Origin: Diphasiastrum complanatum | Taxonomy: Eukaryota > Streptophyta > Lycopodiopsida > Lycopodiales > Lycopodiaceae | DNA: 64,000 nucleotides | Direction of reading: 5' to 3' | Assembly: GCA_029204225.1 (NCBI GenBank) | Contig: CM055113.1 | Location: forward strand, 30,507,524-30,571,523 | Shown: piece by piece, positions 1 through 64,000 of the stretch | How positions within the stretch are numbered: position 1 is the first letter of the stretch | Layout: each line of letters begins with the position of its first letter | Program-made: the position numbers and the translations under genes | The notes under the pieces: generated by a model | What the model was told of the DNA's origin: nothing | Database searches by the model: none | What the model saw: the letters and a program-made list of their open reading frames with translations, nothing else

Positions 1-122
1 CACAGTGTGAAATGCTTATTACATTGCACATTCAAGGATTCTCTAGTTTGCTTAGTTGATGCTATCCAAGTGGTTTGGAATCTTGATTCCATTGCTAACT
101 TCCTGAATCATTTCACTTGCAG

Positions 123-197
123 AAACCGAAAAGAAAAGGTGTTGTAGGGCAATTCTTGATGGTGGAGGAAGTTGGTCGCCAAATTTACCATAGAAGG
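123..197 (+). CDS. EDR2-like exon 1 of window (PH domain strand)
   Basis: 25 codons in phase 0, preceded by tttcacttgcag and followed by gtatga. It reads [20 protein letters not shown] and onward, which matches the PH-domain stretch (R)RGVIGPTMVIEELGRRKV of land-plant PH-START proteins. The next exon continues the same domain 28.6 kb downstream. No exon is needed in between, because the aligned protein is continuous there. Confidence 0.85.
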
Positions 198-3100
198 GTA
201 TGAGTTTATTTTTCCACTATCGTAGTTTGTCATTGATATATGATAAGTAGATATGTTTAAATTTTTTCATGTTTTTGATTATTCGAGACAATAAAATCAC
301 AGGCCTTCTAGTTTTAGTCAATTTTGGGTTTCAACTTTATATTAAGTATTTAAAAGTAGCAATATCACAAACCTACTCTACAATTTGAGTAAGTTGAACT
401 TTTGGAAAGAACTCATGTGAAAGAAAGTCTTTGTATGCTTATATTGAGGTTCACACTTTCCATATGGTATGAATTTTCTTCCTATATAGATTTTTTGCAT
501 CAGAATTCTCACAATAAATATCTCCAACATTGGACATTGCTTTATAGTTGGTTTGGAGCTTATTTTCCTCACTCATACTTAAATTGTTCCTAGAGAGATA
601 CAATCGGAAAAAATGTTTCAGATTTGGAGACCTTGGCTCAATCCATAGTTGCAGGCCACGTTCCGGAATGCGATCCAGGAGTTCCTGTTAGGGTTTCCCG
701 GATCCCAATCTTTTTTTTCTGGAAAGTTGCCAATATGGGTATCATGTGAAAGGATATCAAAAAAGCAATTGTTATGCAGATCTGTTGCTTGGTTTCAGAT
801 GGCTGCAGGCTACATTCATCAAAAATCTGGACATCAGTAGATGGTTTTAGATGGTTTTAGCTATTCCACAAGAAGTATACAATTCCCGCCAGTCTAAGGA
901 AGGCTCCTTCTAACTCTTTCTATCATTTTCTAACAGAAAACGGAATCAGTAGATCTGCGAACCATTGGCATCAGAACTCCATTTCAAAACTGATTTCTGA
1001 TTTTTTTTGGAAAAGCAGATATTTCAAAAGCAAAACCGATTTCTGATCTCAAAAGCAAATATTTGGAAAGGCCTTAGTCTGTCAGAAATCAGAAATACTT
1101 CACGGAACGTGCATCTTAGAATTGGTTATCAGAATTAGCTTGATTGAACTATGATATATCTTGGATTGTAGTCATTCCATAATGTCCACCATTCAATTAG
1201 GTTTTAGACTTTAGTTAGAACTTAGTATTAAATTAAAAAAAAAAAATTGGCCATTAGTCTTTTTAAAATTTTTTTTTTTTCGCAATCCGGGTCGCGGATT
1301 GCTGACTTTCCGGAATGCAATCCGGGAATTCCCGTTAGGGTTTCCCGGATTGCAGTATTTCTTTTTTGAAGTGGTTGGTGATGATTGTTTTCTTTTTCAG
1401 AATGTTGACCCTTTTTGTTGTCAAGTGTGAGCTCCTGCTTGTTTTATGCTTTTTAGATGCAAAATCAGGAATATATAGAACAAAGATTGTAATGTGAAAT
1501 AAGCTACATCTTCAAATAAGTTTCATGAAAACATGGCTCAAAGGCATTGGACTCACTACAAACTTTTGTTCTTAGAAATCGAGGCCTGTTGGATATTAGT
1601 TTAAAATGGATCTTATCCAATTATTTATATTCATCCTTCTTAAGATTGCAAATTGTGTATTGTATAAAAGCTTAATGCAGACAACTACTGAAGAATTTTT
1701 ACTATATAACGAACAAAATACATTTGAAAGATTCAAAATGTGATTTTTGAAGGATTTGTGCTGTTACGTTATATTTTTGTGCAAAGACACATGCGGTGTG
1801 CCATCTACGTGGTAGAACACTATTCTTGACTGACTTAAAGCCATTGGTCGTCGAGGATTTATAAGTCAACATCATGTCATAAGAACCTAAAAGGTCACAA
1901 TTGTTGCATACTATGGTTGCTTCTTGGGGTGAGGACCTCTTAGTTGCATAGCTTCTTGGTATGTTACTAGCATACCAAGACACTCATTTTCTTTGAATTT
2001 GTTTTTTGAACATTGTGACAGATATAATTTCTGTTTGATTTTTTTGGAAGAGGTTGTTTTAGAGGGTTTTTGTGAGGTGAAATGCAATGAAAAATGGGTG
2101 CTCAAAAAACAAGAATAAAAAACTTCAATTTTCAATATCGAATTTTGAAAACTATGCGGTTTTAACAATTGATTAGTGCATTGAAATTTTGAAGTTTGAC
2201 TTCAAGATTCTCAAAAAAACACAACTTGCAAATTTTGAATCTACATAAAAGGTCAATCCAAAGGTGCCAATCTGCATGGCGGCATTCCCCTCCTTGTCAT
2301 TGTCAACATCATCCTCTCCTTTGCCTTCTCATCATCTCCAACAACTCTTGTAGTAGGTCTCTCTACTTTGGCCATAGCTTTGCTCTGGTGACAAGACCTC
2401 ATCCCTTGTTTGATCTCAAGATGGAGGGCTAGAAATATCTCTTCATTGCTATGGCATCAAGCACTACCATGCAAGAATGTTGGTTCATTCGCAAAATCTT
2501 TCCCACCTTCTCCAGATGATGATGAATAAGGTGCAAGTGGGTGTTGCAAAACACCAACTACTCTCTCACTTGTTGCTACAACAAATTGTTCTCTTCGTAC
2601 AGATGAGCGACCAGGTGGACCAATTCGGCTCGAATGATGACTCTGAACATTACTGAGAGAAAATTCTCTTGGACAACCAATGCAGCTGTAGTGTGCTCTG
2701 CCCATAGATTCCTTGCCTTGTCACATGTTATAGCAACAATTCCCTATCCTTCCCTTTAATTGCACTCACTCCTATTGAAAGTCCACATTGGTTTGGTAGA
2801 GTTGTCTCAACTCAAGTGCATTGCATTTGTGTATCAACTTTGAATAAGAGCTGCATCTCAAATTGAGCTTGTATCAATGCCCTACTAGTGTTTCCACCTG
2901 GTTCAGAATTGTAAGAATCGGCCAAAATCGTGGTTCCGAACCGGCCCCTCCCTTTTTTGCATTTTTTTTGATGTAATGCTAGAAAACATGTCAAGTAATA
3001 TCTATAATGTCTAAAAAATCTTATCAATATGAGATTGCCACTGAATGCATGCATTTGAAAGTTTGTTATTGCTTATAAGAACTGAAGCCCGAAAGCTGAA

Positions 3101-6100
3101 ACTAAATTAGTGTTCATTGTTCACAAAAAATTAAAATTAGAATCATGATACTCCCATCAATGATCACACATCAGTAGCCTGTAGGTAGTAATTACTAAGT
3201 TGTAAGTAGCGAGCAGTTACTAGAGTCTAGTAAGCTAAGTACATTGGATAAACGTTTGAAGTTTGAATCGAAATTTAAAAGTTACAACTTACATTGAAAA
3301 GCAAAATCAAATAGCATTCGAGCGAACAATGAATAGTCAAAACCGAATAGCCAACTGGTATCAAACTATACACGTCACCAATGAGCTGAACAGTTAATGG
3401 CAAATGTTGAATTTAGAGTCACGACACATGAGTCAACTGTAGTCTTGACCTAGATTCTAGACTATGAACTATAATATATATCTAGGTCCTGTTCATGGTC
3501 CTCCTATTGGGGGGTGGCCTTGAAGCCTCCTGCACATGCTCCTCCTGGTGGATGGGTGGACATATATATGATAAAGACACATCATTAACATTCTTGTATC
3601 GTTTTGAAGGAGCACCATGTTTCTTAGGGGAGTGGACAAATCTCAACTTGTAGCACCGCTATTGATGAGGTGGTTGTCAATAACATGATGCAAATTGTGT
3701 CACAAACCATGCATCAAATTTTGAGGCCATGGAAAAGCTACTTATGATCGACTACACTAGCATTCCCTAGAATCCATATTGCAAAAAACTTGACTTCTCA
3801 TGCAAGAAATAAAAAGAACTCCGAAGACAAGCGATTTAGCTAGCAGAGGTCTTGAGGCCCATTCACCATGTCTTGTAGCTAGTGGGGAGAGGGAGAGAGA
3901 GAAAGAAAGAAAGAAAGCTTTATTAATGTCTTTTATTAAGTGAGAGAGAGAGAGAGGAGAGAGAGATCTTTATTAATGTCCATGACATACGCTAAGGTAC
4001 ATAGGACTAATAAGCAGGTACATTTCAAGTATGCATGGTGGGAGCATGAAAGCTCTACCACTTAAAATAAACAAGACTACAAAAAAATAGGAAATAGGAA
4101 ATAGTGACTGGCACAAGCAGAGTCTATCATCATGGTACAATAGATGTCTCTTCGCCTGTAAAATGACGATGTATAGTATGTTGTGACACTGTCACTGAGC
4201 GAACTGCGGATCTCTGTCTCTGAGTGTATGGTTGGTGTCGTCTCTGCTGTCGTGAAGCTGTAGGCTGTGGCCTGTCTGTCTATCTGGTCGTCTACACTAT
4301 CTCTGCCGTCTATGTATGGAAGCATCCGAAATCTCAGCCTCTCCATTAGAATCAGTACTCCTGTCTCTGTCCCGACGGGATAAACACTCTTGTATGTTCA
4401 GCGGTATCAAGGGGGAGGTGTTAGTGTCTAGCCTCGCCATGCGCAGGTCTGACATCTCTTGGATCATCAGTCCAGTCCTCCTACAAAATCAAGGCAGAGA
4501 GTGTGAATGGATGATCTTGAAACATGCAATAGTATCTCCCTCGGATCTCATAGTAGGCTGGGCATTTGAAGAGAAAATGAAACTCATCCTCTACATTGTG
4601 TGTATCACACATCCTACAAATCTGAGCATCTCTCGGGGTGCCACTGTATCTGCCAGTCTCAATGGCTAGCTGATGAGAGTGTTAGAAATCAATGATAAAC
4701 TTCATTGTTACACTTCTTAGTTACCGTTCACAATGTACTTTATTATTGACAGCTATTACCAGCTGTAACTAGCCGTAGGCTAGTCTAGTAGTCTACTCCT
4801 AAGTTCTCTCTCTCTCTCTCTCTCTCTATCAAGGTTCAGGGTTTATATGTACATTTTACACTCAGTATGAAGTTAGTGTGATAGAGTGATATTGCGTGTT
4901 CTTCTTCTGCATCCTTACTTGGTGATTGCTTATGGTGAATGCTTGATGTTACATATCTGATTCTTGACATGGTATCAGAGCTACGATAGTCCTGCATGCC
5001 TGATCAGTGGATAGAACTTGTCACAAGCTCCGCAATGAAGTGAGAAAGTCCTTCATAGGAGGTGAAAGCATAGAGAGACAAAAACGGTTGGAAGAAATCC
5101 TTCTTGGTGTATTTTGCAGGTTTTGGAGGTCACAGTTATTAGTGGGGATCGAAGACAGTCTTGGAGGCATTGGAAAGGCCAGGGCTGCATCAGACAGATT
5201 GAAAATCTGTTGAGTGGGAAAAGTTTTATAATATTTTTTTTTAGTCTTTGTGAAAAGTGCCATTTGTCAGAGAGTTGTGCCAAGAAATCTCTCATTTGTT
5301 TGTTTGGGGTACTGCAAATCACACCAGACAATGTCTAGTACTGCCATTCAGAGTTTTGAGGCTTCATACTTTTCACATTACTGATCTCTGTTTGTTTGAA
5401 CGATCACTCGCTTCGAAATCTTTGCAAAGAGGAGGCGGCCACATATCCGTATATTCTCTCTATTTTTCATTTCCGTACCAATATCGGATCCAAGTGCGCT
5501 AGTTGAAGAGAAACTCGAGCAGTCGTTTATCCGCGCTCCAGTCCAATATCGCATGTTCGTACCAATATCAGATTCAAGCGCGCGAGCTAAAGAGAATCTC
5601 GAGCAGTCGTACATCCGCGCTCCAGTCCGATATTGCATGTCCAATATCGGATCCACGTGCGCAAGTTAAAGAGAATCCTGAGCAGTCGTACATCCGCGCT
5701 CCATTCCGATATCAGGTGTACAACCAGAAAAATATACAGTTTTGTGGTGTGGTAAATTTCTTGATCCGGATTCATCTATCTAGTAATGGCAACTCTAAGA
5801 GAGCCAGAGGACATTTGACAGGAGAAAACGGAAAGCACAAAATGTCATCAACTTATCAGTTAGAGATGCAATTATTCCCTACATTTCAGATTCAGAAGGA
5901 CCAAAAGAAGCATGGGATACATTGAAGGCATTGTTTGAGTCCACAAACACATCTCGAGTGCTATTCCTGAAGACGAAGCTGCACACATTGCGGATGGATG
6001 ATGGTGCAACTATTGCTGATCACCTATTGAAGATCAAAGAGATTCGTGACCAATTAGCAGCAGTTGGAAAGCGAGTTCAGGATCGTGAGATCGTGCAATT

Positions 6101-9100
6101 GACATTGAATAGTTTGAGTGAGTCACATTAAATGTTTGTGACAAGTATAGCCACACGGGAAAATCTTCCAACCTATGAATAGTTAGGTGGATTGCTCTTG
6201 CAGGAAGAACAACGTCAAGAGAACTTGAGTCATCGCAACAGGGGATTTGATCAAGCTCTTGCAGTCAGAGGACGTGGTGGCAGATTTGGTCGTGGAAAAC
6301 ACCAATCAAGAGGTGGAAACTCAAATCGTGGATCGTTTCAACAATTTCAAGAACAATCCAATGATGGCCCGAATCGAGGCAATTGGAATCAAGGCTGAGG
6401 TCAAGGACGCGGCTATTTTAGGCAAAATAAACCTGGAAATTGTAGGTATTGCAACAAACCTGGCCACTGGGAGCGTGAATGCTTCAAGAAACAGAAGGAG
6501 ATAGAACAAAGAAAAGACAAATGGCAAGCGGGCAATTATGCTGATCAACATCAATTTGATGATTATTATTATGAAGACAATTATACTGATCAACATCAAT
6601 ACGATGATGATCAATATGACGATGATACAAAACCTAGGTGAGAGTTCAAAATTGTTCATTATAGCATTAATGACAAGTGATGAAGCCAAGGATACGTGGT
6701 ACATTGATAGTCGTGCATCCAAGCACATGACTTCAAGGAAAGAGTGGTTTTCAGAACTCAAGGAAACTTACAATGGTGATGAAGTTGGACAAGCCGATGG
6801 CAAATTGCTATCTGTTAAAGGAGTTGGAGTGGTACTAGTGAAGTTAGCCAGCGGGAAGATACAGCGGATAAGCAATGTGCAATATTTACTTGGCTTAGCT
6901 AACAATCTACTATCTGTTGGGACGATGGCTGATCAACAACTCAAGGTTGAGTTTGACAGCGACAAATGTCTTGTCAAGACATCGAGAATCACTACAAAGT
7001 GATTGCTATAGGAGCTAGAGTCAACGAGAATTGACTCTACAAATTGAATTCGAGATCTTTTACTCAAGCTATGGTAAGCACTGTTGATAGTCGAAGTGAC
7101 CTTTGGCATCAAAGGTTTGGTCATATTAGTGCTCAAAGCTTGCAAATCCTTAAAAGAGGTAATCTAGTTGTTGGATTGCCTGATATCTCTTTTGAAGGAA
7201 AAATTTGTGAGGGTTGCATTTTGGGAAAACATCATAGAGAGAGATTTCCCAAAGATGGAGCAAGAAGAACCAGTGGCATTCTTGATCTTGTTCATAGTGA
7301 TCTGTGTGGACCCATACAAACTAGGTCCATTAGTGGTTGTTACTATTTCATCACATTCATTGATGACTACAGTAGACATATCTGGATTTATTTCATAAGC
7401 AAGAAATCTGATGCTTTTGCCAAGTTTAGAGAGTTCCAAGGCACAAACAGATTGGTATATTAAGACTCTCAGATCAGATGGTGGTGGTGAGTATCTTTCA
7501 ACAGAGTTTATAAATTTTTGCAAGGATAAGGGGATTAGTGACAAACTACTGCACCCTATTCACCACAACAGAATGGAGTTGCAGAACGGAAAAACAGATC
7601 CATTGTGGAGATGGCTAGGGCAATGCTTAAGAGCAAGGGTTTGCCAAATACTTTTTGGGCAGAAGCATGCAACACAGCTACTCATATCTTGAATCGGTGT
7701 CCTACGAAGTCCGTGGAGGGTAAGACACCTTACGAAGCTTTTACTGGAAAGAAACCTAATGTTTCTCATCTACGAGTATTTGGTTGTGATGCTTACGCTC
7801 ATGTGCCTGATGAAAAACGAAAGAAGCTAGATGCAAAAGCTATTAAGTATCCATGTTAACGGCTCAAGAACCTAAAACTTTCAATGAAGCAGAGGAACAC
7901 AAGGAGTGGCGTGCAGCTATGGAAACAGAAATGGAGGCTATATCGAAGAACAAAACGTGGGACTTGGTTGAGCTACCTAATGGTAAGATGCCTATCACAT
8001 GTAAGTGGATCTACAAGATGAAGTATGGAGCGGATGGGCAACTCAACAAGTACAAGGCACGACTAGTTGCAAGGGGTTTTGAGCAGTAGGAAGGTTATAG
8101 ACTTTGAGGAGACCTTCGCACCTGTAGCCAAAATGGAAACTATTCGTTCTATCATTGCAATTTCTGCTTTCTATGGTTGGAAAATCCAGCAAATGGACGT
8201 CAAATCTGCTTTTTTTAATGGAGTGTTGGATGAAAAGGTATATTTAGAGCAACCTCAAGTTTGTTGAGCTAGGGAGAGATCATTTGGTTTGTAAACTCAA
8301 CAAAGCCATATATGGATTGAAGCAAGCACCATGAGCATGGTACTCTTGCATTGATGAACACTTCAAGCGAAGGGGAATGGTAAAGAGTGATGCTGATCCT
8401 AATCTTTACATTCTTAGGAAAAACTCAGATATAGTGTTCATTGTCCTCTATGTCGATGATTTGATTATTACAGGAAGTAATATGGGCTTAATTGATGAAA
8501 TCAAATCATACCTTTTGAATACCTTTGACGAGCGATTTAGGGTTGATGCATTATTGTCTTGGTATTGAAGTTTGGCAAAAGGAAGACAATGTTATTCTTA
8601 CACTAAGCAAGTATGCAGGATTCCAAGTCACTAAGTACTCCAATGGAGGCCAATACCAAACTTTCTGCATTTGATGAAGCCAAGAAAGTTGATGCATACT
8701 TATACAGGCAATTAGTGGGCAGTTTAATCTATTTGACACACACACGTCTTGACATTGGTGTGGTAAGTCAATTTATGCAAGAACCTAGTCAGACTCACTA
8801 GAAAGCTGCTAAACGTATTTTGAGATATGTTCGAGGCACGTTAAATTTTGGCTTGAAGTATGATCAGTCTGAAGCCCTAATGTTGGTAGGTTATACAGAT
8901 GCTGATTGGGCAGGAAATATTGATGATAGACGATCTACCAGTGGTCATACATTTAGCTATGGTACAACCGCTATTTCTTGGAGCAGCAAGAAGCAACCTA
9001 CAGTAGCCTTATCTTCAACAGAAGCTAAGTATTGTGCACTTAGCAATGCTACACAAGAGGTAATATGGCTACGAAGACTACTTACTGATTTGGGTCAATC

Positions 9101-9493
9101 ACAGGTGGATGCTACAACTGTATATTGCGACAACAAAAGCTGCATCCATCTTGCCAGAAACCCAATTCTACATGCTCGAACAAAACACATCGAGATACAC
9201 CATCACTTTGTTCGAGAGAAAATAATTGATGGCGCCATTGATCTAGTTTTTTGTAAATTTGAAGATCAAGTGGCTGATATTTTTACTAAGTCTTTAGGTA
9301 AATGTAAATTTGAGAACCTTTGTAGTCTCTTAGGCATAGAAGAATGTAATTTTATCATTGAGGGAGAGTGTTAGAAATCAATGATAAACTTCATTGTTAC
9401 ACTTCTTAGTTACTGTTCACGATGTACTTTATTATTGACAACTATTACCAGCTGTGACTAGCCGTAGGCTAGTCTAGTAGTCTATTCCTAAGT

Positions 9494-9548
<55 letters not shown>

Positions 9549-12500
9549 TAGTGGCACGTGGTACCGCCATTATGGTACCGCGGTACCATAATGGTGGTAC
9601 CGCGGTTATGGTGCCGCCCTCAGACCAGCGGTACCAGGGCGACACCACAAAAATAATATTTTTTATTATTAAAAAAAAAAAAAACCCTTTTAACAGGCTA
9701 AAAGTAGGTAAAAAATTCAAGAAAAAAAAGGTTTAGAAAAAAGATGTTACTGTACAGGGGGACTGTATTGGGGGCACTGTGGGAGAGCAGACCTGGTGGT
9801 CAATGGGAGTGCAGCATGTGGGGGGGCAGCAAATTCGGACAGGTACACCGTCACATGGGCACTGTGGGGGAGCAGACCACGGACCCAATCGGAGTGCAGC
9901 ATGTGGGGGAACAATACATGGGGCAGGTACAGTAGCACATGGGCACTGTGGAGGAGCAGACCATGGACCCAATCGGAGTGCAACATGTGGGGGATCAGCA
10001 CATGGGGCAGGTACAATAGCACATGGGCACTGTGGAGGAGCAGACCATGGACCCAATCAGAGTGCATCATGTGGGGGAGCAATACATGGGGTAGGTACAA
10101 TAGCACATGGGCACTGTGGAGGAGCAGACCATGGACCCAATCGGAGTGCAGCATGTGGGGGAGCAATACATCCGGACAGGTACACTGTCACATGGGCACT
10201 GTGGAGGAGCAGACTATGGACCCAATCGGACTGCAGCATGTGGGGGAGCAATACATGGGGCAGGTACAGTAGCACATGGGATTATCAACAAAAGCAAATT
10301 GGGAAACAGGCTGTGGGGTTAAATAGGCACTCACGAGACAGCGAGAGAGCCAGTGAGAGGCTGTGAGAGGCATTGTGAGAAGTTGTGAGGGAGAGCCAGT
10401 GGGAGGCTGTGAGAGAGAGGCATTGTGAGAGGCTGTGTCACAGACCGAGTGAGAGGCTGTGAGAGGGGGGCTGTGAGAGAGCCAGTGAGAGCCATTGAGA
10501 GGCTGTGAGAGGCTGTGAGGGTCATTTCGAGCAACAGGGTGTCGTGAGATGGCGGAGGGCGAAGCCAGGAGGAAGCTCGAGGAAGAGGTCCGAAGGCACA
10601 ACGAAAGGCATCGGAAGCAAGAGGCAGACATTGCAGAGATGCTGCGAGAGACTCGGCAGAGACACCCAGAGCTGCAGATCCCCGCCCCCGCTGTAGCCCC
10701 TGCCCCTGCTGTCGAGCTGGATTTGGATGAGCAGATTGGAATGAACTTCACACGACGGCAGCTCATCATGGTCAGGGAAAGGGCGGCCAGACGTCGGGAT
10801 GACCAGGAGGCAGAGCGAGAGCGACATAACAATGCTCCTGACGAGGGCGTGGAGTCAGTGGAGGATCCATAGGAATGTTTAGCATAGATGGGGTCTAGCC
10901 GTATGTGGCTGATTGTTGTTATGTAATGTTCATCAGTAGATGAGGCAGTATTTAGTGTCTAGCATGGTGTAAAGAACAGCCCCAGCCGTATGCGGCGGGA
11001 ATACGTATTGTAATTTTGATACATCTGATGAATTAATGTACGGTGTGTTATTTGTGCAATGCTTGCCTTGTGTATTGCAATCTGATGTATGTGATTATGA
11101 AATGCTATCAGGGGGGTTGTATTTCTGTGTTCTGCATATGCTCTCAAACTCTATAGTGAAAACTAATTGAAAACATGCACACACCATTTGAAGTAAAACT
11201 GCAAGTAGAACATCACAATTACAAATTGACAAATACACATTGTGCAGTGAATAGAATACGTCCAACACTAAATATAATATGAAAAATGGTCTGAATACCG
11301 TGTTCGACTATCTGGCCGCCAAACATGGAACATGATATCAAACTGCTTAAAATAAAATGATAGAGCTACAATCAATGCTCTGCCTCAAACTCAGATGAAG
11401 GCTCCGGAGACAACTCAGGGCCTCGAGCTGACTCTTGCAACTGATATCTATGTCTGTCTGGTACTGGCATGGGCTGTGTATTTGAGGGGGAAGACTCGTC
11501 ATCCTCATCCTCCCAATCTGCCTCCGCATCAGCCCCCAAGCAGGCTAAACCAACAACACCTGCTGCAGCTGGCTGTAATACTGCACCTCTGCCAGCAACT
11601 GGAGCCCTGCAAGGTCGTCCTCTCTTCCCTGGCAGTTTCTGTGCCCTACCTTTCTTGTTCGGTGCACCCTTGGGCCTTCCTGGCCTCTTGCGGATGAGGG
11701 GAGCCGTCAATGCCTCATCACCCCCATGCAGATCACCTGGCTGACTAGGCTGGGCCTAAGCTGCGGCCGACTGGGATAGAGTAGCTTTGGATGGGTGTCC
11801 CTGTGCAGCTGATAGTGGAGGATAGGTCCGAGGAGTGTGTGCCCGTGGGCCTGCTGCTGGTGGAGGAACTAGATGTGGAGGGGCCGTCCCTGCAGGAGGC
11901 AAGTACAGCGGCGATAAGTACTGAAAGGGGCGCTGTGGTGGACGGTACTGGTACATCCTTGGTGCTGCCAAAGGAGGAGCCGGTGCCGTGGGTGTTGCCA
12001 ATGGAGGAGGATGTGCTGTGGGTGTTGCCACTGGAGGAGCGTCTGTAGATGTGGGTGCTGCAAGAGAAGATCTGGGCACAGATGATGGCCTGCCATGGAG
12101 ACCTGCTGCTGCAAAAGTGGATGGCGATGAAGGGGCTGCAGGCCTCAACGGTATCGGTGGCACTGGAGGTGCTGTGCGGCGCACATACACCCTCTGAGGA
12201 ACTGGAGGAACTGCAGGCACCTCGTGTAGCTGCTCTGGCTGAGACTCTGTGTAGGGCATGCTGGCTAGAGAGGATGGGGGTGCCCTGACGCTCGGCATCT
12301 ACTGGGCCTCTAAATCCAAGTCTGCAATCAAGTCTTCAGCTGGGCATCCGAATACAAATGCTCTGGGCTCTGGGACTCATCATGAGCACCATCCTCTGGA
12401 TCATCCCGTGCCTCATCCTGTGCACCATGCAGACCCTGCATGGCCTCCCAATCGGTACAATCAAAGTCATCTGGTGACTCCTCGGGTGTGCTGTCATAGA

Positions 12501-15500
12501 AATGCCTATGGCTCTGTGATGCACACATCCAAGCAGCTGTGGAAGGTAAACCAATCGCGTCAGGAGCATCAATTCTCTAGGTCCGCAAGAAGTAGACCAT
12601 TGTGGCTCAGTCATCTGCGAAGCAGAGTACGTAGCAGCAACAAAGATGGCCAATGAAATAATTTGGCTCAAACAGTTCCTTGACGAAATGGGCGTATCAT
12701 GACATCAGCAGAAGCTACTGCCACTCTTGTAGTTCGTGATTAGTTGTAGATGTTTAATCTTTTTGATCTGGAAGTTACACGATGCGACACGAAAAAGTTC
12801 GCGAACCATATACTTTCTGCTTGATGCATAATATTGTAAGATGAAAATATACAGAATTCATGTCCACCTGTGAGCGAGACAATTTTGTAAAAGGATCAGC
12901 AGATCCAGAAGTCCGCTAGTGAGCAAGACATTATTCGTGAGAGAATTGTATTTCTCTCACGCCAATGCACTCTGTGGATTTGTCGCACAATGCTTGAAAT
13001 CAGAAGATCAATAGATAATATTGTAGCTGTTATGCGCATATTATTTTGAATGATTGTATGATCTCAAGTGAATATCTGTCTGCTACGATTCGTGTATCTG
13101 ATTCACTTGTTTATTCAATCTTTGCCCCCTATCAGGAGCCTCCTCCATCATATCAAGATAGGAAGGTATGCCACTGGCCCCCCCTGTGTGCCCTGCCCGT
13201 CTCCCAGTATAATCTGTGGCATGTGTCCCACCTCTACCACGTGATGCACCTGTGATCCCTGCTCTAGGTGTGTGCCCAACACCTGTATCATATGCCTCAT
13301 CCCGCTCTGATCTAGCGAACACAACCCGAATGGGCTCATCCTCATCCTGATCATCCTCTGACACTGGCTCATCTGCCTCGTACAATGGAGGCTCTCTGTG
13401 CTCAAGCTCAAGCTCTCTCTCTCTCATCTCGGCAAGCTCCCTCTCTCTCTCTGCCATCAACTGTGTGCCCAGGTCATCTGCAAGCATGGGATGGGTGCTG
13501 TCCGTAGGCAAGTCAACCTGGCGCTCCAAATCATATATCTTCGTCTGCAAGGTTTAAAATTTGCATGTCAGGGAGACAACTCTATCAAGAAATGAAACCA
13601 ACATACCAGGAGTCAACCAACATGCTATGAAAGATTAGCTTATCACCTGCAATGCGCTCGTAATGGTCGGAAGTCTCCTGGCGAGACGTGCGTTGGTGCT
13701 ACAGAACACCAACCGCTCCAATTGACTCACTGACAACCGGTTTCTTCTCCTCGTGTGAATGAGTGCCCATGTGCTCCAATTACGCTCACACACAGAGGCA
13801 GCACAGTCCTGTGGTACGTGCATTGAAATACTTCAGCACATTGTCTTCAACGAAACACAGCAATGGAGGATAAAATGAGATGCATACCTGAGAAAGGACA
13901 CGCAGTGCAAGACGCTGTATAGATGGGTATGTGCTACCGAACATGGTCCACCAGGTAATGGGTAGCTGCCTCCTCTCTGGATCCCGAGCAGCCGGGTGGC
14001 CAAATGTGCCCATGCCAAAACGAAATGTAGCGAGCTCCTCCATGAGCCTGATAGGATCCAAACCAATGTGTGGACCCACTCTGTGAATGTACTGAAGCCA
14101 ATCGGCCTCGAGCTCCCTGTCTGCGATCTGTGTCGGAGAGAGGAAGAGGGGATGCAGTATGTGTGCAACGCTGTGGATACTCCTGTGGCAGTAGTTCCAC
14201 CGCGTCTCCCAGATGAACTTCAGCTCGGTCATCCTGCAGGTGAGAGGCATGTGGTGTAGGGCATTACGAAAAAACTTAACATTGACAGAAAAACAAACTA
14301 GCAATTACTAAAAAGATAAAGGCCAATTACATTACTATACCGCTTACCTCTCTGGCTGCAAGATGGGCAGCTGTAGGAACTGTCCAATCCGGTCCATGAG
14401 CTCATATACCAGTCCAAGTGTCGACCCCTCGCTGTCAGCCATGCGGAGCACAATGTAAAGTGCTCGAAGCAGTCCTGACAATGTCTGTGCATCCCTCCAG
14501 AACTGGTCTCCCCTCATCGTGGAAGAAAAGTGCTCCCCATCCTCAGTGCGCGGAAATGTACTGGCACACCAAAGATCACTGGCAACCATCTGTAGAAGCT
14601 GCGCCCTACCCTTGATCAGACGGTCGATGACCACCAAGTCGAATGCAAAGCGTGTGGGGGCTGGCTTACGGAGGTCTAGATGGCTGAACACCCGGAACAT
14701 GGCAAGAACACGCCTCTTCCTGGTGACTTTTGAAAGTCACCAGGAAGAGGGCCTCACGGACGATGGCTCTAAACCAGGGAAGTGCACCTATGTCCCCCAT
14801 CAGAAGGTCTATGCCGTGCGCGGCACAGGAGGTATGAACAATGTGAGGGAACTCGGCCTCTAGCAGTACACCCATCTGAATGCAGTTCGTGGCATTGTCC
14901 GTCACCACTGTGACGACATGCTGTGGGCCTATGGACAGGATGGAAGACCTGATGACATCAAACATGAACTCTGCAGATATGACTCTCCCCCCCCTGCTGC
15001 AATCCACTGCCCTCAAAAACTGTGTGCCCATGCAGCTGGAGACCAATATGTTGAGGATCGGCCTCCTCCTGACATCTGTCCAGCCATCGGAGATGATGCT
15101 GCAACCGTAAGTGGCCCAGTGGCGACGTAGAGGCTCTATCTCTCTAGACAATGACTCGACCCTATCCCTCAGCATGTGTGTGCGGACAACCTCTGAACTA
15201 GGGACTCTCCAGCTAGGGTTGACAGACTGTGCAAGGCGGAAGGCCCTTCTGAAGGGCTTGGAGTCGGTGATGGCAAATGGAAGGTTCAGCTCATAAATCA
15301 GGCTGGCCACGGCCTGTGTGGCCTCTCTATCCATGTGCGGCTGATGCGCGCCGCGAATGCTCTGCTGCCTAAGAACTCTCCCAGCTGGGCGACGGGTAGC
15401 GGACCTCCAGCACGGTGCACCAAACGTGACGAGAATGGATGATGACGCGACAGGCTGGGCACTAGTGGATGCATCAGCTGTAGACGTGGAATGGGGAGAG

Positions 15501-16603
15501 TGGGATGCACTGGCCGGGATGGGTGCAGCAACGTAAGTGGGGTACACTGGTGGAGGGTGGACATCTGGCATGGGATACGAAAACTGCTGGGTAGGGAGGT
15601 CATCCGGATGTGAAGGGAGGGAGGAAGGGATCTCCTCAACATCTTGGATGGCCTCGTCACTGGCATCCGGGGCCTGCTCCTGCTCGGGAGGTGGAGAGTC
15701 CATGAGAAAGTCGTAAACTGGGGGAGTGCGAGCAACAGTAGGTGGTGGTGGAACCACAGTGGCAACTGGCGGACGCGGTGGGACAGGATCCACCGGAATG
15801 GGTGCAGATGGGGGTGCGTGAGGCGGAACTGTCTGAGAGGGATGAGGGGCAAAGGGACTGGACGAGGATGCACTCCCTCTCCTCGTGCGTGCCAGCCAAG
15901 CAGGCAACAACTCGGGGTCAACCACGTAAGGAGCGGTGCAAAACCGAAGAACACCCTCCGAAATGGTGTTCTCCCCCGCCACAAGACGTGGCTCGTAGGT
16001 ATCCAAAAGTCGCTGCCTGACGGGAACGGACATGCTGGCACAAGGGGCAGCATTCAGTGTGCCACCATCTCTCGCGCGTGCGCCGAGTAGGTGGCCTTTA
16101 AGGCGAGTGAGCGGTGGCAACGAACTCGGTCAGGCAATATCGACAGCGCGCTATCCTTGCATCGGACTTGTTAGACTTGTCGGGAACCTGCCTGACAATC
16201 TCCACCTCGTCCCACAGATCGGCAAGGTTGGAATGCACCATCTCTGTAGAAAGGACTGGGAAAAGAAGGCAGAGATCTCTGTGGGTGCGATAGGAGTTGG
16301 AAGGCTTGAAAACACCACAATAAAGGCCGAAATAGCAATAGCAGGGGAGGACGCGATCAGTGCAATGCGAAGACAGTCGGGAGGGCGCGGACAGTAGGGC
16401 GATGGGCATACAACAGAGAGGGCGCGGACAACAGGGAGAGAGGGCGCGACGGGCAGGGAGAGAGATGAAGCGAGGGGGGGGGATTAGGTTAAAAAAGAAA
16501 ATATTGATATATTAAATAATAAAAAATAATATATATTGTGGTACCGCGGATCAGTATGGATCCGCGGTACCGGGATCCGCGGATCCATACTCCGCTGGAT
16601 CTA

Positions 16604-16657
<54 letters not shown>

Positions 16658-19600
16658 CATAGTTGCACCGCGACTCGCGAATCGCGATTTAGAATCGCGA
16701 TCAGAATCGCGATCCCGATTCGCTATTCGGGATTTTCCCAGAATCGTGTAGAATCGAAATTTTTTTTTTTTTTTTTGCAATTTTTTTGTGCAATATGGGT
16801 ATTAGATGAAAGCTCTGATCGAGGGTGATTGTGTAGTTTACCGACTGTTTCAGGTGCAGGATGGTCCCTTTACGCTAAAGCTGCATCCCATATAAAAAAA
16901 AGAGAACACATTGGGGCATTCCTAGTGAACATAGCAGGAATCTCCCTTTCTCTGATTCTCGCTCTCTCTATCTCTCTGATCACGATTCACAACAAACGGA
17001 ACTAAAACCATGCTGAACAAAAACCTAGCTGAATCATTCTGAACTTTAGCCTTAAATGAAACAATTTTTGACAAAACAACCATACTCTCTCTCTCTCTCT
17101 CTCTACAACCATAAATCATAAACCATAAAACCAAAGTTACTGAACTAAAACCACAAAGAACAATACTGAATCACGACAATGCTGTGAATAGGATCATCAT
17201 AATATATAATATCGGGCCACATGGCACCAAAAAGGGGTACAATGATGTTCCATGAATGTAATGAAAACTATACGGCTCGTCAGAGTCATGGTAGGATAAG
17301 TCATCCGAATCTGTGGACTGCAGATCCCATGGGTCCGCAGATGAATCGGAACTGGAGGGAGCCATATGTTGTGGTGTGGCCCTGGCTCTGCTGCGTGCTC
17401 TGGATCCCTGCTGCGTGCCCTGGCTCTGGACCACCCCCCTCTCCCTGCCTCTACCTCTGCCTCTGCCTCTGCCTCTCTCCCCTCCTCTGGCCCCCATCTG
17501 GCTGCCCCCAGCCCTGTGTCTACTCCGTCGTGCCTGTGTGTCAGGTGGCCGTAACCCTACGCCCTGGGATGGCCCTACCCACTGTGATGATGCCTGGCCG
17601 ACGACTGCCTGTGATGCTCCACTCCTGTCTACAAAAAGAGTACTCAGCCCCCCCCTCCTAGAACCTCTAGGTCTCCCCCTAGGCCTACGTGCAGGAATGG
17701 CTGGTTGCTCCTCTGTCTCTGCATCAGGGTCCACCAGTAGGTCAGCCAGGTCATCCCCCTGTGCCTCCGCCCACATCTCCTCGTCCTCCTCTGTATCTCC
17801 CTCAACCCACTCCTCCTCCTCCACATAGTCTACCCCGAGCATCTCTCCACCCTCCGAGACCTCGTCATCTCCCTCCTCAGCCCTCTCCCTCTGCCTCTCT
17901 GTCCTCCTCTGCCGTCGTAAAGCCCGTGCGTCAGCCTGTGCCTGTTTGTAGAGCTCTCTATGGATCTCATCATCCATCTCCTCCTGTGTGGGTGGTGCCC
18001 GAGGAGCAGCAGCTATCGAATCCACCAAGCAAGTGTCGGGGTCCACCTGCAACCAAAAACAATACATTGTTGTTAGGCAGGTATTGTGCAACTCACTGCA
18101 TATTTTGAAAGCAAATCAATTCACCAAAGCATACCAAGAAAAAAGGGGTGATGATGTGACTCACCTCGAGCATCTGACCCTCTCCTCGTGTGCGCCTCAG
18201 CATACGGCCGTTGGTGTTCACAAACACCAACCGCCTACACTGCTCGATGGACAACCTATTCCTCTTCTGCGTGTGATACAAGGCCCAGGTGCTCCAATTC
18301 CGCTCACAAGCTCCTACAGAACAGTCCTGTGCAAGGACTCTCTCAGCCAATCGCCTCAGGTCACCTGTGCTGCGCCCGTGGATGCACCACCATGTAACGG
18401 GCCTCAGCTGACCTCCCTCCGCCGACCCTGCTCTCCATCGAAAGGAAACTGGAAGCGCTCAAATGCGAGCAGCTGGCTTGCAATGTTGTTTCTTGGGTTA
18501 GTTTCATTTGCGACAACGCCCACCAGACGCAAGCAGGAAGTCAAAAGTTGGAGATGGCCATTTCAGGGAGATCTTCTATGGAGCAGTTGGTCTTTATTTT
18601 GGGACGGCCACCTTCGGAACTGAAACTCACTGAGCATGGGCAAAAGGAAAAACATGGCACATGTAAGACCCCTCAAATTCAGACACTACCAATGAGTACA
18701 ATACTGCAGTAACATTGCTACCAAATGATTTCTCACACGTACCTGGTCCGGGCCATACGCGCTCCGTGTACTCCACCCATCCCCGGTGCAGCTCCGGATC
18801 GTCCCTCTCTCGTGTAGAGTGCCACAAGGGGTGTAACATGTGGGCTACGGCGTGGATGGGTCGGTGGAAGTAGTCAGTCCATCTGGCCTCCCAGATGCAT
18901 GAGATCTCGCGCCTCCTGCAGCAGACAAATTACAACAATCACTAAACCATAGCATAAAAGAAACCTATCAGACTCGAGTGAGAAACAACAAACTAGACAC
19001 TGAAGAGTCATACCTATGCTCGTCCAAGGCTGACAACAGAATCCCCTCGCCGATGCGCTCCATGAACTCGTAAATGAGACCGAGGGTGCACCCCTCACGG
19101 TCTACCAGACGCAGCACTCTGTAAATGGGTAGTAGGATCCCACTAATCTCCTCAGCAGCTCTCCAGAACTCGTCGTCGTACACAGTGGACTGGAAAAATG
19201 CCGAATGGGGGAGGTCTGTAAAGTCCCGGAAGGCCACGCTGGAAACCATCCGCCGCAATGCATCCTTCACCACCACCAATCGCTCTAGCACCAAGAAGTA
19301 AAACGCAAAGCGTGTGGGTGCGGGCTTCTTCAGGTTTAGGGTGGAGAAGGTGCGGAACAGGGCCAACACACGCCTCTTCCTGGTGACAAAAGTGACCAGG
19401 CGCATGGCCGTAGAAGTGATCTGCAACACAAACACCCAGTAAAAAAGTTTAGACAGTAGTTGAGACGTGGTTAGCAGCATCGAAGGAAGAAAGCATAGCA
19501 AATAGAACAAACTATACCTCTCTGATCCATGGAAGCGCACATAGGTCATGGATGAGCAAGTCTATGCAATGTGCAACACAGGGTGTCCACACAATGCAGG

Positions 19601-21866
19601 GGTGCTCCCTCATCATAATCTCGCCCATCTGCTTGCAGTTCGAGGCGTTGTCGGTGACAACCTGAACCACGTGCTCATCTCCGATGTCAGCAATAACATC
19701 TCTAATGACCTCCCATATGAAATCGGCTGTGATGGCGTCACCACCTCGAGTGGCATCCACGCCACGTAGGAATACTGTGCCAAGCGGGCAAGAAACCAAG
19801 ACATTGATGACGGATCGCCGACGAATGTCGGTCCATCCATCGCTCAGTATCGTGCATCCATACCTGTCGCAAAACACCCATTAGCTACATGCAAAAATTA
19901 CGGCACCAGTAAATCCTAAACACATGCAAAGAGATTACAAAGACAAGTTACTTACTACTGCCAAGCTGAGCGAATGGAACTCAACTCCCGCGTGATGGTC
20001 TCCTCCTCCTGACGAAGCAACCTGCCTCGTAGTGCCTCTCGCCTGGGAGGTGTCCATGTAGCATCCACGGCCGCCATGTGTGCACAGAACTCCCTGAACA
20101 CCCAAGTGTCAGCAACAGCAAAAGCAATGCCGCACTCGTAAAAGAACTGGCCACACAGTCGAGTGCAACGGGCCTGCTGCTCTCTCTGCCAGCCGCATCG
20201 ATCAAGGGTCTGCTGCCTGGGCCTAACCCCTCTCTGCTGTGTATATGGTGCTCGTGGTCTGGCATGCCCAACGGATGGCTGATCTGTGGGTGTGTCACTC
20301 TCTCTGGCAACATCTGCCGAAGCATGTGGTGCATCTGCTGCCGAGGAGGAGGGTCGAGAAGCACCCGCTGCTGCTGAACCAACATGCTCATCTGATGGTC
20401 CTGCTGCTGCTGCGGATGGAACTGAAGGTGCTCTACTGGGCCTTGCACCTAAACCATGCTCTGCCCGTGTTGTACTGGGCCCTGCAGCTGTACCATGCTC
20501 TGCCCGTGATGTACTGGGCCCTGCACCTGTACCATGCCCAACCCATGATGTACTACGCCCCGCAGCTATACCATGCCCTGCCCGTGATGTACTGGGCCCA
20601 ATATCCATGGTAGGCCCTGCCTGTCTGCCTGTGAGCCCTCCTGCATGCCTACCTGTAGCTGCTCCTGCTGCCTGTCCCTGTCTAGAACCCTGTGATGCAG
20701 TACCGGGCCCGTACATGGTAGACAACCTCTGCAGATCCTCATCAGAAATCCTGGGGCAATCATATATGCCCAATGTCCGCCCATCTGGCCCTCTGACCCG
20801 TAGCAAGTGAGCCCTAACCCTGGTGAGTGATCCCGTGAAGTGACCACCGCAATGCAAGCATCTCCATCTGCGGGTGCCTGAGCCATGGTGTGTGCCCACA
20901 TCCCCGTCGGTAAGCTCAACCTCGGCCCAAAGGCCTCGGTCCCGCACTGGCATCGTATCAACACGACCCTAAACCTGCAAACAACAAATAATCAGGCAAA
21001 CGTTCAGTAGAAAAAAAAATACATTGCATTGAACAACATTACCGAGCTCAAATAGAGCTCAAAATACCAGAGCATACATCAGAACGATTTCAGTTCACAC
21101 ATTATATCAAGTGCCAAAGAAGAACATGAGATTAGGGCGTGGGATAGAATAATTTCTGTATGAGGGATAACAGGCGACTGACGTTAGCGTCGGAGTCCGT
21201 GCAGGCATAAAGGAGTGCAGTGTGGGCCTAAACCGCGCCCCTAGCAGATGTTTGCACGATGGTCCACGCCTAAACCCTAAAAAGTATGGAATCAGGGCAT
21301 GAAAATTGAAATTTGTGATACGGACGTAGACGGCGGAATGGAGGTCATAGGAGTCTGTGCAAGCATGTGGAAATGCATTCTAGGCTCAGACATCACCTCA
21401 CTCGGTTTCCAACAAGCCATTATGTGGAAATGGCCAAAATACACAAGCATTTGGAATGTGGTGTTCAAATCTCGCTAGGCGTGTCGTGACGGCTAAAACT
21501 GATGCGGTAAAAATCACTGTGGGCGTGAAGAAAGGTGGTCTAGAGCCAGACTACGCTCGATTTGGTTGCCTACAGCTCAATGTCAACAATTGCAAAAAAT
21601 CAAGCCTACACTTACCAAATATCGAAATTTGGTCGTTTCGCTCTCCACGAAGCTCAGACCCACCCGGCACCGTGCACACCAACTTCGTATCGTCGAGTAG
21701 ATGCCTGCCAAGTATTCACTTGCGAAGATTGGACGCCCACGGCTCTCAGAAAAAAAATTTGCCTCCTCCACTGCTGGCGCGGTTCTGTGCGCGAGGAGGA
21801 GGCCGAAAATCGGGTTTTTTTTTTTTTTTTTTTTGGCGATTCTGTCCACGATTCGCTGCAACTATG

Positions 21867-21902
<36 letters not shown>

Positions 21903-21919
21903 ATATATATATATGTGTG

Positions 21920-22006
<87 letters not shown>

Positions 22007-22041
22007 GTATGTGTATATATATATATATATGTGTGTGTGTG

Positions 22042-22116
<75 letters not shown>

Positions 22117-25100
22117 CAAGGTTCAGGGTTTATATGTACATTTTACATTCAGTATGAAGTTAGTGTGATAGAGTGATATTGCGTGTTCTTCTTCCGCATC
22201 CTTGGTGATTGCTTATGGTGAATGCTTGATGTTGCATATCTGATTCTTGACAGAGAGGAAACCCGAAACTGACACCTCACTATCCGCAGTTTGTGTGAGA
22301 TACTATCCACCAGATATCCGGGTACTATAGGATACCCAGCGAGATCCCGGGAAAATGTGCCTGATAAAACTCTGTCTTCACCCTAGACGAACCCTGCCAA
22401 GTGCTCTGAAGATATGCCCTATATAGGTGTCCTCGAACATACTGATGAGTACCAGCTGGTAGACCCGTAATATGAATACCCAATGTGGAGAGGAGACGAC
22501 AGGCCTGGGAATACAACGAGAAGGAGTGTCCCTTAGAATGTAAGTGCTGGGATGATGACAAACTGCACTGTGTGCCTCTATTCTGAAGATCGTCCAGTCG
22601 CTGTATGAATGTGACAACATGGAACAATGCCTCTAGCTAAATAGGGGGGACGACAAACTCCGCCAATATAATATGATGTGGTATAGAGGGCTTAGCCCGT
22701 ATCATCCGAGATAGCATATGAATCTGAAGTCGTGAGATGCGTGCCCACTCGGTAGCCGTCAGGCTTGTACTCCATGTCTCTGATGCGTATAGGGTTCTGT
22801 AGTTGGTGATGAAGACGGTGAATAGGACTCAACAGATTTGCCCCTTTCCTTCCGCTTCCTAGCCTCCTCGGATTCTTCCTCTTGATCACTCATATGATCA
22901 TCCTGAGGCTCCCCAATATATGGATGTGGGTCATCAAGTATTGGCACAAATTCACTTGTACCATCCTCCATCTCAATTTCCGCTATAGGAGGCGTTTGAT
23001 CTTCTTCAAAGATCACATCTCGACTTATGATCCTCTTCTTGCTAGTAAGATCGTAAAGTCGGTAAGCTTTGCGTTCTTCACAGTATCCCAAGAAAATACA
23101 CTTTGCTGATTTTGCATCCAGCTTCTTCCTGTTATCCTTTGGAATATGGGCATAGACCGTACAACCAAACACTCGCAAAGCGCCCACCTTGGGCTTGATG
23201 CCACTAAATGCCTCTTCTGGAGTCTTGCCTTCCACAGCTTTTGTTGGACTTTTATTCAACAGAAACACTGCTGTGTGCATTGCCTCGCCCCAAAAAGACT
23301 TGGGCAACCCCTTTGCCTTGAGCATGCACCTTGCACACTCCACAATAGTTCGGTTCTTTCTCTCTGCTACGCCGTTTTGCTGAGGGGTATGAGGAGCTGG
23401 AAGCTGCCTTTTGATCCCATTGGCCTTGCAGAATTCCACAAATTCTGTCTTAATGAACTCTCCACCACCGTCTGACCTGAGCATCTTTATCTTCTTTCTT
23501 GAATGTTCTTCTACCAAAGCTTTGAAATGCAGGAAGTACTTGAATGCTTCAGATTTTAACTTCAAGAAATAAATCCAAATCTTGCGTGAGAAGTCATCAA
23601 TAAAGGTCATAAAGTAATATGTTCCCCCTGCAGATTTTGTTTGGGTTGCCCCCCACAAATTTGAATGTACCAAGTCAAGTATGCCTGCTGCCCTGGTGGT
23701 GCTCTCCTTGGGAAACTTGTGTCTTTGTTGTTTTCCCATAGCGCAAGCGTCACAAACTGAAGAGCTTGGCTTAACAACTGGAAGCCCCTCCACCATATGA
23801 TGCTGGTTCAACACCTGCATGCTTTGGTAGCCAAGATGTCCATACCTCTCATGCCACAACCTATCCACATCACTTTCTTTTGCTGTATAAGCATGCTGAC
23901 TAGGGATAGAAGTGTATAACCTATATAGATTATCTTCCTGCAATCCTTTGGCCACAACCTTCATATTATCACTCAAGTCCAACATAAGACAAGAAGTAGC
24001 ATCAAATTCTACTTTCATATTTTGTTGAGTGAAAGCTCCCACTAAAAGAAGATTTTTAGCAAGTCCTGGTACATATAAGACATTCTTAATGACTTTGACT
24101 TCTCCTGATGGAAGCTTTACAGGTACTGTGCCCTTTCCCTTGACCTTGTGTGTTGAGTTGTCACCTAGGCACACCTCTTGTCCATCACAAATTCCCACAA
24201 AGGTATCAAACCAATCCCTATGAGGGGTCGTGTGCTTTGAAGCACCTGAGTCAATGTACCAACCACCTGTTGTAGCTTGTGAGGCCAATGCAATAGAGAA
24301 TAACTCAGCTTGCCTTATGTCACTCTGCTCCTCTCTTGCAACACTGTCAACAACATTTCCTCCTTGCTTCTTTGTGCCCTTCTTTTGGTCTGCAAGCTTC
24401 TTCCTGCACTCAAAAGCAAAGTGTCCATATTTACCACAGTAATTGCAATTCCCCTTCCTTCGAGGTGTGGAAGAAGATTTCGAGGAGGATTGTGCTTCTG
24501 ACATCTGCAAGTTCTCCATTCCTTGCTCAAGAGTTTGTGGTGCTCCTTTGTTCTTGCCTTTACCTTTCTTCTTATCCTTGGCTGGATTTTACTTCTTCTT
24601 AGAAGCAAAGGCATGCTCCTGGAAATCTTCCCTCTTGGAGAGATTAACTCTCCTCATCTCCTCCTGTAACAAGAGACCATAGACTTCTTCATAGGTAGGG
24701 ATCTTCTCTCTCACTGATATCATCATCACAAAGTTCTGATAAGCATATGACAAGCTATTCAGAACTATTGGCACCAAGTCTTTGTCAGCAATAGACTCTC
24801 CAAGTACAGAAAGCTGATATCTAATATCTTGAATCTTAGTAAGATGATCAGTAACTGTCTTCCTGTCTCCATTCTGAGAGTATACAACTTGTTCTTTAAG
24901 TAGAGAAACCTGCTTGTACTTGCTGTCTCATACAATGCACAAAGAATGTGCCATGCATCCACAGGCCCTTTGGCTGACCTGATTAGAGGAATCACATTAT
25001 CCCTCACTGACATGTTGATGATTCTGGGTGCCTTTTCCCCTCTCTTGATATAGTCCTTAAGTTCAAGTTCAGATGTTGGAACAGGCTCCTCACCTGTCAC

Positions 25101-28100
25101 AAGCTTCCAACATTCTTTGTCTTCAAGAATGTTCTTGATCTTGAATTTCCATATGCTAAAGTTAGTGCCATCAAGCCGGCTGGCTTCACTCAGCATGCTC
25201 TCTACAAGACTAGACATAGCTGGATAGAAATAAAACACAAAAGACAAATTGGGGTTTTCACCCAACTAGGGTATGCAGCCACTTGCTCAATAACCCTTAG
25301 CTTCTGGATTTCAAACTATCCCCCTGTATGGCTGTCCTAGCCCTTGTCCAAGATCCACTCAGAACTTTCATTGAAGTCCCCACTGTAGAAAGCGCCCTCC
25401 TACAGTCCTGGCTGTCCAAAAAGACTCAAAATTTTGTCCCAAATTAGAAACTTTTTGGCTTCCTGTACTCCCCTTGCCAACAGTACTCCAACCATGCAGA
25501 TAGCACAGAGATCAGATGCCCCTACAAAAAGTGCTCCCTCCTCAATGGTAAATTGCTCTCCAGGAATGGCAGGAATCTGATCAAAGACAGGTCCAAGCTT
25601 TCACCACATCACAAGCAACATAACCTGCTCTGATACCATGACAAATTCCAAGGCCTAGCTATGGAGTATCATAACAACATAGTAAGTAGACTATGAAAGC
25701 TTCAGAAAACCAGCTATGGAGTAGAACACAAAAGCAAGAGAGAGAGGACTTCAAAGCTCACACAACTTGAATGATTATTCAAAGTGTAGTAGGGCGTGGG
25801 TTCTAACCTCTAACTCCTATTCTAATTTCTCCCCTTTTCAAAGTCCAAGCACAAAACAATGTATCACAATTTTCATATACTATATCACATTAGATGCAAA
25901 GAACAAATACACAAATGACTTACCTTGTCTCATCCAAAAGAGTCCATTGTAAAGTCTCCTCATTACATTCTTTAAATCGTATATGAGCTCGAGGCCGCTG
26001 GCATCCTCTCACCTTTCCTCTCTTTCCTTTTCAACCGCGCTATCACATCTGATTTCCCCTCCCCTTGGTCCACAAACCTTATCCATCCTATCCATAAAGA
26101 CAGTGATCCCATGAAAGCCGACAACTATCGTACCATCATGATTAGCCACCTCTTTGCCAAAGTTTATGGTTCTATTCTTCAGTTAGAGATCAGTACAGAC
26201 GTAGTTGCATTCAAACGATTTAAACGTATCAAAATTACATGAAACAAGAAGACGATGATAGAGATGGCAGGAGAAGACAATCAGCGATCATGGTGTCACT
26301 GAAGCTGCAGAAGTGGCTACCAACCAACATATTGAAATAAGGTCAACTTCAGAAGGTCTAAGATTGGACAAGCATTTTTCGAGGTTGGAATTGACAAAGT
26401 GCAAATTACTCTAAGAGGGAGTTGCAGGAGAAGTATAGACTATGGGTCTATATAATTAAATCGATATTCAAGAGGATGCTTCGTTTCACAGTTTCTTATC
26501 ATGGTGGCAAATGATAAGTTCATTGTTACATGTGACAGGTGTGACAAGCTATGTGATTGTCATTCTATGTTGTATCGGTTTGGTTGTGGTAGAAACTTTC
26601 TTGACTATCAAAACTAATATCACTTGAGATTTATGATTAATCAAAGTGATTGTTTGCTGTGGTTGTCAAGTAATTCCAGGATACCATCCAAGTCATAGTT
26701 GATTGTTCATGTGGTGGTACCAAGTGAGATCAATTCTTCTAGGAAAATCTGTTGAAGAAAAGTTGTTTCTTCAATTTATTGAATCTATCCAAGTTCATGT
26801 TCTATCATGTGGTAGATTCTATTGTTTCCAATAAGATTTGGAAGCTAAGGTTGTTGATTAGCTACTGAAAATCAACAGTGCAGGTTGTTGTTTAGCCTCA
26901 AGAAAAACAACAAGGTTTTATTTCTACGAATTGATAGGTTATTGATCAACCTTAGAAAATCAATATGAAGTCTTCTTAAGTGAAGGAGGTTTCTTCAAGG
27001 AAGATGGACGTACATCACTTGGGAAGTTTGCATATGACATAGTGTTAGGATAAATAGATGTGGAGCAAGTGACTCTATGTGCGAGATAGGGGAAGGATAT
27101 TCGATGGAGAAGGTAATGTCAAGTGCTTTGTGTGAGAAAGTATTTGAGGGGGAGTATCAGTTACTTTGTGTGAGGAAGCATTGTATATGTTTTATCTTTC
27201 TATTTGGGATGGTCTATTACTTGCATTTTTGGTTTGGTTAATGGATGACATTCTATTTGTCATTGTTGAAGAGTGGTTGGAATGCAAACATGAAGTGTAT
27301 ATCTAGGGGGAGTAGTTCAGGTAAAGTCCATCAAGTCCATCATAGGTGGTAACTTATGAAAGTACCAGGAGCATTGAAGTGGATTCAATTCAAGGAATCG
27401 ACACAAGTGGAGCCAACTACTTATGAAGTATAGGTTTCAAACGTGGGTGTTGATACATGAGATTTGATGTTGACATTTGTAGATCTATTTCCTACTTATG
27501 ATTGCCATGATGGTGGTGAGATCCTTACATATTTGTGGTAGCTTGGAAGATGTTCAAAAATGACCAAGGAAGTCAATCTTCAAGACACGTTCTCAAAGTT
27601 ATGGCAAATTAATCACGTCTACATTATTTGATTCAAGAGAGGAAGTCAAGGAATTAGGTAATATGTTGCACTCATGGAGGTCACACATATGTACTAAGAG
27701 ACATGAAGACAAAAACAAGATATTGGGAAGTCAAATGCAAAGGATCGACATACAAAGGAATTTGACATCATCAAACGAAGGAAGTTTTACATCTAGTAAT
27801 GAAGACATTGAGATCAGAGTTGATCGTGGATTCTACATCAGAATTGAGGATCTTCATTACATGGGCGGCATGGAGGATATACATGCATACTTGTGTTATG
27901 CATAGTTGCTGTTATTAACAATGTAAACAATAAGGGGGAGTGTTAGAGTTAATGTTCACATTGTTACCCCTAATGTTGTCATCTAGGATTAATTAGGACT
28001 ATTGGGCCATGCCTACCTATATTTAGTAAAATTAAGTTAGAATTTAGTCAAACTGAAGTTCGAGATTCTAGTGCTTGATTTGGTGCACAAGTTTTGCTAT

Positions 28101-31100
28101 AGATAGGTGTTGGTGCTTTTACCATATATAGAGACATTAGTTAGGCAATTGCTTTTGCTTTTCGGCATAGATCAAAGTCTATAAGTATGTAGTGCGCCCT
28201 ACCTCATTTGCAATGGGACATTTCTCATCATTTGTGTTCTCTCTCATGTGTTTGGCTATTGTTTCATCACAATAGGAATCTTGTCTTGGGTTACTTGTAT
28301 GAGCAAGTCGTTTTTCTAACAGTAGCCTCCACAACATGCAAAGAAAAAAAGAGCTTACAAGTTGCCCCATATGCCTAATTGCATTCTCTCCCCATAGCCA
28401 CCACCAAAATGCCTGTCAATGCTTGCAATTGCAATCTCCTTGTTGCTATTTTCATTTAGAACCTTCACACATCAAGAATGGAGCTCTCTAGGCTTTTCTT
28501 CAATGATCTTCCTCCCTCAAAATTGTATAGGTAGAATGGCTCGCCGTTAGGAAAAGTTCAATTTGTTTTTACTCATTTTCCACTATGTTCCATAGTATGG
28601 AACGAGTTCATTCTTCAATGAGTTTTAGAATAATGTGTGCATTGTCTTGACTAATTTTTGTAATGCGCCTATTTAGTTCTTTAATAGATTTATGTCATGA
28701 ACCTCCTTTGTTTATGGATACATGATAAGTATCTTCATGTGCCATGTGTTTGGGTGACTAGTACTTAGGCATCATTATCTTTTGTTGTCTAGGTGTTGTA
28801 TGCCTTGAAGATTTTTAATCGCCTGGACCAAACCAAACAAGGAGAGGTACAATATTTGTCTTCACATTGAAATTTTATTGAGGTTGGAGCAAGTGTCACA
28901 CTTATATTAGAGCCCTTGTTATATAAGGATTGCGTATTTTGACTAACTTCTAGTAGCTTAATGTTGGATTTTGAAAAAAAAATTGATGGGATTACTTATT
29001 TTCAACTTGTGTAGTTTGCTTGCACCAGTGCAGAAGAAGTAGAAAAGTGGATTGCAGCCTTCCAACATGCTAAAGAGGAGGTGATGTATTGCATATAATT
29101 GGTAGATGTGCAATTGATTGTAAATTGCAACTTTAAACTACTGGCTTTTAGCAGTTTTGTTATTATGTGGATTAGACTAGACCCTTGTGGGGCTAGGCGC
29201 TGTCAATCTGTACTTTTTTGTTCGATGAGCTCACAATCTAGATGATATGGAATATTCACATATAACTTGTTGTTCTTGCTAGCTTTGATTCTAAAAGCTT
29301 ATTCACTCAATCAAAACCCCTACAAATTGATAATGGACGTTGTGGTTACATACTGCAGGCTGAGTATGACAAAGAAAGAGCAAGTGGTCATAGATTTATC
29401 AGTAGTGAAGACGAGTATGTTTCCAAAGGAAGCTTGTATTACTTGAAGCTTGTGTTTGAGGTTTGAGATTTGAGTAGATTTCCTTCAAACTAGTCACTAG
29501 TCTTGCGTGTTCTTTTATAGTGGTTGGTTCAAGCTAGAGTACGTTGCTTCTTTATAGGGCTTCTCATTCAAGCTTCTAAATCTATTTCAATTCTTGAAAC
29601 TTTTACATGCAGGTTTAAGTTGAATGGAGTTCGCTTTAGTAGTTGGTCATTGACCAAGCTCATTTATATCGGTAGAGGTAAGGAAGGATTTTGTGGAAGT
29701 AAAGCTCGTGAAACCAAAGGTTATTATATTCAACCTTATTAAAAGTGAGTTTTTGGATTCGTACTTGAATGACAAACTTTTCACTGTAGGTCCGGATTCT
29801 CTTCTTAGACGCCCTTCTATTGTCACACAAGAACCTGGCTTTGATGATTTTTATAGCAACGGAGGTGATGCAATTGAGCAAGCTGATTGGAGATGCTTCC
29901 GGACCGTTAATGGTTAGTATGATGAATGATCGGAAGGATATATTGTTTAAGAAGCTTTTAGTTGTAATTTACAATTTGGTCCTTTCCTTACTAGAAAAAA
30001 ATGCAACTAATCTGCGAAGAGTATGAAGTTGTATTCTTCAGATCACTCGAGTCTGATTTGGCATTGTATGTGTTTGATTGGAACTTTTTTGCGGTCGGGA
30101 TGCCAAATTCAACATCCTTCAGGTCTTCGAATATTTGAGGATGTAACAGTGTCAAAGGTAACCTAACATACTATATCATGATAGAATTATGCAGGTTATG
30201 ATTCTCTTTTAGTTCTCAAAAAGTCCGATTTTTAGGACTAGCAAATTTTTTGTTTACCTCTACAGTACCTTGCTTACGTAGAAAAGAAACTACCTTGCTT
30301 ATATACAAAGAAACTAAGTGATAAGCATGCACTATGTTCATACTTATTTAGCATTTGAGTTCGTCAAGGAGCATTTCATTTAATCTCTGATTTAGATGTC
30401 CCTACACAAATTGTGTTTTTTTTGTTGTGGATCATTGGGCTTCTTGATCTAGTCTTGCCTAGGAAGTTACATTAAACCGATTGTGTAGTAGTTAAATGCA
30501 TAATATTGGGACCTCCCTCGCCCTTGAGCCTTGGGCTTTGTGTTCTTGTTATTAGTGGACATTTATACCATATGTTTGGGTCCTTGGGACTATCCATGTA
30601 ATGGTGACATTTATCATCGACAGTTTGACTTATCTGTCCATGATTGGGCCCAATTAGTAGTTCACGGCCCTAACCTAAATAATGGCTCGTCAAATAGAAA
30701 AATAGGCCACACAGATTCATTGCAATTGTTTGGAGACTAGTCGATTGAATCAGAGATTAGAGATTAGTCTAGTATAGCTTCAGATTACATTCAATCCAGG
30801 TATTCTAAACTTTTTACTTATTTTGTACTGGAAAATGATGATTATTCTGTTTGTCATCTAGTGTCCTTTTATGTTTCAAATTCATGGAAAATAAAATGTC
30901 AGTCAATTCGAATTGAAGCCCAAAGTCTATGGGTAATATCATTGACGAGGGCTTGAGCACCATGTAAATACAAGTCATTATGAGTCATGAATATCTACAA
31001 ACTTGGGTTTCTAGAAGTCAAACTTGAGGTGTTGTTTCATTTAATGAGGGTCTTGGTTAAAATTTGAATCATATTAATGATGAGAGACTTGGCATGTGGG

Positions 31101-34100
31101 AATATCAATCCTACGATCATTGTCATCTACTTTGTGCATGGTTACCATCAAATCTGTTAAAATGTCATGTTTCAAAATGCATTTGAAACATGCCTTTTTT
31201 GAACCCTTTTTTTTGGGCCCTAAGGCCCCAATACAGTCCCAAAAGGCCTTCCCCTTGTATTCTAGGGACCAATGGACTCCTAGCTTGCTGCCTCGATCCT
31301 AACTAGCTGCCCGGATCCCTAACTTGTGAGTTGCATTGTTTTTGTGGTTCGCACCACCTCTACCATTACTTTCAACCATACCTCTTCCCTCTCTTCTTCC
31401 TTTGCTGAGTTTTTTTTGCAGGTAAAGGTTTTTGGATGTGCTGGGAACATCAAGAGGCTGTTTTATTGACACTATTGATTGCTACAAGGAGTTGTACAAG
31501 ATTTTTGCATGTTGGAGGCCTCTTTGAATGACTCAAGAGAAGTTTCTTGCTATTTCTTGGGATTGATACAAGACTTTGAGGCAGCCTCTAATCCCTAGGG
31601 CGCCCAGATCAACCTGTTAACATACCCAATCCAATGCTTGAATCTGGGTATTGGACAGGTGGAGAAAACAGCCATAATATGCAATTTTCAGACCTAAATC
31701 TTTCCATTTTACCTCTTTTTGAGATGCCTTGAACCAAGCCTGTTCTAATCATTGGGGAAGCAAATGGAATGGTGATTGATGATGGACTCACTTCTATGTT
31801 CTACGATCCATGTAGATGTTTGGAATGGTTTTCATTCTCAAAAGTTATGGTCCAACATCACATTATTCATGCTCTATATTTTTTGAAGAGATGATTACGA
31901 GCAGTTTTCCATGAAAATTTATGACCTTTGTTAGTCATAGTAGATTCAATGCTTTTTCTCATTTGATGTGCTCATTCAACCACTTTTATAATGTATGAAA
32001 CCTTCCAACTCCTAAATAGACGTATGGGTTGTCAAAACCCTAAAAATACACCCAAAAAATGGTCAGCAGTGTTTCAAAAGTTTTAAACATTTGATGGTAA
32101 CATTGATTGTGATCCCAAAAAATCCATATGGTCTACCTTGAGCCACTAGAACAAGTTTGGTTGAGGTTTTTTTCTCTATGCATGGAAGCTGTGCACTCTT
32201 CTCTTTCTCAATAAGCTTATCCTTTCAGTTTTGTGTGCTATCTTAGGGTTTGTGAAGGTGCCAAGGTTACACCCCGATTCGAACAGGTCAATTCGCACCG
32301 GCCGGTTCGAACCGATTCTTTTAGGTTCGAACCGGCAGGCCAGGTTCGAATCGGAAAACGGTTCGAACCTGTCTTTTCCATTTTTCAAAAAAAAAAATGA
32401 TTTTATCCGATGTACAAGTCATATGTTCACTGTACAGATACCTAATAGCCTCTAAATTTACAGATATCAAGAATCAGGATAATCAGATCTCTTGCGACCT
32501 GTGACCTCTTGTATCAAAACATAATGACCCAAGTTTAAGTCTTAAGAGAACTGCAGTTACCAGTAAGTTGTAAGTTGTAACCATATCCTGGGTACAAGGA
32601 TATGCTTGCTAAGGACTCAGGAGACTGTGGAGTTTGGAGTTTGGACTTTGGAGTTGGAACTTGCCACTTCAAATTTGGAACTTAAGGTTTTAGAAATTAG
32701 GAGTATAACTGAAATTTTGAGACTTGAACTCAGAGCTGATAAATTATAATAGTGACCACTGATCAATGACTACTAACTAGTTACTAACTTACTAGTGACC
32801 ACTGAGTCACTTGACACTGACTAGTCTGATTATTGATATGTATTATGTATTATGGATATAGTTACGGACTACAGGATACAGGCCTACTGGGCTACTCTGC
32901 ATATATTCCGCAGGCCTCTTTACATTTACTGTTGGTTATGTATATTTCTGGTTACGCATTTTATATTAGTCATGTACAGGCCCCAGAGCCTTTTTTATAT
33001 GCTTATGACCAGCACTGGGTCCTTTTGTATGACATTGACTGGCCTTGGGCCCTTATTATATGGTTATATGTGGAGTGGGGGCCCGTAGGAGGGCGCACTA
33101 TTTTCCCTCCACATTTTGCCTCCCTTTACTTTTGAATTCCTATTTTAGGGTTCATTGGTAGGGTATTTATAGGGGCATTTGTACACTCATTTTTCAGATT
33201 ATTGATTGGTATTGCTTGGGCTCTTCGTGGGAGAACCTATTGTCTTGTCTATTGCTTGTAGGGCTTTAGTCTATTGCTGTCTTTTATGCTTCATTGATTC
33301 ATAACTTGGTATCAGAGCACTTTCCTGATTGCTGAATTTCAGATTTGATTTTCTGATTGGGTGCCCATTTTCCTTGCTGATTTTTCTCTCTTTGCTGAGG
33401 GCTTTCGTCTCTTTGCTTTAGCAACATTCAGCACAGTTTGGAGGAGGACCAACTCCCATCAGAGCATTTTCCTTGGCGGAGCTTTAGCAGATAGTTAGCG
33501 GAAGTACTTCCGCTAAATTTGGCGGCCAGAAATTTATTTATTTATTTATTTATTTTTTTGGGCAGATTATTTCCGGCGCACGAGTTCCAAATCCTTTTCC
33601 CTTTTTTTTTTTTTTTGAATCCTCCATTTGATTCAGGGAGAGGATTCCCAGCCATCTTTTCAGCATTGATTGGAGGCTGTCCAGCGCCCTACTTCATCAC
33701 ATTTTTCAGCCATTGTTCCAGCAGAGTTTCAGCCATATTTCAGTTTTGATTGGAGGCTGTCCATCGCCCTATTTCATCACGTTTTCCACAGATTTCCAGC
33801 CATATTTTCAGCATTGATTGGAGGCTGTCCAGCGCCCACTTTCATTCTCCTTGTGGTCACATTTTCCAGCCAGCTCTTCGCACACGCTTGGAGCTCTATC
33901 AAGAGGTATCTTTGCTGGTTTTTCCTTGCTTTCCACACCTTTTCTTGACATTTGTCATTTCCTTTCTTGCTCTTAGTGTCGTTTGTGTACCTAAAGCGTA
34001 TTTGGGGTGACGACAAAAGTCCGCTCCCTCCGATATTAAGCTTTTCTTACACTCTCTTCACTTCCTGCATTCCTTGACCATGGATACTTCCCCTACATCT

Positions 34101-37100
34101 TCTGAGCCTCGCATACCGTCTTCCACTTACACGGAAGCAATTCATACGGAGCCTCCGGAAGGCCCACTGTGCGGCTATTCTTTCTGTTCAGCCAGTTCAG
34201 CCTATTGCGGATGCACCACCTTTGCCACAGGTATTTTCTGAACTGTTGCGTGAATTTGAGCATGTTTTTAGAGAGCCGACTCAGTTACCACCTTTACGAG
34301 ATGTCAACCACCATATAGACCTTGTTTTCTCTGCATCACCTCCTTCTCGTCCTCCTTTTCGTATGTCTATTGTTGAGCGCGAGGAAGTCCAGCGTCAGGT
34401 GTCTGATTTATTACTTCAAGGCCTTATTGTTCCTAGCAACAGTCCTTTTGGTGCTCCTGTTTTACTTGTTGATAAGAAGGATGGAACTAAACGTCTATGT
34501 ATTGATTATCGTGCTTTAAATAAACTTACTATCCGTAATCAGTACCCTATCCCTCATATGGATGACCTGTTTGACCAGTTAGGCCAAGCCAAGATCTTTT
34601 CTAAACTTGACCTCTGTTCCGGTTATCACCAGATTCGTATGCATCCTCCTGATGAGCACAAGACACCTTTCCGTACCCACTTTGGTCTGTATGAGTTTCG
34701 TGTCCTTCCTTTTGGTGTTACCAATGACCCGTCCACTTTTCAGAATGTCATGAATAACATTTTTCGTCCTCTGCTTGGAAAGTGTGTCATTGTTTATTTT
34801 GACGATATTCTCATTTATAGCACCACTCTCTCTCTTCATGTTCAGCACGTTCGTTCTGTTTTTGTTTTGTTAGTTACTCATCATCTGTATGCTAAACGTT
34901 CTAAATGTTCTTTTGCTGTTGTACAAATCGAGTTTTTGGGCTTCTTTGTTACTATTGGTACTGTTCGTCTCGACCCTCGTAAGGTCCGTTCTATTCTTTC
35001 ATGGCCTGTGCCTGCTGATGTTCATGATGTTCGTATGTTTCTTGGTCTTGCTATCCATCTTCGTAAACCAGTTGCTCATTTTGCCACTCTTGCATCTCCT
35101 TTGCATGCTCTATTGAAAAAGGAAACTTCGTTTGCTTGGACTCCCGCATGTCAGTCAGCTTTTGATACTTTGAAGGTTAAGCTTACCACTGCCCCTGTTT
35201 TATGTCTTCCAGATTTTTCCCAGCGTTTTGCTGTTGAGACTGATGCTAGTTCCACAGGATTAGGTGCTTTGTTACGTCAGCGTCAGTGTGTTATTGCATA
35301 TGAATCCCGTCGTCTTCGTTCGTATGAGCAGCGCTATTCCACTCATGAAAAAGAGTTGCTTGCTATCATTTTTGCTTTAAAGAAGTGGCGTCATTATCTG
35401 TATCGTGTTCCGTTTGATGTTTTTACTGATCACCAGTCACTTCGTTATTTGTATACACAAAAGGATCTTAGTGATCGTCAGTACCGTTGGCTTCAATTTT
35501 TACAGTGCTTTCATTTTGATATTCATTATAAGCCTGGTAAAAGTAACGCTGCTGCTGATGCTTTGTCTCGTTTACCTGCTCTTACTTACAGTCTTGTTAC
35601 GTCTCCCCACTCTTGGTATGATGATCTTCCTCAGGCTTATGCCACATGTCCAGACTTTCGTGATGTTATGTCGTATGCCTCTCGTCCTTCCTCTCACCCT
35701 CACCAAGTTTATTCCATTGTTAATCATCGTTTGTTTCACTATGGTTCGTTATGTATTCCCAACACTCTCGACATACGTCCACAGCTCCTTCTTGATGCCC
35801 ATTCCTCTCCTGTTGGTGGCCATTTTGGTTTTCAGAAGTCCTTGTTCCGTTTGAAAGAACATTTTTATTGGCCTTCCATGAAGCGTGAGCTTTCCCACCT
35901 TATTCATACTTGTGATTTTTGTCTTCGTAACAAGTATTCATGTGAAAAACCTGGCGGTCTCCTTCAAAGTTGGCCTATTCCTTTCCGGCAGTGGGCTGAT
36001 ATATCTATGGACTTCATTTTAGGTCTTCCCCGTACTCAGCATGGTCATGATTCTTGTTTGGTGGTAGTTGATAGGTTTTCTAAACAAGCTCATTTCATAC
36101 CAGTCAGACGGACTATTACAGCAGAGCAGTGTGGTCGTATATTTATTTCTGAGATTTTCCGCTTACATGGTCTCCCACGATCTATACTTACTGATCGGGA
36201 TACCAAGTTTACATCAGGTTTTTGGACAGAGCTTATGCGTATCTTGGATGTTAGGATACTTATGGGCACTGCTTATCATTCTTCTGCGGATGGTCAGTCT
36301 GAGGTTATTAACCGGGTATTGGAGGATTATTTACGACATTATGTTTCTCCTTCTGGTCGTGATTGGGATCATCATTTATGTTTGGCTGAGTATAGTTATA
36401 ACAGTTCTGTTAGTTCCAGCACAGGTGTTTCTCCTTTCCTGCTTGCTCATGGATACTCACCAGTTCTACCAGGTATACCTGCTCCTCCAGATGATGCACC
36501 TGTTACTATTTCATCTTATCTTTCGAGTGCTCGGGAGATTATTACTAGAGCTGCTACTCATTTACAGCATATTCAGTAGCGGTACAGGACCATTGTTGAT
36601 CGTCATCGGCGCCATGTTGAGTTTGCAGAGGGAGATATTGTTTTTCTCCGGTTACGCTTTGCTCGCCATCGTTTTGTACAGGGTCTTGCTTCTACTGAGA
36701 AGCTTGCGCCGCGCTATTATGGGCCTTTTCAGATTCTTGAGCCCCTCAGTCCAGTTACATATCGTCTTGAGTTACTTGTTGCTACTCGGGCTTGTGATAT
36801 CTTTCATGTCAGTTTATTACGTGTTGCTATTGAGGATGATGCTCCTCGAGATTCCTCATTTCCTACAGATCCAGAGCTTTTTCCATTCCTGCCAGCTGCT
36901 ATTTTACAGGTGCGCTTATTGCATATAGTCGTCGCCATCGGCAGGTTCAGTTTTTGGTCCAGTGGGATGGTCGTCCTATTGAGGAGGCTACTTGGGATCC
37001 CATTGATGTTTTTTATCATACCCCTATCCTGGCTGATCAGGCTCGCTCACTTGCAGCTACCATTGCTTCTCGGGATGCTCCGGCTTCTCTTGATGTTCCT

Positions 37101-40100
37101 TTCTCAGATGGGATATCTTGATGCAGTATTTTTTTTTGGCACTAGTTCTTATCTTATTTTGCCTACATTGGGGGCAATGTTCTTTATAGCCAGGGAGTGT
37201 TACGGACTACAGGATACAGGCCTACTGGGCTACTCTGCATATATTCCGCAGGCCTCTTTACATTTACTGTTGGTTATGTATATTTCTAGTTACGCATTTT
37301 ATATTAGTCATGTACAGGCCCCAGAGCCTTTTTTATATGCTTATGACCCGCGCTGGGTCCTTTTTTATGACATTGATTGGCCTTGGGCCCTTATTATATT
37401 GTTATATGTGGAGTGGGGGCCCGTAGGAGGGCGCACTATTTTCCTTCCACATTTTGCCTCCCTTTACTTTTGAATTCCTATTTTAGGGCTCATTGGTAGG
37501 GTATTTATAGGGGCATTTGTACACTCATTTTTCAGATTATTGATTGGTATTGCTTGGGCTCTTCGTGGGAGAACCTATTGTCTTGTCTATTGCTTGTAGG
37601 GCTTTAGTCTATTGCTGTCTTTTATGCTTCATTGATTCAACACCTGAGATTTTGATCATAACTGATATTAAATGGTAGCTAGGTAGAGTCTAAACCGTAG
37701 GAGTCAGGACTGTACATTGTAATTTTGTTTCAAAGTTGAAAGTTGAAGCTCAAACTTATTTGCAAATTGCAATGTCGAGATCGGAGAAAGCTTAAAAGAA
37801 TAAACAAGAAGGCTATGACAATGTTTGAGAAAGGCTAAAGCCAAAAAAATTTAGGTTAGAAACTTAGATTCATCATTCATCATTCAAAAATGAACATTGA
37901 ACATTTAACATTCTATATTTAAGTTGTAACTACTAACATAATACATTAAATACCAATCAAAATTGTAAAACCATTAGTAACTACTAACTACTGAATCTTG
38001 AATCCTGAATCTTGATATTCCTAAATTCTAATTAGTAATTAGATAATCGACTAACAGACTACAGTTAACTTCAGAAATCAGAAATTTCAAATGAGAATTC
38101 ATAATATATCATGATTCAAATTTCATAACATAATAGTAAACTGTAAATACACATGCCAGGTGCCTCTTGAGTCCGGTCACCAATGTAATGCCACATGCGA
38201 CATGTCACATGTCTCAGTTCTGATGATAAATCATGATGTGTAAACATCTCAAGAGTCAATGCTCATGTAGTGACATCTACAATCTACAATGTACAATGAG
38301 CACTCTAAGCTCTCCTACGCATGAGTCTCCTACTCACTGGTGCTGTGGAGCCTGTTGTGGTCTCTAAATGTCAGCTACGAAATCCTCATCGGAGGCAGAG
38401 GTATGATGCCCCTCATCCTCATCCCCATTCTCCTCGGACTCCTCATCCACATACTCCTCCTCCTCTAAGGACTCTGACCCTGACGACGCCACAGAATCAG
38501 ACTCGTTGTCAGGGGTCTCAGGGCTGTGAGCACGGGAGCTGCTACCCTGTGCTCTGCTCGAGTTACAGGTCTTGCACGCAAGGAGGGACAAACATATTAT
38601 TGCCTGCAAATTAGTAAATTACAATAATTAGTTCGAACTTTGATTATTTAATTCAAGACCTTAGACAAGTGACAAGTCAAAAGCCACATGCAACGAGTTG
38701 TCAACCTTGATAGCAAGTACTAACTTCTAAGAGCTTTGAGGCTAGAGCTAAATCCTAATTTCTCACCTGCACTCTGCATGGCCACCTCATGGAGGAATGC
38801 GTACATGTAGGTCTCCTGCCTGAAAATCTGGAGCTCATCCAGCAAGTTAGCCTGCTCGAGTACATCAGGATAAACTCGGGAGATGTAGGCATTCCAGCCA
38901 TCCTTGAGCTCCCTATTTGTGAACTGGTCCTCATTCCTCCAAACAAAGTGGATGGAGTATGTGGGCCATGGCATGCAGGGGCTTATGAAACCACTCCCAC
39001 CTGCCCTGCCAAAGGAGCCAGACCTCCTCAAGCTTGCAAGAAATTAGAATGATTTCAAACATGATTCAAGTTTCAAACATTAGTTACAAGTTACAACTTA
39101 GAAGTTTCAAGTTGGAACTTAGCACCGACTACGTACTAGTAACTACTAACTAGTAAGGCTTAAGTAATAAGTGTCAGGCTTCAGCGAATCGCGATATACC
39201 TCTCTGGGCTAATGGTCGTGCAAATTCTCAACTGCTCGCCCAACCTGTCCATGAACTCGTACAAGAGGCCCAATGTGCAGCCCTCTCAATCTGTAAGGCG
39301 CAGGACAGTGTAGAAAGGCTGTAGGCCCACCACAATGGATCGAGACTCATCCCAAAATGATGAATACATAACGGTCCGCTCGAATCTCTTACTCCTGGGC
39401 TCCTGTGATGGCCCCCAATGCGCCCACTCAACGACAACAACCATCTGCCTCAAGCCCTGATGAACTTTCAGTAGTCGCTCCAGGACCAGGAACATAAATG
39501 CAAACCTGCAGAGGGCACAAGTGACAAGTTCTAACTTCTGAGTCCCGAGTCTTGACAACATAGTACATGCATGTGCCATGAAATATGATGCATTGCAATT
39601 TGCATTGAACATTCAAGAGTAGGGCCTAGGTACATACTACATTGAAGTTTTGAACATTCAGTGCTGAGGTGCTTGCAAAGTTACAAACTAGTAACTACTA
39701 AGTTCTAACTACAATAGCCATTACTTAGCTACTAGTAAGTTGTACTTGTAACTAAACACTGAACAACAAATTCTTGCCAACAGAAGCGCACTCAAATTTG
39801 AGTTGCAACTTTGCTACCTGGTGGGGGCAGGTCTCAAGACATCCAAGGTGGACTGTCTCGCGAAGGCAGGACCCTGGGCACCTTGGTGACAAATCTCACT
39901 AAGGACTGTGCGATACATACCAAGTTACGAATAGAGCCACAACTGATCTAGAGCTAAGCTATGAAAGCATCACATAAGCAAGACTTAAGCTATGAAAGCA
40001 GCACATAAGCAAGACTTAACCCTAGAAAGCAGGAAAGAGAGAGATTAAGGAGGCTAAAGAGAGAGATCAATATCATCAGCTGAATAACAGATGACACAGT

Positions 40101-41215
40101 TTCCCTACTTATAGCCAAGAGGAAGCCCTAAAAGGAAGCTTCCGGTGGCTAGGGCCCAACTGGGAGGGATAATAGTGCGCCCTCCAAAAAGGCCCCCACT
40201 CTCCAGTAATATGTCCAAATGGCCTAATAATGAATAATAAGGCCAAAGGCCAACCATATAGTCTAAGTGTCACTAATGAATAAAAAAGGGCCCAAGGCCT
40301 GCTTATGCATAAAGTAAAGTAAATGTAAATGGACGCGACGAATGTAATGAGCCAAGTCCATAACTTACCACCTCCGCAATCCATGGAATTTTGGCCACAT
40401 CCTCGACCAACAAGTCCAGGCAGTGTGTAGCACAAGGTGTCCAAAAGATGTGGGGGTAGGTCTCATTAACGAGCCTACCCATGGAGACGCAATTTGACAC
40501 GTTGTCTGTGACCACCTGCACAAGTTACAACCATACAATGCAATGTGCATGACTTTGGAATTCCGAATTCACGTGAACTATAATTCATTGTTCATCAACC
40601 ATACAATGTAACATTCAACATTGACATTTACAAATTACCATTATAGTAATAAATATAATATATATACCTGTACAACGTGCCGTGGTCCCACCTCCTCAAT
40701 GGCAGCTCGAATGTGTGAGAAAATGTACTCGCCCGTGACTGCCTCCGTGTCGATGGATCTGAGAAACATCGTCCCCATGCACGAAGATACCAGGATATTC
40801 AATATGTGGTGCCTCCTCGTATCGCTCCAACCATTAGATATGATGGTGCAACCACCTAGTTCATAGGTGACAAGTCACGACTCACGATCGTTGAACTTGA
40901 AACTTCAGACTTGATGTATCATGTGAGTTAAAACTTAAAACTTGATCAATGTTTGAAGTGTAAGAGTCTTAGAGTTGAATGTTTACCTCTCGGTCTGGGC
41001 CCCATCCTCGAAGGGCCAACCTCCTCCGATGCAACATGAGTGAGTAGCGTGTCAGGAGCATGCATGCAAGGGGCAGTAACTCTTAAGTTCTAACTTCTAA
41101 GTAGGGTCCGCACCCCTCTCACAATGCCCAGGCCCCACACCGAACCCCATCAAGGTTCAACACACACAGTGTCACACACACACAAAATATCACATAGTGC
41201 ACACACACACAATCA

Positions 41216-41266
<51 letters not shown>

Positions 41267-41493
41267 TCAGTGTCACACAAACTCACAATGCACACAGTGC
41301 ACACACACACTCTCAAGACTCACACTCACACTCACACACAAAATCTCAAGACACACACACACACACACACACAATATCATAATATCACACACACACACAC
41401 TCTCTCTCACACACAATCACTGATTCACTCACACGCACATCAGAAGACACACACACACACAATCTCAATGGCAAATGCACACACACACACACA

Positions 41494-41534
<41 letters not shown>

Positions 41535-41567
41535 AATCTCAATGGCAAATGCACACACACACACACC

Positions 41568-41634
<67 letters not shown>

Positions 41635-41660
41635 TCAATGGCAAATGCACACACACACAC

Positions 41661-41715
<55 letters not shown>

Positions 41716-44703
41716 CGCGAACAGACCCGTTCGATTGGAAATCGGGTTTAGGGCCCAGCAGACGGTTCGAACCGGGTCCGAACGATTCGATGGTTCAAAC
41801 CGTGAGAGGCGGTTCGATGCAACCTTGGAAGGTGCCCTTCACTTAATGATGGCAGCCTGATCTAGATCTCTTCGGTGAAGATTCTTGCTTGTGTGGGTTC
41901 TTGCAATCCCTAGATTTTTGTTTTGTGTGTGTGTGCGTGTGTGATGAAAAACCAACATTTGGTTTCAAAGCCTAGTAATTTTCAGTTGTGAATCCCCCTT
42001 TTTAAGTAGTCTAACAAAGGCTTTAAAGTACATATGTTGTGTTTGTGTGAGACAGAAGTCTAGAGAAGCTTGTGTAATGTCTGGAGAAAGAGGAAGAAAC
42101 CCTAGATATCAGGATTTTTAAGGGAAAAAGAGAGAACATGTTTGAATTCTAAAATCCTCATCTTGTAGTGTTACCATCATTAGTTTCTGTTGGTTGTGCA
42201 TAAGGAAAGTACAACAATTGTTGTTTTGTGCTCATTGTTGAGAAACTCTAGGATAGGGTAAATACTATGTTAATAGTTGTGTGGGTTCAAAAGTGGGTTA
42301 CAACAAAGGGGAGGTGAAAGTAAAGGCTGTACAATCAAATTTACAAGGACATGAAGTACAAGTGTACTTCGGGCTAATACAAGTCAGGTACAACAATTTG
42401 ATACCTCTTGTTACACAAGTCTCATCATTGCTGCACGACTTTTCAGCAAAAGGTAAAGTTTTTTTTTTGTTTTCAGACTCATTTCCTTTAAACATGGGAA
42501 GGAAAGTGTTGTACAGGGTATTAAAAAAAATACAAGGCTGCTGTGATCAGCTCCTGAAATTGGGACAAGAAGTAGCCAAAAATTGGGTCTTTTGACGAAA
42601 AATTAGGCTTTTTGGACATTTTCAGACTTTGAAGGCTGAAGATTATGAGTATAGGGACTAGTTAAAGGAACAAAAAGAGACCAAAAGTACAAGGGAAACT
42701 GTTGAAGAATATGTAGAGGGGGGGAGTAGTTTTTACAAAATGAAGGGGGAGGAAAGTGTAGGAAGTAGAGAGGGTTCCCAAGGTCGAGTGGCGCTCTGAG
42801 TTGAAGGTAAGCAAAAAACAAAAAGCAGAAAGGATACGTATAAGCGGGCAAGCAAAAATCTTGCAAAAATAAGAAAAGTCAAAAACGGAAAACTTTTTGC
42901 AAAACACACCAAGTGTAATTACATTTTTATAGTGCTCATCTAGGAGCTGGTAGGCTCGCTTGATGTGCTCATTTCTTTAAGTAGCAGCACTCAAGTCAAA
43001 AGGGCTGGTTATAGCAATGCCAAGCTGATGCGAGATGAATGACTACTAAAAGCTCCTTATCATAGGTGGAACACCTACACTGCGCATGGTCTAGCTTCTT
43101 GCTTTCAAAAGCAGTCGGTCTACCTCTTGATAAAGGGCCGCTCGTACAACATAGTCACTACCATCCGTTTCTACAAAAAAAGGGCCTTTCAAGATCGAAT
43201 ATGTTTAAAATTGGGGCCGTAGAAATACAATGCTTGAAAGTTTCAAGACACTCGTTCATTTAACTAGTCCAAAATGCAGGTGGACTTTTTCTACTCCTAC
43301 ACTTTGTTTTCACTTCGTTAAGAACGCTCGTTAAGGGCAATGCTATTTTATCATATTCCAGAATGAACTTGTCAAAATTTTTTGTGAATCTAAGGAATGA
43401 TTTGACATCATGATTGTTTGCGGTTGCGGCCATTCTCATACTTCACGAACCAATGTTTTATGGTATCTTTCGAATCGCCTTTTTGAACCGTGTTTGAATC
43501 GAGTTTGAGTCGAGAAAGAATCGGCTTCTCCAGGTTCGAACCGGCCAATCAGTTTTAGGTTTTTTTTTTTTAAAACATTAATGTCACAACATACATATTA
43601 CATATTACATATGTCATATTCCAATGTACGTGCATGGTTAGTTAGTGGTAAATTAGCAAATGTTCGATGATTCGAATTTCACAAAACTGACAATGTATAC
43701 AATGTGCATTGTGTAACTTTTAACTACTAACAAGTAGTAGATTATAGTACTAAGTTCTAACTTCTAATAGCTTACAAGTGACAATACTAAGTAGTAAGTA
43801 CTAACTTCTAAATATTAACCCTTGAGTTAAAACTTACCGTAGTCTGTGAGTACAAATCCCATTCGACATTCAACATTGATAATTGAAACATTCCACATTT
43901 GAACATTACCAAAATGTAAACTTGTTACCTGATTCTTGAATCATATATGTAGTTTTAACTCATCCATAAATGCCAAATGGTAATAACACTGTACACATGA
44001 TAACAAATTTACTATCTGCTAGTAACTAGTCTCAAGTTTATAATCTCAAAACTTCAAAGTTCAAAGTCAACTCCTGATTTCTATAAACTAACCAAAATAC
44101 TAAATACTAAATATTAAATGCAAATGGGCCAGTCTCCTAAGTCCTGGGACCTAGACCAAGGCAAACTAAAGCCTAACGTAGCCTCCTCCTAGTCACCCGT
44201 GGAAGTTGTGACCTCCTCGCATGTGCAGGCTCAGGAGCAGGATCCTCGTCAATGCTATCAACATCATCAGATGGATCACTCTCATCCTCTGAGGAATCCT
44301 CGCTGTCGGCTTCATCTTCCGAGGTCTCTGTGTCGTCTTCGTCTTCTAGTGGCTCCTCGTCCTCGAGGGCTCGAGAATTGGAAGCCTCCCCCCCTGTCCT
44401 TCGACGTGCAGCAGCCTGTGTGGTAGGTCCTGCACGTAGGTTGAGAGTTAAAGCACTTAATGATGAGCTAGCATGCATTGATGATAGCATAAAAGAAGTA
44501 GAACTTGTGCAAGTTGTGTTTAATGGCATGTCATAGGTCTGCTATCTACCAAACTTGTTGTAGACTGCCACGTGGCAAGCCATGTAGGCCTACCCCATGG
44601 CAAGTCATGCAAGCTTGGGGTTTGCCACGTGGCAAACCACGTAGTTCTAACATAGGCTTGTGTGGCAAGCCAACCAGGCTTTGCCACATAGGCCTGAGTG
44701 GAC

Positions 44704-44784
<81 letters not shown>

Positions 44785-46804
44785 GGGCTCGAAAGTTGCC
44801 ACATGGCAAGCCACGTAGGCTTGCCACGTGGAAAACCATGTAGCCATATGGCAAGCCACGTAGGCCTACCATAGGCCTGTGTGGCTTGCCACATGGCCTA
44901 CCATAGGCTTGTGTAGTAGGACACATAGGCCTACTATCTACCAAGCTTATCATGGGTTGCCACATGGCAAGCCACGTAGGCCTGCCACATGGCAAATCAT
45001 GCAAGCTTGGGGTTTGCCACATGGCAAGCCATGTAGGCCTAGCAAAGGCTTGTGCGGCAAGCCAATCGAGCTTTGCCATGTAAGCCTGTAGGCTTGCATG
45101 GCAGACCGCATAGGCATGGCATAGGCCTCATGTTTGCCATGCAAGCATGTTGCAGGTTGCCACATAGGCAAGACAACTTGTTAGTGACTGCAACAAACTT
45201 GTTAGTGATGTAGTTCAGAAGAAATCCATGGAATGCCAATCTACTTGCTTCTGCTGAGAATGAGGAGCAAGACCATGGGGAAAGACTTCTGAAATGTGTA
45301 CTCAGCTTTTGTGGAAGCTATGACTGTGTGATGGGCTTCAGTGGGAGCTGCCTGTGTGTTATGAGCTCTTAAGATCGATTGACTGTGATCAGATCACAAT
45401 CACAATGAGATACTTACCACATAGTCGGTAGTCACTCATAGCAAATGCATTTTAGCATACAATCAAGTGGGAATGTTAAAGAAATAACATGTGCCATGCA
45501 GATTAGGTTTCTTTAGGGCACCTTAAGTTGTTTTAGGTTAACGTAGGTATGTGTCCGCAATTGCTTCATCTCAAACGTTGTATGAATGGCACAGAGTTGT
45601 GTCTGTTCCTTTAAGAGACACGACGTTTTGTCTCTTCACTACTATGTAATGAGCTGTTGCCCATGCACCTATCAATTCAATTTACTGTTGTTTAGTTACT
45701 CTAGGCTTGCCATAGGCTTGTGGCCAACCAGGCTTTGTCACGTAGGCTTGAGTGGACCTAGAGAGAGAAAGAGGTGGGGCTCGCAAGCTACCACATGGCA
45801 AGCCACGTAGGCTTGCCACGTGGAAAACCATGTAGGGTTGGTACTTCCCATGTCGTAAGCCATGTAGGACTACCATAGGCTTGTGTAGCAGCCCACATAG
45901 GCATGTCATAGATCTACTATCTGCCAATCTTGTCGTAGGCTGCCACGTGGAAAGCCACATAGGTCTACCACGTGGCAAGTCCTGCGAGCTGAGGGTTTGC
46001 CAGTGGCAAACCACGTAGGTCTAACATCGGCTTGTGTGGCAAGCCAACGAGGCTTTTCCACGTAGGCTTGAGTGGACCTAGAGAGAGAAAGAGGTGGAGC
46101 TCAAAAGCTGCCACGTGACAAGCCACGTAGGCCTACCATAGGCTTGTGTGGCTTGCCACATGGCCTACCATAGGCTTGTGTAGCAAGCCACATAGGCCTA
46201 CTATCTACCAAGCCTGTCATAGGCTACCACGTGGCAAGTCACGTATGGTTGCCACATGGCAAATCATGCAGGCATGGGGTTAGCCACTTGTAGGCCCATG
46301 ATAGGCTGGCAAGCCAACCAGGCTTTGCCTACGTGGTCTGCTATCTGCCAAGCCTGTCGCACACTACCACGTGACAAGCCACGTAAGTCTACCACATGGC
46401 AAATCATACAAGAAACTTTGAGCAGTATCAATAGACAGGAAATCAACTGCTCTTGACAAAACCTTTCTATTGATACCCATGTTGGCATCGTAAACCTTTT
46501 TTTTTGATACCCAAATTGGCTCTCCTAAACTTCGGCAATTTCATTGGCTTTCCAACAGTTTCATTGCCAACTGTATAGTGTGCACAATATTTAGCAGAAA
46601 TAGGGCCGATACAATTAATTATTATCTGACGAAAACAGGGTCTCTGTAGTGTTTACTTTTGTTTTGAAAAACCACCATCAGATCGCCCATCACTTTTGCT
46701 GCAATTTGAATACCATATTGCCGAAAAAAAAAATAGGCGTTCCGTGGTCACGTTTTGGGACAATCCTGGAACGTGTTCCAAGATGCGTTCCGGAACGCCT
46801 TATC

Positions 46805-46850
<46 letters not shown>

Positions 46851-47551
46851 TTGCACATAATCGCGTTTCTGGGAGGAGATGTTTCGGAAACCGCGTTTCT
46901 GAGAAACGCGTTTCTCCTCCCAGAATCGCAAAAAAAAAAGGAATTTTTTTTTTGGAAAAATAGCTTATGGCTGAAATTTTTTTAGGGGATCAATGGTCAA
47001 ACGAGCGTTTTGCCTCTCAGAAGTGCAGTAGATGGGGCACAAACAGATCTTATTTTCAATAGCTATTTGGTTGTTATTTGCTCTGGTTTTCATTAAATGC
47101 TCAGGGGATTCGGGGGGCGGTAGCCCCCTGGTGGGGGGTTTGGGGGGCAACGCCCCCCAACGGCACGGTCCAGGGATTGCTGGTAGACCCCGGCCCCGAC
47201 GGTAAGGCCTCTTCATGACTTGGCCTTCCACTCCCTGAGCGAAAACACACTTACTGGGACCATCTGTGATCGTAACAGACATGCTAGAGGTTAGTTTTGA
47301 ATTTTTATCCTTGACAGAACCCAACATGGGTTAATGCACATGAACTGGACCATCTTGCACCCGAAACAGTCGGCAAATTACACAGTAATTATGCTCTTAA
47401 TTAGAGCTTTCATCTGATACCCATATTGCCCAAAAAAAACCCCAAAAACAAAATTAAAAAAAAAATGTTTCTGGAATTTTATCAAAAATTTCCGAAACGC
47501 GTTTCAGAAATGCGCGATTCTGAAACGCGTTTCAAAAATGCAGTGCAACTA

Positions 47552-47594
<43 letters not shown>

Positions 47595-50500
47595 GGTCCG
47601 GGCCGGAATGCCGGCGTCCGGCGTCCGGACCCGGACACCGGACGCGGACGCACCCCTGGCGCGTCTGTACGCAGACGCGCGTTCGCGTCTGCCATCCACC
47701 TCCTTAGATATATCAGACATGAGGGTCTGGGCCGGAATGCCCGCGTCCGCGTCCACGTCTGGCGTCCAGACCCGCACGAATCCGACCCCGGATGTGGGGT
47801 CGGACGCGTCCAATTTTTTTTTTTTTCAAACTAAAATTAAAAAAAAAGAAAACAGACGTGTCCGGGTGTCCACGCGTCCGGGGTCCGGACTCCATATTTT
47901 AGCTACAGCTCAGTTTACAAATAGGACTAAAAAAGACATGGATTTTGGGCTATATGTCCAAAGCTACAGTTTCAAGCCGTAATGACTGAAACTAACGGCG
48001 TAGTCATTCATGTACATGAGAAAAGTCTGTTCACAATTAAAATAAAACCACCCCAAATCATTGCGCCTACATGTTGTTCTTTACATTTACCAAAAGTCAT
48101 ATGTAGGCTTACCCAAAATCAAAGTTTGATGCTTTCTTGCTCCACACTGGCTTGCTGTGCCTGCCACCGTGCCCACTGCATTGAATAGATAATCGCGGAA
48201 TGCTCAAACATGTTGATCTGTGCCCTAACCAAAAATTTCCAGCATTCTCTCTCTCAGAAAATATGCACACAGGATTGGAAAAATTCCATTGATATTTACT
48301 AGAACTTGAAATAGTGTAGGGTGCAGGTACCGTACCAGGTTCCGTACCAAGGCACATGTGCCATGGTATGGCACCTGCATTTTTTTTTTGGTTTTTTAAC
48401 CAAATTTATAAAAAAAAAATTCCACACATGCCGTGGGTGCCGTGGTACTTCATGGTACCGAAGTACCACGGCACCTGTATGGCACCCACGGCATGTGTGT
48501 GTTACCAGGTGCCTTACCACGGCACCTGGAACTATGGGACTCATAATAGATTTGAAAATAAAGATAGTGGACTGTTCAGCAAAATATGTGTTTTTGTGGT
48601 AGTATTTATTGCAATTTAGCGTTTTCCTTTTTATGTGCATGCAGGCAGAGAAAGGTACAATCATGAAGTCTGTGGGGGTCGTGGAGGCTAGTCCAGACAT
48701 GATTTTTGAGACCATAATGAGTTTGGACAAGTCTCAACGATATCAGTATTGTTCAAACTTGAAATTTCTTATTTTTGGATTCTTCATTGTTTCATTTTCT
48801 GTTTGGATCTGATTGTGAAAGTATTTTGAAATTAGATCATTTGAATTTTTATGCATGAACTTATATATATTGCAAGATAAGTCCAAATTCGTGCAGCATT
48901 ACTCAGACATGGAAAGTATTGACTTATGGAGAAAGTTGAAGGGCTTCATGATCAATCATTGTTATATTGAAGGACTGCTAGCTTTTGAGTTTAAAGAATG
49001 TTACAAAGGAAAGCCTAAAATAGCATTGATATTACCCAAAAGTGATGATCAATAAATGTGCTATTCTAATCTCAAAAGAGGCTTTTTAATGTTTCAGGCT
49101 TTCAAGATTACATCTATTAGTGGAAGTGAATTGCTGTTAGATACAGACTTAATTTTGATGCTTTTTTGAAGGTGGGATATTTTGACTGGAGATTTGGAAT
49201 ATGTTGAGGAAATTGATGGACACACTGACGTTGTATACGGTACCTTTGATCCAAAGTACTTAAAAAGGTGAGTTGGAGCTCTCTGCCTTACCAGGAAACT
49301 GATTCTTGTAGTGCTTTTTGAATGAGAAAGTAGCCTCAGAAGAAGAATCTACTATTTACTTTCCTTGTTTCAGAAAGGCTAAAATTTGAAGATTTAGACA
49401 ATGGTGTAATTCTCATGTGAATCGTGCAAGTTTCACGGTTAACCTTTACAAGCTGGATTATATTACTTTATACTTGTGAATCTGGACATATTTCTATGTC
49501 AAATTCTTGCAGTTGTCAACACAAATATTTTTGCTGTGTATCTTGCTTACATTTGATGTTCCTCTCCTGTTGAAAGTTTAGCTTTAGAGAGCAGCTTCTT
49601 GTAGTGATCTTTATTTCTTTGTTTCAGATGGAACTCTTTGTTTTATGTGAAGAGAGATTTTGTTTTCCACCGCTATTGGAGACGTGACCAGGATGGCTCT
49701 TATTGTAAGTTACTAGGATGACTTTGGGATTTGAAAGGAGCTGGGTGCTCGAAAATAATTTCTTTTCAGTCCTTTGGCCTCAAGCGCTGCATGAGTCCTG
49801 TTTCTCAATATGAAGCTGTCTGCCTGATTAAGTTTTTGATTGTGAATAATTTTCTACTGTGGAACAGTAAATGCTAGATGAAAGATACTCATACTTGTTA
49901 GTTTTGTGAATGTTCTTGTTTCATGCAGCTATAACACAGATATCTGGCACACATAAAAGTCGTCCTCCGAAGCAAGGGTTTCGTCGGATTGCTCTAAATC
50001 GTATGTTTAAGATAGACCTTATTATTTTTACTGTTCAGGTGTATGTTGCTTGCACCAAACAACAAAAGTGGACTAGTTCGGGTTGGCTGAGCCGATGATA
50101 TATAAGCAAAAGAGTGCAGGTTGCATAGTAGACTTATTTGGGCAGAAATATTTTATCAGGATCTAGTTTAGATATCCAAATTTTGACAAGTTTTCTATGC
50201 TATTTGTTGCAGCGGGAGTGTGGGAGATAGCTCCTCTTCCAGCCCGATCTGGCATTAGTACTCCAAGATCTCTTGTGACACAGATCATTGAGATTAAATC
50301 CACGGGGTGGGGTCAATGGAAAAAAAGTCACTATTCAAAGTTTCACACAACAGTTCCATATGCTTTACTTTCTCGAACAGCAGGTGCTCTTTCCCTAAAT
50401 GTTTTCATATCTACATCTACATCTGAATTGTCAAAGCATAGCATTAGCTTGCATTCCAATAGGTCTTTTTCTTTTTTTTTCTTTGGTTGAAATCCATAAA

Positions 50501-53500
50501 CTTACGGGTTTTGTGTTTTGGATTATTCTCCATCAAAGATTAGGTCTAAAATGGGAGCGAAGTTTCATATCCAATTTAATCTTCTTTTGCAAACACTTTG
50601 CTGAGCTCTCAGATTTAAGCAATCTTATTGTATGGTGCTCGCATGTCATGACTTGTAGTAGTTGCGTTCCCAAGGGAGCATGACCTCACCTTTACCTTGT
50701 TAGTAGGAGAAGGAAGGGTGAACATGTGTGAGAGAAGAGAGAAACACCAAGAGAGATGGAACTTAGAGAGAAACATGAGAGAGAGAGAAAGAAAGAAAGA
50801 AAGAAAGCTTTATTAACGTCTTTTGGGCACCCATGGGTGCATAAAACCAAAAAGAAAATATGTACAAGCAACAGTGGGAGCATCATCCATAGGAGGACGT
50901 GGCCGTAAAATGCTATAAACTAGCTACGAATGAAAGTAGAACAAAGTAGAAGTGAATATCAGCAAAAGTAAGTGTGAAGTGTTTGTTGAGTGGAGCGTAC
51001 AGTGGGCCCCGATGGATGCGAGTGCCGACTACATCTGGGCTTTTTCCGCGGTGGCACAGCGATAGAAATCTCATCATCGGAGTCATCAGCATGTGCTCGA
51101 GTCCGAAAGAAGCCAGTGAGAAGCAGCTGTTGGGAGTCTAACCCCAGGTGATCTGGTACAGGCAGATGAGACTGACGGAGAGTAAGCATCTCACGAACAA
51201 GAAGTCCCAAGCAACGAGCATAAGGATAGGAGACAAAACTACGAAGTGTATGCAGTTCATCGCGAAAGAGACAATAATACCTCCCCCGTATCTCATAATA
51301 CAATGGACATCTAAGGAGGAAATGGGCTTCATCTTCCACCTCCTGCAATGAGCACAAGCGACATAGACGACGCTCCCGGGGGATATCCCATGCACGACCG
51401 GCCTCAATATCAAGCTGATGAGAGGAAATGCGCAACTGCCCAAGATGATAGCGCAGGCTGTGTGATAGGGGCTGTGAGAGAGAGAGCGGCAACAATGGCA
51501 AACCAGAAGGATCCAGAGAGAGGAAGTGTGTTTGGTAATAGCTCAATCAAATGCGGGAAGGTGGGAGGGAGCTGCAAGTCTGCTGCATATATCGACGGGA
51601 TAAATAGCCTCGGATATATGAATGTGTACCACGAGGAAGATCCATGATAGAGATGCCCAGATGTCGTAAGAGATCAGACACCCGCTGGTACCAGGATAGC
51701 TTGGCATGGGAATCAGCTAGGACACGTGAAGAAGTAACCGCAGCAACTATGTATCTATCCGGGTGAGATGAACGAATCTCCTGAATCCGCTGAAGAAAAA
51801 GAATAAGGCGGAAAAAGTCCTCAAGGATGATCGGAGGAGTAGCAAACTCAGCACATAGGATATCATGAGGGGTGGTAGTCTTGGCACGTATCATGCGACC
51901 CAACATAGTGGCCTGAATGCGGGAAATGCCTGCCCAGTCCCGAAGAGAAAGTCCTGGCAACCAAATCTTGGAGGCATACATCACTGTTGGAACCACCCAT
52001 GTGTGAAACAACTGGCATCTAGTAGCGGGATCAAAAATATGATTCATTGTACAACCACGCTCAAATTGGACCAATGCTGAAAGACCGAAGGAAATGTGTG
52101 CAAATGCAGCCTGGCGGAAACCAAGAAGGGGCGCAGTAAACATGACTCCCAAGTAAGTATAAGAGGCAACAATGTCAACTTCCTGGCCGTCATAGAAGAA
52201 TTGATAATTGTGAAGGCTTTGTCGATTGGTGTTGAAAATCATGATCTTCGTCTTTTTAAGTTAACAGAGAGACCGCAAGCAACACAAAACTGATGTAAGA
52301 CCTGTAAGTGACACTGTAACCCTTCTGGTGAGGAAGAAAGCAGGACGATGTCATCAGCATAAAGCATAATGGGGACGAGCAAATGAGCCAGTGGGCAACC
52401 ATCTCCACCTTCTTCACGAATAACTACGGATGGGAGAAGACAAATCAGTTTCCAGCCGAATACGTGCTAGAACTCTCTCATACAGAGCAACCACTGCCTC
52501 GAGAATAGAGTCGGAAAAGCCAAGCTGACGTAGTCTGCTGATCAAAAGATGACGGTGAATAGTATCAAGAGATCAGCGAAACAAGCAAGTACCTTCTTGC
52601 CCATATGATGCTTTGCCTCCTCAATGATAGTACGTAGAGTGAGGACATGATCAAGAGTGCTATAACCCCGGCGGAAGCCAGCCTGGCCAGTCGCATACAA
52701 TAGTCGAGAATCAGCCTTTGCCGTAACGAAGTTCTGGAGAATAGTGGCGTACAACTTGGCCATGGTATGACCAATCATAATAGTGTGATAGTTGTGGACA
52801 TTCATGGCATCGCCTGCTTTAAGAATGGGACGAAGGAGATTGGTGGCCCAAGGTATGGGGAAACCATCAACGATAGAGCGGTTGAAACAGCGGGCCAGGA
52901 AAGGGGAGGTGAGTTTGGCAATTGGTTTGAGGAGCTCGGCTGAAAGGAGGTCAATGTTAGACGTACGATTGTTCTTGAGTTTGCAGATGGTGGCTTCAAC
53001 CATATCAAGAGAAAAGAGGTCACAGTGGGTAGGACGAGAAGAAAGAGAGATGAAAGGGTGAGCAGTTGTATATAGGTTGGTTGCATAGTCGACCAAGGAT
53101 TGAAGAGGGATGGGTGCAATGGATAGGGCCATATGAAGAAAGATCTTCCAAAAAGCAGTGGAGGAAGCAGAGTGGAGGGAGCGAAAGAGGTAGGAGGAAC
53201 GGGAAAAAAAGTAGGCCACTTTTTTTTTGCGGATGCTTTTTTGCGGAAGAAGACAATGTAGAATTGGAGAATTTGAGGAACTCGACATTTTTATGGAAGA
53301 AAGAACAGTCGTTGTCATACCATTTATTATGGGTACAACAATGAGAAGAGAAGCGGCGAGGGGGCGCAATGGCATGAGCGGCAGTAGTCAGGGCGGGTGT
53401 TAAAAAGGAGGCTTGGGTAGTGCCATCAGAGGAGGAAGGAAAGTGATCCAGAAGACGAGAGACGTGGGCAACATAGGCCTGGTATTGATGAGGAGGTATA

Positions 53501-55797
53501 CGATAGTGGGTGGGTCGAACAAAGAGGGAAGGTGGAGGAGAAGGCGGTTGGCGCTGGGGAGAAGGAGAGGTAGAGCAGAGAGTGATCAGCGAGGACAAGG
53601 GTAGAGATGGTGAAGGATGCCAGGCGGGGCAATAAAGCAGGAGATGCGACCGTGTGCTTGAGCCAACCTCAGAAGCTGTTCTCCAAAAAGAGTAACCGTC
53701 GTTGATGAGTCCTGAGAATAACGGGCATAAGAGGTAACCAACGGATGAAGAGAGAATGTGTCAGCATAGAACTCAGTCTGGCGAGTGGCTGTGCCTGCGT
53801 TAAAGTCCCGTGCAAGCAATATGTAACCCTGTAGAGAGAGTCTAGCAACGCCGTCAGAAAGGGCCTAAAAAGGATCACCTCCCAAATCCATAAACATTGA
53901 AGTGTGGGGAGCAAAATAGCACACTGCAACAAACAAGTCCTGGTCCAGCCCCAAGAAGGATGCAGTAACCTGAAGCCACAAGTAATGGCCATAAGTATCT
54001 TGAGACACCAACCGAATAGAAGGAGTATACACCGACCTGTACAAACATGCAACTCCACCAGAGGCCCGAAGTATCCTGCCCTGTAGCATAGGTCGTGGAG
54101 CAAAAATCCACTGAAAACCAGAAATGTACAGAAGTGGGTGTGTGGAAGACTCATATATCTTTGCAAAAAGTAGAAAATCAGCCGAACACAGATAGGTGTC
54201 AAGATCAACCGCTGTAGAAGAGGTGGAGAGGCCGCCGCAATTCCAAAAACCGAATGTGACGCTAGCTGGGGCTATCGAGCTGCTCCCATGCCCGAGTACC
54301 CCAACTTCCTATTGACGCTTGGAGAAAAAGCGAGGGTTGCCATTTGTAAATACCACCCGCTGTTGTTTTGTCCTTGCCTCCTGAATAATAGTTTTACGCT
54401 GTAACCATTGGCAGTGAGTAAGGTCATCATCTATGTAAATCTGAGAGCCTCGGAGAGTACGACGCGCACAAAGAATTGTCTGCCGGTTGTCCATAGTTTT
54501 GAATTTGACAAATAATACCTTCGGATCATGCTGGAGGCGCCAAGCATACCGGATACCTGGAACTGAGAGCCCCATGCGTGAAGTAAACAAAGAGGTAACC
54601 TGGTCCAGTGCTGTGCCCTCAGTAGGAAGACCCCGGAACCTGGTCCAGTGCTGTGCCCTCACAGTAGGAAGACCCCGGAATCTTAAGCTGAGCTTTTTGT
54701 CATCCCGACGTTGTTGTTTTGCCAAGATGCCTTGTGCCATGGTGTCCAAGGAGGGTGCTACAGAAGAAGAAGAGGTGGTAGATGATCTCAGGATAGAAGC
54801 CCATGATTTGGTCTCACATACTTTTTGCTCGAGAGTAGGTACTTTCTGTACATGTTCCATCGTCTCATGAAGCCGCTGTTCAAGAACGGGACCCGGGCAG
54901 TGCACTCAACAGTGTCATGTATCTGGCGCTCAAGTAGGGGAATCTTACTCACAGATGCCTTAGTATCCTCAACAACACGGGAGATATTAGGGATGATGTC
55001 CCTTTGCAAAGCACTAAGCGCAGCACGAAGAGAAGCAATTTCAATCTCGAGCGTCAATCGTGGTAGTCTTAGTAAGCAAATCCGCATGAAGTTCATTGAG
55101 TTGTGAAAGAAAAGCGGCAAATTGCTTAGAAATGTACTCATTCAACGAGGAGATGTTCTCGGGAGTGGTGTGCCGCGTGTAGGTGTGGCATGTGTCTCGC
55201 ATAGCAGTTGAGGACGAAGCAGCAACCTGTGGCGGTGGAGCGTTGACAGAATCGGTAGGCATGGTGGATGCAATTTCCAAAGTACGAAGACGGTTGCGAG
55301 AGCCTGTAGACATAAACTTCTTAGCACGTTTTGTGCGCAAGACAAAGCTTGGAGGAAGGCGAAGCGAAGTCGTAGGATGATTTGTAGGAGATACATGAGA
55401 GAGGAAGCAAAACCCTAATCAAGCAGTTCTTTGTCATACGAAGTCAGATTGACCCGAAAATTGATTCAGATCGAAGGTAAGACAGAGCACTACGCAGTCG
55501 TCAGACTGTACTCGCAGTACGGTATGGATCCGTACGGACTGTACGGATTTTACAAACTGCAAAAAATTTGAGATCAAGAAAAATCAAATTTTCAAAACTC
55601 AAACTGTTGAGGATCTATTGCAAAAGGATAGCAGCAATGAAATCTTGAGAAACAAGCTTAGAGTAGCTAAAAGTGATGCAAGAAAGTGTCATGCACAAAA
55701 AAGGTAGATCTAGCCACAAAGAAAGCTAGAAAGAAGTGAGAGTCGCATGGAGATGGAAGCAGTGAGGAGATGATGGCTGCGTGGAGATGGAGATGGT

Positions 55798-55866
<69 letters not shown>

Positions 55867-57328
55867 AATTGGGAGCATTGCTTTAGACTAGCAAGATTAG
55901 ATCTTCAATACAAAGGGAAGGTCTCTTTTTATAGTTGAGAACTAGACCTAATTTTACTACCTCCCCTTACTTCCAAATTCAAATATTTGCTGGTAATGTG
56001 ATCACTGGGTTGGACTCATAGTTGCACCTCCATTTCAGAAACGCGTTTCTGAACCGTGTTTTTGAATGGGGGAGTGTTTCTCAGAACGGTTCTTTTTTTG
56101 GGGAGGGGGATTTTTGTGGGCAATATGGGTATCAAATTAACGCTCTGATCACAGGCATTGCATTTTTATAGGTTGCCAGGTGTTTTGGTTACAGTTGGGT
56201 TGGTTACAACAAAATTTTAGGGCAAAAAATATATATAATTTGTTTTATTTTTGGCATGATTTTGCTCCTAGAAACATGTTTTTGGGAACGTTATTGGTCT
56301 TACACACGTAGGGTTCCAAATCCCTCACACTTGTTTGCTAAGAATTGTATAGATATATACTTGTTTGCTAAGTTGGAAAAAGGTGATTATTCAGTCGCGA
56401 AATAAAATTCTGTCTGCTCCAGGAAAAGCGTAGATACCGATTCGCTTGCGTAAAACCTGATGCTTTATTTGTTGATGATAAGCAAGAACATGGACTTACC
56501 AAATTTTCAATAATAACCATAAGGGTCTGGTGGCCACTTTTGATAACGTTGTTCATTGACAAATGGGTAGTCGGCAGCACCATCCAAAAAAGGATCCCAA
56601 GATAATGCTTGTTGATCCTCGTAGATAAGTGCATCTGCCACTGGCATTGTTGAAGTTTTGAATGCACAACACTGAGGATGAATTTTGGTTTATGACAACT
56701 ACAGTTTTTTTTTTTTTGACAATTTCAAAAATTTGTAACGTGCTCATTACTTAACGTAATGTAGAAAAAAATATATCTCCAAAAAGCCCTTTTAATGTTC
56801 TACACTCTATCTACTAAGATCAAATTAAGAAAAACAGAAAGTTGGAAAACAAAAAGGATCAAACATGGCAGAAAAATAAATAATCTGGAAATTTTTGGTT
56901 TATGACAAGTTTACAGAATTTTCTTGCCAACCTCAAAAAATTTGTAACTTGCTCATTACTCGACGAAGTCTAGAAAAAATTATATCTTCAAAAAGCCCTT
57001 TCAATGCTCTACAACTCTTCCTATTTAGATCGAATCACAGAGAACAGGAGGTCATGCAAAAAATGAATAAAAAAGGGCATAAAAATTAAAAAATAGAAAA
57101 TGCAGTCCCCACTCATTTTTTGAACGTTTTTAAACATAATAATTGCAAATCACATCCATAATGCAAAGCTAAGCCTAGCAAATGCTAACAAGCAAGATGA
57201 GAGTGCATTGCTCCCCGGCAACGGCGTCAAAATTGTGGGGCGCTTGCCTGTCACGACTTGTAGTAGTTGCGTTCTCAAGGGAGCATGACCTCACCTTTAA
57301 CCTATTAGTAGGAGAAGGAAGAGTGAAC

Positions 57329-57417
<89 letters not shown>

Positions 57418-57659
57418 AGAAATATATTACTGTCTATCAAGTGCCCGATGGCACATAAGACAAGTAGAAAGTACATCAATAAAGGAGCATTGTCCAAAGC
57501 TAAGCCTAGCAAATGCTAACAAGCAAGATGGGAGTGCATTGCTCCCCGGCAACGGCGTCAAAATGTGGGGCGCTTGCCTGTCATGACTTGTAGTAGTTGC
57601 GCTCTCAAGGGAGCATGACCTCATCTTGAACCTATTAGTAGGAGAAGGAAGAGTGAACC

Positions 57660-57730
<71 letters not shown>

Positions 57731-59741
57731 GATTGGATCTTCAAGAATGATCTTTATACAAAGGAAATGGTCTCCTTTTATAGTTGAGAGCTAGACCAAA
57801 TTTCCTACCTCCCTCTACTTCCAAATTTAAATATTTGGTGGGAAAGGACCCTTCAATCACTAACTTGACTTTTAGGCCTCTAAACTTATTTACTTGCGTA
57901 AATAGCCTAACAGTCTCTTTATTGCTATCTATTTGATCAAATAACAATGTGATCACTGGGTTGGACTTACAGACGCAAGGTGCCAAATCCCTCACACTTA
58001 CGGTCCCACCAAATCCCCAATAGTTATGCTGAATGCATGATTGAATGAATAAGGCCAGGAAGCACCTTAGAAATGCATATTTTGTTGAAAACACTTTCAA
58101 TTCAATTCGAGTATCTTATTCTTCTAGTATTGAAGGTTTAATTTGACTTCTTATACTTGTTGAATCTTGTTGTATGCTGCTTGCATAGGATTGAGAGAGT
58201 ATTTCAAGGCAGAAATCGACTCAGAAATTGAGGATCATGGTACATTGGCAACTTTGTCAAAAGAGGTTGGAAAGCCTGCAAGTACTTCTGTGGAAGAATG
58301 TGGAACTCTGGAGACAAATGAACAATTTTATGATGCGATGATGGCTGATGAACCTGCTGGAGAAGATAGTGACGAGGAGGAGAAAGAACTACTGCATAAG
58401 GTGTTATCAAAGAGCTCCTGGAAAAGCTGAAAGATTTTTCCATTTGCATGCACATGTTTAGTCCGATAACTTCACATTCTTTGACTGAAATAACTTTTGC
58501 TTTTTTATGAATGTTTCTTTTGGCAGTAGATGGTAGAGATAGCTTACAATTGCTAACAGCCGTCTGAAGATCTGTGAAATTTTAACTATGGATTAGGTCT
58601 GAAAGGAACAGATTTACAACCTGTTTATTGTGTGTGGTTGATTCCAACACCAATTTTTTAGACTGACTAGTCTAAGATTGTTTATTTCAATGAAAGTTGA
58701 TACCTTTATAGCTTAGCGTGTCCTAATCTTGTTAAGTTTTATGCTTTTAAATCTTTTTTATCCTAGATCTTGTAGTTTTAAATGCAGCCCCACCACAGAC
58801 TGAAGAATGTCGCCTGGAGTGTCATGGTTGGACTTTCTCCCCGAAAGCTATCAGGTTTTGGATGATCGTTCAGTTGAAAGTTTTTCTCATTTGTATATTA
58901 TGCTCAAAACATTCCTGGCCTTTAAAATTTCAACAATTCGTTTGCCTTGTTGATGACTCTCATGACTGCTATACGTGCATGTTCTATTTCCCGTATGATT
59001 TCATCTGCAGTGGTTGTGGAATCTTTCTTCCTCAAATGAAAGAAATGCCTTTGTTTTGTTCGACATCAGGAGAATTTTTGTCAAAAGTTATGCCAGTCAG
59101 CATTGAACTGAATCAATTCGAAGGCTCTCTGCGTTTGGGCATGGGTGAGAAAGACTGTAATTGCTGGGCTGATCCAGGTGGTAAAGGCTTTATGGTGCGT
59201 GGGAAGACGTACATGCAAGACTTTGTGAAGGTGACATCTTGTCTAAATCATACATTCTTTCATGTTGTCAAGTGAGGTTTATATTGTGTAGTAATGACTA
59301 GGTTGCAAACCTCAACAGCATCAGTTGGTGGACAATAGTTGGTTTGGTGAATGAACTTTTCGTATTTTTGATATTAGTTTTGCTGTTAGAAAGATTTCTC
59401 TTGCTGAATTTTGAAGCCGCAGTTTTTTAATGTTGCAATTTAAGCATCTGTGTGAACTTATCACATAATTTGTTTGTGCAATTACATCCGATAAGGTACC
59501 CGGGGATGATCCTTTGCTGAAATTATTTGCAGCAGACTGGTTCAAGCATGAGGATAAAGTGGGATGCATTGCAAAGCATCCAAAATGTGTGGTTCAGGTT
59601 AGTCAGCTAACAACTCAATAGAAAGGATCTTCATTGTATATGCTCAGAAAAGGAACACTTGACTGATGTCTTGGCTGTTGTTGCTGCATATAGTCAGAGA
59701 CTGGAAAAAAGCTGCCATTTATCCTGATAGTCAATTTACAG
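123..59741 (+). CDS. EDR2-like PH-START-DUF1336 gene, 17 exons (partial at both ends)
   Basis: Host gene. Proteins of this family have a pleckstrin-homology domain, a START lipid-binding domain and a C-terminal DUF1336 (EDR2_C) domain; Arabidopsis EDR2 is a negative regulator of defence and cell death that binds phosphoinositides. The order here is the same: PH remnants in exons 1-3, START in exons 7-12, an acidic linker in exon 13, and the start of DUF1336 in exons 15-17. Exons: 123-197, 28793-28846, 29015-29080, 29359-~29453, 29613-29677, 29790-29912, 30123-30157, 48645-48745, 49172-49267, 49628-49704, 49929-50000, 50213-50383, 58189-58400, 58788-58854, 59070-59230, 59496-59597, 59694-59741. 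Every junction uses GT/AG and the phases fit throughout, with no stop, so the gene looks intact and functional. The relatives I recall are the rice/Arabidopsis PH-START proteins of the At3g54800/At2g28320 type, not EDR2 itself. The N-terminal exons and the DUF1336 C-terminus lie outside the window. Confidence 0.9.
198..643. other. Start of intron 1, no gene seen
   Basis: AT-rich sequence directly after the exon-1 donor. Short open frames on both strands have no domain, codon bias or start context worth calling. Confidence 0.6.
644..1350. mobile_element. Non-autonomous hAT-like element with GCAATCCGGG word arrays
   Basis: The left edge reads catagttgcag, the end sequence shared with the larger hAT-like elements of this window. 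Bases 656-715 and 1282-1350 carry near-copies of the same block (ttccggaatgc(g/a)atcc, then gttagggtttcccggat) in the same orientation, next to T-rich runs. The inner block caatatgggtatcatgtgaa at 731 matches the conserved inner block of other copies. No coding capacity is visible. The right boundary is estimated because no clear target duplication remains. Confidence 0.55.
1351..2880. other. Intron 1 sequence, no gene recognised
   Basis: I see only short open frames without recognisable motifs. A perfect 10-bp stem (tcttggtatg/cataccaaga, about 1951-1980) is the only structure noted. The minus-strand frame at 2457-2705 is open but has no recognisable domain. Confidence 0.5.
2881..3480. mobile_element. 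Relic of an E3-type hAT-like element end
   Basis: A decayed cluster of ggttc(c)gaaccgg words at about 2895-2955 is followed by a T-rich run. After that comes the same AT-rich, ctagtaact-rich sequence seen inside E3 (about 32470-32830 and 37680-38160). No transposase can be recognised. Boundaries are approximate. Confidence 0.4.
3481..3889. other. Intron 1 sequence, no gene recognised
   Basis: Nothing recognisable apart from a C/T-rich stretch at about 3495-3560 that resembles low-complexity transposase tail coding. It leads into the GA-rich tract at which the LINE 3' ends begin. Confidence 0.4.
3890..4679 (-). mobile_element. LINE 3' portion (part 1 of a split LINE fragment)
   Basis: Read on the minus strand, this encodes the C-terminal zinc-binding end of a plant L1-type ORF2 ([26 protein letters not shown]). 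It aligns with the larger LINE at 50960-51440. The 3' end lies in GA/GAAA repeats. A second short LINE 3' end (ctttattaatgtc) sits at 3920-3940, so two insertions abut here. The sequence continues exactly at 22253: gctgatgagag + gaaa here, against gctgatgagaggaaatgcgc in the larger copy. The copia element between them was therefore inserted into this LINE. Confidence 0.8.
4680..4969 (+). repeat. 5' LTR of the split copia element
   Basis: A 290-bp direct repeat of 9369-~9505 plus 22114-22252, with TG...CA ends and an internal CT tract at 4808-4828. The methionine-tRNA-type primer site follows immediately. Confidence 0.92.
5470..5720 (+). repeat. Three tandem ~78-bp repeats in the copia leader
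   Basis: Three diverged copies of a unit running from tatcggatccaagtgcgc to ccgcgctccagtccaatat lie between the primer site and the gag-like region. Confidence 0.75.
9494..9546. repeat. (CT)n(TA)n tract flanking E1
   Basis: The CT tract native to the copia LTR extends into about 17 TA units ending exactly at the left edge of E1. Confidence 0.9.
9770..10290 (+). repeat. Six tandem ~84-bp repeats in E1
   Basis: Unit: catgggcactgtggaggagc, then a variant of agaccatggacccaatcgga and a ca(a/g)catgtgggggagcaata segment. Copies start near 9770, 9854, 9938, 10022, 10107 and 10192. Open frames across the array on either strand follow from the repeat unit and are not called as genes. Confidence 0.9.
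10322..10530 (+). repeat. GA-rich gtgagaggct repeats upstream of the E1 + strand gene
   Basis: An irregular array of gtgagaggctgtgagag-like units ends about 20 bases before the ATG at 10549. It may be the 5' leader or promoter of that gene. Confidence 0.65.
10549..10872 (+). CDS. Small charged coiled-coil protein encoded by E1
   Basis: 107 codons. The start sits in good plant context (gagATGGC). The N-terminal 45 residues are a highly charged, probably helical segment ([20 protein letters not shown]). A Pro-Ala spacer follows ([17 protein letters not shown]), then a second charged helix ([20 protein letters not shown]). About 150-200 bases downstream are A/T-rich 3'-end-like sequences. It points toward the transposase gene from the opposite end of E1. 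I do not recognise the family. By position it could be an accessory DNA-binding or partner protein of the transposase, but this is inference. The overlapping minus-strand frame (10188-10832) is less plausible because it runs through the tandem repeats. Confidence 0.5.
   Translation: MAEGEARRKLEEEVRRHNERHRKQEADIAEMLRETRQRHPELQIPAPAVAPAPAVELDLDEQIGMNFTRRQLIMVRERAARRRDDQEAERERHNNAPDEGVESVEDP
11372..16241 (-). CDS. E1 transposase: BED finger, DUF659, hAT dimerisation, AT-hook tail
   Basis: hAT-superfamily cut-and-paste transposase. It starts at 16241 ([13 protein letters not shown]). BED zinc finger: [12 protein letters not shown] at about 16170-16080, with a one-base frame change inside the finger. 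A Pro/Ser-rich linker follows (about 15.5-16.0 kb). DUF659: [15 protein letters not shown] and VVTDNATNC (15.1-14.85 kb), with both catalytic-type Asp residues present. Then [13 protein letters not shown] (about 14.7-14.34 kb), [14 protein letters not shown] to PITWW (about 14.24-13.9 kb), and the hAT dimerisation block [19 protein letters not shown] (13.8-13.64 kb). Exons are separated by short introns. The long tail is acidic, RG- and Pro-rich, then ends in AT-hooks (RKRPGRPKG at about 11.69 kb, KRGRP). It is split by the 12568-13131 insert and has an in-frame TAG at 11756-11758. The gene is defective as it stands. Confidence 0.82.
12568..13131 (+). mobile_element. Copia-derived fragment inserted in the E1 transposase tail
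   Basis: The 564-bp block is flanked by tcaggagc on both sides (12560-12567 and 13132-13139). Near its left end a plus-strand frame reads [20 protein letters not shown], the end of a Ty1/copia RNase H. The rest is non-coding. It is a broken fossil fragment; how it moved is unclear because no TIR or complete LTR is visible. Confidence 0.65.
14713..14750. repeat. Perfect 18-bp-arm hairpin inside the E1 transposase
   Basis: cctcttcctggtgacttt, a two-base loop (tg), then the exact complement. The homologous position of E2 (about 19376-19400) has only the coding arm, so E1 gained the inverted copy where E2 has an intron/exon junction. Confidence 0.9.
16606..16657. repeat. (TA)n tract between E1 and E2
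   Basis: About 52 bases of TA repeat with one TG. It begins directly after the E1 end ctatg and stops at the E2 start catagttgca. Confidence 0.92.
16658..21866 (-). mobile_element. E2: 5.2-kb hAT-like DNA transposon
   Basis: The ends are catagttgcaccgcg (left) and, on the minus strand, catagttgcagcg (right). A GAATCGCGAT word array lies at 16668-16756, with fewer GAATCG words at the right end. T runs sit just inside both ends. The inner block caatatgggtattagatgaa at 16791 is shared with other elements. TA repeats flank both sides. It encodes one transposase on the minus strand, with introns that splice cleanly in its first half. Fewer breaks are visible than in E1. Confidence 0.87.
17171..20953 (-). 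CDS. E2 transposase: BED finger, DUF659, hAT dimerisation, AT-hook/RG tail
   Basis: It starts at 20953 ([14 protein letters not shown]). BED finger: [22 protein letters not shown] and a later Cys. A low-complexity linker of repeated [10 protein letters not shown]-like units follows. Exon 1 ends at 19959. Exon 2 (19863-19518) has [12 protein letters not shown] and VVTDNASNC, both catalytic-type Asp residues. Exon 3 (19420-19017) has [17 protein letters not shown] and [12 protein letters not shown]. Exon 4 (18915-18743) has [20 protein letters not shown]. Then comes [11 protein letters not shown] and the dimerisation block [19 protein letters not shown] (to about 18161). The last exon (18049-17171) is acidic, then AT-hook ([14 protein letters not shown]) and an RG-rich run. 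Between about 18640 and 18380 the frame does not stay open, suggesting one or more small lesions or a missed intron. Confidence 0.83.
21867..22113. repeat. Mixed (TA)n(TG)n(CT)n microsatellite
   Basis: About 245 bases of alternating TA, TG and CT dinucleotide runs between E2 and the rest of the copia 3' LTR. Open frames reading IYIYICVCV are artefacts. Confidence 0.95.
22253..22810 (-). mobile_element. LINE fragment, part 2 (continues 3890-4679)
   Basis: Minus-strand ORF2 sequence: [11 protein letters not shown] near 22790, a [11 protein letters not shown]-like segment, and [13 protein letters not shown] to [20 protein letters not shown] (22627-22380). It is homologous to [28 protein letters not shown] and [19 protein letters not shown] of the LINE at 51550-52000. 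The 5' edge at about 22810 abuts a copia relic in the same orientation. LINEs are commonly 5'-truncated. Confidence 0.82.
22811..25975 (-). mobile_element. Second Ty1/copia relic (LTR, gag, protease, integrase)
   Basis: Read on the minus strand: an LTR (about 25975 down to 25639, ending tgtca), primer site at 25638-25627 (rc tggtatcagagc), a gag-like region (about 25.26-24.6 kb, [20 protein letters not shown]), zinc knuckle ([14 protein letters not shown]), protease ([12 protein letters not shown]) and integrase (HERYGHLG...[16 protein letters not shown]), ending after the integrase. The integrase-side frame stays open over about 1.7 kb. No RT or 3' LTR was recognised on the far side of the LINE. 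It is a fossil with a few breaks and missing parts. Confidence 0.88.
25976..26200 (+). mobile_element. LINE reverse-transcriptase fragment
   Basis: The plus strand reads [20 protein letters not shown] then [20 protein letters not shown]. It is homologous to [20 protein letters not shown] and [20 protein letters not shown] of the LINE at about 52740-52910. Orientation is opposite to the other LINEs here. Confidence 0.7.
26201..27940 (+). other. Degenerate internal region upstream of a lone LTR
   Basis: No domain is recognisable. The stretch ends in the purine tract aataagggggag directly before a TGTTAG...CTAACA repeat-like unit, so it is probably the decayed interior of an LTR element. It is repeat-rich in short words (gtgtgaggaag, tggaggtc). 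Confidence 0.4.
27941..28321 (+). mobile_element. Lone LTR-like sequence with polypurine tract
   Basis: 381 bp, starting tgttagagttaatg and ending tttttctaaca (TGTTAG/CTAACA ends), preceded by ggggga. No partner LTR was found in the window. Fossil. Confidence 0.55.
28322..28792. other. End of intron 1, no gene seen
   Basis: Ordinary T-rich plant intron leading to the acceptor tttgttgtctag of exon 2. Confidence 0.6.
28793..30157 (+). CDS. EDR2-like exons 2-7 (end of PH domain, linker, start of START)
   Basis: Six exons with introns of 0.1-0.3 kb. Exon 28793-28846 contains [13 protein letters not shown], matching RFYNRLDESRKGE of relatives. Exon 29015-29080 contains [17 protein letters not shown], the last PH helix. 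Exon 29359-~29453 is linker; its 3' end is uncertain because GT occurs after both 29435 and 29453, and both give the needed phase 2. Exon 29613-29677 ends in LTKLIYIGR. Exon 29790-29912 contains [12 protein letters not shown] and [16 protein letters not shown]. Exon 30123-30157 is [12 protein letters not shown]. These match the GPESLLRQSS..WKCVRTINGVRIFEDV block of the family. The 18.5-kb intron 7 follows. Confidence 0.87.
30158..32253. other. Start of intron 7, unique-looking sequence
   Basis: About 2.1 kb between exon 7 and E3. No domain-bearing frame or repeat was recognised. Confidence 0.5.
32860..37639 (+). mobile_element. Ty3/gypsy element with chromodomain-like C-terminus
   Basis: The LTRs are 442 bp (32860-33301 and 37198-37639), starting (tg)ttacggactac and ending attgattca. 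They differ by eye at about 8 sites (roughly 2%), so it is fairly young. The primer site ttggtatcagagc lies just after the 5' LTR. One long frame (34222-36579, 785 codons) holds reverse transcriptase (FDDILIY), RNase H ([14 protein letters not shown]), the integrase zinc-binding and core domains. A chromodomain-like segment follows before the 3' LTR. I did not recognise gag or protease. It is nearly whole in pol but broken overall, with only a few breaks. No clear target duplication was found. It sits inside E3. Confidence 0.9.
33655..33845 (+). repeat. Threefold ttgattggaggctgtcca repeat in the gypsy leader
   Basis: Three copies of a unit beginning ttgattggaggctgtcca (about 33666, 33747 and 33816), with spacing of about 70-80 bases. 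Confidence 0.8.
37640..38344. other. E3 interior, AT-rich, non-coding
   Basis: AT-rich sequence rich in ctactaactacta-type words. It resembles 32470-32830, 2960-3480 and 43600-44100, which marks those as the same transposon family. No gene was found. Confidence 0.55.
38345..40852 (-). pseudogene. E3 transposase remnants (DUF659 / hAT type)
   Basis: Minus-strand segments in transposase order. DUF659 start [20 protein letters not shown] (about 40852-40672). [14 protein letters not shown] with [19 protein letters not shown] (40521-40370). [18 protein letters not shown] (39505-39290). A region with [20 protein letters not shown] (about 39031-38765). An acidic Ser/Asp/Glu tail (38609-38345). The first catalytic-type Asp of the SDGWTD motif is Asn here. 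I found no BED finger, and the dimerisation block is missing or too decayed to see. A reversed gypsy LTR piece lies between two exons. A dead copy. Confidence 0.72.
39900..40340 (-). mobile_element. Gypsy LTR piece, reverse orientation, inside the E3 transposase
   Basis: The minus strand contains gagtgggggcc and ggagggcgcactattatccc, matching the LTR of the gypsy element at 32860-37639 (gagtgggggcccgtaggagggcgcactatttt). It ends near taacttggtat, as at that element's LTR/primer junction. A diverged relative. Fossil. Confidence 0.6.
41190..41715. repeat. (CA)n/(CT)n microsatellite block in E3
   Basis: About 525 bases of CA and CT repeats interrupted by aatctcaatggcaaatg units (three copies). 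Frames reading [12 protein letters not shown] are artefacts. Confidence 0.95.
41836..43454. other. Intron 7 sequence, no gene recognised
   Basis: A 104-codon open frame at 42281-42595 has no recognisable domain and no start context or splice partner I can support. Confidence 0.5.
43455..44460 (-). mobile_element. Relic of an E3-type hAT-like element
   Basis: A decayed ggttcgaaccgg cluster and T run at 43470-43575, then E3-like AT-rich sequence. A minus-strand frame at about 44440-44176 is rich in acidic residues ([20 protein letters not shown]) and ends in TRRRLR, like the acidic transposase tail of E3. The right end is lost. Confidence 0.55.
44540..45190. repeat. Irregular gccacgtggcaagccacgta repeat field, part 1
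   Basis: Dozens of variants of gccac(g/a)tggcaagcc followed by a(c/t)gtaggc and ctaccataggcttgtg, on both strands, with a (GA)n tract at 44707-44779. Many copies hold the palindrome CCACGTGG (G-box core CACGTG). Confidence 0.85.
45191..45705 (+). mobile_element. Possible LTR remnant between the repeat fields
   Basis: A tgttaaagaaataac start at about 45474, preceded by the purine-rich caagtggga, and an LTR-like stretch to about 45702 suggest a copia-type LTR remnant. No coding region was recognised. Fossil, low certainty. Confidence 0.35.
45706..46425. repeat. Irregular gccacgtggcaagccacgta repeat field, part 2
   Basis: Same family as 44540-45190. It includes the segment from accaggctttg to agtggacctagagagagaaag, repeated at about 45727 and 46047 and, with a longer GA tract, at about 44677. 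That shows internal segmental duplication. Confidence 0.85.
46690..46795. mobile_element. Right end of a hAT-like element with GCGTTCCGGAACGC words
   Basis: gcgttccggaacgcc and related words at 46738-46790 sit beside an A run and the inner block (rc of caatatggtattcaaattg, 46704-46722). The element abuts a TA tract at 46796. The left end was not identified. The stretch 46426-46690 shows nothing recognisable apart from two gatacccaaattggc-like words. Confidence 0.5.
46796..46844. repeat. (TA)n tract
   Basis: A TA tract between the right end of one element and the left end of the next. Confidence 0.92.
46845..47553. mobile_element. E5: 0.7-kb non-autonomous hAT-like element, GAAACGCGTTTC words
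   Basis: The ends are tatagttgcac (left) and, on the minus strand, catagttgcactg (right). GAAACGCGTTTC words lie at 46860-46930 and 47490-47540, with A/T runs inside both. On the minus strand the right side runs from caatatgggtatcagatgaa to gccgactgtttcgggtgca, which matches E2's left side (16791-16860). TA tracts lie on both sides. No coding region. Confidence 0.75.
47554..47590. repeat. (TA)n tract
   Basis: A TA tract directly after the E5 end ctatg. A gcgtccgg-rich element begins at about 47592. Confidence 0.9.
47592..47895. mobile_element. hAT-like element end(s) with GCGTCCGG words
   Basis: Two copies of a block starting atgagggtc(c/t)gggccggaatg (47589 and 47717), full of gcgtccgg/ccggacgc words, then an A/T-rich linker and more words to 47890. 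This may be one short element with a duplicated left end, or two. The remaining sequence to 48300 has no visible gene. Confidence 0.5.
48316..48537. mobile_element. 0.22-kb mini-element with GTGCCGTGGTACC words
   Basis: Two word-rich arms (48325-48380 and 48425-48530) around a T/A linker. The right end, on the minus strand, is catagttccaggtgc. It is little more than two transposon termini joined. It lies about 100 bases before exon 8, close to that exon's branch region. Confidence 0.6.
48645..50383 (+). CDS. EDR2-like exons 8-12 (START domain)
   Basis: Five exons: 48645-48745, 49172-49267, 49628-49704, 49929-50000 and 50213-50383. They read, in order, [40 protein letters not shown] with [45 protein letters not shown], and [18 protein letters not shown] with [18 protein letters not shown]. 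These are the diagnostic START segments of PH-START-DUF1336 proteins. Introns between them are 0.2-0.4 kb, while introns 7 and 12 on either side are 18.5 and 7.8 kb. START domains form a lipid-binding pocket; the ligand cannot be read from the sequence. Confidence 0.9.
50384..50639. other. Start of intron 12
   Basis: Ordinary T-rich intron sequence after the donor gtgctc. No gene. Confidence 0.6.
50962..54280 (-). pseudogene. LINE ORF2 (endonuclease, reverse transcriptase, zinc-binding end)
   Basis: The endonuclease begins [11 protein letters not shown] (about 54245) and includes [20 protein letters not shown] and LLARDFNAG. The reverse transcriptase spans about 53100-52330: [58 protein letters not shown]. 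The catalytic loop lies near 52360 (LYADDIVLL-like on the minus strand). The C-terminal part has [54 protein letters not shown] and [20 protein letters not shown]. Several frame changes and stops make it inactive. Confidence 0.82.
54309..55316 (-). pseudogene. LINE ORF1 (coiled coil and RNA-binding type)
   Basis: It starts [18 protein letters not shown] heptad-rich coiled coil follows ([38 protein letters not shown]). The C-terminal nucleic-acid-binding part has [27 protein letters not shown] and [14 protein letters not shown], ending RFFSKRQ. L1-type ORF1 proteins coat the LINE RNA. Two frame changes are needed to read it through. A ~42-base tandem duplication (acctggtccagtgctgtgcc..., 54598-54680) repeats the segment FRGLPT. 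Confidence 0.75.
55802..55863. repeat. (GA)n tract
   Basis: An uninterrupted GA run at the 5' side of the LINE, matching the internal GA tract of the host LTR. Confidence 0.95.
56017..56294. mobile_element. E7: 0.28-kb non-autonomous hAT-like element in an LTR
   Basis: It begins catagttgcacctcc, with gaaacgcgtttctg words at 56036-56090, a T run, and the inner block caatatgggtatcaaattaa at 56121. The intact LTR at 57960 reads gggttggacttacagacg. Here gttggact precedes and attggtct follows the insert, an imperfect 8-bp target duplication. Confidence 0.68.
56321..57160. other. Intron 12, internal relic of an LTR element
   Basis: Two similar segments (56690-56810 and 56898-57020) share atttgtaac(g/t)tgctcattac and ccaaaaagccctttt-type words in tandem, about 210 bases apart. 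No domain-bearing frame was found. Confidence 0.5.
57161..58015 (-). mobile_element. Gypsy-type LTR pieces with primer sites, tandemly duplicated
   Basis: Two copies of aagctaagcctagcaaatgc ... ttgctccccggcaacggcgtcaaaa (57166 and 57498) are each followed by an LTR start (57238 and 57572). On the minus strand, ttgacgccgttgccggggag is a primer-site type found in Tat/Athila-like Ty3/gypsy elements. The second LTR runs to about 58010, while the first is cut short by a LINE 3' end. GA tracts lie at 57351-57413 and 57677-57727. Fossil; no coding region. Confidence 0.65.
57417..57495 (-). mobile_element. Very short LINE 3' end
   Basis: A stretch reading gtgcccgatggcacataaga and catcaataaaggagcattgt resembles the 3' end of the LINE at 50790-50890 (gggcacccatgggtgcataa, cagtgggagcatcatcc). 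It abuts a GA tract. Confidence 0.5.
58189..59741 (+). CDS. EDR2-like exons 13-17 (acidic linker, start of DUF1336)
   Basis: Exon 58189-58400 begins [10 protein letters not shown] and holds the acidic run [14 protein letters not shown]. Exon 58788-58854 is [13 protein letters not shown], matching KLKNVSWAIASL of relatives. Exon 59070-59230 has [33 protein letters not shown]. Exon 59496-59597 has [18 protein letters not shown]. Exon 59694-59741 has [16 protein letters not shown]. The last three are the N-terminal third of DUF1336. If intron 13 (58401-58787) were kept, the reading frame would stop within ten codons, giving a product with START but no DUF1336. No further exon is visible before base 64000. 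Confidence 0.88.
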
Positions 59742-60204
59742 GTACTGTGAGATTCTCATATTTATTTTATGCTACAATTTTAAACGAATATGGCCCAACA
59801 TTTTTAAATATCATGATAGTGTGAGAAAGCCATTTTTTCAGATTATAGATAGAACCTGATCCATGGTAACGGTAGGAGATGCTAATAGCCATTCCTAGGT
59901 AACTGGTGGCTGAAGTAAGATGAAGTAGTGCTGAAAAGGACATTTGCAAAAGATTGAAAAGGAAGATGTCTTTTTCAAGCATAGTAACCGGCAAATGCAT
60001 TTGCTGCTGTACATTTTAAAAAACAAGTATGAACTTCCAAGTCAAGTATAATTGAAAAAAATGCTTGAAAATTTTCAAGTTTTTGTAGCCTACAGCCTGC
60101 ACATAGGTACAGTGTAAGCTGTAGCATAATGATTTATCACTAGTGGTTGCAAAGATAATTTGAATTTAGTGTAAGTTGTAAGGCTATTTTTTACTTATGT
60201 GTTA
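59742..60204. other. Start of the last intron
   Basis: No exon or repeat was recognised. The next DUF1336 exon must lie beyond the window. Confidence 0.55.
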
Positions 60205-60310
60205 TGGAATGAGCCGAGCAGATGACATTCTGCCCAGTATGGGCGAGGCCCAAAGGGGCCGAGACTATGATTCTTTACCGGGCAGAATGTTATCTGCCCG
60301 GCTCATTCCA
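60205..60310. mobile_element. 106-bp foldback element (MITE-like)
   Basis: Arms of about 35 bp: tggaatgagccgagcagatg at the left is complemented by catctgcccggctcattcca-like sequence at the right, with about three mismatches. The loop is about 36 bases. It would fold into a long hairpin when intron 17 is transcribed. The flanking tta/ttg is too short to define the family. Confidence 0.75.
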
Positions 60311-60331
60311 TTGCTTAATGCATAGTTGCTG

Positions 60332-60475
60332 CTTTTTCACATGACCATTATGCAGTAGAATCTGCATTTGAAAAACATAATCAACGTTTTCAAAGCTGAG
60401 CCTTTTTCACAACCGTTATGAAGCAGAATTTGCATCTGAAGAACATAATCAATGTTGAAAACAATGGTTTCCCGC
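60332..60475 (+). repeat. Two tandem ~70-bp repeats
   Basis: ctttttcacatgaccattatgcag... and ctttttcacaaccgttatgaagcag... are successive diverged copies next to the foldback element. Confidence 0.75.
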
Positions 60476-60877
60476 CCATTCTGCTTTTTAAGCAGTCTAA
60501 AAATGGGTAGAAAATGCACAGTTATGCATCACATGTAATATAGCTTGTAAGAGGTACTTTCTTCCTACAAAAAGAAGGGTATTTTCAGAGCAATGTTTGT
60601 GAATGCCCCCCCTCTCCCCTTGCAAGCTTGCAAACATTTGCATTTACATGTTTGCCATATTTGTTTGTAACTATGCTTTCAAGTGTCAAAAAATGAGTGG
60701 AGATGTTTGGTACATGTAACAATTGATTGTGTATCCATAGGATATTCAATCTTTAATCGAGGTAAATATCCATTGCCCAAAATGGATGATTTGATAGATA
60801 TCTTGGTCATAAATAAGATCACCCCAAAAGGTTTGAAAAGATAGAAAAAGATAAGATCAAGGCAATCTTGACATAGT

Positions 60878-61098
60878 TGCATCAAACTTCGGTTCGAATC
60901 GCCTACCGCGGTTCAAACCTTCGAACCGTTACGGGCTGATTTGAACCGGGAACTGGTTCGAACTGTTTTTTGGCCCCCTAAACGAAAAAACAAAAAACAA
61001 AAAAAAACGGTTCGAACCGTTTCCCGATTCGAACCTAGCTAGCCGGTTCAAATTGGTTTGAATTGAGATGAATCGGCTGATTCAAATCGGCGTGTAAG
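60878..61098. mobile_element. 0.22-kb mini-element with GGTTCGAACC words
   Basis: The left end is catagttgcatc. Word arrays at 60890-60970 and 61008-61090 flank an A-rich linker. It has the same word as E3 and the same bare plan as the element at 48316. No coding region. Confidence 0.6.
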
Positions 61099-61141
61099 TC
61101 AAATTTTTTCTCAGTTATATAATTTTCTTTTGAGGGTTTAT

Positions 61142-63480
61142 AGAGGATTATGCAAAAGTCACAGTGCCTCTTAACAAGAAAAAGAAGAGTGGTCAACCTA
61201 GTCCATCTATTCAATGGAATGAAGAATTGAACCAATGTTTTGAGAAGCTCAAAAGTATGGTGGTTTTAGCTCCTGTTTTACAGATCGCGGATCTAGATTT
61301 ACCTTACGTTGGTAGAACCGGCAATAGGAGCAGTTCTTTTACAAAACGAAAGGTTGATAGCATTCGAGAGCAAGAAACTTACTGGACCTTTGTGGAGTTA
61401 TACAACTCAGGAAAATGAGTTATTTGCTGTGATACATGCACTTAAAACCTGGAGGCATTATTTTTATGGTAATCAATTTATAGTGCATATAGATCACTAG
61501 CCTCTGAAATACTTTTCCAATCAACGCGATATGAGGGGTCGAGTCATAAAGCTTGGTGGGTTGAGCTTATGCAAGAATTTGATCATGAGATCCGATATGT
61601 CAAAGGCAGCTCTAGCTAGGTTGCTGACACTCTTAGTCGCATCGGTGAGTCAAATGAACTTTCATTCACTCAGATTTGTATAGATCTATATTTTTCGTTG
61701 AGAGGAAAGCATGAAACTGATTCTTATTTTGGTTGGATATGGAAGATGGTTGAGACCAGAATGAGAATGGAACTCAATTTTCACATTTGGTCGGATATGG
61801 AAGATGGTTGAGACCAGAATGAGAATGGAACTGAGATTAATTCACAAGGATCTCAGCTATGTAAGAAAAATAAGAACATTGTGGATCAATTCACCTTTCG
61901 AGGTGGGTTACTATTTCTAAATGGGAAAGTTTGTGTACCAGGGGATGATAAACTAAAGAAGCGAATTCTTTTTGAATATCATGGCTACCCTGTGTAGGTC
62001 ATCTAGGTATATATAGGACTTTAGACTTGTTCAGAAGAGAGTTTTATTGGCCGAAACTCAAGCCATATGTTGAGTCTTATGTGGTTAAATGTAAGCCATG
62101 TTAGCTAGCCAAAGCAGAACGCTTAAAGGCTGGAGCGTTATTACATCGCTTAGGTATCCCTTAGAAAGGATAGGAAGGATATCTATGGATTTTGTAGTTT
62201 GTAGTGGATAGGTTAGCTAAGTTAGCTACGTTCGTACCAGTAAAGTCAACTGCAAAGGTTATGGATTTAGCCCGGATCTTTGTGGAAAGATTATTCAGGC
62301 TTTATGGATTGCTAAGTGATATTGTTAGGGATAGAGATCCTAAGTTTGTAGGTCACTTTTGGTCAACTGTATTTCATAAACTTAAGACCTTGCTTAGTTT
62401 TAGTTCTATTGATCATCTTGAATCAGATGGATACACTGAAAGAACTAATCAAACTATGGAGGATATGTTGAGAATATATGTGTCTCACAGGTAGTCTTAG
62501 GGGGAGGACTACAATAGTAGAAAACATTTTGCTATAGGTCATAGTCCGTTTATGCTTATGTACGGTTTTCAACCTAGATTTCCAGTTAATGTGGAGACGA
62601 AATTTGTTAAGATCCAAAAAGTTGCTGATTTCCTGCATGATAACCTGATAGTATCCGTAGTGCTCAAGATAGAGCTAAGCACTATGCCGATCTCAAGAGA
62701 TCTCCCAGAGATTTTGAAGTTGATGACTGTGTGTATCTTAAAATTCCAGAGGATTCGAGGACTATGTGTATCGGAAAGCATTATAACTTGTGTACCAGAT
62801 ATTGTGGACCATTTTGGATTGTAAAGAAATTTGGTTCTTCAGCGTACGAACTTGATGTTCATGACAAATCTACTGCTCATCCAGTTTTCCATGTAAGCCG
62901 GTTGGATCTGATGAGGATCTTACCCATTTGGAGGGCTTATCGCTTTGTGTACCTTTGGAACCAGAAAGAGTACTCAGAACCAGAGACAAACAATAGAGAA
63001 ATTGTTCTATCTTTGAATGCTTGATCCGATGGAAAGGACACACTAAGGATGATGATTCGTGGGAAATTGTTGAAAGCATAAAGAAGAATTTCTCTAAGTT
63101 CCACTTCTGAGGACAAAGGTAGTTCAAGGGGGGCCCGAGGAAAAATGTTACGCCCATGTTTGGTTCAGAGGATTCGGATTAATCCTTGATGAGGATATTT
63201 GGTACTCTAGTGTACGAGTTTATTATTTATGCCTCGCCATTCCGGAATAATCTAGAAATGTAATTTATAACCTTGTGAGGGCCCAAGTATTTCCATTAGG
63301 ACTATATATCCATGTAAAGGAGATCAAAAGCAATTGGATGAGAATTGGGTTCTTGTACGGAATATTCCTAGGCTCCAAGGGTTTAGATATACCTGTAGGA
63401 ACTTGTCCTCCTTAAATCGTCTCCCAAGACTCCCAATCCAGGTAGAGCTCCAAGAACGTCATAGGGAAGTGCAGTAGACC
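61142..63480 (+). mobile_element. Ty3/gypsy relic (RT end, RNase H, integrase, chromodomain, LTR)
   Basis: Plus-strand fragments in order: RT/RNase H junction (IQWNEELNQCFEKLKSMVV), RNase H (LFAVIHALKTWRHYFYGNQF), integrase zinc-binding and core (LVVDRLAKLATFVPVKSTAK-like, about 62.2 kb), integrase C-terminus (STAHPVFHVSRLDL) and a chromodomain-like end near 63.05 kb. The purine-rich ggggggcccgagg and a tgttacgcccatg LTR start follow at 63147. Broken in many places; an old fossil. Confidence 0.8.
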
Positions 63481-63508
63481 AACTTCCCCCCTTATTTTAG
63501 TTCTGTTC

Positions 63509-64000
63509 TCAAAACATAAAGTCAGGGTAACTCCTCTTTAGATTACCTTCTAGTTCCCATGAATCCTCATCATCAGAATGTCCTTTCCAACGAACCAAAT
63601 GCTCAATAACCTCCCGATTAGGCAATCGTTTGGTTCTGGTATCAAGTATCTTTTCAGGTTCCAAAGGAATCCTCTCAGACAAGTCTTCAAATGAATTTAG
63701 ACTTTTACCAGAACCAAGGTGATCCCCCTCATGTAAACTCATCTTTAGACGACTTACATGGAACACAGGATGAGCCTTGATCTCGTCTGGCAAATCTAAT
63801 CGGTAAGCTAAAGATCCAATATTTTTCAAGATTTTGTACGGTCCACTGTAATGAGCAGACAATTTGTAATGCTTTCTAGTATGCATTACCTTAGAATCCT
63901 TCAGAATTCTAAGATATATCCAATCTCCAACTTGAAACTCCCGAGGCGATCTTTTTAAGTTAGCAAAATGTTTCACCCTATCCCAGGCAATCAAAACATT
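63509..64000 (-). mobile_element. Second gypsy relic, opposite orientation (integrase C-terminus, chromodomain)
   Basis: One open minus-strand frame (63994-63509) reads VGDWIYLRILKDSKVMHTRK, KAHPVFHVSRLKMSLHEGDH and the chromodomain-like LVRWKGHSDDEDSWELEGNL. It is of the same lineage as the neighbouring plus-strand relic and faces it. It continues beyond the window, so its overall state is unknown. Confidence 0.82.

What the first reader, a model, noticed from the sequence alone, without database searches (positions are those of the whole stretch)
9547..61098. hAT-like elements whose terminal word arrays differ from copy to copy
At least eight elements or element ends share an end (CATAGTTGCA, or CAAGGTTGCA in E3). 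Immediately inside, each carries an array of a short, mostly self-complementary, CpG-containing word, and the word is specific to the element: GGTACCGCGG (E1), GAATCGCGAT (E2), GGTTCGAACCGG (E3, 60878), GAAACGCGTTTC (E5, E7), GCGTTCCGGAACGC (46738), GCGTCCGG (47592), GTGCCGTGGTACC (48316), GCAATCCGGG (644). Known hAT transposases bind short subterminal repeats, and binding can be methylation-sensitive. My inference is that these arrays are transposase-binding sites diversifying between subfamilies, perhaps together with the BED finger. I know of no description of such rapid word turnover at otherwise conserved ends.
Basis: partly seen in the sequence, partly recalled or inferred. Interest (0 to 1): 0.85.

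Follow-up and report, generated by a model that had tools for sequence, protein, structure and literature searches.

The report
Family-specific palindromes at hAT transposon ends
A large genome carries many related jumping genes whose ends share similar tips but carry different short palindromic DNA words just inside them, probably the docking sites of each family's own transposase, and some copies look caught halfway between two words.

Summary
The window lies in a 1.74-Gb genome rich in hAT elements with a DUF659 transposase, CATAG-type tips, 8-bp target duplications and a terminal ~100 bp of short, mostly CpG-containing palindromes. The arrays exceed chance, are strongly self-complementary, and the two ends of an element carry like words. 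Of ten places named, eight carry the tip; 46738 and 47592 do not.

Words are mostly family-specific and largely follow the transposase: related words at 64-78% identity, a one-position difference at 90%. One exception: A/B and F share AAACGCGTTT at about 49%.

In one lineage the word changed while neighbouring sequence did not. GAATCG- and GAAACG-type ends are as alike inside between classes as within (10 ends); both are abundant (2,038 and 1,098 places). An intermediate family carries hybrid palindromes (GAATCG|CGTTTC), yet its BED helix equals that of the GAATCG element, so helix residues alone do not explain the change.

Binding was not tested. Precedents exist: Hermes BED on a quasi-palindrome, CGG-binding hAT proteins, VANC motifs. 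Verdict: new variant of a known kind.

The parts
9547..16605 (-). E1, family D hAT element (7,059 bp); palindromes GGTACCGCGG/GGATCCGCGG at its ends; inserted in a (TA)n run; ORF 14666-16129 with DUF659 (E 1.9e-39) and ORF 13786-14304 with a sub-threshold hAT dimerisation match
9557..9656 (+). E1 left array, including the 28-bp perfect palindrome CCATTATGGTACCGCGGTACCATAATGG
16658..21866 (-). E2, family E hAT element (5,209 bp), GAATCG words at both ends, in a (TA)n run; BED-like ORF 19955-20968, DUF659 region about 19515-19868; 119 scored matches to the ORF in the genome (itself included) at 94-100% identity, out of 10,695 candidates
32262..41827 (-). E3, family H hAT element (9,566 bp), tips CAAGGTT[GA]CA, GGTTCGAACCGG-type words at both ends, exact 8-bp duplication GAAGGTGC on both sides; decayed transposase about 39163-40865, no BED finger found
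46846..47553 (.). E5, short element of the F lineage, GAAACGCGTTTC at both ends; the left end looks like a hybrid-word F 5' end; (TA)n flanks
56017..56126 (+). E7 end: CATAGTTGCA followed by CAGAAACGCGTTTCTG and the conserved inner sequence GCAATATGGGTATCA; far end not found
60872..61010 (+). end with CATAGTTGCATC and GGTTCGAA-type words; far end not found
644..730 (+). end with CATAGTTGCA and GTTCCGGAA/CCCGGATC words (G-like); related array at 1282-1360
48316..48536 (.). short element or end pair, tip CATAGTTCCA at 48536, GTGCCGTGGTAC/GGTACCG words; hairpin z -9.0 for the 48536 end
59980..60675 (.). element not listed in the finding: tips CATAGTAACC / CATAGTTACA, palindrome GCAAATGCATTTGC (no CpG) at the left end, CAAATG-type words at both; duplication TTTTCAAG/CTTTCAAG (one mismatch)
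46738..46805 (.). GCGTTCCGGAACGC array without a CATAG tip seen nearby (not confirmed as a member)
47592..47890 (.). GCGTCCGG-rich arrays with another tip (CATGAGGGTC-like), not of this end type

Best explanation
These are ends of several related hAT transposon families. The outermost 5-10 bp are the cleavage tip. The next ~100 bp is a cluster of half-sites, mostly NNNNCG, often arranged head to head as palindromes, to which pairs of transposase subunits bind, most likely through the N-terminal BED-type zinc finger. Each transposase lineage reads its own word, so an element must carry that word at both ends.

As lineages split, word and transposase drift apart together. A word can change step by step: one half-site changes first, giving a hybrid palindrome that the old finger still tolerates, and then the partner half follows. 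Because the arrays are long self-complementary stretches, copying of one arm from the other during replication may help both halves change together.

Shown: arrays, palindromy, likeness of the two ends, family-specific words, hybrid words, equal inner sequence across two word classes. Inferred: binding, the role of the BED finger, the order of changes, arm copying.
For: Palindrome cover 15.2 vs 0.73 vs 0.93 bp per 100 (41 ends). Over 8 complete elements, left and right arrays of one element are more alike (mean 0.53) than left-right pairs across elements (0.19), 9 of 40,320 permutations; own pair is the best match in 4 of 8, and in the other 4 the best match is an element of the same or a near word class. 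Transposase classes: A-B 78%, C-D 64%, E-F 90%, other pairs 44-61% in a 116-aa DUF659 stretch (G not included), and words largely follow: A/B share CAAACGCGTTTG, C/D share GG[AT]ACCG, E/F share GAA[AT]CG, G has CGTTCCG. Genome counts of tip + word: GAAACGCG 1,396 and GAATCGCG 2,755, reversed-pattern control 0 for both. In the first 69 Mb of C1, neighbouring ends less than 8 kb apart face each other in 32 cases, against 4 back-to-back and 3 same-way. Hybrids: E ends 36:1 GAATCG:GAAACG (9 ends), F 5' ends 19:24 with 5 hybrid words (8 ends), F2 ends 3:29 and no hybrid (7 ends). Inner 110 bp equal within and between word classes (50 of 120 labelings reach the observed difference). Precedent: two Hermes BED domains bind a quasi-palindrome cooperatively (PMC10368747, passages); motifs of 4 hAT-encoded CGGBPs match their own subterminal regions (PMC8097297, section 3); Ac transposase binds subterminal AAACGG (PMC3260210, passages).
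Against: No binding data. The BED finger is recognised by motif only: best Pfam zf-BED match E 0.16, below cut-off, 1 of 5 proteins scanned; the PDB search found only generic zinc fingers and other zinc proteins. E2 and F share one helix window but differ in words; C and D nearly so, and their arrays score only 0.07. A/B and F share the core AAACGCGTTT (array similarity 0.15-0.21, as high as E-F at 0.21) although their transposases are only 49% identical. The Mantel tests are weak (248 and 92 of 5,040) and not corrected for descent. No BED was found for family H, and no transposase-bearing copy was read for pure GAAACG (F2). The E/F inner-sequence test has 10 ends and 110 bp. One presumed pair (L016 5148-9860) has no matching duplication. 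The shifted-flank control for duplications gave 4 hits over 4 offsets, against 4 real ones under the same one-mismatch rule, so only the exact cases are strong. In the E/F pairing on C1, 21 of 32 pairs have equal class, permutation p 0.08; family F carries different mixtures at its two ends. In Ac/Ds most Ds1 elements lack the AAACGG hexamer and some still move (PMC3260210), so such words need not be essential.
Confidence: 0.65

Rival explanations
1. Structure first: the terminal 100 bp is kept as a fold-back (hairpin or cruciform) and its sequence is free to drift in compensated pairs; the words are by-products of stem maintenance, for instance by template switching.
For: Ends fold far better than shuffles: mean z -4.5, 28 of 41 below -3; inner stretches -0.1, 0 of 35. 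F subgroups carry matched arm changes GGGAGGAG/CTCCTCCC versus GGGGCTGAG/CTCAGCCC, perfect in some copies and imperfect in others (my reading). Template switching is reported to create and keep RNA hairpins (PMC8794818, search listing only).
Against: It does not predict like words at two ends 0.7-9.6 kb apart, nor that words largely follow the transposase. 13 of 41 ends fold weakly (z 0.2 to -2.9), among them all 4 H and both G ends.
Confidence: 0.15
2. The words are targets of another element- or host-encoded protein, for instance an anti-silencing factor like VANC acting on CpG methylation, and not of the transposase.
For: All eight quoted words contain CpG; VANC motifs form arrays that vary between related elements (PMC5735166, abstract and one section). 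E2 and relatives carry a second ORF (17171-18115).
Against: The arrays sit within ~110 bp of both tips, as hAT transposase sites do; no VANC-type domain appeared in the six window ORFs scanned. The 59980 element's palindrome has no CpG. CpG positions in the arrays changed no more than others (A: 3 of 69 CpG cells against 71 of 751; F: 14 of 139 against 98 of 716).
Confidence: 0.1
3. Separate families whose ends merely share a short tip, with words fixed by descent; no turnover of note.
For: Most words are fixed within a transposase family.
Against: The transposases are homologous (44-90%), the tips grade into each other, and E-word and F-word ends share inner sequence, with hybrid intermediates.
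Confidence: 0.1

Closest known systems
Hermes (hAT) left end, STR1-STR2 bound by BED domains (PMC10368747, passages read)
   Different: One element, one word set; here at least seven families in one genome with different words, plus hybrid words; binding untested here
CGGBPs and hAT-19-like transposases (PMC8097297, abstract and section 3 read)
   Same: hAT N-terminal domains of diverse specificity, usually with CGG or CGC; motifs of four transposases match their own subterminal regions
   Different: There, proteins from many species measured by array; here, word diversification at the ends within one genome, seen from sequence; membership in that subfamily not tested
Maize Ac/Ds (PMC3260210, passages read)
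   Same: Shared 11-bp tips, 8-bp duplications, subterminal AAACGG repeats bound cooperatively by the transposase; several non-autonomous classes with one tip
   Different: One hexamer described for the family, dispensable in some Ds1; no palindromic arrays that change by class in the passages read
VANDAL/VANC motifs of Arabidopsis (PMC5735166, abstract and one section read)
   Same: Short motif arrays that change together within an array and between related elements, tracking an element-encoded DNA-binding protein; C- and T-type motif variants resemble the A/T switch seen here
   Different: MULE elements (recalled), arrays in introns and upstream regions, anti-silencing protein rather than transposase

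Membership tests
hAT superfamily | 8-bp target site duplication | tested here: met
   Exact in E3 (GAAGGTGC) and L026 (GTTCCAAG), one mismatch in L036 1878-2615 and 59980-60675; uninformative in (TA)n for E1, E2, L017; control 4 hits in 4 shifted offsets under the one-mismatch rule
hAT superfamily | Transposase with hAT-type catalytic region (DUF659) and C-terminal dimerisation domain | tested here: met
   DUF659 E 1.9e-39 in E1, 2.1e-48 to 6.4e-41 in L030, L040, L046; dimerisation domain only sub-threshold in E1 (18.5 bits against 21.4)
hAT superfamily | N-terminal BED zinc finger | tested here: inconclusive
   C..C and R..HLL motif invariant in A-F, G by eye with S in place of R; best Pfam zf-BED match E 0.16, below cut-off; not found in the H copies read
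hAT superfamily | Short terminal inverted repeats | tested here: met
   CATAG/TATAG/CAAGG-type tips at both ends of the 8 elements examined
hAT elements with BED-read subterminal sites (Hermes/Ac-like) | Transposase binds the subterminal repeats | not testable with these tools
   Only sequence evidence: likeness of both ends and covariation
CGGBP/hAT-19 group | CGGBP1-type BED plus Hermes DNA-binding domain | not tested
   No model of that group was run
VANDAL/MULE with VANC | MULE transposase and VANC protein | tested here: not met
   Six window ORFs scanned against Pfam gave DUF659/hAT and weak chance matches, no MULE or VANC-type domain; other ORFs of the elements were not scanned

The most novel reading that the evidence does not exclude
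Word turnover runs through hybrid palindromes: a half-site changes by an A/T switch while the transposase finger stays the same, the array is then brought into register (by arm copying or selection), and the finger adapts later. The genome would thus hold a frozen series (GAATCG family, hybrid family, GAAACG family, and more distant words) from which the recognition code of hAT BED fingers could be read.
Probability: 0.3. Interest if true: 0.75.

Novelty: new variant of a known kind. Interest (0 to 1): 0.55.

Why it matters
How a transposase changes the DNA word it reads without losing its own ends is an open question. Here one genome offers at least seven transposase lineages with distinct words, over a thousand copies for each of the two words counted, and a family with hybrid words. 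That makes the recognition code of BED fingers and the order of changes testable.

Tried and rejected
Mantel test of arrays against BED or helix identity: positive but weak and confounded. CpG decay inside arrays: CpG cells changed 3 of 69 in A arrays and 14 of 139 in F arrays, other cells 71 of 751 and 98 of 716, so no CpG-decay signal. PDB search with the BED alignment: only generic zinc proteins. Looking for a BED in E3 relatives: none. A scan for any CA[TA][AG]G near a palindrome was too loose: 156 hits from 3,774 sites against 100 from 2,047 for the reversed word, so no enrichment; dropped. The organism was not established. Counts for CATGG + CAAACGCG and CATAG + CAAACGCG were asked repeatedly and never answered; a count for the inner anchor alone (two mismatches) did not complete. 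Treekit did not run (wrong argument). The statement that such turnover was not seen in print rests on searches in an open-licence library (listings only; not all hits listed); subscription papers are missing.

Rows dropped: of 20 DUF659 loci, 14 gave a recognised 5' tip and entered; L029, L038, L040, L043, L045, L047 did not (L038 and L040 entered by their arrays). Of 8 F copies fetched, L057 and L063 showed no F 5' tip and were left out of the end counts; of 4 E ends, L067 showed no array. Of the anchor hits, 11 ends were used and 10; L028 5459, L045, W46519 and W46485 were left out as lacking the array or clear inner match, and L017 1993 is the same place as L016 9693.
Full report
Setting. 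The window lies on contig C22 of an unnamed 1.74-Gb genome in 5,176 contigs. Copia-, Gypsy- and LINE-like reading frames fill much of it (recognised by eye). The listed elements carry a DUF659 transposase (E1, E 1.9e-39), and the genome holds many such genes (150 scored of 10,620 candidates, many with an open frame of 672 aa).

Anatomy. A typical end is: 8-bp duplication, tip CATAGTTGCA or a variant, ~100 bp of words, a T- or A-rich run, then the interior. Exact duplications were found for E3 (32262-41827) and for a 1,025-bp element in L026, and one-mismatch duplications for two more. E1, E2 and L017 lie in (TA)n runs, where the duplication cannot be judged. The shifted-flank control gave 4 hits in 4 offsets under the one-mismatch rule, so I lean on the exact cases.

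Is the array more than chance? In 41 ends that I picked from window and fetched loci, palindromes of at least 10 bp cover 15.2 of 100 bp just inside the tip, 0.73 further in, and 0.93 in shuffles. The first 110 bp fold as single DNA strands far better than shuffles (mean z -4.5; 28 of 41 below -3), while stretches 150-260 bp in do not (mean -0.1; 0 of 35). The sample is not random: of 22 CATAGTTGCA sites in the 20 C1 stretches, 8 had an array, and of 20 DUF659 loci 14 had a recognised tip.

Families. DUF659 copies with about 2.4 kb upstream (20 loci) and later fetches give seven lineages with a readable finger. A: tip CATGGTTGCATTC, word TCAAACGCGTTTGA. B: tip CATGGTTGCAACC, word CCAAACGCGTTTGG. 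C: tip CATAGAACC, word CCACGGTTCC. D (E1): tip CATAG[AG]TCC on the transposase side, word GGTACCGCGG. E (E2): tip CATAGTTGCAGCG, word GAATCGCGATTC. F (L011 and relatives): tip CATAGTTGCAC[AC]G, mixed GAATCG and GAAACG. G (L071): array of CGTTCCG, tip not found. H (E3, L069, L070) has tip CAAGGTTGCATC and word GGTTCGAACC, but no finger was found. Thus E3's CAAGG tip is shared by 3 copies and is a family trait, not decay of one copy.

Words largely follow transposases. In a 116-aa stretch of DUF659, A-B are 78% identical, C-D 64%, E-F 90%, and other pairs 44-61%. Array similarity by shared 6-mers is 0.43 for A-B and 0.21 for E-F, but only 0.07 for C-D, although the C and D words align at 8 of 10 positions; and A-F and B-F reach 0.15 and 0.21 because they share the core AAACGCGTTT, although those transposases are about 49% identical. 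Helix windows before the zinc histidine are GGPQRIVS (A), GGLQRVVS (B), STLTRLKG (C), ATLTRLKG (D), GSLTRVRA (E2 and all 8 F copies read) and NTLTSVRA (G); the choice of window follows the Hermes contacts. Correlation with arrays is r 0.53, 92 of 5,040 permutations, and with the whole finger r 0.50, 248 of 5,040. Seven related families are few, G rests on one end, and descent is not removed.

Both ends agree. For eight complete elements the word content of the left array matches the right array of the same element (mean 0.53) more than that of others (0.19), 9 of 40,320 permutations (5-mers; 11 with 6-mers). The own pair is the best match in 4 of 8; in the other 4 (E2, E5, L017, the L036 element) the best match is an element of the same or a near word class. 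The two ends lie 0.7-9.6 kb apart. Local satellite drift or hairpin upkeep alone does not predict this; a protein that must read both ends does.

Turnover inside one lineage. E- and F-type ends share the inner sequence GCAATATGGGTATCAGATGAAAGC or close variants. Among 10 such ends (3 E, 7 F; one G-like end set aside), inner identity within classes exceeds that between classes by only 0.002, reached by 50 of 120 labelings, and the nearest relative of two of the three E ends is an F end; half-sites just outside are 12 GAATCG to 0 GAAACG in the E ends and 1 to 16 in the F ends. Genome-wide, GAATCG precedes this anchor at 2,038 places and GAAACG at 1,098, reversed-pattern control 0 in both; some ends count twice. 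On C1, of 127 anchor ends with either half-site in that zone, 67 have only GAATCG, 55 only GAAACG, 5 both. So the same interior goes with either word, and rarely with both.

Intermediates. In 9 E ends the half-sites are 36 GAATCG to 1 GAAACG; in 7 F2 ends 3 to 29 (two of these seven are the ends of E5, whose left end looks F-type); in 8 F 5' ends 19 to 24, with 5 hybrid 12-mers GAATCGCGTTTC or its complement, against none in E or F2. Two F subgroups also differ by matched changes in the two arms of their array (GGGAGGAG/CTCCTCCC and GGGGCTGAG/CTCAGCCC; perfect in some copies only, by eye). In the first 69 Mb of C1, 32 neighbouring end pairs face each other: 16 E-E, 5 F-F, 11 mixed; 4 pairs are back to back and 3 point the same way; equal class in 21 of 32, permutation p 0.08. 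I read this as a word changing one half-site at a time under a finger that tolerates A or T at that position. The direction is not known.

Mechanism. Hermes offers the model: two BED domains bind a quasi-palindrome cooperatively, with contacts from the loop and helix before the zinc histidine (PMC10368747, passages). In CGG-binding hAT proteins specificity is diverse, usually with CGG or CGC, and motifs of four transposases match their own subterminal regions (PMC8097297, section 3). Ac binds AAACGG repeats cooperatively, though most Ds1 elements lack them and some still move (PMC3260210, passages). That each family here reads its own word with its BED finger is inference, as is arm copying by template switching (PMC8794818, listing only).

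What is new. Subterminal repeats and diverse hAT finger specificities are known, and VANC motifs show rapid array change in another superfamily (PMC5735166). Four searches listed no paper that I could recognise as describing palindromic word arrays diversifying across hAT families in one genome with hybrid words. I rate it a new variant of a known kind.

Noticed in passing
window 9500-9546, 16606-16657, 21867-22050, 46810-46845, 47554-47590; L017, L048: Several of these elements sit inside (TA)n microsatellites, which suggests a target preference in part of the families.
   Followed up: partly
window 59980-60675: A 696-bp element with CATAG-type tips, a one-mismatch 8-bp duplication and the CpG-free palindrome GCAAATGCATTTGC.
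   Followed up: partly
window 17171-18115: Second ORF of E2, 3' of the transposase, with an AT-hook-like RPRGRPRGS stretch (recalled motif); relatives in L011, L016, L017.
   Followed up: no
window 47592-47890; L048 850-950: Another repeat kind with GCGTCCGG arrays and CATGAGGGTC-like tips, next to (TA)n; different tip, similar style of array.
   Followed up: no
G000:C22:30076990-30078000: A copy of the E2 ORF, 100% identical over 337 aa, lies about 450 kb from the window's copy on the other strand.
   Followed up: no
L012, L014, L020, L021, L027: CATAGTTGCA also occurs in one repeated coding-like context (flank tgaactcatgga), so the raw genome count overstates hAT ends.
   Followed up: partly
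G000 contigs C1-C23: Nineteen contigs whose lengths I saw, numbered up to C23, are 42-102 Mb long in 1.74 Gb; recalled and untested, this would suit the lycophyte Diphasiastrum complanatum (23 chromosomes).
   Followed up: no
window 43486-43545: A lone stretch of GGTTCGAACCGG-type words without a recognised tip.
   Followed up: no
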